Shown one piece after another: positions 1 through 35,921 of a stretch of 35,921 bases of DNA. Positions within the stretch are counted from its first letter, which is position 1, and each line of letters opens with the position of its first letter. The notes under the pieces were generated by a model that saw nothing but the letters and a program-made list of their open reading frames with translations, did not search any database and had not been told where the DNA came from. Both the position numbers and the translations under genes were made by a program. The stretch lies in assembly GCF_000787835.1 (NCBI RefSeq), contig NZ_BBPP01000025.1:88455-124375 (forward strand), read 5' to 3'. The stretch is from Streptacidiphilus melanogenes. GTDB taxonomy: Bacteria > Actinomycetota > Actinomycetes > Streptomycetales > Streptomycetaceae.

Positions 1-352
1 GGGGGGGCGCTCCGCCGCTCCCGGCCCCGACCGGCGTGAGTGCGTCGCGGAGCACGCCGGTCGGAGCGCCGTCGAGGACGGCGTGCGAGAGCGTCCCCGT
101 GAACGTGGGGTTCTGCCAGGTGGCCAACGACCGCGAGAAGTCGGAGGCCGCGACCGCCTGCCGTGCCGACGGCACGCTCGCGCGCTGGATCGGCGGCAGC
201 GCCGCCCACCCGCGCGGCCCGGCCCCCGCGGGTGCCGAAACGGGCCCGGCCGCGGGCGAGGCCCCCGCGGGCGACGGCGGCTGGGCCGGTGCCTGCGCCG
301 CAGGCCGAGGCTGGGCTGGCGCCGTGCCCCGGAGTCGGTCGAGGATTCCCAT
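1..352 (-). CDS. eCIS-cluster hypothetical protein (partial, C-terminus beyond window)
   Basis: An open frame runs from an ATG at 352 leftward off the window edge, so about 117 residues are visible. It begins MGILDRLRG, continues with an Ala/Pro-rich stretch, and then has a segment reading WAALPPIQRA followed by SLATWQNPTFTG. It starts 22 bases after the stop of the 52-residue gene upstream and runs in the same direction as the sheath and tube genes, so it is probably in the same operon. I remember similar proteins with a PPIQR element next to Streptomyces contractile injection genes, but I know no function for them. The C-terminus is not visible, and no signal peptide or membrane segment is seen. 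Confidence 0.6.
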   Translation of the reverse strand, partial: MGILDRLRGTAPAQPRPAAQAPAQPPSPAGASPAAGPVSAPAGAGPRGWAALPPIQRASVPSARQAVAASDFSRSLATWQNPTFTGTLSHAVLDGAPTGVLRDALTPVGAGSGGAPP

Positions 353-374
353 GGTCGTACGTCTCCCGCCCCGG

Positions 375-533
375 TTACCGTTCCGCCGCGGCGCGCGTCA
401 CGAGCGTGGCGATCTGCTCGGCGTACCGGCGGCGGTCGCGGTGTTCGAGGTCCAGGATGTCCTCCAGGCTCCAGTGGAAGTGGTAGGCGATGTACGCGAT
501 CTCTTCGTGGACACGTTCGGTCGCGTACGTCAC
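375..533 (-). CDS. 52-residue eCIS protein, DUF6760-like
   Basis: This is a short gene with a GTG start at 533 and TAA at 377-375. The GTG overlaps the TGA of the upstream tail-assembly gene as GTGA, which indicates translational coupling. The protein starts MTYATERVHEEIAYIAYHF and continues with a WSLEDILDLEH motif and a basic tail with RDRRRY. That pattern matches the small DUF6760 family I know from Streptomyces tail-like clusters, where a short WxLxxILxLxHxDRRR protein sits between tube-assembly and baseplate genes. Its role is unknown; by analogy with phage tails it may be an assembly factor for the tube or tape measure. The family call rests on memory of the motif. Confidence 0.75.
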   Translation of the reverse strand: MTYATERVHEEIAYIAYHFHWSLEDILDLEHRDRRRYAEQIATLVTRAAAER

Positions 534-1024
534 GATTCCCCCAGGCGGCTCCCGCCGAGCTCCACCTCGAAGGGCTGCTCGCAGTGCGGGCAGGTCACGC
601 CGGCCCGGGTGTGGCCCTCTGCGTTGATCTGGCGGTAGAAGTCCTGCAGGAAGGCGAGGTCGGAGGCGAACATGTTCTCCACCACGCCGTCGTGGATGTG
701 CGGGACGGTGCCCAGCCGGGTGATCACCCGGGCGAGCAGCACCACCGACAGGTACGCGGGGTTCTCCTGCACGCGCACGTCGCGCAGCGGGATGAGCTCG
801 TCCCGGGCGGTCGCCAGGCGCATCACGCCCTCGCGGTGGACCGTGCCGGACTCGTCCACGTAGCCGCGCGGCAGCTCGAAGGCGAACTCCGTGCGCAACT
901 GCCGCCGCACGGGCGCGGGTTCGACCGCCTGGGCCGCCGGATCCGCGAAGGCGGAACCGGCGGACAGGGCGGCCTCGGAACCGTCGGCGATGCCGCCGGA
1001 CCTGGTGGCGGAGCCTCGGCGCAT
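530..1024 (-). CDS. eCIS/phage tail assembly protein with CPxC zinc-type motif
   Basis: A 164-residue protein. The N-terminal 40 residues are Ala/Ser-rich and probably disordered. The core (about 45-150) has LRTEFAFELPRGYVDESG and HREGVMRLATARDELIPL, then a conserved region with NPAYLSVVLLARVITRLG. Near the C-terminus a CPHC pair (TCPHCEQPFEVEL) could form half of a small zinc site. This architecture is typical of the T4-like tail assembly protein found directly after the tube gene in eCIS and contractile phage-tail clusters. It follows the tube gene closely (tube stop and this start meet at 1024) and is coupled to the small gene downstream by GTGA. It probably acts during tube assembly in the cytoplasm and may not be part of the mature particle. 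Confidence 0.75.
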   Translation of the reverse strand: MRRGSATRSGGIADGSEAALSAGSAFADPAAQAVEPAPVRRQLRTEFAFELPRGYVDESGTVHREGVMRLATARDELIPLRDVRVQENPAYLSVVLLARVITRLGTVPHIHDGVVENMFASDLAFLQDFYRQINAEGHTRAGVTCPHCEQPFEVELGGSRLGES

Positions 1025-1467
1025 TACTCCATGATCATTTCTTCGTAGGTGATGGTGACGGTCTCGGTCAGCGCGGACGCCTCACCGGCCTTGACCGTGC
1101 TCGCGGAGACCTTGCTGCACCAGGCCTGGCGCAGGTGGTACCGCTTCACCGGGTTGTTCTGGTAGTCCATGACGATGATGCTGGCGTTCTTGCGGGCGGA
1201 GCCCATGTCGCCGCGGATCGAGGCGTTGATCCAGTCGTTGAAGGCCTTGGACTGGGTCATGCCGCGCACGACCGTCGCCTCGCCCGCGCGCTTCACGCCG
1301 GGGAGCTTCTTGACGACGGGCTGGCCGTTGGCCGAGACCTGCTGGAACTCGATGACGTCCTGGTTCATGTCCAGACCGGAGACCTCCTGGAGGTACTCGA
1401 CCATGACGCCGTCGATCTGGAGGCCGAAATTGTGCGATGTGAGCGAATCGCCGGGCTGAAGGCTCAT
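1024..1467 (-). CDS. eCIS inner tube protein (T4 gp19 family)
   Basis: A 147-residue protein beginning MSLQPGDSLTSHNFGLQIDG, followed by a GVMVEYLQEVSGLDMNQDVIEF-type segment and ending VTITYEEMIME. The length, the LQIDG and QEVSGLD elements and the IVMDYQNNPVKRYHL stretch are classical for the gp19-like tube protein (Hcp-like fold) of contractile tails. Tube subunits stack as hexameric rings inside the sheath. The gene follows the sheath gene after 68 bases and overlaps the next gene at its stop. eCIS clusters often have two or three tube paralogues; only one is in this window, so others may lie to the left. Confidence 0.9.
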   Translation of the reverse strand: MSLQPGDSLTSHNFGLQIDGVMVEYLQEVSGLDMNQDVIEFQQVSANGQPVVKKLPGVKRAGEATVVRGMTQSKAFNDWINASIRGDMGSARKNASIIVMDYQNNPVKRYHLRQAWCSKVSASTVKAGEASALTETVTITYEEMIME

Positions 1468-1535
1468 GCCTGGTGTTCCTTACTTCTGCTCGTACTGGTT
1501 GTGGCTCGTGGTGCGACGATGGGGAACGCCGGGGA

Positions 1536-3143
1536 CTACTCCTCCAACTCGCCTGCGCCGCTGGAGAACTGCGCCAGCCGGAAGATCACGAACTCGGCCG
1601 GCTTCACCGGGGAGACGCCGATCTCGCAGATGACCCGGCCGAGATCCACGGACTCCGGCGGGTTGGACTCCGCGTCGCACTTCACGTAGTAGGCGTCGTC
1701 CGGCGTGGCGCCGAAGAGGGCGCCGCTGCGCCACTCGGTGACCAGGAAGGCGGAGATGTTGCGCCGGATCCGGGCCCACAGGGCCTGGTCGTTCGGCTCG
1801 AAGACCACCCACTGGGTGCCGGTGAGGATGGACTCCTCGAGGTAGTTGAAGTACCGGCGGACGTTCAGGTAGCGCCATGCCGGGTCCGAGGAGAGCGTGC
1901 GCGCGCCCCAGATGCGGATGCCGCGGCCGGGGAAGGCCCGGATGCAGTTGATGCCCAGCGGGTTGAGCAGGTCCTGCTCGCCGCGGGTGATCTGCATCTC
2001 CAGATCCACGGCGCCGCGGACGACCTCGTTGGCGGGGGCCTTGTGGACGCCGCGCTCGGAGTCGTTGCGGGCCCAGATGCCGGCCACGTGGCCGCTCGGC
2101 GGCACCATCCGGGTCTGCGAGGAGGCCGGGTCGAAGACCTTGATCCAGGGGTAGTACAGCGCGGCGTACTTGGAGTCGTAGCCGGCGGTCTCCTGGCGCC
2201 AGACCTGGATCTGACGCGCATTCAGGCTGGGCGGCGGGTCGATGATCGCCAGGCGGTCGCCCATCAGCTCGCAGTGGGCGATCAGCGCGAGCTGGACGGC
2301 CTTGACCGACTCCAGGTCGATCGCACCGCGCTGATAGGCGGCCATCAGGTCGGGGACGGCGACCATGGAGACCTCGTCCACGGCCTCCAGGCCGCCGAAG
2401 CCGGTGCGGTCGGCCGAGTCGCCGACGTACTCGCGGACGCCGACCTGCTCACCGTCGCTCACCGGAGCCGGGACGCCGGCCGGGGCCGCAGCCGGGGAGG
2501 CGGACGGCGCGGGCAGCGCGACCGTCTGGTTCTCCGGGCGGACCAGCTGCGCGGCAGGCGCGGCCTCCGACACGGTGATCAGCTTGGAGCGCTCCTTGAC
2601 CTGCGTGACGACGTAGGTGCGGCTGCCCTTCTTCGCCGACACGTCGAAGGTCTCGACCGGCTTCTCGCCGTCCCTGACGACCAGGCGGAAGCGGTCGGCC
2701 GGGCCCTCGCCCTCGGGGTCGGCGACCTCGACGCTGATGGCGCCGCTCTCGCCCGCGGCGACGGCGGAGACCTTGAAGGAGCCCAGCTCCTTGGCCTCGC
2801 CCGGCAGCAGTGCGGCCCGCGCGGCACCGCCGGCCAGCACGGTCGGGGCGTGCGCGACCGAGCCGGAGACACCGCCTGCGACACCGCCGACGCGGACCAC
2901 GTAGGCGGCGCTGCCGCCGTTGTTGAAGAAGCCGTAGACCGAGTGGGCGAGGTAGTAGCCGTCGGTGAACTCACCGAACTCGGCGACGTACTGCGACCAG
3001 TTGGTCACCAGCGTCGGCTCGTTGAGCGGGCCGGTCGGCGCGAGGCCGACGAACGCGGCCACCGAGGTACCCACTCCCTCGATGGGCCGCGAGCCGCTGG
3101 CGACCTCCTCCACGTAGACACCCGGCGACAGGTACGACGGCAT
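1536..3143 (-). CDS. eCIS contractile tail sheath protein
   Basis: A 535-residue protein beginning MPSYLSPGVYVEEVASGSRP, the hallmark start of phage-tail sheath proteins. I chose the ATG at 3143 because GAGGAG lies about nine bases upstream; the frame stays open further but has no sheath-like sequence there. The N-terminal part (1-110) and the C-terminal part (about 330-535, with VWRQETAGYDSKYAALYYPW and GINCIRAFPGRGIRIWGAR) are conserved sheath core. Between them (roughly 130-300) is a variable insertion with an Ala/Pro-rich stretch, probably the surface-exposed domain. The C-terminus contains PVKPAEFVIFRL, which in the family forms the interlocking arm. Sheath contraction drives the inner tube through a target layer. 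Tube genes follow on the same strand. Confidence 0.92.
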   Translation of the reverse strand: MPSYLSPGVYVEEVASGSRPIEGVGTSVAAFVGLAPTGPLNEPTLVTNWSQYVAEFGEFTDGYYLAHSVYGFFNNGGSAAYVVRVGGVAGGVSGSVAHAPTVLAGGAARAALLPGEAKELGSFKVSAVAAGESGAISVEVADPEGEGPADRFRLVVRDGEKPVETFDVSAKKGSRTYVVTQVKERSKLITVSEAAPAAQLVRPENQTVALPAPSASPAAAPAGVPAPVSDGEQVGVREYVGDSADRTGFGGLEAVDEVSMVAVPDLMAAYQRGAIDLESVKAVQLALIAHCELMGDRLAIIDPPPSLNARQIQVWRQETAGYDSKYAALYYPWIKVFDPASSQTRMVPPSGHVAGIWARNDSERGVHKAPANEVVRGAVDLEMQITRGEQDLLNPLGINCIRAFPGRGIRIWGARTLSSDPAWRYLNVRRYFNYLEESILTGTQWVVFEPNDQALWARIRRNISAFLVTEWRSGALFGATPDDAYYVKCDAESNPPESVDLGRVICEIGVSPVKPAEFVIFRLAQFSSGAGELEE

Positions 3144-3343
3144 GCTGAGCGCTCCTCGCAGTACAAGACAGGACCACGCCAACAATCCCTGTTCGTACGC
3201 GTTCCGGAAACGTCCCCGAGTGCCTGCCCCGGGGCACCGCCGATGCCCCGGTCGGTGCACCAACGGGCATCGGCCTGCGGCGCGGTCCTCATCACTGTCG
3301 CCGGCGTCCCGTCAGCACACGGCTGCGTCGGCACACGGCTGCG
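3144..3343. other. Intergenic region upstream of sheath; 16-bp tandem duplication
   Basis: These 200 bases separate the DUF4157 gene from the sheath gene, both leftward, so a sheath promoter may lie here, though I see no convincing -35/-10 pair. A 16-base unit, GCACACGGCTGCGTCG, occurs at 3315-3330 and is repeated at 3331-3345 (15 of its bases). The second copy runs into the stop codon of the DUF4157 gene at 3344. A TTCCGGAA palindrome lies near 3200. Confidence 0.5.
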
Positions 3344-5473
3344 TCAGGACACGGCGGCGCCCGCGTGCAACTCCTCGCCGGACTGCCGGAAGACCCTGGC
3401 CATGCTGAGGTCGACGCTGTTCGGCAGCATCGCCTGGGGCCGCAGCAGGTCCTTGAGGAGGAAGCGCAGCAGCTCGTCACCGGAAAGGCTCTTCAGCCGG
3501 GCGGCGAGGTGCTGGTTGACCTCCTCGATGCGCTGGATCTCCATGATCGCCCGCTCCACCAGGCCCGGCACGATGTCGGCGCCCATGAGCGTGTTGGAGC
3601 GCATCCGATCGCTGTGGACCCTCTCCGGCCCTCCGGGAGCGCCGCCGTAGGTCATGGTGCTGTGCCGGTCCGACGCCGCCGCGGACATCGCGTAGGGAAT
3701 CTGGCCCCTGCGCTCGGCGTTCGGCTCGTTGCCCATCGCTTCCACCAGCCTGTCGTCGTCCATCCGGGCGGCACCCGTCCCCCTGTCGAACCGCCGCACC
3801 GGGAGGGAGAACTCGGGCGAGAAGTTCTCCTCACGGGTGGCCAGCACGCTCTGCGTCCGCCCGGGGTCCTGAGGGTTCGCGCGCACGGTGGGGTACTCCC
3901 GCTGGGCGAAGTCGCTCAGCATCAGCCAGCCCTGGGACATCAGCGGGGACCGGGCCAGCGGCATCTCGACCCGGGTCGGCTCCTCGCCGCCGAACCGCGT
4001 CTCGCGGAACGGGCTGTTCGGCAGCTCCAGGTAGAAGAAGACGAACCCTTCGTTCGCCAGGACGTGTGCGTCGAAGGCCTGCGTGTTGTTCTCCGCCTCC
4101 GGGTTCGCCTTGAGCAGTTCGGTCATCGACTTCACGTGTCCCTGTCCCAGCATCGCCTCGGCCCGGGACCTGGGCGTGTAGTGGCACAGCATGCTGTGCT
4201 GGAGCGCTGCCGTCAGCCTGCTCCCGACACCGGCGACCCAGGCCTGTTCGCCGCGCCCGGCGATCTCCCTGGCCATCCCGGCCCGGTTCATCTCGGACAG
4301 TTCGCGGAAGTAGCTCGGGCCCTCCATGTGGAACGCGGCCGCACTGTCGGCCCACTCCTCGCGGCCCCACAGCATGCCGTGGTCGGTCATGGCCTTGAAC
4401 GGCGCCCTGGCGTCCTCCGGGAGGCTGTCGTCGCGCTCGATCTGGCCCCTGACCACGTCGAGTTCGCCCTTCACGGCGGCGCGGGCCGCCTTGAGGAACG
4501 CCCCGGCGGGGCCTTCCTCGTTCTGCGAGGCGATGTCGAGCTGGATCGTCGACAGCGTCATCAGGCAGTGCATGGGGTCGCGGTTGGTGTCGCGGTCGTA
4601 GTCGGCCATCGACGCCCGGATGCGCGCCACGTGGGCGTCGTCCGGCGGCGGCTGCGTCTTGTTCAGTGCCGACAGCCGTCCCAGCAGCCCGCCGGCGCGC
4701 GGCGTCCCGGCCGCCGGCAGGGAGGAGCTGATGGCCTCGTGGCCCTTGCGCTGGACGGCGACCGGACCACCGGAGACCGCCGTCGTGCCGGTGTCGCCCT
4801 CCGGCTCTGCGGTGGCGCGCTGGACGGGCGGCTGGGTGGCCATGACCCGCGTCGCGTTGGCCTCGGCCTCGCGCTCGAAGCGGTCGCCCGGGTCGCTGAC
4901 GCGCAGCCCGTCGCCGGTGTCCGTCCCCGCGACCGGCCCGCGCCGCTGCTGGATCACGTGGGTCAGCTCGTGGGCGAGGGTGTGCTTGTCGCTCCCGCCG
5001 TCCGTGAGGACCACGTGGTTGCCCGAGGTGTAGGCGTGGGCGCCGACCTCGGCGGCGGACCGCTGCGCCAGGGCGTCCGTGTGGATCCGCACGTCGGAGA
5101 AGTCGGCGCCGAGCCGGTCCTCCATCTCCTGGCGCAGGGTGTCCTGGAGGGGCTGCCCGGGCGAGCGGAGCACCTGGTGGGCCGTCGCGCGCTGGACCGG
5201 TCGGTCCTCGTGGGCGTGGGCGTCGTCGTGCGCGTGGTCGTGGCCCTGGTGGCCATGCTCCTGGCCCTGGGCCTGGTCCTCGGCCGACCGCTGGACGGAG
5301 GTGAGCATGCGGGTCACCGCCGCGTTGCCCGCCGCGCGCTGGAGGGCGAGCAGTTCGGCCGCCCCTGCGGGGGCCGCCGAGGGCTGTGGCTGCCGTTCAC
5401 GCGCCCGGAGGGAGCGGGCGGAGTCGTCCCTCCGCGGGTCGGCTGCTGCCTTGTCGTGGGCGGGGACGCGCAT
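3344..5473 (-). CDS. DUF4157 protein, candidate eCIS cargo/toxin with ART-like C-terminal region
   Basis: A 709-residue protein. The ATG at 5473 is chosen because GGAGG lies eight bases upstream. Residues 41-56 hold LLALQRAAGNAAVTRM, common at the start of DUF4157 proteins. Residues 72-89 are His-rich. The DUF4157 domain is at about 101-178 (LRSPGQPL, FSDVRIHTD, then HELTH at 168-172 followed by VIQQ), a zincin-like signature. DUF4157 is known as a marker of eCIS-associated toxins and cargo. Several VQR repeats occur at about 61, 93, 218 and 240. The C-terminal half is not an obvious known domain, but LCHYTPRSRAEAMLGQGHV (HYT at 431-433) followed by FVFFYLELP (477-485) and TRVEMPL resembles the strand pattern of ADP-ribosyltransferases. 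That is a weak inference from a few motifs. The protein lies inside the eCIS cluster and has no signal peptide, consistent with loading into the particle. Confidence 0.8.
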   Translation of the reverse strand: MRVPAHDKAAADPRRDDSARSLRARERQPQPSAAPAGAAELLALQRAAGNAAVTRMLTSVQRSAEDQAQGQEHGHQGHDHAHDDAHAHEDRPVQRATAHQVLRSPGQPLQDTLRQEMEDRLGADFSDVRIHTDALAQRSAAEVGAHAYTSGNHVVLTDGGSDKHTLAHELTHVIQQRRGPVAGTDTGDGLRVSDPGDRFEREAEANATRVMATQPPVQRATAEPEGDTGTTAVSGGPVAVQRKGHEAISSSLPAAGTPRAGGLLGRLSALNKTQPPPDDAHVARIRASMADYDRDTNRDPMHCLMTLSTIQLDIASQNEEGPAGAFLKAARAAVKGELDVVRGQIERDDSLPEDARAPFKAMTDHGMLWGREEWADSAAAFHMEGPSYFRELSEMNRAGMAREIAGRGEQAWVAGVGSRLTAALQHSMLCHYTPRSRAEAMLGQGHVKSMTELLKANPEAENNTQAFDAHVLANEGFVFFYLELPNSPFRETRFGGEEPTRVEMPLARSPLMSQGWLMLSDFAQREYPTVRANPQDPGRTQSVLATREENFSPEFSLPVRRFDRGTGAARMDDDRLVEAMGNEPNAERRGQIPYAMSAAASDRHSTMTYGGAPGGPERVHSDRMRSNTLMGADIVPGLVERAIMEIQRIEEVNQHLAARLKSLSGDELLRFLLKDLLRPQAMLPNSVDLSMARVFRQSGEELHAGAAVS

Positions 5474-5650
5474 GAAACCTGCCTCCGGCGGGGGTGTGGG
5501 TCTGGCACCTGAATACCCGCGAACACGTGCGTGGTACAGGTCCGTTCGGGCAGTTGTGCGGGAAGGAACGGCTGCCCCCGCCTCCGAGCCGGTGACCAAC
5601 CGGGCAGCACGGCAGGTCCTTTGGGACGCGGACGGTGCCCCGGAGCCTCC

Positions 5651-5679
5651 TGACCCGCGCCTCGCGCTCCCGGTAGCTT
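5651..5679 (+). promoter_or_regulatory. Putative promoter giving a leaderless transcript of the lectin membrane gene
   Basis: TGACCC at 5651-5656, a 17-base spacer and TAGCTT at 5674-5679 form a plausible Streptomyces-type promoter. The -10 box ends six bases before the GTG at 5686, so transcription would begin at or next to the start codon. This fits the absence of a convincing ribosome binding site. Confidence 0.5.
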
Positions 5680-5685
5680 CCCAAG

Positions 5686-7077
5686 GTGAGCCTATGGACT
5701 TCCCTGGAGCCCGCGTCCACGACGGTCGACGCGGGCAACACCGCCACCGTACGCCTGCGGATCCGCAACACCGGCGACATCGTCGACGAGTACCGCTTCA
5801 CCGTCGTCGGCGACCTCGCCCCGTACATCACCGTCGAACCACCCACCCTCCGGCTCTACCCGGGCACCACGGGGACGGTCGAGCTCACGGTCGCACCGCC
5901 GCGCACCCCCGACGCCGCCGCCGGGCCGCACCCCTTCGCCGTCCAGGTCACCCCGACCGAGCACCCCGAGGCGACCACCGTCCCCGAGGGCAACATCACG
6001 GTGACGCCGTTCATGGAGGTGCGGGCCGAACTCGTTCCGCACACCGTCAAGGGGCGCTTCCGGGGACGGCCCAAGCTGGCCATCGACAACCTCGGCAACA
6101 CCACCCTCACCGCCTCCGTGGCCGGCGACGACAACGGCGACCAGCTCGGCTACGAGGTGGTGCCGGCCAACGTCCAGATCGAGCCGGGCCGTGCGGCCTT
6201 CGTCAACGCCACGTTGAAGCCGCGTCAGATCATCTGGATCGGCCACAAGCAGAACCGCCCGTACCGGCTCTCGGTGCGCCGCTCGGGTGTCAACCCGCTG
6301 AACGTGGACGGCACCTACGTCCAGCGCGGCTTCCTGCCCCGCTGGCTGTTCACCGTGCTCAGCCTCTGCCTGGGGCTCGCCATCGCCTTCGTCGCGCTCT
6401 GGATGACCAACCCGCCCGCCTTCAGCAGCCAGGCCACGCCGCTGGCCGCGCAGGTCACCCCGAGCCAGCTCCCCACCCCGAGTCTTGCCCCCGCTCCCGC
6501 GCCGTCGCAGCCCGCCGCCACCCCCCAGGGCGGCGGCGCGCCCTCCACACCGGTGCAGGTCGCGCCGACCGGAGGAGGCGGCGGCAACGGCGGTGGGAGC
6601 GGTGGCAACGGCGGTGGTGGCGGTGCCCCGCACACGGCGCCCGCAGGCGGCGGCTCGGGTGTCGAGCTGGTCGGCCGGGGCTCCAGCCGGTGCATCACCG
6701 TGACCGACGGCGCGGCGGCCGGCGGCAAGGACGGCAAGCCGCTGGAACTGTGGGACTGCAGCGGAGCCGTCTGGCAGAAGTGGACCTTCGTCATGGACGG
6801 CTTGTCGGACAACCGCGGCACGATCCAGTCGCTGGGCCTGTGCATGGACGTCGCCAACGCCAACACGGCCGACGGCACCACCGTGCAACTGGCCAACTGC
6901 AACGGCGGCCCGGCCCAGGTGTGGACGCTGAACACCGCGCAGGGCGGCGACCTGGTGAACCCCCTCTCCAACAAGTGCGTGGACGCGGCCTACCAGGGGA
7001 CCGGCAACGGGACCAGGCTGCAGATATGGGACTGCAACGGCCAGTCCAACCAGAAGTGGGTCCAGGACAAGCCCTGA
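5686..7077 (+). CDS. Bitopic membrane protein with C-terminal ricin-type lectin domain (CisA-like candidate)
   Basis: A 463-residue protein read from GTG at 5686, probably leaderless. Residues 1-215 form beta-rich domains beginning SLWTSLEPASTTVDAG with RNTGDIVDEYRF, similar to immunoglobulin-like or COG1470-type modules. One membrane segment spans about 219-240 (WLFTVLSLCLGLAIAFVALWM). Residues 245-325 are a Pro- then Gly-rich linker. Residues 326-463 are a ricin B-type beta-trefoil: three blocks ending QKW, QVW and QKW with LWDC, LANC and IWDC. The N-terminus should face the cytoplasm and the lectin should lie outside. It is transcribed away from the eCIS genes but sits among them. This layout resembles CisA, the membrane protein reported to dock or trigger the cytoplasmic contractile injection system of Streptomyces coelicolor. 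That link is from memory and topology, not alignment. Confidence 0.8.
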   Translation: MSLWTSLEPASTTVDAGNTATVRLRIRNTGDIVDEYRFTVVGDLAPYITVEPPTLRLYPGTTGTVELTVAPPRTPDAAAGPHPFAVQVTPTEHPEATTVPEGNITVTPFMEVRAELVPHTVKGRFRGRPKLAIDNLGNTTLTASVAGDDNGDQLGYEVVPANVQIEPGRAAFVNATLKPRQIIWIGHKQNRPYRLSVRRSGVNPLNVDGTYVQRGFLPRWLFTVLSLCLGLAIAFVALWMTNPPAFSSQATPLAAQVTPSQLPTPSLAPAPAPSQPAATPQGGGAPSTPVQVAPTGGGGGNGGGSGGNGGGGGAPHTAPAGGGSGVELVGRGSSRCITVTDGAAAGGKDGKPLELWDCSGAVWQKWTFVMDGLSDNRGTIQSLGLCMDVANANTADGTTVQLANCNGGPAQVWTLNTAQGGDLVNPLSNKCVDAAYQGTGNGTRLQIWDCNGQSNQKWVQDKP

Positions 7078-7120
7078 GCACCTGCGGTTGACGCCTGGTG
7101 ACGGCACGTGCGTGCGTCCG

Positions 7121-9256
7121 TCACCAGGCTCCGTGGTCGTCCAGGACCAGGCGTCCGGCCTTGCGGTACTCGCGCTGGGCGCCGGTCAGCAGGTCGGCGT
7201 CGGTGACCGCCTCGCCGCGGCCGGCCGCGGCATACGCGGCGGTGACCACGGCGCTGCGGATCGATCCCCCGGCCAGCTCGAACTCCCGGGCGCAGGGCTC
7301 CGGATCGATGCCCGGAGCGCAGGGCACCGAGACGAGGCTGTGCCGCCACAGCGCGAGCCGTTGGGCGGCGTCGGGGAAGGGGAAGTCCACCACCAGGTCG
7401 AGACGGCGCGTGAAGGCGTCGTCGATGTTGGCCCGCAGGTTGGTGGTGAGCAGAGCGATCCCGTCGAAGGACTCCAACCGCTGGAGGAGGTAGGCGCTCT
7501 CCAGGTTGGCGTAGCGGTCGTGGGCGTCCTTGACCTCGGAGCGCTTGCCGAAGACCGCGTCGGCCTCGTCGAAGAGCAGCACGGCGTCGGTGCGGTCGGC
7601 CTCGGTGAAGATCCGCTCCAGGTTCTTCTCGGTCTCGCCGACGTACTTGTCGACGACCGAGGAGAGCTGCACCACGTAGAGGTCCAGGCCGAGTTCGGCC
7701 GCGACGACCTCGGCGGAGAGGGTCTTGCCGGTGCCGGACTCCCCCGCGAACAGCGCCAGTACACCCCGGCCGCGGCCGCCTCCGGCGCTGAGCCGCCAGT
7801 CGCCGAGCACGCGGTCGCGGTGCCGCGCGCGCAGGGCGAGTTCGCGCAGGTGGGCCAGGGGCGCCTCGGGCAGCACCAGATCGTCCCAGGTGACGGCGGG
7901 CCGGATCCGGCGGGCGTGCTGCTCCAGACCGGAGGCGGACTGCTGCCGCGCGGCGCGGCGTACGTGCGCGGCGGACAGCGGGACGCCCTCGAACGCGGCC
8001 AACGCCCGGGCGGCGCGCGCGGCACGGCGGATGTGCTCGCCGCCGAGCCGGTAAGGCGCGACGACCTCGGCCAGTTCGCCCGCCAGGCCGTCGGACCGGT
8101 CGGCGGCGGCGTCACCGGCGTCGTCGCTTCCGCGCGCGGCCGTGCCCAGGGCGGCGGACCAGGTATCCAGGCCGCCGGAGCGCTGCCGGGGCGCGTCGAG
8201 CACCAGCGGATCGCTCCCGCCCTCGCACCACTGCGGATCGTAGGCCGCCGTCCCGGCCAACAGCACGGTCACGTCGGGGACGGCCAGCGCGCGCACCAAC
8301 GGCCCTGGCTGCCCCGGCAGCGGGGAGACCACGAGGGCGCAGCCGCGCAGCCGGGCCTCGCGCAGCAGCGCTGAGAGCTCGTGGTCGGAGTCGTGGCGCG
8401 GCCGCTCGTGCTCGTGGTCGTGGGAGTCGGCGGGAGCGGACGCTGGGACGGGACCGCGGGGGGTGTAGTGCAGGGCCTCCAGGCCCGCAGCACGCAGTGC
8501 GGCGGCGGCACAGACGAGTCCGTCGCCTTCGCGGTGTTCGCGCAGGTGGACGACGAGCGGTCCGGCGGCGAGGCGTCCCGCGAGCCGCCGGGTCAGCGTG
8601 TCGTCCGCCCATCGGGCGAGCGGCGCGGCCGGCGGCCGGACGCGGCCGTCGAGCACGGGGTCCTGGGTGTCGTCGCCGAGCAGGTGGGCGACGACCCGGT
8701 CCGGAACGCGCAACGATCGGCTCAGGAAGGGCCGTTCGGGCTCCTCGACACAGAGCAGACCGAGGACGGCCAGTGCGGCGGCTGGGTGGAAGCGGGCGCG
8801 AGCCTCGGCCGAGTGCACGGGCAGGCCGCAGAGTTCCAGGGCGAGGCCGACGGTGGCCCGGCGGCGGCTGACGTCGTCGTTGAGGTAGCCGTAGAGCGGC
8901 TCGAAGGCGCGCTCCAGGTCCGGGGCGAGCGCGATGAGCAGCAGTTCGGCGTCGAGCGGGGTCAGCCCGAGCCGTTCGACGAGTCGCTGCAACCGGTCGA
9001 CGCCGTCGGCTCCTGCGGCCACGTCGGTCTCCGCGGCCCCAACGGTTTCCGTGGGCCGGCTCGTGGGCGCGTCACCACCGGCGTCCTCCGCCGCGTCGGC
9101 GCGCCGGAGCAGGTGGCGCACCGCGTCCGGGGAGAGGTAGAGGCCGCGCAACGGGTCGTCGGCGGTGGGGTCGTCGGCGCTCCGCGCCGCGACCAGCCGT
9201 GCCACCCGCTCCCGCAGCCGGTCGAGCCGGGCGAGCAGCGGCGTGGACGGGTTCAC
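7121..9256 (-). CDS. eCIS AAA+ ATPase (Afp15/Pvc15-type)
   Basis: A 711-residue protein with GTG start at 9256, overlapping the DUF4255 stop as GTGA. The N-terminal 450 residues are Arg/Ala-rich and hold a degenerate nucleotide-binding-like region with LLIALAPDLERAFEPLYGYLND. The C-terminal AAA+ core has Walker A GESGTGKT (505-512), Walker B LLFDEADAVFG (D563, E564), sensor LLTTN and an arginine-finger region FTRRLDLVVDFPFPD. This arrangement matches the AAA ATPase found in almost every eCIS cluster next to the DUF4255 gene (Afp15/Pvc15), thought to assist particle assembly or cargo loading. It is soluble and cytoplasmic. The 43-base gap to the lectin gene at 7077 is convergent, and I see no strong hairpin in it. 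Confidence 0.9.
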   Translation of the reverse strand: MNPSTPLLARLDRLRERVARLVAARSADDPTADDPLRGLYLSPDAVRHLLRRADAAEDAGGDAPTSRPTETVGAAETDVAAGADGVDRLQRLVERLGLTPLDAELLLIALAPDLERAFEPLYGYLNDDVSRRRATVGLALELCGLPVHSAEARARFHPAAALAVLGLLCVEEPERPFLSRSLRVPDRVVAHLLGDDTQDPVLDGRVRPPAAPLARWADDTLTRRLAGRLAAGPLVVHLREHREGDGLVCAAAALRAAGLEALHYTPRGPVPASAPADSHDHEHERPRHDSDHELSALLREARLRGCALVVSPLPGQPGPLVRALAVPDVTVLLAGTAAYDPQWCEGGSDPLVLDAPRQRSGGLDTWSAALGTAARGSDDAGDAAADRSDGLAGELAEVVAPYRLGGEHIRRAARAARALAAFEGVPLSAAHVRRAARQQSASGLEQHARRIRPAVTWDDLVLPEAPLAHLRELALRARHRDRVLGDWRLSAGGGRGRGVLALFAGESGTGKTLSAEVVAAELGLDLYVVQLSSVVDKYVGETEKNLERIFTEADRTDAVLLFDEADAVFGKRSEVKDAHDRYANLESAYLLQRLESFDGIALLTTNLRANIDDAFTRRLDLVVDFPFPDAAQRLALWRHSLVSVPCAPGIDPEPCAREFELAGGSIRSAVVTAAYAAAGRGEAVTDADLLTGAQREYRKAGRLVLDDHGAW

Positions 9257-9906
9257 GGCCGCACGCCGTCCTCGCCGACGCGCCCCGACAGATGCCGCGG
9301 CGGGTACCGGCGCTCGGGCGAGTCCTCCGTCGCGCCGTCCAGGCCGCGCACCCGCACGCCCAGCTCGGTGACCGGCGGGCCCGCGTCGTACTCGGGGTAG
9401 GACAGCATGGGGACGGTGACCACCACGTCGATGGAGGGCTTCAGTTCGCCCCCGAGCGCGGACCAGATCTCCGCGGTGGAGCGGGCCTCCGTGCTCAACG
9501 TGGCGACGCTGAGCGGCACGGTCAGGCCGAGCGCCGCGAGCGACCCGGTCAGCTCCTCGGGCGGCAGCAGTTCGCGGGGCAGCAGTGTCGCGAGGACCGC
9601 CGAGAGCATCCGGTGCTCGTCCTGCGGGCGCTTGGTCCAGGCGGTGATCAGGTAGGCCAGCCGGAACCAGCGCGGCGGCTGGCGGCGGCGCACGGTGACG
9701 CCCTGCTCGTTCCTGACTGCGACGGCCCCGCGTTCGCGCCGCCGGGTGTCCTCGCGGATGTCGTAGAGATAGCAGTCGACGGTGGGGGCGTTGCGCCGGG
9801 CCGCCCAGTCGCGGGTCGGCGCCTCGAAGGCGATCTCGACGCCGCTGCCCGCCAGGGCGCCTCCCGTCAGCAGTGACTTGAGGACCTCGTCCACCTCGTG
9901 GATCAC
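9253..9906 (-). CDS. DUF4255 protein (Pvc16/Afp16-like tail terminator)
   Basis: A 217-residue protein with GTG start at 9906, beginning MIHEVDEVLKSLL. It contains APTRDWAARRNAPTVDCYLYDIRED, WFRLAYLITAWTKRPQDEHRML and a leucine-rich LPRELLPPEEL segment. These are characteristic of the DUF4255 (Pvc16_N) family, which caps the tube and sheath at the distal end of contractile injection particles. The C-terminal 35 residues are charged and variable. It is the first gene of the leftward unit shared with the AAA ATPase, with a 4-base overlap, and is separated from the LuxR gene upstream by 142 bases. That gap holds a perfect hairpin, GCCTGCCCCGGCAGGC, near 9970. Confidence 0.85.
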   Translation of the reverse strand: MIHEVDEVLKSLLTGGALAGSGVEIAFEAPTRDWAARRNAPTVDCYLYDIREDTRRRERGAVAVRNEQGVTVRRRQPPRWFRLAYLITAWTKRPQDEHRMLSAVLATLLPRELLPPEELTGSLAALGLTVPLSVATLSTEARSTAEIWSALGGELKPSIDVVVTVPMLSYPEYDAGPPVTELGVRVRGLDGATEDSPERRYPPRHLSGRVGEDGVRP

Positions 9907-10048
9907 TGCTGCGCGCCCTTCACTTGCCGCCTGTCAGGTAGTGCCGGTCACATCCTGCCGCTCCACCGGCCTGCCCCGGCAGGCGTTCCGGGGACGATTC
10001 GAGGGCATTCCGTGTTGCCCTGGGGGGCATTGGTACGCGTCCCAACTG

Positions 10049-10708
10049 TCAGATGTAGCCTTCCCTCAGGGCATAGGCCACGGCATGAGCGCGGTTGCGG
10101 AGTTGGAGCCGGGTCGTGAGTCCGTGCATCACGTTCTTGACGGTTCGTTCGGAGTACGAGAGCTTGCTGGCGATTTCCCCGGTGTCCATTCCCTCGGCGA
10201 CCAGCCGGACCACGTCGACCTCGCGCGGCGCCAGACCGTGCACGGGAGTGTCGGACGAGCCCGAGGCGCCGCGCTGCATGGTGCCCACCTGGGTCATCAG
10301 CCGCCCCAGCAGGTCCGCCGGGAGATCCCCGTCGCCGCGGGAGGCGGCCTGGACGGCCTGGTGGAGCCGGTGCCCGGTGGCCTCGCGCCGCCAGACGATG
10401 GCGCCGACCCCGCACTCGATCACCTGCAGCAGTTCGGCCTCGCGGACCGACGTGGCGACCAGCACGGCGCGGGTGCCGTCGCTGCGCGCCAGACGCCGCA
10501 GCGAGGAGAGCGTCGGCTCGTCGGGCGCCTCGGCGACCAGCACCGCCACCGCGCCCGCCCGGCCGCCGACCGACTCGACCAGTTCGACGCCCGCCTGCGT
10601 GCGCAGTTGGCTGCGCACCCCGGCGAGCGAGATCGGGTCATCGGCGTACACGGCGACCGGTATCGCGCCGACGGCGTCCGCGGACCCGGAACACGTGCGC
10701 ACCATCAT
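10049..10708 (-). CDS. LuxR-family response-regulator-like transcription factor
   Basis: A 219-residue protein starting MMVRTCSGS, with GGTGGGTC just before the ATG at 10708 as possible ribosome site. Residues 15-120 look like a degenerate receiver domain (IPVAVYADDPISLAGVRSQL); the expected phosphorylation-site aspartate after the third strand is not evident (AVLVAEAPDEP), so it may be an atypical regulator not controlled by phosphorylation. The C-terminus (about 150-219) is a GerE/LuxR helix-turn-helix: GLAPREVDVVRLVAEGMDTG, then IASKLSYSERTVKNVMH. It lies directly upstream of the eCIS cap and ATPase genes on the same strand and is divergent from the LAL regulator. It is a likely local regulator of the injection system, which is inference from position. 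Confidence 0.85.
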   Translation of the reverse strand: MMVRTCSGSADAVGAIPVAVYADDPISLAGVRSQLRTQAGVELVESVGGRAGAVAVLVAEAPDEPTLSSLRRLARSDGTRAVLVATSVREAELLQVIECGVGAIVWRREATGHRLHQAVQAASRGDGDLPADLLGRLMTQVGTMQRGASGSSDTPVHGLAPREVDVVRLVAEGMDTGEIASKLSYSERTVKNVMHGLTTRLQLRNRAHAVAYALREGYI

Positions 10709-10744
10709 GACCCACCATCCTCACGTTCCTCACGATCCGGGCCT

Positions 10745-10826
10745 GTTGACCGATATGACGACGTTGACCCAGATGAAAGCCAGCCTCCGGTGAACCGAAC
10801 CAGCTCCGCAATCGTGGATAACCACG
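10745..10826 (+). promoter_or_regulatory. Divergent control region between the two LuxR-type regulators
   Basis: TTGACC at 10745-10750, followed after about 17 bases by CCAGAT, is a candidate rightward promoter for the LAL gene. A perfect inverted repeat, CGTGGATAACCACG (10813-10826, five-base arms around ATAA), follows and could be an operator. Both are pattern calls only. Confidence 0.3.
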
Positions 10827-10849
10827 GGATGCGCCACGAGCGCCCCCGG

Positions 10850-10972
10850 GACGGCCACCACGAGGCGCACCACGACGGACACCACGAGAGGCACCACGAG
10901 ACACACCACGACTGGCACCACACGGGGGACCACGGGACACCCCACGGACGGCACCACGACATCGACGACGGC
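10850..10972 (+). repeat. Degenerate CACCACGA-type short repeat (His-His codons if translated)
   Basis: About 120 bases hold ten or so copies of a CACCACGA-like core spaced 9 to 15 bases apart (GGCCACCACGAGG, CGCACCACGACGG, GACACCACGAGAG and so on). The frame is open and continuous with the LAL gene, so from an ATG at 10829 it would encode a His-His-Asp/Glu repeat of about 35 residues. From the better start at 10997 it is a 5' leader. The copies vary, and no CRISPR-like spacers are present. Confidence 0.7.
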
Positions 10973-10996
10973 TTCGCGGCCCTCCGGGAGGATCCG

Positions 10997-13912
10997 ATGA
11001 CCTCGACCGGCACGCACGACCTCGGTGACGGGCCCCTGTACGAGCGCGAGGACGCCCTGCGGCTGGCGGCCTCGGAGGTCCGCCGTGCGCGGTCCGGCTC
11101 CGGGCGGCTGGTGCTGCTGCGCGGCGCGACCGGGACGGGGCGCAGCGCGCTGCTGGAGGCCGTCGCCGCGCACGGCGCCGCGCAGGGCCTGCGGGTGCTG
11201 CGCGCCCGCTGCTCGGCCGAGCGCCGCGACACCGAGTTCGGTGCCCTGTCCCACCTCCTGGAGCCGCAACGGGGCGAGCCGCGACGAAGCGAGCGGCAGC
11301 CCGAGTCGGCATCAGACGGACTCACGGCCGCGCGGGTTGCCGACCGGCTGTGGCGGCTGCTGCGCGACCGGGCCGCCGCGGGGCCGCTGCTGCTGGCCGT
11401 GGACGACGTCCATCTCGCCGACACCGCGTCGCGGCGGTTCCTCGCCGAGGCGGCCCGGCGGCTGGACACGCTGCCGCTGCTGATCGTGGTCACCGAACGC
11501 GGCCAGTACGACGTCGCCGCGCCCGTGCCGGGGCTCGCCCACACCCTCTCGTCGACGCTGGTGCGCAGTCACGTCCTCGCACCGCTCGGTCGGGGGTCCG
11601 TCGAGGCGATGGTCCGCGACCGTCTCGGCGCGCGCGCCGCCGACGCGTGGGTGGACGGCTGCGTGCGGGCCGGTGCGGGCAGCCCGCTGCTTCTGCGTGC
11701 CCTGTTGGATGACATGAGCGCGCCCACGCCGGAGGGGTCCGCCCCGGCCCGCTTCCCCGAGAGCTGCGCCGACCTGTACCCGGGCGCGTACGCGGCCGCG
11801 GTCACCTGGTGGCTGGAGAACGCGGGCCCGGAGACCGCCGCCGTCGCCCGCGCACTGGCCGACCTCGCCCACACGACAGGTGCGGGCTTCGCGCAGGAGG
11901 CGCCGGCCGACCTCGACCTGGTCGCCGGGGTCGCCGGGGCCGACCCGGCCCGGGTGGCCGGCTGGATGACCGCCATGGTCCGGCTGGGTCTGCTCCGCGA
12001 GGACGGCGAGCGGGGTCAGCTGCGCTTCGCCCACCCGCTGCTCCGCGACGCTGTGCTGGACGGCTGGCGGCGCGCCGAACGGCAGGCCGCCCACCGCGAG
12101 GCCGCCGCCCACCGGCAGCGCAGGGGCGACCCCGCGGACGCGGTCGCCGCCCACCTGCTGCACGCCCCCGCGACGGGAGCCCCGTGGGCCGTCGACTCGC
12201 TGCGGGACGCGGCGGCCACGGCCGTCCGCACGGGCCGGACCGCGGACGCGGTGACGCTGCTGCGCCGCGCGCTGGAGGAACCAGTCCCCCGCGCGCGCCG
12301 CGCCGAGGTGCTGACCGAACTGGGCTCACTGGAGCTGGCCTCGCGGCGCGGCAGCGGCATCCCCCGGCTGACCGAGGCGCTGCGGCTGCGCGAGGACCCC
12401 GGCGAGCGGGTGCAGGCCACGGTGGCCCTCGGCCACGCCCTGGCCCGGCGGGGCGAGGCACGCGCCGCCGTCACCCTGCTGCACGACCTGGAGGCGGACG
12501 GCTCCCTGACGGGCCGACCGGTGCCGGCCCGCACCGTCCGGCTGGCCTCGGTGATCCTCTCCGACCACGACCGGGACGTGCGGCGCGAGGTCTACGACGG
12601 GCTGCGCGAGACCGCCGAGCACAGCCCGGCACTGGTCGGCCCGGCAGAGCGCGCCCTGCTGGTCCGCTACGAGGCCACAGCCGGACTGCTCTCCGCCGAC
12701 GCGGCCATGCTCCGCGTCCGCGCCCTGCTCTCCGCGGACGAAGACCCGCAGCTGATGCCGTATCTGCTGGGCACGGCCGCCGCCGTGGCGCAGTGGGCCG
12801 ACGCCCTGGACGAGGCCGAGCGGCTGGTCCGGCACGGGCTGGCCGCCTACCGGCTGCCCCCGCTGCACCCGATGTACCCGGCGCTGCGCAACACCCAGTG
12901 GGACATCGCCGCGGCGCGCGGCGACCACGCCCGCCTGCTGGCCGAGTTCGAGCGCCGCGAGGGCGGCTCGGACCGAGCGGGCAACCTCCCCGCGCACGCC
13001 CTGCTGGCACTGGTGGAGACCGGGCGGTTGGCCGCCGCCGCACGGCTGGCCGCCGAGGTCGACGTCCGCGACGCCCACGACACCTGGGAGTTGAACCGCT
13101 TCCTGTATGCGCGCGGCGTGCTGCGCGCGGCGTCGGGAGCTTTTCAGGAGGCGGTGGACGACTTCCTGGAGTCCGGTCGCCGGCAGACCGCACGCGACGT
13201 GCTCAGTCCCGTGGTGACGCCGTGGCGCTCGGCCGCGGCCGAATGCCTGCTGGCCCTCGGCTCACCGCAGACCGCGCTGCCGCTCGCCGAGGAGGAGTAC
13301 CGGCTGGCATCGGTCTGGGGCACCCCCCGGGTGCTCGGCCGCGCCCTGCGCGTCCTCGGCGCGGCCGGCAACGGCCGCCGCGGCCTGGAGCTCACCGCGC
13401 AGGCCGTGGAGACGCTGCGCGGCGGCGGCGCGGACACCGAGCTGGCCGCCGCGCTGATCGCCCAGGGCCGTCGGCTCACCGCCGCCGGACAGCGCCTCCA
13501 GGCCCGCGCGCTGCTCCGCGAGGCCGCGGCCGTCGCCGAACGCGCGGGCTCCGTCCGCCTGCTGGGCCAGGCCGAGCAGGCGCTGCGCACCGGCAGGCCG
13601 CGCCTGCGCGCCACCCATCACAGCGGCGTCGACGCGCTCACCGAGAGCGAACTGCGCATCGCCCGGCTCGCCGCCGACGGCCGCACCAACGCGGAGATTG
13701 CCGCACTGCTCCATCTGGCCCGCCGCACCGTGGAGACCCACCTGACCGCCACCTACCGCAAACTCGACATCCGCGGCCGCACCGAACTCCCCTCCGCCCT
13801 CGACGCCGCCCCACCCACCCGCCTCTCCCTGCGCGCCGTCCGCTCCCCATCCCCATCGGCATCCCCCTGCACCCCGTCAACCGACCAACAACCGGGAGCA
13901 CTGGCCCAGTGA
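10997..13912 (+). CDS. LAL-type LuxR transcriptional regulator with N-terminal ATPase
   Basis: A 971-residue protein from the ATG at 10997, chosen because GGGAGG lies six bases upstream. An ATG at 10829 in the same frame would add a 56-residue His-rich tail but has no ribosome site. Residues 14-50 read LYEREDALRLAASEV then Walker A GATGTGRS (43-50); Walker B is LLLAVDDVHLAD near 135. The middle 500 residues are helical Ala/Leu/Arg-rich repeats, as in tetratricopeptide-like sensor arms. Residues 881-933 form a LuxR helix-turn-helix (LTESELRIARLAADGRTNAE, then TVETHLTATYRKL). LAL regulators are usually pathway-specific activators in Streptomyces. It is divergent from the smaller LuxR gene beside the eCIS cluster, so it may regulate that cluster; nothing to the right depends on it obviously. 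Confidence 0.88.
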   Translation: MTSTGTHDLGDGPLYEREDALRLAASEVRRARSGSGRLVLLRGATGTGRSALLEAVAAHGAAQGLRVLRARCSAERRDTEFGALSHLLEPQRGEPRRSERQPESASDGLTAARVADRLWRLLRDRAAAGPLLLAVDDVHLADTASRRFLAEAARRLDTLPLLIVVTERGQYDVAAPVPGLAHTLSSTLVRSHVLAPLGRGSVEAMVRDRLGARAADAWVDGCVRAGAGSPLLLRALLDDMSAPTPEGSAPARFPESCADLYPGAYAAAVTWWLENAGPETAAVARALADLAHTTGAGFAQEAPADLDLVAGVAGADPARVAGWMTAMVRLGLLREDGERGQLRFAHPLLRDAVLDGWRRAERQAAHREAAAHRQRRGDPADAVAAHLLHAPATGAPWAVDSLRDAAATAVRTGRTADAVTLLRRALEEPVPRARRAEVLTELGSLELASRRGSGIPRLTEALRLREDPGERVQATVALGHALARRGEARAAVTLLHDLEADGSLTGRPVPARTVRLASVILSDHDRDVRREVYDGLRETAEHSPALVGPAERALLVRYEATAGLLSADAAMLRVRALLSADEDPQLMPYLLGTAAAVAQWADALDEAERLVRHGLAAYRLPPLHPMYPALRNTQWDIAAARGDHARLLAEFERREGGSDRAGNLPAHALLALVETGRLAAAARLAAEVDVRDAHDTWELNRFLYARGVLRAASGAFQEAVDDFLESGRRQTARDVLSPVVTPWRSAAAECLLALGSPQTALPLAEEEYRLASVWGTPRVLGRALRVLGAAGNGRRGLELTAQAVETLRGGGADTELAAALIAQGRRLTAAGQRLQARALLREAAAVAERAGSVRLLGQAEQALRTGRPRLRATHHSGVDALTESELRIARLAADGRTNAEIAALLHLARRTVETHLTATYRKLDIRGRTELPSALDAAPPTRLSLRAVRSPSPSASPCTPSTDQQPGALAQ

Positions 13913-14011
13913 GAACGCAGCCTTCTGACGTGCCGGAGCCGGTGCCGCCCGGAGCGCCAAGCCCAGTCGTGTCCGGATGCATTCCTGGGTGGGGATCTGC
14001 AGCAGGGGGCC

Positions 14012-14380
14012 ATGTCCAGCGGAGTCGTCTCGATCATCGTCGCCGCTGTCGGTGTTCTCGGCACCCTGCGTGACGACAGCGTCACCGAAGAGATCCGCAA
14101 GGAAGTAGCCAGGTCCCGGCGCGACTACCGCGCCACCCGCGGGGAAGCTCCGATGGTGATCAGCGATCAGGCGCTTGAGGCTGGCTCGCTGGTCAATCGT
14201 GAGCTCGGCCGAGCCTACGGGATGCTCACACGTATTGATCGGGGGCAGCCGCCGCGCAGGGATGACAGCCTCGACGAGGTTGAGCGGCTGCTCCACAGCG
14301 TGATGCTGGCAACCAACGTGATGCGGAAGCAGATGCGGAGCGACCTTGGCGTGGACAGCCCGGCAGGTCTGGGTGACTGA
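14012..14380 (+). CDS. Small hypothetical protein, apparently internally shortened
   Basis: A 122-residue protein beginning MSSGVVSIIVAAVGVLGTL, a short hydrophobic N-terminal helix. AGGGGG lies just upstream of the ATG. I remember a widespread Streptomyces family with the same opening, normally about 190 residues, with a long coiled helical part after LGTL. Here the sequence passes directly to DDSVTEEIRKEVARSRRDYRA and then to a C-terminal part typical of the family (VNRELGRAYGMLTRI, MRKQMRSDLGV). This suggests an in-frame loss of about 70-80 residues after residue 19. The function of the family is unknown. Base composition here is slightly less GC-extreme than in neighbours, and the next segment is a decayed gene. 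Confidence 0.6.
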   Translation: MSSGVVSIIVAAVGVLGTLRDDSVTEEIRKEVARSRRDYRATRGEAPMVISDQALEAGSLVNRELGRAYGMLTRIDRGQPPRRDDSLDEVERLLHSVMLATNVMRKQMRSDLGVDSPAGLGD

Positions 14381-14384
14381 TCGC

Positions 14385-14603
14385 TCCGTCCGATCAAGCC
14401 GGTCCACTCAGCAGTCATCGGCCCCCGAAGGCTGCTCGATCGCCCAGGGGCCCCGGGTTCGTCCCGCTCGCGTAGCGGTTCGCGGCGGATGTAGTCCTGG
14501 CTCACGATCGCCAGCCCTCGTCCATAGGCCTTCGCAACGCCTGGGCGAGGGAGGACTTGCCGCTGGCGCTGTTGCCGCGGAGCACGACCAGGACCGGCGT
14601 CAC
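14385..14603 (-). pseudogene. Remnant of a P-loop kinase/AAA gene (frameshifted, truncated)
   Basis: A leftward reading frame starts with GTG at 14603, overlapping the methyltransferase stop as GTGA. It encodes VTPVLVVLRGNSASGKSSLA, a perfect P-loop (GNSASGKS) typical of small ATP-binding kinase-like proteins of about 180-190 residues. It then stops after about 34 residues at a TGA. Shifting frame near the codons for QALR restores the expected continuation, KAYGRGLAIVSQDYIRREPL followed by RERDEPGA, after which similarity is lost. So one frameshift near 14530 and a missing C-terminal half are visible. The gene is probably dead. A sequencing error could explain the frameshift but not the missing C-terminal half. 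Confidence 0.65.
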
Positions 14604-15367
14604 TGGGAGTCGGCTCCTTCAGGGTGGGTCGCTGGGCGGGACGCGCGGAAGACGGTGGTGACCGCGTGGGAGTCGGGGTTGGACGAGGGGCAGAGTTGCA
14701 GTTCGATGCCGGTGAACCCGGATGAGGTCAGCACGTCCTGCCACAGGTCGGGTGTCAGCACCCAGCGCATCACCGTCTCGGTCCGCTCAGCACCGACCAT
14801 GCGCAGCTGTTCTGGGCGCGGCGCGAGGACGGAGCCTGGGCCGGAGCCGTGGTCGTTGGTGTGCAGGACGCTCGCGGCGAAGAGACCACTCGGCTTGAGC
14901 GCCGCCGCGATGGCCGGCAGGAGATGCTCCGGGGCGGTGTGACACAGGGCTCCGCGACAGCTGTAGATCACGTCCCAAGCCGCCGGAGTGCGCTGCAGGA
15001 ACTCCGCGGCGTCCGCGTGGACGAATGTGAGGTCGGGAACCTCGCCGAAGCGGTCCTCGGCGCGGCGAAGTTGTGAGGCGGAGCTGTCGACCGCGGTGAC
15101 GTGGGCCCTGTGGTCGCGGGCAAGGTGGGCGGCGGACTGGCCGATGCCGCAGCCGAGGTCGAGCACGCGACGGCCTTCGAGCGCGCCGAGGTAACCTGCG
15201 CCGGGGCCGGGGTGCCCGAACGCCCAGGGGATCGCATCGAGGGCTTCGATCTCGGTGCCCCGGGCCAGGTGGTGGGTGCCGTAGGCGTACCAGGTGGCGA
15301 CGTTGACCTCTTCGGCTGTCGCGCCCGTCGGGCGGCTGCCGCTGCGGTTCTGTTCAGGTGTGGTCAT
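14600..15367 (-). CDS. Class I SAM-dependent methyltransferase
   Basis: A 255-residue protein, ATG at 15367, overlapping the upstream ABC exporter stop as ATGA. Motif I is VLDLGCGIG (68-76), followed by an acidic residue at the end of strand 2 (VTAVDSS) and VHADAAEFL, so the SAM site is complete. The order fits the Methyltransf_25/11 type. The C-terminal part (LTPDLWQDVLTSSGFTGIEL) is typical of small-molecule methyltransferases. Translational coupling to the exporter suggests a shared job, for example modification and export of one compound, but no biosynthetic genes are near. The substrate cannot be told from the sequence. The downstream kinase remnant was once the third gene of this unit. 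Confidence 0.85.
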   Translation of the reverse strand: MTTPEQNRSGSRPTGATAEEVNVATWYAYGTHHLARGTEIEALDAIPWAFGHPGPGAGYLGALEGRRVLDLGCGIGQSAAHLARDHRAHVTAVDSSASQLRRAEDRFGEVPDLTFVHADAAEFLQRTPAAWDVIYSCRGALCHTAPEHLLPAIAAALKPSGLFAASVLHTNDHGSGPGSVLAPRPEQLRMVGAERTETVMRWVLTPDLWQDVLTSSGFTGIELQLCPSSNPDSHAVTTVFRASRPATHPEGADSQ

Positions 15368-17439
15368 GAGGTGCTCGCGGGGGTGTCGGCGGAGGGCTGT
15401 CCCGGGATGCGGGCGGCCCGGTCGGCGGAGTACTGGTCGGCCTGGATCCGGTACATCGCGGCGTAGCGGCCCTGATGCTTCATCAGGGATTCGTGGTCGC
15501 CGTGCTCGACGAGGCGGCCGTCGTGGAGGACGAAGATCTGGTCGGCATGGCGGACCGCGGCCATCCGGTGGGTGACCAGGACGACGGTGGTGTCCTGGTC
15601 CGCCATGGCGCGGATGCGTTCGAAGGAGGCGATCTCGGCGGCCGGGTCGAGGGCGGAGGTGGGTTCGTCGGCGATGACGAGGCGGGCTTGGCGGAACGCG
15701 CTACGGGCCAGGCCGACCTTCTGCCACTGGCCGCCGGAGAGTTCCGCGCCGCGGCGGAACTGGCGGGCGAGCAGGGTGCTCATGCCGTCGGGCAGGGAGG
15801 CGACGACGGTGTCGGCCCCTGCGTACGCGGCCGCCTCTTCGAGGCGGCGCGGGTCAGGGGTGCGGTCGGGTTGGCCGATGGCGATGTTGGTGGCGGCGGT
15901 GAAGGGCCAGCGTTCGAACTCCTGGTTCAGCAGGCTGATCCGGGCGAAGACCTGGTGCCGGTCGGCGGCGGCCACGTCGACGCCGTTCCACTCGATCCGG
16001 CCGGTGTCGGGCAGATGCAGGCCGGCGAGCAGCTTGACCAGGGTGCTCTTGCCGGAGCCGTTCTCGCCGACGAGCGCGACGACCTGTCCGGCGGGGATCT
16101 CCAGCGAGACGCCGTCGAGCGCGGGGGCGTCGCGACCCGGGTAGGTGAAGGTGACCTCGTCCAGAAGCACGTGGCCTGCCGTGTCGGGGAGGTCCTGGCC
16201 GCTCTCGGGGATGGCGCGACGGCGCGCCTCGTCCAGGAACCGATCGAGATCGGCGACGTAGAGCGACTGCTCGTGCATGTTGTTGATGTTCTGAACCAGG
16301 CCGCCGAGGGAGGCGGTGCCCGATCGGATCGCCAGGACGGCGGTGGCGCCGACGGCGATCTCCACCTTCCCGGTCAGGATCAGTGCCAGCAGGGTGGAGT
16401 ACGTGGCCAGCGAGGCGAGCCCGCCCAGCGCGGCGGCGAGCAGCTCCGTCATCGCCTTGTCCCGGGCCAGCCGGGTCTGCTCCGTCTCCGCGGCCTGGGC
16501 CATGAGCCGGAAGTGCCTGAGGATGAACGCCCCGACGCCGTGCACCCGGACCTCCTGGGCGGCGCTGCGTGAAGTCAGCAGTTGGCCGAGGACCCGCTCG
16601 GCGCGGGTGTGCTCGACCCACTGCATCTGCGAGACGTAGCGGCGCTGGGACACCCGCATCGCTCCCCAGCCGCGCGGGAGCACGATCAGCAGCAGCATCG
16701 GCAGCAGCACCGGATGCAGCACGGTGAGCACACTCGCCACCGCGCCGAGGGAGAAGAGGCCGTTGACGGTGGCGACCCAGGAGCTGACCATGCGGCGCGC
16801 CTCGGCGGCGCTGAACTGGGCGACGTCCACCAGGCGTTGGAACGCCGCGTCCTCGACGGCCGCCAGCTCCACCTGGGCGGCTCCGGAGAGGTAGAGCTCG
16901 GAGACACGCCGTTCGATCTTGGGCTCCAACCGCCCCGTCGCGGACGTGGACAGGGAGGCCAGCACCGCGTTCACCGTCGCGATCACCGCGACCGCCGCCA
17001 GCGCGGGCTCGGCGGCGTGCAGGCGGGCTTCGACCGGTCCGGCGGCGAAGAGGTGTCGCAGCAGACCGGTGACTGCCAGGTAACTGAGCGCACCGGCCAG
17101 GCCCTGCCCGGTCTCGGTGACGGCGATCGTCAGCAGGGCCCGCCGGTCCGCGGCCCAGGCGAGCCGGAGCACCGTCCCGACCAGCCGGGGCAGCGAGCAC
17201 AGCGTGCCCAGCAGCGTCATCTGCAGGCGCGCGTACTCGTGTTGGGTCCATCCCATGTCCCAGCGCAGCGGGCCGCCGAACAGCTCGGTCTCGCTGGCCG
17301 ACACCACCCCCTGCGCGGGAACCGGCCGTGCCAGCAGCCGCAACCACCTCATCGCCGAACCCCTCCCCCACGGCCCGGCCACGTCTCGTGCGGGGGGGAG
17401 CAGGTGGACTCCGTCGTCGGTGGCGGGTGGATGTGCCAT
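15364..17439 (-). CDS. ABC exporter, fused transmembrane and ATPase domains
   Basis: A 691-residue half-transporter. The ATG at 17439 is preceded by GGAGGA at good spacing; the frame continues upstream without a better start. The membrane domain (about 75-400) has hydrophobic stretches such as ALLTIAVTETGQGLAGALSY, ALAAVAVIATVNAVLASL, VLLPMLLLIVLP and LLAALGGLASLATYSTLLAL. The ATPase domain has Walker A GENGSGKST (458-466), signature LSGGQ (567-571), Walker B LVIADE (587-592) and H-loop histidine 624 (VTHR), all intact. It resembles MsbA/lantibiotic-type exporters and should work as a homodimer in the cytoplasmic membrane. It is coupled to the methyltransferase by ATGA. The substrate is unknown; self-resistance or small-molecule export are both possible. 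Confidence 0.9.
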   Translation of the reverse strand: MAHPPATDDGVHLLPPARDVAGPWGRGSAMRWLRLLARPVPAQGVVSASETELFGGPLRWDMGWTQHEYARLQMTLLGTLCSLPRLVGTVLRLAWAADRRALLTIAVTETGQGLAGALSYLAVTGLLRHLFAAGPVEARLHAAEPALAAVAVIATVNAVLASLSTSATGRLEPKIERRVSELYLSGAAQVELAAVEDAAFQRLVDVAQFSAAEARRMVSSWVATVNGLFSLGAVASVLTVLHPVLLPMLLLIVLPRGWGAMRVSQRRYVSQMQWVEHTRAERVLGQLLTSRSAAQEVRVHGVGAFILRHFRLMAQAAETEQTRLARDKAMTELLAAALGGLASLATYSTLLALILTGKVEIAVGATAVLAIRSGTASLGGLVQNINNMHEQSLYVADLDRFLDEARRRAIPESGQDLPDTAGHVLLDEVTFTYPGRDAPALDGVSLEIPAGQVVALVGENGSGKSTLVKLLAGLHLPDTGRIEWNGVDVAAADRHQVFARISLLNQEFERWPFTAATNIAIGQPDRTPDPRRLEEAAAYAGADTVVASLPDGMSTLLARQFRRGAELSGGQWQKVGLARSAFRQARLVIADEPTSALDPAAEIASFERIRAMADQDTTVVLVTHRMAAVRHADQIFVLHDGRLVEHGDHESLMKHQGRYAAMYRIQADQYSADRAARIPGQPSADTPASTS

Positions 17440-17778
17440 GGGATGGTCCTCCGTTCCAGCGGCGGGAGGGTCGGGGCAACGCCGGACAGGCCGCGCGGTC
17501 GCCTCGGACACCAGTCCCCTTCTCGCACGCAAGTCGGGGATGCCAGGAGTTCAACCTACGCGGGTCGACGGCGGGTCCGGCGGGACCTCGCCGGGTTGTC
17601 ACGCGATCGGATGAGGGGCGTCAACTGCATTGACCACTGGCGGGTTTACCGTGCTCCGGAGTCTGGCAGACGCCACTGACATCCGCTCCACGCAGGCCGC
17701 TCGGCCCGGACTCGCGCAGGCACGTCCATCCACGGGACCCCGTCGAGGACGCCCGCCTCGTCCCACGCCTCGTCGACG
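17440..17778. other. 339-base intergenic region upstream of ABC exporter
   Basis: I see no gene here. A TAGGTT box on the minus strand (17558-17553) could be a -10 element for the exporter, with a weak CGGACC-like -35. A perfect inverted repeat, GTCAACTGCATTGAC (17620-17634, five-base arms around CTGCA), could be an operator. The right part up to 17778 is GC-rich with no clear hairpin. Confidence 0.35.
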
Positions 17779-18249
17779 TCAGTGCCGCAGCAGGTGACGG
17801 GCCGCCAGGAAGGCCTGGAGCTCCTGGGCCTGGCGCTCGCTGAAGGCGCGCTCCGGGACCGGCACGCTCGAGGCGGGCGTCTCGTGGAAGTGCCAGAAGC
17901 CGCCGGTGCGCTTGACGCCGGTCAAGACGTCCCAGCGCAGGGTCGCCGAGCGACCGGGGGTGGAGACGGTGAGCATCTCGTCCGTCAGCCTGAGCGTTCT
18001 GGCATCCCCCATCGCCTTCTGCGCCCTGGCAAGCTGCGCCCGGAGGCTGAGTTCGACGGTGAGGAACAACAGCAGCGCGGAAGCCCCCGCGACCTGGAAC
18101 ACCACCGGGGGAAAGCCCTTCACCGGCACGAAGGACAGGCCGATGAGGACCGCCGCGCAGGGAAGGGCGCGAAACCGCGCACTGCGCGTGCTGAGCTTGC
18201 CGCGGCGGAACTCGCCCGGGCGGTAGGTGTAGTCCGTCTCGATGTCCAT
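17779..18249 (-). CDS. YcxB-like membrane protein
   Basis: A 156-residue protein from ATG at 18249 (a TTG at 18270 in frame would add seven residues). It begins MDIETDYTYRPGEFRRG and has two adjacent hydrophobic stretches at about 25-65 (FRALPCAAVLIGLSFVPV and PPVVFQVAGASALLLFLTVEL). A soluble C-terminal domain follows (LRLTDEMLTVSTPGRSATLRW, then VKRTGGFWHFHETP and VPVPERAFSERQAQELQAFL). This order, two short membrane helices plus a PH-like domain with the phrase VPxRAF, is typical of the YcxB family, whose function is unknown. It has its own region: a strong terminator lies just upstream, between it and the roadblock gene. Confidence 0.8.
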   Translation of the reverse strand: MDIETDYTYRPGEFRRGKLSTRSARFRALPCAAVLIGLSFVPVKGFPPVVFQVAGASALLLFLTVELSLRAQLARAQKAMGDARTLRLTDEMLTVSTPGRSATLRWDVLTGVKRTGGFWHFHETPASSVPVPERAFSERQAQELQAFLAARHLLRH

Positions 18250-18299
18250 GTGCGCCCCCGTGATCGTCAAAGGATGTCCGGCGCACGAAGGATAGCCAC

Positions 18300-18330
18300 G
18301 GCCCCCGACGCCCGGGCGGCGTCGGGGGCC
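18300..18330 (-). terminator. Strong hairpin terminator after roadblock gene
   Basis: The arms GGCCCCCGACGCC (18300-18312) and GGCGTCGGGGGCC (18318-18330) are perfectly complementary over 13 bases, with a five-base loop. There is no clear U-tract, which is usual in actinomycetes. It sits 36 bases beyond the stop of the leftward roadblock gene and before the YcxB-like gene, so it would separate their transcripts. Confidence 0.8.
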
Positions 18331-18366
18331 CGCCCGTCGCCGTCAGGCGGGTCGGCGCGGGGGCGC

Positions 18367-18747
18367 TCACACCTCCCGGAGGGTCTTCTCCGCCTGCGCG
18401 AGGGTGCGGCGTGCCATGGCGAGGTTGGCCTTCTGACGGTCCAGGGCGAGGTAGAAGTACAGGCCGTCCGCCCCGGGCGCGGTGGTCGGGCGAATCAGGT
18501 GGTACTGCCCGGTCAGTGTGATCAGGATGTCGTCGATCTCGCCTTCGAGGCGCAGCATCTCCATCGTGCGCATCTTCGCTCTCACGACATCCGTGTTGCC
18601 TGCGGCGGCGGCCGTCAGATCGAAGTGGGGGCCGCCTCCGGCGACGCCCAGGGCGAGCCCGCTCTGATAGTCGACGAGTGCGGCGCCGATGGCCCCTTCG
18701 ATGCGTAGGAGGCGGGCAAGGCACTGGTCCGTGGTGGTGTTAGCCAT
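18367..18747 (-). CDS. Roadblock/LC7-like small protein
   Basis: A 126-residue protein beginning MANTTTDQCLARLLRIEGA, then IGAALVDYQSGLALGVAG, an invariant-looking opening for roadblock/LC7 proteins. It continues with LEGEIDDILITLTGQYHLIRP and ends in a helix LAMARRTLAQAEKTL. In actinomycetes roadblock proteins often partner with small GTPases in multi-gene conservons, but no GTPase is beside it, so this looks like a solitary member. It lacks signal and membrane segments. A TAGAGT box at 18761-18756 lies eight bases before the ATG and there is no ribosome site, suggesting a leaderless or nearly leaderless transcript. Confidence 0.8.
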   Translation of the reverse strand: MANTTTDQCLARLLRIEGAIGAALVDYQSGLALGVAGGGPHFDLTAAAAGNTDVVRAKMRTMEMLRLEGEIDDILITLTGQYHLIRPTTAPGADGLYFYLALDRQKANLAMARRTLAQAEKTLREV

Positions 18748-18839
18748 GGACGGTGACTCTATGCATCTCGATAATCACAGAGTCGGATATGCCGATAGCC
18801 ATTCTCGAACCGGCCGGCCGCGTGTAAGGTGCCTGGTCC

Positions 18840-19940
18840 TCAGCCGAGCCAGTCGAGTCGAATGCCCTGAATCATCGCGCTGAAGTCCAGATTCCGGCCT
18901 CGGCAGAAACTGCGCAGACCGTCGAGAGCATACGCGTCCCGCTTGCTCGTCCAGGCCCATTCCGCGGAGGCCTGCCCTTCCCGTTGGCACTCCACCAGAC
19001 CCTGCTCGCCGAGTGCGGACAGATGCCCTTTCAGGTCGGCGGGCGCGACGCCCGTCGCCTCGCAGAGTTCGGCGCCGGTCATGCCGTAGGTGGGCGAGCC
19101 GAGACCCAGGCGAAGCGTTTTTCCTCGCTGGACCAGAGCCGCCAGCACCGCGCGGTCCGTCTCGGCGACCGCCTGCAGCCCGGAGACCAGGATCGCCAGG
19201 AACTCCCGGAAGTCGGCCAGCAGCTCGTGGTCCCCCGTCCAGCCGAAGTCCTCCGCGAGGAGACGCAACGTCACGATGTCCGCGGGGGCGGGATCCCCAC
19301 CGCGCTCCGCCACGTCCCGCTGCCCGCCCGCGACCAGACCGGCCAGCCGGTAGGCGAACACCACGAACTGCAGAGCCGCGTCCACACCCGCGCCGCCTTC
19401 GTGGTGCAGCTCGTGCAGCCGCTCCATCCGGGCAACGGTCTCGCCCACGCCTGGCGGAAGCCGGTTCTCCCCCTCGGCGCGACGGAACGCGTCCACCACG
19501 GCGGTGGCGGAGACCGGCGGCAACGCCCCGGCCTCGTAGGACAGCTGGGCCGCGCTCAGCCGGACCACGGCCCAGCCGTCCGCGAGGGCGGCGTCCGGAT
19601 CGCCCGCGGCCAGGGCGGCCGACTTGGCCAACCCGACGCCGGGGATCAGCGCGGGGACCGCCAGCACCGGCTCGATCAGCCACTCCGGGAAGACCGGAGC
19701 GCCTCCGCCGCCGGCCTCGGCCCACCGCTGTCGCGCCTCGGCGACGTCTCCGCCGAGAGCTCGGACCAAGGGCTCGGTGACATCCCACGAGGGCAGGCGT
19801 CGCCCCTGGAAGGCGTCGGACACCGTGGTCCTGCCGTATCCGATCTGAAGGCCCAGTCTGCGATATGACGGCTTACCGGATCCCTGCAGCAGCTTCTTCA
19901 GGTAGTCGGCGAAGGACGCGGCGTCCAACAGCTCCTCCAC
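18840..19940 (-). CDS. XRE-type helix-turn-helix regulator with unknown C-terminal domain
   Basis: A 366-residue protein with GTG start at 19940. Residues 8-65 form a helix-turn-helix of the Streptomyces XRE type (FADYLKKLLQGSGKPSYRRL, then TTVSDAFQGRRLPSWD and VRALGGDVAEARQRW). The middle is helical, Ala-rich and without membrane segments. Near residues 285-340 a second winged-helix-like segment can be seen (MTGAELCEATGVAPADLKGH, then ALGEQGLVECQREG). So it may bind DNA or a partner at both ends. There is no ribosome site; TAGACT at 19967-19962 may be its -10 box with a short leader. The target genes are unknown; it is transcribed toward the roadblock gene after a 92-base gap. Confidence 0.75.
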   Translation of the reverse strand: MEELLDAASFADYLKKLLQGSGKPSYRRLGLQIGYGRTTVSDAFQGRRLPSWDVTEPLVRALGGDVAEARQRWAEAGGGGAPVFPEWLIEPVLAVPALIPGVGLAKSAALAAGDPDAALADGWAVVRLSAAQLSYEAGALPPVSATAVVDAFRRAEGENRLPPGVGETVARMERLHELHHEGGAGVDAALQFVVFAYRLAGLVAGGQRDVAERGGDPAPADIVTLRLLAEDFGWTGDHELLADFREFLAILVSGLQAVAETDRAVLAALVQRGKTLRLGLGSPTYGMTGAELCEATGVAPADLKGHLSALGEQGLVECQREGQASAEWAWTSKRDAYALDGLRSFCRGRNLDFSAMIQGIRLDWLG

Positions 19941-20164
19941 TTACGTGCGTGGCTGGCCTCAAGTCTAGGTAGCTGCAGCAGCGCCCGTCCGAACAAGTGC
20001 AGGATTCGGTCCTTAATTCCTGCGAAGGCCTCGGCGGATAGCCCGGGATTGCCGACAGACACTGACCGTTCTTGGCTCGCTCATTTCGATTTTCTGAAGG
20101 ACCCGCCTGTTTCGACTCCGCATTCCGCTCGGTGCGCCCCGCGCCGACCGTTCCTCCCGGCGAC

Positions 20165-20170
20165 TAGCCT
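20165..20170 (+). promoter_or_regulatory. Candidate -10 box for leaderless VOC gene
   Basis: TAGCCT at 20165-20170 ends exactly six bases before the ATG at 20177, and no ribosome site is present. This is the classical arrangement for a leaderless transcript. The -35 is unclear. Confidence 0.45.
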
Positions 20171-20176
20171 GTCGCC

Positions 20177-20542
20177 ATGCGCATCCTCGGGCTGACCTTC
20201 GTGGGCACGTCGACCGACAGCCGTGCGCCGATGAGCGACTTCCTGCGCGCGGCCTTCGACCTGCAGCCGGTGGCCGTGGACGGCGTCGACGCCGACGTGT
20301 TCGACCTGCCCGACGGCACGTCCTTCGCGGTGGCGGACGCCGGTGGCATGGGCACCGAACGCACCGTCGGCTTCCTGGTCGAGGGACTCGGCGAGGCGGT
20401 CCAGCGGCTTCGGGCACTCGGTCTCGAGGTCGACCCCGAGATCTCCGCGAACGAGCGGTGGCGTTACACCCACTTCCGGGCACCGGACGGCCACCTCTAC
20501 GAACTGGTGGAGGAGACGGCCCGGGCGGCGGGACCCGCGTGA
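20177..20542 (+). CDS. VOC/glyoxalase-fold protein
   Basis: A 121-residue protein beginning MRILGLTFVGTSTDSRAPM. It has FLRAAFDLQPVAVDGVDADV followed by a VFDLPDGTSFAVAD strand and a second beta-alpha-beta unit (RTVGFLVEGLGEAVQRLRAL, then RYTHFRAPDGHLYELVE). That is the paired-module fold of the vicinal oxygen chelate superfamily; the final HLYELVE carries the usual glutamate. Such proteins act as dioxygenases, isomerases or antibiotic-binding proteins; the activity cannot be told here. Its stop overlaps the start of the MOSC fusion as GTGA, so the two are co-translated and may work together. Confidence 0.85.
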   Translation: MRILGLTFVGTSTDSRAPMSDFLRAAFDLQPVAVDGVDADVFDLPDGTSFAVADAGGMGTERTVGFLVEGLGEAVQRLRALGLEVDPEISANERWRYTHFRAPDGHLYELVEETARAAGPA

Positions 20543-22359
20543 CCGCGCCCGCCACGGGTGACCGCCCGGCCGACGGCGGAACGGCTGTGGGGACGCTGGT
20601 CTCCCTCAACGTCGGGCTTCCGATCGACGTCGAGTGGCAGGGGCGCACCGTGCGTACCGGAGCCTGGAAGGCCCCGGTGACCGGACCCCGGACGGTACGG
20701 CGGCTGAACGTCGACGGCGACGGGCAGGGGGATCTCGCCGGACACGGGGGCGAGATCAGGGCGGTCCTCGTCTACCAGCTCCAGTCCTACGTCTACTGGC
20801 GGGAGCAACTGCGCCGCGAGGACCTGACGTTCGGGATGTTCGGCGAGAACTTCACCGTGGACGGCCTGCCCGACGACGAGGTGTGCATCGGGGACCGCTA
20901 CCGCATCGGCGGCGCCGAGTTCGAGGTCACCCAGCCCCGCGTCACCTGTTACCGCGTCGGCCTGCGGCTGGGTGAGCCGACGATGGCGTCGCTGCTGGTG
21001 GCGCATCACCGTCCGGGCTTCTACCTGCGGGTGCTCACCGAGGGGCAGGTCCAGGCGGGGGACCCGATCTCCCTGATCGGCAAGGGCCCCGAGGAGCTGA
21101 GCGTCGCCGAGACCGACGGGCTGCTGTACCTCCCCGGGCGCGACCCGGCCAAGCTGCGCAGGGCCCTGAACATTCCGGCCCTCAGCCCAGGCTGGCGGCA
21201 GTCCTTCCAGGAGCTGGCCGACCTGCCCCGCCCTTCCACTGACACGGACCATCCGGGCCGCCCCGGCTGGCCGGGGTTCAGACCGCTGCGGGTCACCCGG
21301 ATCGACCACGAGACCCCTGCCATCGCCTCCGTCCACCTCACCAGCAGCGACGGCAGCGCCCTGCCGCCCGCCCTGCCGGGACAGTTCCTCTCGGTCCGGG
21401 TGACCGCCGACGGCGACCCCACCGTGCGCAGCTACTCGCTCTCCTCGGCCCCCGGTGCCGACGAGTACCGCATCAGCGTCAAGCGCGAGCCGCACGGCAC
21501 GGTCAGCGGCTACCTCCACGCCCACCTGCGGGCAGGTGACCTGCTGGACGTCGCCAGCCCGCGCGGCGCGTTCGTCCTGGAAGCCGGCACCGGGCCCGTC
21601 CTGCTCGTCTCCGCCGGCATCGGCGCCACCCCCGTGCTGGCGATGCTCCACCAGCTGGCCGCGACGAGCGACCCGCGACCGGTCTGGTGGATCCACACGG
21701 CCCGCAACCGCGCCCTGCACGCCTTCGCCACCGAGGCCCACGCGCTGCTGGCCCGCCTCCCCGACGGCCACGAGCGCGTCTTCTACACCGCGGACGACGC
21801 CGCGGACACCGCACAGGACGACGCCGAGGACGGCGCCGATCGCCCGGAGCCGCACGTCACTTACGGACGCATCAGCGCACGGTCCCTGGCCGCCCTCGGC
21901 CTCCCTGGCGACGCCGACGCCGACGCCTACCTGTGCGGGCCCACCGCGTTCATGGACGATGTCACCGAGCACCTGAGCAGCCTCGGCCTCGCGCCCGCCC
22001 GCATCCACAGGGAGGAGTTCGGCGCGCTGGCACCGGTCAACCCCGGCGTCACCACACCGGCGACAGCGGCGCGTCCGCACCAACCTCCGGGGCCGCCGGG
22101 GACCGGTCCGCTGGTCACCTTCGTCCGCAGCGGGATCACCACCCGTTGGCAGCAGGAGCAGGCGTCGCTGCTGACCCTGGCCGAGGCCTGCGAGATTCCC
22201 ACCCGCTGGTCCTGCCGCACGGGCGTGTGCCACACCTGCGTCACCCCGGTCCTGTCCGGCGCCGTCAGCTACACCACCGAGCCGTTGGAGCCCGCCGGGC
22301 CTGGCGAGGCCCTGGTGTGCTGCAGCCGCCCCCAGGAGGACGTCGTCCTCGACCTCTGA
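20539..22359 (+). CDS. MOSC domain-flavin reductase-[2Fe-2S] ferredoxin fusion protein
   Basis: A 606-residue protein from GTG at 20539 (GTGA overlap with the VOC gene). Residues about 15-215 are a MOSC domain (GDLAGHGGEIRAVLVYQLQS, then LTFGMFGENFTVDGLPDDEV and TQPRVTCYRVGLRLG); its RVTCYR holds the cysteine expected for molybdenum-cofactor binding. Residues about 250-480 are a ferredoxin-NADP reductase module with a flavin motif VRSYSLSSAP and a nucleotide loop LVSAGIGATPVLAML. The C-terminus (about 520-606) is a plant-type [2Fe-2S] ferredoxin with Cys559, Cys564, Cys567 and a fourth Cys at 594 or 595. This layout suggests a complete electron path from NAD(P)H to the cofactor. YcbX-type proteins fuse MOSC with ferredoxin only; the three-part fusion may reduce N-hydroxylated or similar compounds. 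Substrate unknown. Confidence 0.88.
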   Translation: MTAPATGDRPADGGTAVGTLVSLNVGLPIDVEWQGRTVRTGAWKAPVTGPRTVRRLNVDGDGQGDLAGHGGEIRAVLVYQLQSYVYWREQLRREDLTFGMFGENFTVDGLPDDEVCIGDRYRIGGAEFEVTQPRVTCYRVGLRLGEPTMASLLVAHHRPGFYLRVLTEGQVQAGDPISLIGKGPEELSVAETDGLLYLPGRDPAKLRRALNIPALSPGWRQSFQELADLPRPSTDTDHPGRPGWPGFRPLRVTRIDHETPAIASVHLTSSDGSALPPALPGQFLSVRVTADGDPTVRSYSLSSAPGADEYRISVKREPHGTVSGYLHAHLRAGDLLDVASPRGAFVLEAGTGPVLLVSAGIGATPVLAMLHQLAATSDPRPVWWIHTARNRALHAFATEAHALLARLPDGHERVFYTADDAADTAQDDAEDGADRPEPHVTYGRISARSLAALGLPGDADADAYLCGPTAFMDDVTEHLSSLGLAPARIHREEFGALAPVNPGVTTPATAARPHQPPGPPGTGPLVTFVRSGITTRWQQEQASLLTLAEACEIPTRWSCRTGVCHTCVTPVLSGAVSYTTEPLEPAGPGEALVCCSRPQEDVVLDL

Positions 22360-22397
22360 CCTGCGCTCCCGGTAGGGGAACCGGGCCGGTCGAAAGG

Positions 22398-22429
22398 CCA
22401 CGGCCCCGCTCGGTCGAGCGGGGCCGTGG
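22398..22429. terminator. Bidirectional hairpin terminator between convergent genes
   Basis: CCACGGCCCCGCTCG (22398-22412) pairs perfectly with CGAGCGGGGCCGTGG (22415-22429). The stem is 15 bases with a tight loop. It lies between the rightward MOSC fusion (stop 22359) and the leftward deiminase (stop 22452), so it can end transcripts from both sides. Confidence 0.85.
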
Positions 22430-22451
22430 ACGGCGGGGTTACCTGCCGTGG

Positions 22452-23681
22452 TTACGGGGCGGGCTGGGGCTGGGTGACGCAGTGGATGCCGCCGCCCTGG
22501 TTGCCGAGGTTGTCGATGTTGAGCTGGACCACGGCGCGGCCGGGGAAGAGGCGCTGCAGGACGGCCTTGGCGTTGGCGTCGGCGGTGGAGTCGCCGAACT
22601 GCGCGGAGATCACGGCCCCGTTGCAGACGTAGTAGTTGGCGTAGGCGTCGACGAAGTCCACGCTGGTCTGACGGATCTTGTTGTAGTCCGGGGACTGGAG
22701 CTTGGTGACGGCGATCGCCGCGCCCTGCGCGTCGGTCGAGGTCGACAGGGTGTTGTACTGCTGCTGCTCGTCGTTGGACCAGATGTCCGACGGGTCGGCC
22801 GGGTTGGGGGTCTGCACGAGGCCCGCGCCCGCCGCGAGGAAGCGCGAGGTCGCGTCCACGTGGTCGTCGGTGATGTCCTGGCCGCTGATCCCGGTGAACC
22901 AGATGACCTTGGATGCGCCGTAGGCGGCGCACATGGCCGCCTCGATCTGGGCCTGGGTCCTGCCCGGGTTGCGGTTGCTGTTGATGATGCTGCTCCTGGT
23001 CGCCATGAGCGTGCCGGCGCCGTCCGCCTCGATGGCGCCGCCCTCGCTGACCAGGCCTGCGGCTGTGAAGTTGACGCCGAGGTAGGCGGCCACGCGCTGG
23101 GCTACGAGGGCGTCCTTGGCGTGGGTCTGCTTGTTGCCCCAGCCGTTGAAGTTCAGGCCGACCGCGTCCAGGCCGCCGGCGCCGTCGGTGCGGAAGACCG
23201 GGCCGGAGTCGCGCATCCAGCAGTCGTCGACCGGGATGGAGCCGATGACGGTGACGTTCGGGTTGGTGCACGCCTTCTGCGCCGCGGCCACGCTCGCGGA
23301 GTTGGCGAGCAGGTAGACCGGCTCGTACTTGGCGATGGTGTTGGCGATGAGCGCGATGTTGGCCTGCATGCCGGAGAGCTTGCGGCCGTAGATGGCGGTG
23401 CTGTCGGGCCAGGCCATCCAGGTGCGGGTGTGCGGGGCGCTGTCGAGCGGGACGGCGTAGCCGCCGGCCGTCGCCGCCGCGGCGGCGAGACCGCGGGCGG
23501 AGGCGCTGCGCGAGGCGCTGCGCGAGACGGTGGCCGCACCGGCGACTCCCGCGCCCAGACCGCTGACGGCCCAGGCCGCGCCGGCGGCGGTCAGGCCCGC
23601 GGCCGCCAGGAACCGGCGTCGGGCGAGGGGCTGGGGTGTGGGCGTGCCGTCGGGCTGTTCAGCTCTGGCGTGCTGGTCCAT
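22452..23681 (-). CDS. Tat-secreted agmatine/peptidylarginine deiminase family protein (deiminase 1)
   Basis: A 409-residue protein, ATG at 23681 with GGGAGG upstream. The N-terminus has a twin-arginine signal (LARRRFLAAAGLTAAGAAWA) and a likely cleavage site after AGA near residue 50, so the mature enzyme should be outside the cell. Catalytic elements of the family are present: CWMRDSGPVF, EGGAIEADG, SNRNPG, DITDDHVDATSRFL and, close to the C-terminus, GGGIHCVTQPQP with nucleophile Cys401. Family members convert a guanidino group to a ureido group and release ammonia; known members include agmatine deiminase and the exported peptidylarginine deiminase of Porphyromonas gingivalis. Substrate here is unknown; export favours arginine residues or free guanidino compounds. 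It is divergent from a TetR gene whose probable operator overlies its promoter. Confidence 0.9.
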   Translation of the reverse strand: MDQHARAEQPDGTPTPQPLARRRFLAAAGLTAAGAAWAVSGLGAGVAGAATVSRSASRSASARGLAAAAATAGGYAVPLDSAPHTRTWMAWPDSTAIYGRKLSGMQANIALIANTIAKYEPVYLLANSASVAAAQKACTNPNVTVIGSIPVDDCWMRDSGPVFRTDGAGGLDAVGLNFNGWGNKQTHAKDALVAQRVAAYLGVNFTAAGLVSEGGAIEADGAGTLMATRSSIINSNRNPGRTQAQIEAAMCAAYGASKVIWFTGISGQDITDDHVDATSRFLAAGAGLVQTPNPADPSDIWSNDEQQQYNTLSTSTDAQGAAIAVTKLQSPDYNKIRQTSVDFVDAYANYYVCNGAVISAQFGDSTADANAKAVLQRLFPGRAVVQLNIDNLGNQGGGIHCVTQPQPAP

Positions 23682-23726
23682 GGGTGACCTCCCTGCCGGG
23701 TGCGCGGGCGTTCCGCGTTGGCCGAG

Positions 23727-23755
23727 AAGCTATAACTGACCATGCGCTCGGTCAA
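23727..23755 (-). promoter_or_regulatory. Promoter of deiminase 1
   Basis: On the minus strand, TTGACC (23755-23750), a 17-base spacer and TAGCTT (23732-23727) form a good vegetative-type promoter. A TetR-like palindrome covers its -35 box and spacer. Confidence 0.6.
23737..23754. promoter_or_regulatory. Palindromic operator candidate between deiminase 1 and its TetR
   Basis: TGACCATGCGCTCGGTCA is an 18-base palindrome of form TGACCnnGCGCnnGGTCA, overlying the deiminase 1 promoter. A related, weaker site, TGACCGGTTGGTTA, lies at 23797-23810 just before the TetR start. Together they suggest repression of both divergent genes by the TetR protein. Confidence 0.6.
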
Positions 23756-23821
23756 TACTTCGCGCAACTGATCGTCCTGGATCGACACCGCGGAACTGAC
23801 CGGTTGGTTAAGGTGGGCGTC

Positions 23822-24490
23822 GTGTCTACGCGTTCGAAGGATCTCGGAACAGCTCCCGCCTCGTCGGGCTCGGCGACGGACGGCGGCACGGCGCGGGCCG
23901 CACGGCAGCCGCGCGTGTCGGCGAAGGGCGAGGAGACGAGGGCGCGGCTGCTGGCCGCGGCCAGGAACCTGCTGGCCGGGCAGGGCGACGCGCCGTTCAC
24001 CACGCGGAACGTCGCGGCCCTCAGCGGCGTGACGCACGGGATGTGCCACTACCACTTCAAGGACCGCACCGATCTGATCGTCGCGGTCATCGAGGACATC
24101 CGCCCCGAGTGGATCACGCCCATGGAGGAGGCGGCCGGAGCGCCCGGCAGCTTCGCCGAACGCGCGGAGCGGGTCATCGCACTGCTGGGCCAACCCGAGG
24201 CGGCCGACCAGGCGCGCCTGCACTCCTCGCTGCACTGGTTCGCGGTGAACGACGAGCGGGTGCGCGAGGCGCTGGAGGCCGAGTACGCGCGCTGGCGTGA
24301 GTGCTTCGTCGAGCTCTACCGGGCGTTCGACGCCGAGCGTGGCGGCACGGTGGACGCCCGCACGCTCGGCGAGGCGCTGGCGGCCGCCGCGGACGGCCTG
24401 GCCGCGATCCAGTCGCTGGGCTCGGAGGTGGACGCGGCCGCGGTGGTGCGTGCGCTGGTGTTCGGGCTCGCATCGGGCACCGCCGCCTGA
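23822..24490 (+). CDS. TetR-family regulator divergent from deiminase 1
   Basis: A 222-residue protein read from GTG at 23822, preceded by AAGGTGG as ribosome site. After a 35-residue Ser/Ala-rich tail the helix-turn-helix reads GEETRARLLAAARNLLAGQG, then FTTRNVAALSGVTHGMCHYHF and KDRTDLIVAVIED, the standard TetR pattern with HYHFKDR in the recognition helix region. The C-terminal ligand domain is helical and Ala-rich. It is divergent from the Tat-secreted deiminase and the intergenic region holds palindromic sites, so it most likely represses that gene and itself. The ligand might be a guanidino compound or product, which is inference. Confidence 0.9.
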   Translation: MSTRSKDLGTAPASSGSATDGGTARAARQPRVSAKGEETRARLLAAARNLLAGQGDAPFTTRNVAALSGVTHGMCHYHFKDRTDLIVAVIEDIRPEWITPMEEAAGAPGSFAERAERVIALLGQPEAADQARLHSSLHWFAVNDERVREALEAEYARWRECFVELYRAFDAERGGTVDARTLGEALAAAADGLAAIQSLGSEVDAAAVVRALVFGLASGTAA

Positions 24491-24520
24491 CGCGCCGTCG
24501 GCAGGAACCTCAGAATCGGC

Positions 24521-24729
24521 CTACGGTCCCGCTCCCTCGGACGACCGGGGTGGCGGGGACGACGCCTTCATGTCGTGCCGCTCCCTGCGGACGGCGAGCG
24601 CGACCGTCACGGTGAGACTCGCGGCGATGATGCCCTCGGCCCAGAAGAACGCGACGTGCCGCAGAGCACCGCGACCAGGACCGTGACGAGGACGTGCCGA
24701 GGGATCCTGCGGCGGCGCGGAAGCCTCAC
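24521..24729 (-). pseudogene. Small two-helix membrane protein gene with a one-base frameshift
   Basis: GTG at 24729 overlaps the stop of deiminase 2 as GTGA, a normal coupling signal. The frame encodes VRLPRRRRIPRHVLVTVLVA followed by VLCGT and then runs out of hydrophobic sequence, stopping at 24607. Adding one base near 24665 joins it to an open frame that reads AFFWAEGIIAASLTVTVALA followed by VRRERHDMK and ends at a TAG at 24521. The joined product is a plausible protein of about 69 residues with two membrane helices and a positively charged N-terminus. So either the gene is newly broken or the sequence has a one-base error. Nothing is known of its function. Confidence 0.55.
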
Positions 24730-25922
24730 GAGGCCGTCGCCGAGGGTGCCTGCGCCGGGGGCGAGGTCGCGCCGAGCTTGGGCTGCTGCTGGGTGGAGCA
24801 GTGGATGCCGCCGCCACCGGAGGCGATGGCGTTGATGGAGACCTGTACGACGTCGCGGTCCGGGTGGAGGTCACGCAGGACGGCGGCGGCCTTGTCGTCG
24901 GCCTGCCGGTCGCCGAATCGGGGCATGACGACGGCTCCGTTGCAGACGTAGAAGTTGAGGTAGGTGGCGAGGAAGTCCTTGCCGGCGCCCTCGATCAGGT
25001 CGAGGTCGGGGTCGGTGATCTCGACGACGCGCAGGGAGCGCCCCCGTGCGTCGGTGGCCTGCCGGAGCACGGTGAGAGCCTGGTCGGACGCGGCGGACCA
25101 GATGTCGGGCGGGGTGTTCGGGCCGGGCCGCTGCAGGGCCACCACGCCGGGGCCGACGAAGCGGGCGAGAGCGTCGACATGGCAGTCGGTGATGTCCTGG
25201 CCGGCGACGCCCTTGAACCAGATGACCTTGCGGACCCCGAGCACGGCCTTCAGGTCGGCCTCGATCTCGTCGCGGGTGAGTCCGGGGTTGCGGTTGTCGT
25301 TGACCAGCGAGCTCTCGGTGGCCATGAGGGTGCCGTCGCCGTCGGTCTCGATGGCGCCGCCCTCTCCGGTGATCGGCGCCCGGATGCGACGGACCTGGTA
25401 CTTCGCCAGCAGGTTCGCGGCCACGTGGGCGTCGTCGGCGTGGGTCTGCTTGCCGCCCCAGCCGTTGAAGTTGAGGTCGACTCCGGCGAGACCCGCGGGG
25501 CCCGTGACGAAGGTGGGGCCGGTGTCGCGGGCCCACAGGTCGTCGACCTCGATCGCGACGACCTCGACGCTGTCGCCGACCTGCTGCTGGGCCTGGTCCG
25601 CCTGGTCGGCGCGGGCCATCAGGACGACGGGCTCGTACTGGGCGACGGCTCGCGCGAGGCCGGCGATGTCGTTGCGGACGGCGGGGAGTTGGTCGCCCCA
25701 GACCTCGGTGAGCGCGGGCCAGGCCATGAAGGTGCGCTCGTGCTCCAGCCACTCGGCCGGCATCGCATAACCGGTCGGGGCGTTGTCCGGCGCTTGCGTG
25801 CTCGGGGCGGGCGAGCCCGTCTTCTCAGGGCCGGGCGAGCCGCAGGCGGCGAGGACCGTGGCGGCGGCCAGCCCCGTCCCGGCACGCAGGACCGTGCGGC
25901 GGGTCGGGCTCTGGTCGTGCAT
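24726..25922 (-). CDS. Tat lipoprotein agmatine/peptidylarginine deiminase family (deiminase 2)
   Basis: A 398-residue protein, ATG at 25922. The N-terminus has RRTVLRAGTGLAAATVLAAC: a twin-arginine signal ending in a lipobox (LAAC), so it should be a lipid-anchored protein on the outer face of the membrane. The catalytic parts are complete: MPAEWLEHERTFMAWPA, DDLWARDTGPTF, GEGGAIETDGDGTL, NDNRNPGLT, DITDCHVDALARFV and GGGGIHCSTQQQP with Cys375. A 23-residue Pro/Ala/Ser tail follows the active site. It stands alone between the importer operon (145 bases upstream) and the small broken membrane gene that is coupled to it. It is closest in motif wording to deiminase 5. Confidence 0.92.
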   Translation of the reverse strand: MHDQSPTRRTVLRAGTGLAAATVLAACGSPGPEKTGSPAPSTQAPDNAPTGYAMPAEWLEHERTFMAWPALTEVWGDQLPAVRNDIAGLARAVAQYEPVVLMARADQADQAQQQVGDSVEVVAIEVDDLWARDTGPTFVTGPAGLAGVDLNFNGWGGKQTHADDAHVAANLLAKYQVRRIRAPITGEGGAIETDGDGTLMATESSLVNDNRNPGLTRDEIEADLKAVLGVRKVIWFKGVAGQDITDCHVDALARFVGPGVVALQRPGPNTPPDIWSAASDQALTVLRQATDARGRSLRVVEITDPDLDLIEGAGKDFLATYLNFYVCNGAVVMPRFGDRQADDKAAAVLRDLHPDRDVVQVSINAIASGGGGIHCSTQQQPKLGATSPPAQAPSATAS

Positions 25923-25939
25923 GGCTGCCCCGTTTCGAC

Positions 25940-25975
25940 GCCTTGCAAGGCATTGGCACTGTTTTGATCATTATG
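25940..25975 (-). promoter_or_regulatory. Promoter and palindrome upstream of deiminase 2
   Basis: CATAAT on the minus strand (25975-25970) is a good -10 candidate; its -35 is unclear. About 19 bases downstream lies a perfect 12-base palindrome, GCCTTGCAAGGC (25940-25951), just where a repressor site would sit near the transcription start. It differs from the operators of both TetR genes in the window. Confidence 0.4.
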
Positions 25976-26067
25976 TCCGAGTGACGCAGGGACCTCAGCG
26001 GCAGTCGGCCGACCGGGCGAGGGCGGCGGCCGCCCGGCTCCCCACGAACCGGGTGGCCACCGCCGTT

Positions 26068-26922
26068 TCACAACGCCCGGCGGGCCGCGGCGATGTGCTT
26101 GGGGTCCCAGCCGGGGCGGGGCACGGAGTCGAGCAGCAGCCGGGTGTAGGGGTGCCGCGGGTCGGCGAGCACACCGGCGGTCGAGCCGGCTTCGACGACG
26201 CGGCCGTGGCGCATCACGATCACGTCGTCGGTGACGCAGCGCACGACGCCGAGGTCGTGGGTGATGAACAGGTAGGCGATGCCGGTCTGCTTGCGGATGT
26301 CGGCGAGCAGGTTGAGGATCTGGGCCTGGACGGAGACGTCGAGCGCGGCGACGGCCTCGTCCAGCACCAGGATCCGGGGTTCCACGGCCAGGGCACGGGC
26401 GATGGCGACGCGCTGGCGCTGGCCCCCGGACAGCTGCCGGGGCAGCGCCGAGGCCTCGCGGGCCCCGAGGCCGACCTGGTCCAGGAGTTCGGCGATCCGC
26501 GCTGGGTGGTCGCGACCGGGGAAGTGGAGCCGCAGGGTCTCGCGCAGCACGGCCTCGACGGTGGTGCGCGGGTCGAGGGAGAGGAAGGGGTCCTGAAAGA
26601 CCATCTGGACCTCGCGGGCCCGGGCCAGTCGCGCGGCACGCCCGCGTTGCGGACCACCGGACCCGCCGCCGACGCGGACACGGCCGGCATCGGCCCGCTC
26701 CAGGCCGACGACGATGCGGGCGGTGGTGGTCTTGCCGGAGCCGGACTCCCCCACGATGCCGAGGGATCCGCCGCGGGCCAGGGTGAAGGAGACGTCGTCG
26801 ACGGCCTTCACCTCGCCGAAGGCGCGGCAAAGGCCGTCGACCTCCAGCACGGCCGCGCTGTCGCGGCCGCCCGGGGTGTCGGGCCGGGGGGCGTCGCCGG
26901 CCTCTCGCAGGGTGTCAGGCAT
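26068..26922 (-). CDS. Peptide/nickel-type ABC importer, ATP-binding subunit (DppF/OppF type)
   Basis: A 284-residue ATPase, ATG at 26922, overlapping the end of the DppD-type gene by eight bases, with GAGGTGACC upstream. Walker A is GESGSGKTT, the signature is LSGGQRQRVAIARALAVEP, Walker B is ILVLDEAVAALDVSVQA and the switch is ITHDLG. In Walker B the usual P-T after E is replaced by A-V (DEAVAALD instead of DEPTSALD), a mild variation seen in OppF relatives. The C-terminus is VPRPGWDPKHIAAARRAL. It is the last gene of the leftward unit and works with the DppD-type ATPase on two membrane subunits. Confidence 0.93.
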   Translation of the reverse strand: MPDTLREAGDAPRPDTPGGRDSAAVLEVDGLCRAFGEVKAVDDVSFTLARGGSLGIVGESGSGKTTTARIVVGLERADAGRVRVGGGSGGPQRGRAARLARAREVQMVFQDPFLSLDPRTTVEAVLRETLRLHFPGRDHPARIAELLDQVGLGAREASALPRQLSGGQRQRVAIARALAVEPRILVLDEAVAALDVSVQAQILNLLADIRKQTGIAYLFITHDLGVVRCVTDDVIVMRHGRVVEAGSTAGVLADPRHPYTRLLLDSVPRPGWDPKHIAAARRAL

Positions 26923-27937
26923 CGGCGGTCACCTCGGTGAGCTGGTCGCTGTGGTGGCAGGCGGCCAGGTGGGGCTGCGGGTTCCCGTCCGCGACGGGGA
27001 TCAGTGCGGGGGCGCGCTCGGTGCAGACGTCGGTGGCGAGACGGCATCTGGGCGCGAACGGGCATCCCGTCAGTTCCTGGCGCAGGCTCGGCGGCTGACC
27101 GCCGATGGCGGCGAGCCTGCCGCGCGGGGCCGTGAGCCGCGGGGTGGAGTCGAGCAGCGCGCGGGTGTAGGGGTGGCGGGGGCGCTGGAAGAGTTCCTCG
27201 GCCGGGCCGGTCTCGGCGATCCGCCCCGCGTACATCACGTAGACGCGGTCGCTGATGGCGGCGGCGAGGCCCAGGTCGTGGGTGACGAACAGCAGGCCGG
27301 TGCCGAACTGCCCGCGCAGGTCGTCGAGGAGGCCGACGACCTCGGCCTGGGTGGTGACGTCGAGCGCGGTGGTTGGCTCGTCGGCAAGGATCAGGGTCGG
27401 ATCGCCCATCAGCGCCGCCGCGATCATGACGCGTTGCAGCATGCCGCCGGAGAGCTGGCCGGGGTACCTGCGCAGCACGTGGTCCCCGAGCCCGACGGCG
27501 TCGAGCATCCGCACCGCCCGCTCCGTGGCCTCCTCGGCCGGGACCTGGGCGTTCAGGCGCAGGCTCTCGGTGAGGAAGTCGCCGATGCGGCGCAGCGGGT
27601 TGGTGGCGGCCCGCGGATCCTGGAAGATCATCGCTGCCGTGTGGGTGCGCAGCCGCCGCAACTCTCCCGGGTTCATGGCCAGCACGTCCCGGCCTTCGAC
27701 CAGCACCCTGCCCTCGGCGACGGCGCCCGGCGGGAGCAGGCGCAGCACGCTGCGGGAGGTGAGGCTCTTGCCGGAGCCGGACTCGCCGACCAGCGCGACG
27801 GTCTCGCGCGGGGCGACGGTGAGGTCGACTCCGTCCAGCACCGGACGGGCGGTGCCGGGCAGGTTCAGCCGCAGGCCGCGGATGTCGAGCGCCGCGTCGG
27901 GGCCGGTGGAGGCGTGGGGCTCGGTGGTGGTGCTCAT
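26915..27937 (-). CDS. Peptide/nickel-type ABC importer, ATP-binding subunit (DppD/OppD type)
   Basis: A 340-residue ATPase; ATG at 27937 overlaps the stop of the DppC-type gene as ATGA. Walker A is GESGSGKSLTS, the signature is LSGGMLQRVMIAAALMGDP, Walker B is LILADEPTTALDVTTQA and the switch histidine is in VTHDLG. The C-terminal extension has CPFAPRCRLATDVC, the Cys-rich oligopeptide-transporter motif that in OppD/DppD proteins can hold an iron-sulfur cluster. This marks the transporter as the peptide/nickel/opine class. The frame is open for 27 more residues upstream, but the overlap start is the clear choice. Confidence 0.94.
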   Translation of the reverse strand: MSTTTEPHASTGPDAALDIRGLRLNLPGTARPVLDGVDLTVAPRETVALVGESGSGKSLTSRSVLRLLPPGAVAEGRVLVEGRDVLAMNPGELRRLRTHTAAMIFQDPRAATNPLRRIGDFLTESLRLNAQVPAEEATERAVRMLDAVGLGDHVLRRYPGQLSGGMLQRVMIAAALMGDPTLILADEPTTALDVTTQAEVVGLLDDLRGQFGTGLLFVTHDLGLAAAISDRVYVMYAGRIAETGPAEELFQRPRHPYTRALLDSTPRLTAPRGRLAAIGGQPPSLRQELTGCPFAPRCRLATDVCTERAPALIPVADGNPQPHLAACHHSDQLTEVTADA

Positions 27938-28794
27938 CGGTCCCTCCTGGCGACCTGGTCGGCCCAGCGTTCGCCGACGACGTTGAAGGCGACGACGGTC
28001 ATGACGATCGCGAGGCACGGCAGGATCGCGGAGAGCGGGTAGCCGGACTGGATGGCGCTCTCGCCGTCGAAGACCATGCGTCCCCAGTCGGGCGTCAGCG
28101 GCGGGACGCCGAGGCCGAGGAAGGACAGGCCCGCGAGGTCGATCAGGGCGTAGCCGAAGTTGATGGTTGACTGGGCCAGCACCACCGGCGCGATGTTGGG
28201 GAGCACATGGCGCAGGCTGATCTGCAGGCCCGAGTGACCCTGCACCCGGTAGGCCTCCACGTACGGGCGTTCGCGCTCGGCCAGCACCAGGGAGCGGGTG
28301 AGCCGGCTGACGTAGGGCAGGTAGGCGACGCCGAGCGCGAGCACGGGCGCCGTCAGCCCGGGGCCGTAGACGGAGACGATGAGGATCGCCAGCAGCATTC
28401 CGGGGAAGGCGAAGACGAGCTCGGTACCGCGCGAGAGCAGGGAGTCGAGCCAGCCGCCGCGCCAGCCGGCCGCGAGGCCGACGGCGACGCCGGCGACGGT
28501 CGAGAAGACGACGACGCCGAGCGGCCCGAGCAGAGAGGTGCGGGCGCCGACGAGCAACCGGGAGAGGGTGTCGCGGCCGGAGGCGTCCACTCCCGCGGGG
28601 TGGGCGCCGGACGGTCCGGCGAGGGCGCTGCCGAGGTCGACGGCGTTGGGGTCGTGCGGCGCGATCCAGGGCGCGACGATCGCCAGCAGCACGAGCAGGG
28701 CGACGAAGCCGAGGCAGATCCGGAACAGCCAGGAGCGGTCGGTGCGGATCCCGGCGAGGCCCGGTCGGCGGCGGATCAGGGTGGCGGTGGTCAT
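27934..28794 (-). CDS. Peptide/nickel-type ABC importer permease (DppC type)
   Basis: A 286-residue membrane protein, ATG at 28794 (ATGA overlap with DppB-type gene). Membrane segments include LFRICLGFVALLVLLAIVAP near the N-terminus, GVVVFSTVAGVAVGLAAGW, ELVFAFPGMLLAILIVSVYG and, near the C-terminus, ILPCLAIVMTVVAFNVVGE. The periplasm-facing part has the DppC hallmark HPAGVDASGRDTLSRLLVGA. The cytoplasmic EAA-type loop, EAYRVQGHSGLQISLRHVLP, contacts the ATPases. It lies between permease B and ATPase D, the standard order. Confidence 0.94.
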   Translation of the reverse strand: MTTATLIRRRPGLAGIRTDRSWLFRICLGFVALLVLLAIVAPWIAPHDPNAVDLGSALAGPSGAHPAGVDASGRDTLSRLLVGARTSLLGPLGVVVFSTVAGVAVGLAAGWRGGWLDSLLSRGTELVFAFPGMLLAILIVSVYGPGLTAPVLALGVAYLPYVSRLTRSLVLAERERPYVEAYRVQGHSGLQISLRHVLPNIAPVVLAQSTINFGYALIDLAGLSFLGLGVPPLTPDWGRMVFDGESAIQSGYPLSAILPCLAIVMTVVAFNVVGERWADQVARRDR

Positions 28795-29750
28795 GCGGCC
28801 GACCTCCGCTCGCCCAGGGTGACCCGCGGGTCGACCAGCGGGTGGAGCAGGTCGACGGCGAGGTTCACGGTCATGAAGAGTCCGACGATGATCAGGGAGA
28901 CCGCCTGGACCACGGGGAAGTCCTTGGTGGTCGTGGACAGGTCGAGGAGCTGGCCGATGCCGTCGACGCTGAAGGCGGACTCGACCAGGACGGTGCAGAT
29001 CAGCAGCGTGGAGACGATCAGGCCGCCCATGGTGAGCACGGTGCCCAGCGAGTTGCGGAAGACGTGACGCAGGATCACCGACCGTTCCGGCACACCGCGG
29101 CTGCGGGCGACCGTGACGTGCTCATGGCCGAGCGCCTCCAGCATGGCGCTGCGGGTGACCCTGGCCAGCATGCCGATCAGGTAGAGCGCGAGGGCGACGG
29201 CGGGCAGGGTCAGATGCCACAGCGTGTCGAGGAGGCCGGTGCCGGTGCCGCCGCTGGGGAACCAGTGCAGCTTGACCGCGAACAGGCCCTGCAGCAGGAC
29301 GGCGGCGACGAAGGACGGGGTGCCGACGGCCACGGTGGTGGTGACCAGGATCGTCGAGTCCGTCGCGCCGCCGCGGACGGCGCCGATCCACCCGAGCGCC
29401 AGCCCGGCCGCCATCACCAGGACCAGCGCCATCGCGACGAGCAGCAGCGTGGTGGGCAGGCGCGCGGCGAGCAGGTTCGAGACGCTGGTGCGGTACTCGA
29501 TGGACCGGCCGAAGTCGCCCTGGAGCACCTGGCCGAGCCAGCGCAGGTACTGGACCGCGAAGGGGTCGTTCAGGTGGTACTGCTCGTTGATGGCCTTGAT
29601 TGCATCGGGCGTCGCCGAGCGGCCGGAGAGCAGGAAACTGGCCGGGTCGCCCGGCGCCAGGTACATCGCCCCGAAGATCACGAACGAGGCGGCGAGAAGG
29701 GTGGCGGCCATCTCGGCCAGCCGCCGGGCGGCGAAGCGCGCGAACCTCAT
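28791..29750 (-). CDS. Peptide/nickel-type ABC importer permease (DppB type)
   Basis: A 319-residue membrane protein, ATG at 29750 (ATGA overlap with the substrate-binding gene). It opens MRFARFAARRLAEMAATLLA with the usual first helix, then FVIFGAMYLAPGDPASFLLS and DPFAVQYLRWLGQVLQGDFG, the DppB fingerprint. Other helices include LLLVAMALVLVMAAGLALGW and VQAVSLIIVGLFMTVNLAVD. The EAA-type loop is VARSRGVPERSVILRHVFRN, ending near NSLGTVLT. It pairs with the DppC-type permease. Confidence 0.94.
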   Translation of the reverse strand: MRFARFAARRLAEMAATLLAASFVIFGAMYLAPGDPASFLLSGRSATPDAIKAINEQYHLNDPFAVQYLRWLGQVLQGDFGRSIEYRTSVSNLLAARLPTTLLLVAMALVLVMAAGLALGWIGAVRGGATDSTILVTTTVAVGTPSFVAAVLLQGLFAVKLHWFPSGGTGTGLLDTLWHLTLPAVALALYLIGMLARVTRSAMLEALGHEHVTVARSRGVPERSVILRHVFRNSLGTVLTMGGLIVSTLLICTVLVESAFSVDGIGQLLDLSTTTKDFPVVQAVSLIIVGLFMTVNLAVDLLHPLVDPRVTLGERRSAA

Positions 29751-31447
29751 CCCGCGGCCCCCACGTCGGCGGCCCACGGGTAGTACAGGTAGGAGATGGT
29801 GGTCGGGGCGCCGGTGATCCGCTTGTTGAGGAACAGTCCGGTGGGCCACTCGGCGGCCGGGATCCAGGTGACCTGGTCGGCGACGATCTTCTGCAGCCTG
29901 GCCTCGACCGCGAGGCGGCCCGCCGGGTCGTAGGTGCTCAGGGCCTGCTGGACGAGCTTGTCGTACGCCGGGTCGCTGAAACCGGCGTAGTTCTGGAAGC
30001 CGCCGGTCTCGAAGTTGGACAGCACGTCCATCGGGTCGGTGACGGACAGGTAGTAGGTCTCCGGGAACATGTCCAGGCCGGCGCGGGCCTTGGGATCGGA
30101 GAACAGCGCGGTGTAGGCGTTCGGGGCGATCGTCTTCAGCTGGACGTTCAGGCCGATCTGCGTGCCCGCCGACTGGACGGCGGTGGCCAGCAGGGAGACG
30201 TCCTGGCCGATGGGGCTGGTGGCGATGGTGACGGTCTTTCCGGTCGCCCCGGCCGCCTTGATCAGGGCCCTGGCCTGGTCGAGGTTCTGCGCGGCGGAGG
30301 GCAGGTCGTCGAGGGCGGCCTTGCGGGTCTCCGGATTGGCCAGGTTCCAGGCCGCGCGCGGCGAGACCGAGTTCGATACCGTGCCGACGCCGGCCAGACC
30401 CGTCCTGACGAAACCGGTGCGGTCCAGCGCCATCGACAGCGCCCGGCGGACCCGGACGTCGCCGAGCGGCCCCTTGAGGTTGGTGACGTTCACGTTGACC
30501 GTGGTCAGGCCCTCGCCGAAGTACAGGGTGCCCACGCCGCTGGACTTGAGGCGGGAGTAGCTCTCGGTGGGGATCAGGTAGCTGCCGTCGACCTCGCCGC
30601 TGAGCAGGGCGTTGGTGAGCGCGGAGGGGTCGGTGAGGAAGTCGAAGGTGACCTTGCCGGACTTGGCCCGGGTGCCCCAGTATCCGTCGAAACGGTCCAG
30701 CTCGACGGACTGGCCCTTCGTCCAGGTGCCCAGCTTGTAGGGGCCGGTGCAGTCCAGCGAGCCGGAGGTGCCGTAGTTCTTTCCCGCGGCCCTGATGCCC
30801 TTCTCGCCGGCGATCACTCCGGCGGCGGTGGCCATGTACTGCGGGAACAGCGCGTCCGGCCGCTTGAGCTTGACGGTGACCTGGAGCGGGCCGGTCTTGG
30901 TGATCGAGGCGACGTTCTGGAACGACTGGATCCAGTAGGACCCGAGCGACGGGTCGAGCTGGCGGTTCAGGCTGTAGACGGCGTCGTCCGCGGTCATCAC
31001 CGAGCCGTCGTGGAAGTGCACGCCGGGGCGCAGGTCGTAGACGAAGGTGGTCGGGTTCGGCGTCTGCACGTCCTGGGCCAGGCCCGGCTCCTCCTTCAGC
31101 TGCGGGGTCCAGCGCATGAGGCTCTCGCAGACATTCGAGAGAATCATGTTCTGCTCGTAGTCGAAGGCGTAGATGTAGTCGAGGGTGGGCGGCTCCGCGT
31201 AGAGGCCCCAACTGAAGGAGGCCAGGTCGCCCTTGGCGGCCGGAGTGCCCGCGGAGAGCTGGAGGGCGGCGGCGCCGGACGGGCCGGTGGCGGGCGGGCC
31301 CGAGCAGGCCGCCACGAGGGCCAGCGCGACGGCGCCCGACAGCGCGACGGCGGTGCGGCGCCGGGATCTGCGCCGGCCTCTGCGCTGGACTCCGGGGCCG
31401 GCCGGTCCGCCGGACCTGGCCCCGGACGAGGGGAGTGGGTGGGGCAT
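29747..31447 (-). CDS. Substrate-binding lipoprotein of the peptide/nickel-type importer
   Basis: A 566-residue protein, ATG at 31447 with GGAAGAG upstream. A basic N-terminus (RRGRRRSRRRTAVALSGAVA) leads to the lipobox VAAC; the multiple arginines could also be read as a Tat signal. The body is a family-5 solute-binding protein: LDYIYAFDYEQNMILSNVCE, FVYDLRPGVHFHDGSVMTAD and DVRVRRALSMALDRTGFVRT are its standard segments. Ligands of this family include peptides, nickel complexes, opines and other small nitrogen compounds; the sequence does not show which. It lies 33 bases after deiminase 3 and is co-transcribed with it, so a guanidino compound, a peptide or nickel for urease are the leading ideas. 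Confidence 0.92.
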   Translation of the reverse strand: MPHPLPSSGARSGGPAGPGVQRRGRRRSRRRTAVALSGAVALALVAACSGPPATGPSGAAALQLSAGTPAAKGDLASFSWGLYAEPPTLDYIYAFDYEQNMILSNVCESLMRWTPQLKEEPGLAQDVQTPNPTTFVYDLRPGVHFHDGSVMTADDAVYSLNRQLDPSLGSYWIQSFQNVASITKTGPLQVTVKLKRPDALFPQYMATAAGVIAGEKGIRAAGKNYGTSGSLDCTGPYKLGTWTKGQSVELDRFDGYWGTRAKSGKVTFDFLTDPSALTNALLSGEVDGSYLIPTESYSRLKSSGVGTLYFGEGLTTVNVNVTNLKGPLGDVRVRRALSMALDRTGFVRTGLAGVGTVSNSVSPRAAWNLANPETRKAALDDLPSAAQNLDQARALIKAAGATGKTVTIATSPIGQDVSLLATAVQSAGTQIGLNVQLKTIAPNAYTALFSDPKARAGLDMFPETYYLSVTDPMDVLSNFETGGFQNYAGFSDPAYDKLVQQALSTYDPAGRLAVEARLQKIVADQVTWIPAAEWPTGLFLNKRITGAPTTISYLYYPWAADVGAAG

Positions 31448-31480
31448 CGTGCTCTCTCTTCCGTGCGGACGGCCGGATGG

Positions 31481-32482
31481 TCAGGCGCGGGGAACCTGCT
31501 GGGTGATGCAGTGGATGCCGCCGCCGCCCCACGCGACGGTGCGGGTCGGCACGCCGACGACCTTGCGGTCGGGGAACGCGGAGGCGAGGACGGCCAGGGC
31601 GCCCTCGTCCTGCTCCGGCACGCCGCCGACGGGCACGACGACACCGCCGTTGGCGATGTAGAAGTTGAGGTAGCCCACCTCGGTGGTGCGACCGTCGACC
31701 TCGACGAACACGCTCTGCGGGATGTCGACGATCTCCAGTCGGCGGCCCTTGGCGTCGACGACGTTCTCCAGCACCGCGCGGTTGGCGCGCATCCGCACGT
31801 AGTCCGGGTGCTCGGGGTCCTCGGGGAGCTGGACGACGACCTTGCCCGGAGCGACGAAGGCGCAGACGCCGTCGACGTGGCCGTCCGTCTCGGTGTCCTC
31901 CAGGCCGCCGTAGGGCAGCCAGATGACGGTGGTGACGCCGAGTCGGGCCTTGAGCTCGTCCTCGATCTGCTCGCGGGTCAGGTCCGGGTTGCGGTTGGGG
32001 TGGAGCAGGCACTGCTCGGTGGTGATCAGCGTGCCCTCGCCGTCGACGGTGACCGAACCGCCCTCGAGGATCATCGACGACGCGATGCGCGCGACGTCGA
32101 GGTGCTCCAGGAGCAGGCCCGAGATCCGGTCGTCCGCGTCCCACGGGTGGTGCTTGCCGCCCCAGGCGTTGAAGCGGAAGTCGACGCCGGCGCGCTCGCC
32201 GTCCTCGCCGAGGACGAAGATCGGACCGGAGTCACGGAACCAGGAGTCGTCGATCGGCATCTCGACGACCTCGACGCCGTCCCCGCACAGCTCGCGGGCC
32301 TGCTCGCCCTGGCCGGGCAGCGCCACCACGGTCACCGGCTCGAACTCGGCGATCGCCCGGGCCACCGCGGCGTGCTCGGCCCGGACGTCGTCCAGCACCC
32401 GCCCCCACAGGTCCGGTCGGGTCGGCCAGGCCATCAGACAGCGCTCGTGCTCGGCCCACTCGGCCGGCATACGGAAGGACAC
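31481..32482 (-). CDS. aguA: Agmatine deiminase, canonical cytosolic type (deiminase 3)
   Basis: A 333-residue protein, GTG at 32482 with AGAGGAG upstream. It has no signal sequence, starting MSFRMPAEWAEHERCLMAWP as cytosolic agmatine deiminases do. Active-site parts: DDSWFRDSGPIFV (D84), LEGGSVTVDGEG, HPNRNP, TETDGHVDGVCAFV (H202, D204) and GGGGIHCITQQVP (Cys325). TETDGHVD and IHCITQQ are closest to true AguA of all five members here. AguA turns agmatine into N-carbamoylputrescine and ammonia. No AguB (N-carbamoylputrescine amidase) is in the window, so agmatine use is likely but not certain. It is the first gene of a six-gene unit with the importer. Confidence 0.92.
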   Translation of the reverse strand: MSFRMPAEWAEHERCLMAWPTRPDLWGRVLDDVRAEHAAVARAIAEFEPVTVVALPGQGEQARELCGDGVEVVEMPIDDSWFRDSGPIFVLGEDGERAGVDFRFNAWGGKHHPWDADDRISGLLLEHLDVARIASSMILEGGSVTVDGEGTLITTEQCLLHPNRNPDLTREQIEDELKARLGVTTVIWLPYGGLEDTETDGHVDGVCAFVAPGKVVVQLPEDPEHPDYVRMRANRAVLENVVDAKGRRLEIVDIPQSVFVEVDGRTTEVGYLNFYIANGGVVVPVGGVPEQDEGALAVLASAFPDRKVVGVPTRTVAWGGGGIHCITQQVPRA

Positions 32483-32544
32483 AACGATCTCCTCTGACGG
32501 GCTTGGTGCTCTCGGCCGCGCGGAGCGTCGGCGAGGTGCCCCGA

Positions 32545-32573
32545 ATCCTCCACCGAACTGAAACTTCAGTCAA
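32545..32573 (-). promoter_or_regulatory. Promoter-operator of deiminase 3 and the importer operon
   Basis: Minus strand: TTGACT (32573-32568), a 17-base spacer and GAGGAT (32550-32545). The -35 box and spacer contain the palindrome ACTGAA-n2-TTCAGT (32557-32570). The same TTGACTGAAnTTTCAGT sequence recurs at 33275-33291 facing the other way, which marks it as the operator of the TetR gene between them. Confidence 0.75.
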
Positions 32574-32706
32574 TATGGTTGCGCCGAAGATTTCCCGCCA
32601 GAAAATGCCGACAGAGGCGGACATACGGACCGCCTCCGTACGCCTCTCCCCCGGCATACTGAAGAATGCATCAGGATCAGAGCGTGATGCCGTAGCCTCT
32701 GCGTCT

Positions 32707-33282
32707 GTGTCTGACCGACGAACCGAGATTCTTGAGGCCGCGACCCGCGTGATCGCCCGCCGCGGGGTGCGCGGACTGCGGGTGGCCGAGCTCGCGGCCG
32801 AGGCCGGCGTCTCGACAGCCTTGATCTACTACCACTTCACCGACCGGGCCGGGATCCTGCGCCGCACCCTCGCGTACATCAGCGACCGCGCCGACCGCTA
32901 CACCGCCGAGCGTGACGTCGCGGACGACCTCGACCCGCGCACCGACCTGGAGCAGACGCTGCTGCTCGAACTCCAGGACATCCCCGAGGTGCGCGAGAAC
33001 AGCACCGCCTGGGGCGAGCTGCGGGCCACCGCCATCTTCGACCCCGACCTGCGGGAGGAACTGGCCAAGGCCACGCTGACCTGGATCCACGGGACCGCCG
33101 AGCTGATCAGCCGCGCCTGCCCCCAGGGCACCGCCCCGGCCCACGCGGCCGCCGCCGAACGCCTCACCTCGCTGCTGGAGGGCCTGAGCGTGCGCTGGCT
33201 CAGCGGCTCCCTCCCGCTCGACCACGCCCGCCGGCTGCTGAAGGAGGCGATAGCCGTCGAACTCGCCGCCATGCTTGACTGA
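32707..33282 (+). CDS. TetR-family regulator between the two deiminase operons
   Basis: A 191-residue protein from GTG at 32707; TAGCCT at 32693-32698 lies eight bases upstream and no ribosome site is seen, so the transcript may be leaderless. An upstream ATG at 32604 in frame would add about 34 residues and cannot be excluded. The helix-turn-helix is complete: RRTEILEAATRVIARRGVRG, then VAELAAEAGVSTALIYYHFT and DRAGILRRTLAYI. The C-terminal domain is helical with WGELRATAIFDPDLREEL, typical of TetR_C proteins. The stop codon lies inside the right-hand operator copy. The gene is flanked by two copies of one palindrome, so it is very probably the repressor of both neighbouring operons. Confidence 0.9.
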   Translation: MSDRRTEILEAATRVIARRGVRGLRVAELAAEAGVSTALIYYHFTDRAGILRRTLAYISDRADRYTAERDVADDLDPRTDLEQTLLLELQDIPEVRENSTAWGELRATAIFDPDLREELAKATLTWIHGTAELISRACPQGTAPAHAAAAERLTSLLEGLSVRWLSGSLPLDHARRLLKEAIAVELAAMLD

Positions 33283-33303
33283 ATTTTCAGTCGGTGTCAC
33301 TGT
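33275..33303 (+). promoter_or_regulatory. Promoter-operator of deiminase 4-deiminase 5-urease operon
   Basis: TTGACT (33275-33280), a 17-base spacer and CACTGT (33298-33303). The perfect palindrome GACTGAA-TT-TTCAGTC (33277-33292) covers the -35 box and spacer, as in the left copy. The site overlaps the stop codon of the TetR gene. The leader to the ATG at 33443 is about 130 bases and shows no other clear structure. Confidence 0.75.
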
Positions 33304-33442
33304 TGGGGTGCCGACGCCGGATGAACCACGACCCGCGACCTGCGCCCGCGACCCGCCCGCGCACGCCGGAGGCCCGCTCGACAGCCCGGCCGTCGGGCTC
33401 GCCACGGCTCGGCGAGGCACCATCGATCTGGAGGCTCCCCCG

Positions 33443-34537
33443 ATGAACGAACCCCGGCAGGCTCGGCGCTCACTGTTCGACCGCCTCTTCGGCGCGCCGG
33501 ACCCGCAGCCCGACGCGCCGCTCCCGGGCGGGCCGGTGGGGCGGGTCGAGGCGGACGACGTCCCCCATGCCCGCACGTGGATGTCCTGGCCGGCCTCCCG
33601 CTCCATCTGGGGACGGCAGCTGGACGGCGTCCAACAGGACATCGCCCTGGTCGCCAGGACCGTGGCTCGCTTCGAGCCGGTGACCGTGTGCGCGCCGGAC
33701 GAGTCGGCCGCGGCGGCCGCCCGCGCCCTGTGCGGAAGCCACGTGGAGGTGATCGGTTCCATCGCCACGGACGACCTGTGGATGCGCGACACCTGCGCCG
33801 TCTTCCGCCGCACGCCCAGCGGCTCGCTCGACGCCGTCGGACTGAACTTCAACGGCTGGGGCCGCAAGCAGGCCCACGCCCGCGACGCCGCCGTGGCACG
33901 CGCCGTCGCGTCCCGCGAAGGCCTGCCGTTCCAGGCGGCCGCGTTCGTCGGCGAGGCCGGGGCGATCGAGACCGACGGCGACGGCACCGTGATGGCGACC
34001 GAGAGCAGCCTGGTCAACACCAACCGCAACCGCGGCATGAGCCGCGACGGGGTCGAGCGCGCGGTGCTGGACGCCTACGGCGCCGAGCGCATGATCTGGG
34101 TCCGCGGGCTCAAGGGGCGGGACATCACCGACGACCACATCGACGTCACCTCCCGCTTCGTCCGGCCCGGTGTCGTGCTCGTCCAGGTGCCGCCGGCGGA
34201 CCGGAACGACGTGTGGGCGCGCGACGCCCGCGAGCAGTTCGCCGCCCTCGAGGGCGCGGTCGACGCCAGGGGACGCCGCCTGCAGGTGATCAGGGTCGAC
34301 GGCCCCGGTCAGGTGCGTTCCCGCAAGTCGACCTTCGTCGACTCCTATCTCAACTTCCACCTCGTCAACGGCGCCGTCATCACCGCCCAGTTCGGCGACG
34401 TCGTCAAGGACGAGGAGGCCCGGCAGACCCTCGCCGCGGCCTTCCCCGGCCGGGAGGTCGTCCAACTCGACGTCGACCGGCTGATGGCGGGCGGGGGCGG
34501 CATCCACTGCTCGACCATGCAGCAGCCCCTCGCCTGA
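33443..34537 (+). CDS. Agmatine/peptidylarginine deiminase family protein, cytosolic, altered motifs (deiminase 4)
   Basis: A 364-residue protein; ATG at 33443 is chosen for GGAGG eight bases upstream. No signal peptide: the start MNEPRQARRSLFDRLFG lacks a hydrophobic run. Family motifs are present but changed at places strict in the others: DDLWMRDTCAVF (usual RDTGP or RDSGP), GEAGAIETDG (usual GEGGAIE) and NRNRGMS (usual NRNPG). DITDDHIDVTSRFV and GGGGIHCSTMQQP with Cys356 are intact, so the nucleophile, histidine and acidic residues remain. In overall wording (LDAVGLNFNGWGRKQ) it is closest to deiminase 1. It may have a different substrate. It is the first gene of the rightward operon. Confidence 0.9.
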   Translation: MNEPRQARRSLFDRLFGAPDPQPDAPLPGGPVGRVEADDVPHARTWMSWPASRSIWGRQLDGVQQDIALVARTVARFEPVTVCAPDESAAAAARALCGSHVEVIGSIATDDLWMRDTCAVFRRTPSGSLDAVGLNFNGWGRKQAHARDAAVARAVASREGLPFQAAAFVGEAGAIETDGDGTVMATESSLVNTNRNRGMSRDGVERAVLDAYGAERMIWVRGLKGRDITDDHIDVTSRFVRPGVVLVQVPPADRNDVWARDAREQFAALEGAVDARGRRLQVIRVDGPGQVRSRKSTFVDSYLNFHLVNGAVITAQFGDVVKDEEARQTLAAAFPGREVVQLDVDRLMAGGGGIHCSTMQQPLA

Positions 34538-34647
34538 CCGCCCCGACTGCCGACGCCGCCCGCGCTCCACGCGCCCGCTCCCGGCGCACCCGCCACCCCC
34601 GGGCGCGAAACGAACCACCGCTCGACCATCCTGCTCAGGAGTGACCC

Positions 34648-35820
34648 ATGTCTTCTGCTCTGTCCCGCCGCGTGGTGCTCCAGTCCCTCGCAGGCCTCGG
34701 CCTCCTCGCCTTCGGCACCGCCGCCTGCTCCTCCTCCGCCTCCCGTGGCAGCGGCCCCGCCGACGGGATCAGTTCGGCGACCGCCGTGGCGGACTCCGCC
34801 GGCGGCCGGGTCTTCGGGGCCGAGTGGGAATCCCACGCCCGCGCCTTCATGAGTTGGCCCGCGTCAGTGAACATCTGGGGCGACCAACTCGGCGGTGTCC
34901 GCGCGGACATCGCCCGCCTCGCCAAGGCCGTGGCGGGCTACGAACCGGTCGTCATGTTCGCCCGCCCCGAGCAGGCCGACGACGCCCAGGCCGCGGTCGG
35001 CGACGGCGTCGAGGTCGTCCCGCTCGCCGTCGACGACCTCTGGGCCCGCGACACCGTCCCGGTCTTCGTCCACGACGACGGCACGCTCAAGGGTGTCGAC
35101 TTCAACTTCAACGGCTGGGGCGAGAAGCAGAAGGAGCACGGCAACGACTCCGCGCTCGCCGCCGCCCTGCTGTCCAGGTACCGGATCCCGCGCATCGAGA
35201 CCCCGGTCGTCGCGGAGGGCGGCGCCTTCGAGACCGACGGCCGGGGCACGCTCCTGGTCACCGAGAGCTCGGTCGTCAACGACAACCGCAACCCCGGCAT
35301 GAGCCGCGACGACATCGAGGCCGAGCTGATGAAGGCCCTCGGCGTCACCAAGATCATCTGGCTCGCCGGGGTGAAGGGCAAGGACATCACCGACGCCCAC
35401 GTCGACTGCCTGGCCCGCTTCGTCGCCCCCGGCGTCGTCGTGCTGGACAAGCCCTTCCCCGGGGCCCCGGCCGACGTGTGGTCCGAGGCCGCGGCCCAGG
35501 CCAAGGAGGTCCTGAGCAAGGCCACCGACGCCGACGGCAACCCGCTGAAGATCGTCGAGATCCAGGAGCCCGACCCCGACAGGATCACCGGGCGCGGCGA
35601 CGCCTTCGTCTCCTCCTACATCAACTTCTTCGTCGCCAACGGCGCGGTGTTCATGCCCAGGTTCGGCGACGCGGACGCCGACGCGAACGCGCAGCGGATC
35701 ATGCGCGACCACTTCCCCGGCCGCGACATCGTCGCGCTGCAGATCGACAACATCGCCGCCGGTGGCGGCGGCATCCACTGCTCCACGCACGACCAGCCCG
35801 GCACTCCCGCCCAGTCCTGA
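34648..35820 (+). CDS. Tat lipoprotein agmatine/peptidylarginine deiminase family (deiminase 5)
   Basis: A 390-residue protein, ATG at 34648 with AGGAG upstream. The N-terminus SRRVVLQSLAGLGLLAFGTA then AC is a twin-arginine signal with lipobox (TAAC), predicting an enzyme anchored outside the membrane. Motifs: DDLWARDTVPVF (the G of RDTGP is V), AEGGAFETDGRGTL, NDNRNPGMS, DITDAHVDCLARFV and GGGGIHCSTHDQP with Cys378. The gene follows deiminase 4 after 110 bases and precedes the urease start by 29 bases, so it is probably in one operon with both. It is close to deiminase 2 in sequence, suggesting a duplication. Confidence 0.92.
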   Translation: MSSALSRRVVLQSLAGLGLLAFGTAACSSSASRGSGPADGISSATAVADSAGGRVFGAEWESHARAFMSWPASVNIWGDQLGGVRADIARLAKAVAGYEPVVMFARPEQADDAQAAVGDGVEVVPLAVDDLWARDTVPVFVHDDGTLKGVDFNFNGWGEKQKEHGNDSALAAALLSRYRIPRIETPVVAEGGAFETDGRGTLLVTESSVVNDNRNPGMSRDDIEAELMKALGVTKIIWLAGVKGKDITDAHVDCLARFVAPGVVVLDKPFPGAPADVWSEAAAQAKEVLSKATDADGNPLKIVEIQEPDPDRITGRGDAFVSSYINFFVANGAVFMPRFGDADADANAQRIMRDHFPGRDIVALQIDNIAAGGGGIHCSTHDQPGTPAQS

Positions 35821-35849
35821 CCCCTCTCCCACCCAGCGAAGGTCCGCCC

Positions 35850-35921
35850 ATGCGCTTGACCCCGACCGAGAAGGACCGGCTGCTGCTCCACACCGCAGCC
35901 CATCTCGCCCGCGCCCGCCTC
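35850..35921 (+). CDS. ureA: Urease subunit gamma (partial, N-terminus only)
   Basis: The last 72 bases read from ATG at 35850 as MRLTPTEKDRLLLHTAAHLA and RARL, the conserved opening of urease gamma (usual form MRLTPTERDRLLLF followed by AAELARAR). GAAGG lies upstream. Only 24 residues are visible; it may be a separate gamma subunit or a gamma-beta fusion, and the rest of the urease genes should follow to the right. Urease splits urea to ammonia and carbon dioxide and needs nickel. It follows deiminase 5 by 29 bases, which ties it to the deiminase operon. Confidence 0.85.
   Translation, partial: MRLTPTEKDRLLLHTAAHLARARL

Follow-up and report, generated by a model that had tools for sequence, protein, structure and literature searches.

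Five deiminase paralogues, an Opp-type importer and the start of a urease-like gene in Streptacidiphilus melanogenes: a candidate system for guanidino compound utilization

The last 13.4 kb of a 35,921-nucleotide stretch of the Streptacidiphilus melanogenes genome (the window) raise a metabolic question: what would a soil actinomycete do with five deiminases of one family, an importer, two TetR regulators and the beginning of a urease-like gene? A preliminary description had named these components, and a Pfam scan of the window genes identified the importer (SBP_bac_5, OppB, OppC, OppD and OppF types) and both regulators (Table 1). The scan also confirmed five complete PAD_porph/agmatine-deiminase-family genes (PF04371; PAD1–PAD5), five of the six in the genome. 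Each has a full catalytic loop with GGGIHC near the end of its translation, and the catalytic Asp, Trp, His, Asp and Cys (AguA-type catalytic Cys, His and Asp plus the channel Trp) are intact in the alignment of all five. The urease of the description shrank to the first 24 codons of a fused gamma/beta-like gene (ureAB'). In relatives, the complete ureAB' is followed by a gene for a urease-like alpha protein (UreC'), known from those relatives alone. Pfam found no canonical urease alpha in the window; the genome's own matches lie on contig C97, with a further 22.6-bit match on C78.

Table 1. Features of the cluster; tree placements are from a deiminase tree with one row of 101 left out for length.
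Feature	Coordinates	Strand	Basis
PAD1, exported deiminase (predicted)	22452..23681	-	PF04371; twin-Arg signal ARRRFLAAAGL, no lipobox; DITDDHVD type; P1 clade 100/98 in tree
TetR_A regulator	23816..24490 (start uncertain; ORF from 23636)	+	PF00440
PAD2, deiminase	24726..25922	-	PF04371; twin-Arg signal and lipobox LAAC; tree
OppF-type ATPase	26068..26922	-	PF00005, PF08352
OppD-type ATPase	26915..27937 (ORF from 28018)	-	PF00005, PF08352
OppC/DppC/NikC-type permease	27934..28794	-	PF00528, PF12911
OppB-type permease	28791..29750	-	PF00528, PF19300
Family-5 solute-binding protein	29747..31447	-	PF00496
PAD3, cytosolic deiminase	31481..32482	-	Closest of the five to AguA; Glu at agmatine-amine position
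Operator (predicted) ACTGAAACTTCAGT	32557..32570		Between PAD3-importer operon and TetR_B
TetR_B regulator, BetI-type C-terminal domain	32575..33282 (ORF from 32503)	+	PF00440, PF13977; ATG directly after operator
Operator (predicted) ACTGAATTTTCAGT	33278..33291		Upstream of PAD4-PAD5-ureAB'
PAD4, exported-clade deiminase	33443..34537	+	PF04371; no signal in window, Tat-like signal in five relatives
PAD5, deiminase	34648..35820	+	PF04371; twin-Arg signal and lipobox TAAC; tree
ureAB' start, fused urease gamma/beta-like	35850..35921	+	Contig ends; 82.6% identity over 23 aa to UreAB' of locus L046

The N-termini of PAD1, PAD2 and PAD5, read by eye as Tat and lipobox motifs, agree with the initial count of three exported and two cytosolic enzymes in the window. 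The count does not extend to the relatives, however: five of them carry a Tat-like signal on PAD4, and its loss in the window therefore looks secondary. As the description had assumed, one or two copies are usual in the family: among 297 same-family genomes, PF04371 matches numbered at least five in 46, three or four in 11, one or two in 174 and none in 66 (up to seven candidates were scored per genome, a single disrupted gene may be counted more than once, and 2 of the 231 genomes with a match score under the family cut-off). A search of viral contigs with PAD1 returned no relative.

All of the deiminases score below the AguA equivalog cut-off (TIGR03380, 381.8): PAD3 reaches 359.1, PAD0 (the lone deiminase of a module described below) 314.7, PAD2 282, PAD5 251.7, PAD1 217 and PAD4 215.8. 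In the agmatine deiminase MtAIH, the acidic residue Asp220 contacts the agmatine amine (PMC6447857). The equivalent position is Glu in PAD3, Gly in PAD0 and Ile in PAD1, PAD2, PAD4 and PAD5; the residue before the catalytic His was read from the motif, because the MAFFT alignment shifts the PAD3 loop by one residue. Because the acid is kept only in PAD3, the true substrate may be other than agmatine. Alternatively, the exported enzymes could act on arginine in peptides or proteins, with the citrullinated peptides imported by the Opp system and their citrulline salvaged by UreAB'C' or other enzymes. The Opp-type importer with its family-5 binding protein and the non-acidic tail pocket of the exported clade would suit such a role. 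P. gingivalis-type peptidylarginine deiminases act on peptides, and solved enzymes of this kind (4yt9, from P. gingivalis, and others) are remote homologs of PAD3 (E 4.5e-11). However, 4yt9-type chains were absent from the PAD1 matches at E<=0.001, and the window genes scanned included no peptidase. Furthermore, the PADI enzymes reported from actinobacteria are a separate protein type (PMC8826395). We consider peptide citrullination unlikely.

In 17 further genomes, chosen among high-scoring matches rather than at random, PAD3 and the importer genes are found again in an unchanged order, so the cluster is more than a chance assembly. A relative of TetR_A is present within the cluster of most relatives. 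Furthermore, a palindrome (ACTGAANNTTCAGT) lies at cluster promoters in all 21 cluster loci. None of its 58 sites there is inside a mapped cluster gene and 55 are within 420 bases of a cluster gene's start. It occurs twice in the S. melanogenes genome, both times in this cluster, and 1.58 Mb of chromosomal comparison DNA contained no copy at up to one mismatch. For TetR_A, a search of 16 upstream regions revealed no palindrome common to more than two of them. Near PAD1, a repeat of the TTGACCGA type was rejected as a motif, its frequency being no more than chance. Several exported lipobox paralogues, TetR regulators and the accessory distribution of genomes with at least five matches could also reflect defence, with the exported enzymes inactivating the guanidino antibiotics or signals of competitors under ligand-sensing TetR control. 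However, one palindrome is shared by the importer genes and, in relatives, by those of the urease-like pair, which points to catabolism, and no resistance gene was found among the window cluster genes scanned. A defensive or modifying role is improbable.

The partnership of deiminases and urease-like proteins extends well beyond the window. UreAB' and UreC' both occur in 14 of the 17 cluster genomes, with three cut by contig ends. In all 80 named loci, the pair has a deiminase gene next to it; these loci were the 80 top-ranking of 583 relatives, a sample biased towards close ones, and a genome survey at E<=1e-100 was used to reach further. The linkage persists in distant families even where the genes are arranged differently (gene calls in relatives follow a simple codon-position G+C rule), and there UreC' identity falls to 66% (L190), 61% (L191) and 52% (L194). 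Among 28 same-family genomes, UreC' is present in 19 of 21 with a PAD and in none of 7 without (Fisher p 3e-5; the genomes are related). UreAB'C' with one deiminase (PAD0) is a common module of the family. Thus, the paralogues are not scattered without a link to urease-like genes, and the findings support a dedicated, co-regulated two-compartment system of deiminases, importer and urease-like enzyme. UreAB'C' could still be a passenger, tied to the deiminases by ancestry rather than function: 3 of the 17 clusters lack the pair or retain a remnant of it, and PADs are absent from 5 of 16 genomes with UreC' as their only urease-type alpha (defined by one match at E<=1e-100, with four candidates scored in each genome). 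In 5 of the remaining 11, the PAD is not adjacent to UreC'. We regard a passenger role as very improbable, however, given the linkage at 52–66% identity despite changed gene order, palindromes ahead of ureAB' in four of the cluster loci, and ureC' copies that are nearly identical between chromosome and cluster in two genomes (G009 and G001).

If UreAB'C' is a working partner, is it a urease? All 110 UreC' loci retain the metal ligands (His134, His136, Lys217, His246, His272 and Asp360 in urease numbering), the catalytic His320, and His219, Asp221 and Arg336. The best PDB matches are ureases, and UreC' passes a broader urease-alpha subfamily model. The subunit make-up (gamma/beta fusion plus alpha) is likewise that of canonical UreABC(DEFG). 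These features fit the idea that a deiminase paralogue turns free guanidine into urea, which UreAB'C', as an additional urease that may use a different metal, would consume for nitrogen or alkalinization. A nickel-independent urease is possible, since the iron-cofactored UreA2B2 is known in Helicobacter (PMC11541087). However, in all 110 loci the substrate loop of UreC' is four residues shorter and the flap Cys319 is replaced; residues neighbouring it are also changed. In addition, UreC' of L046 fails the urease alpha equivalog (TIGR01792 urease_alph, 626.3 against a cut-off of 680), which the own canonical urease passes at 875 bits. Accessory genes ureG and ureD scored over cut-off in none of the 16 UreC'-only genomes versus 6 of 6 with a canonical urease. 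For these reasons the loci suggest that UreC' is not a standard urease. One of the UreC'-only genomes, G559, carries a truncated piece of ureG and may therefore hold a fragmentary canonical urease. Nor did a guanidine riboswitch reach the gathering threshold in the window or in six related loci (L046, L050, L055, L073, L081 and L110); L081 has one 5_ureB_sRNA match, on the minus strand inside ureC'. An ordinary urease fed by guanidine-derived urea, as the preliminary description had suggested, thus appears quite unlikely, and a better fit is that UreAB'C' hydrolyses an N-substituted urea produced by the deiminases. UreC' also has a weak local match to phenylurea hydrolase B (PDB 4whb; E 2.3e-5, 54 residues only), which by name acts on substituted ureas. 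One relative of UreC', at 66%, lies within an NRPS-type gene island with no annotated deiminase; proteins of this fold may thus act on several substrates.

The usual second enzyme of agmatine catabolism, AguB, scored over its cut-off (410) in 0 of 25 genomes. Nitrilases reached about 255–265 bits in 20 of them and 246 in one; G009, G438, G476 and G559 had no AguB-model match above 108. Of two loci inspected, L197 has its nearest nitrilase next to a class III aminotransferase; in L198 the neighbours are again a class III aminotransferase, together with PucR, a cytosine/purine permease and an amidohydrolase of the hydantoinase type (pyrimidine-type genes). These neighbours make a beta-ureidopropionase role likelier than a back-up AguB. 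The window cluster genes scanned included neither a CN_hydrolase nor any amidase, the class to which AguY belongs.

Known systems offer parallels for this arrangement. The agu2ABCA' operon of P. aeruginosa also combines a cytosolic deiminase, a Tat-exported deiminase (in our cluster by motif) and a solute-binding protein, and the exported window enzymes share the Ile-containing DITD.HVD motif of Agu2A', a known Tat substrate (PMC6085387). Its order is PAD3-like deiminase, aguB, binding protein and Tat deiminase; by analogy, the place of AguB parallels that of UreAB'C', an argument from position that Phyllobacterium also supports. On the other hand, agu2ABCA' has two deiminases and AguB rather than five and, in relatives, UreAB'C'. 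It lacks a full Opp importer, its binding protein is of another family (the analogues are Pot type), and a LysR gene adjoins it, with a TetR gene two genes downstream. The AguA-AguB and AguA-AguY pathways are likewise two-step, with the deiminase gene adjoining an amidohydrolase gene, and AguY, found beside aguA, is a precedent for a non-homologous second enzyme (PMC12283126). They differ in that the second enzyme here belongs to the urease family and the deiminases fall below the AguA equivalog. In S. coelicolor, the consecutive numbers of SCO5525-SCO5526 and SCO5527 match the UreAB'-UreC'-PAD0 module, by gene number alone; SCO5525-SCO5526 are annotated ure(AB)C and described as urea-utilizing genes, with no deiminase link mentioned in the available text of these sources (PMC3293853, PMC2492869). 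We found no activity reported in the literature for any member of the system.

We propose, with a probability of about 0.57, that the cluster is an inducible agmatine-type guanidino utilization system in which UreAB'C', a urease-fold enzyme replacing AguB, hydrolyses the ureido intermediate. The exported PAD1, PAD2 and PAD5 (and PAD4 in some relatives) would convert external guanidino compounds to ureido compounds and ammonia, and the Opp-type importer would take substrate or product into the cell. The cytosolic PAD3 would deiminate compounds arriving intact. UreAB'C', as a metallo-hydrolase, would then remove the carbamoyl group of the ureido product to yield an amine, CO2 and NH3, which is the job of AguB in Pseudomonas. 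TetR_B would repress both operons through the shared palindrome until a ligand of the guanidino-related class binds; the TetR regulator AguR, for example, responds to agmatine (PMC4287709). The window cluster would then be an expanded, exported version of the PAD0-UreAB'C' module. More tentatively, and with the odds somewhat against it, UreAB'C' could represent a new class of urease-fold, accessory-independent and probably non-nickel hydrolases of N-substituted ureas such as N-carbamoylputrescine.

If this proposal is true, the second-urease annotations across Streptomycetaceae, a major antibiotic-producing family, would be misnamed. Urease, the textbook nickel enzyme with its fixed maturation machinery, would have a large sister family whose pocket differs and which needs no such machinery, offering a clean test of how a urease-fold metal center is assembled without helpers. 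The gap at the second step of agmatine-type catabolism in these organisms would be closed, and UreAB'C' would join AguB, AguY and putrescine transcarbamylase as a further non-homologous answer to it. UreC' relatives encoded in NRPS-type islands would apply this chemistry to biosynthesis, and soil actinomycetes would prove to handle guanidino compounds extracellularly, with a dedicated regulator in control.

The deiminase cluster at the end of contig C83 (genome size, 8.77 Mb) is real and conserved. A profile search placed five of the six PF04371 (agmatine-deiminase family) genes of the genome in the window, all with intact open frames (PAD1 to PAD5). The catalytic residues are kept in all five, as is the GGGIHC loop that the preliminary description had claimed. 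Its division into three exported proteins (one secreted, two lipoproteins) and two cytosolic ones agrees with the signals predicted by eye from the window's N-termini: a twin-arginine signal in PAD1, the same signal plus a lipobox in both PAD2 and PAD5, and neither in PAD3 and PAD4. A Tat-like signal is present on PAD4 in five loci of relatives (L053, L059, L065, L074 and L075) and absent from the window's subclade. The domain scan also recovered the claimed importer, a full Opp/Nik-type system, and two TetR genes (TetR_A and TetR_B) among the deiminase genes. Elsewhere, the window carries genes of an extracellular contractile injection system and a single frame in which MOSC and YiiM_3-alpha are joined with reductase (FAD/NAD) and ferredoxin (2Fe-2S) domains (Table).

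PF04371 matches per genome are two-peaked among 297 same-family genomes (none in 66, 1–2 in 174, 3–4 in 11 and at least 5 in 46), a count for which up to seven candidates were scored per genome and a broken gene may yield several matches. Within the genus, six other genomes have the cluster (G001, G002, G004, G006, G009 and G013) and seven do not; it is divided among contigs in G002 and retains three of the five deiminases in G001. The G013 copy has many fragmented frames, the pattern that sequencing errors or decay would produce, in a genome that is 76% complete. PAD3 and the five importer genes keep an identical order in all 17 further cluster genomes fetched; in one of them the fetched stretch ends within the OppF-type ATPase gene. 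Cluster proteins in these genomes are mostly 60–88% identical, and a second PAD2-like type is 54–58% identical. In a tree of 100 deiminases and one plant enzyme, for which the program warned of possible false joining among long branches, the exported types (PAD1, 2, 4 and 5) formed a single clade (100/100) separate from PAD3, the plant enzyme and PAD0, a single chromosomal deiminase. PAD1, PAD4, PAD5 and PAD0 each formed one clade, as did PAD3 except for a distant row (L190). Sequences labelled PAD2 fell into two clades and, therefore, some clusters contain a further deiminase type. One BLAST family is inserted in several clusters (Table); the two members scanned (L048 and L061) are serine/threonine protein kinases.

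Coordinates of features in the window and in related stretches
Feature	Positions	Location
Contractile injection system genes	530-9906	window
gp19-like tail tube	1024-1467	window
Sheath	1536-3263	window
eCIS_core protein	3344-5599	window
Ricin-B lectin-domain protein	5686-7077	window
AAA ATPase	7121-9256	window
Pvc16_N	9253-9906	window
MOSC-reductase-ferredoxin fusion	20458-22359	window
ACTGAANNTTCAGT site	32557-32570	window, between PAD3-importer and TetR_B
ACTGAANNTTCAGT site	33278-33291	window, before PAD4-PAD5-ureAB'
Fragmented PAD cluster	7927852-7942212	G013, contig C4
Likely ureC' remnant	8567-9550	L060
Inserted BLAST-family gene	7492-9138	L048
Inserted BLAST-family gene	15466-17046	L061
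Inserted BLAST-family gene	13134-14669	L055
Inserted BLAST-family gene	12051-13814	L060
NRPS-type island	about 1-11600	L183, L184, L185

The urease placed by the preliminary description in the same 13.4 kb came down to 24 codons, correctly read, at the contig end. No urease gene lies within the window; the canonical urease alpha of this genome sits on contig C97, and a second match scored 22.6 bits on contig C78. The final 72 bases of the window encode MRLTPTEKDRLLLHTAAHLARARL, the beginning of a fused urease gamma/beta gene (ureAB'), where the contig stops. Two contigs of this genome end at the pair formed by ureAB' and the urease-alpha-like ureC': C83 inside ureAB', and C89 beside PAD0. The chromosomal and cluster copies of ureC' are 100% identical in DNA in G009 and 99.9% in G001, two genomes that differ by about 5%, an indication of gene conversion or of a recent copying event within the genus; the copies of G067 are 92% identical. 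Such repeats would explain why C83 and C89 both stop at this gene.

In relatives, the urease link is real, albeit with a urease-like partner. UreAB' matches the Pfam urease gamma and beta domains and UreC' the alpha domain. The pair is present in 14 of the 17 further clusters (three cut by contig ends), frequently directly after PAD4 or PAD5. UreC' is reduced to a C-terminal piece in the G189 cluster, and no pair was found within the 20 kb fetched for G173 and G166. In L060, the frame upstream of PAD3 ends in sequence similar to the UreC' C-terminus, which is likely what remains of a cluster ureC' since lost. Where a genome lacks the cluster, UreAB'-UreC' adjoins PAD0. A survey of deiminase-urease co-occurrence found a deiminase gene near UreC' in 80 of 80 named loci (the best 80 of 583 relatives), 78 arranged as UreAB'-UreC'-PAD0 and two as the large cluster. 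Furthermore, among 28 same-family genomes examined, UreC' occurred in 19 of 21 with PF04371 versus 0 of 7 without it, genomes whose relatedness makes the p value indicative only. The two exceptions were the window genome (an assembly gap) and G035.

The association also extends far outside the family, where the gene order differs. In L194 (UreC' 52% identical), a single strand carries deiminase-UreAB'-UreC', and a deiminase lies near UreC' in L191 (61%) and L190 (66%). Counting against the link, no deiminase was found in the fetched stretches of L187, L188, L189, L192, L195 and L196. The L189 pair accompanies a PotABCD-like (polyamine-type) ABC importer that passed the potA subfamily cut-off and an Amidohydro_3 protein; L196 has a similar layout. 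Sixteen genomes have UreC' as their sole urease-like alpha at E≤1e-100, with PF04371 present in 11, adjacent in 6 and absent in 5.

UreC' departs from canonical urease at several positions. Across 110 sequences (the best 80 of 583 plus 30 from a class search), the metal ligands and the equivalents of His219, Asp221, His320 and Arg336 are invariant. The loop bearing Ala167 is shortened by four residues in all 110, Cys319 is replaced by Ala, Val or Ser, Trp222 by Met, Leu or Thr, and Ala363 by Gly. A relative's UreC' (L046) scored 626 against the urease_alph cut-off of 680, versus 875 for the canonical urease of the window genome. UreAB'C' seems to assemble its metal centre without the nickel machinery, because ureG and ureD were over cut-off in 0 of 16 UreC'-only genomes versus 6 of 6 canonical-urease genomes. 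The former include G052, a same-family genome in five contigs carrying UreAB'-UreC'-PAD0. Weak ureG-like matches occurred in G323 (46 bits) and G052 (24 bits), and G559 has a partial ureG piece at a contig end. UreAB'C' is probably not a urease. On Streptomycetaceae plasmids (L183–L185), a 66% identical UreC' relative and the UreAB that goes with it lie in a syntenic NRPS-type island of adenylation and condensation proteins, a phosphotransferase and a 528-aa hypothetical protein, plus a 2OG-Fe(II) oxygenase in L183. This pair belongs to a putative biosynthetic cluster, a setting unlike that of plain urea breakdown.

Passages in the literature call S. coelicolor SCO5525-5526 urea-utilising genes (PMC3293853) and note them as a cluster of only ure(AB)C (PMC2492869). 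Titles and abstracts among the matches listed, in a search mainly outside subscription journals, contained no description of deiminase-urease-like coupling. Modification of lasso peptides by a peptidylarginine deiminase is known from Streptomyces (PMC12971885, PMC9266682).

The cluster is probably regulated as a unit, since its promoters share a palindrome. At ≤1 mismatch, ACTGAANNTTCAGT occurs in all 21 cluster loci (the window, 18 loci of 17 genomes and two named loci) and in none of 77 chromosomal UreC'-PAD0 loci (1.58 Mb; five at two mismatches). Counting mapped cluster genes only, none of 58 sites lies within a gene and 55 are ≤420 bases from the start of a TetR_B, PAD3, PAD4, PAD5, PAD2-type or ureAB' gene. 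The longer form GACTGAANNTTCAGTC (≤1 mismatch) has two sites in the whole window genome, both in the cluster. Across ten cluster genomes, 28 of 32 sites fall within the cluster or border it, and a further site lies at a distance of 1.8 kb from another deiminase; six cluster-free genomes have two in total, and a reversed control pattern gave three over all 16 genomes. Gene position points to TetR_B as the putative binder; no motif was found for TetR_A.

Known agmatine systems offer a comparison. A P. aeruginosa stretch, agu2ABCA' in the parts of the literature that name it (PMC6085387, PMC4287709), encodes a deiminase (46% identical to PAD3), aguB, a binding protein and a deiminase with a Tat signal and a DITDAHVD motif; the Agu2A' signal peptide printed in those parts matches this exported enzyme. 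In Phyllobacterium, two deiminases, one of the exported and one of the PAD3 type, are encoded together with a four-gene ABC importer, an aminotransferase and AguB. No such full set surrounds the deiminases of L212–L215: a polyamine importer is present in L213, L212 combines an ABC importer with one more binding protein, and L214 and L215 have no ABC importer. A search of 21 genomes of the same family and 4 from elsewhere gave AguB over cut-off in none of the 25, and UreAB'C' stands in its place; UreAB'C' is therefore proposed to hydrolyse the ureido product of the deiminases. AguY, a non-homologous second enzyme beside aguA, is a direct precedent in the portion of PMC12283126 that describes it. 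The weak point of the proposal is the substrate identity of the deiminases. A passage on a Medicago enzyme assigns an acidic residue to holding the agmatine amine (PMC6447857); PAD3 has Glu at this position, the exported enzymes have Ile, and PAD0 has Gly. As Ile or Gly replaces the acid, related guanidino compounds would be as likely as agmatine for the exported enzymes and PAD0. The cluster is probably a variant of the known deiminase-amidohydrolase pathways, one that may enclose a new enzyme class.
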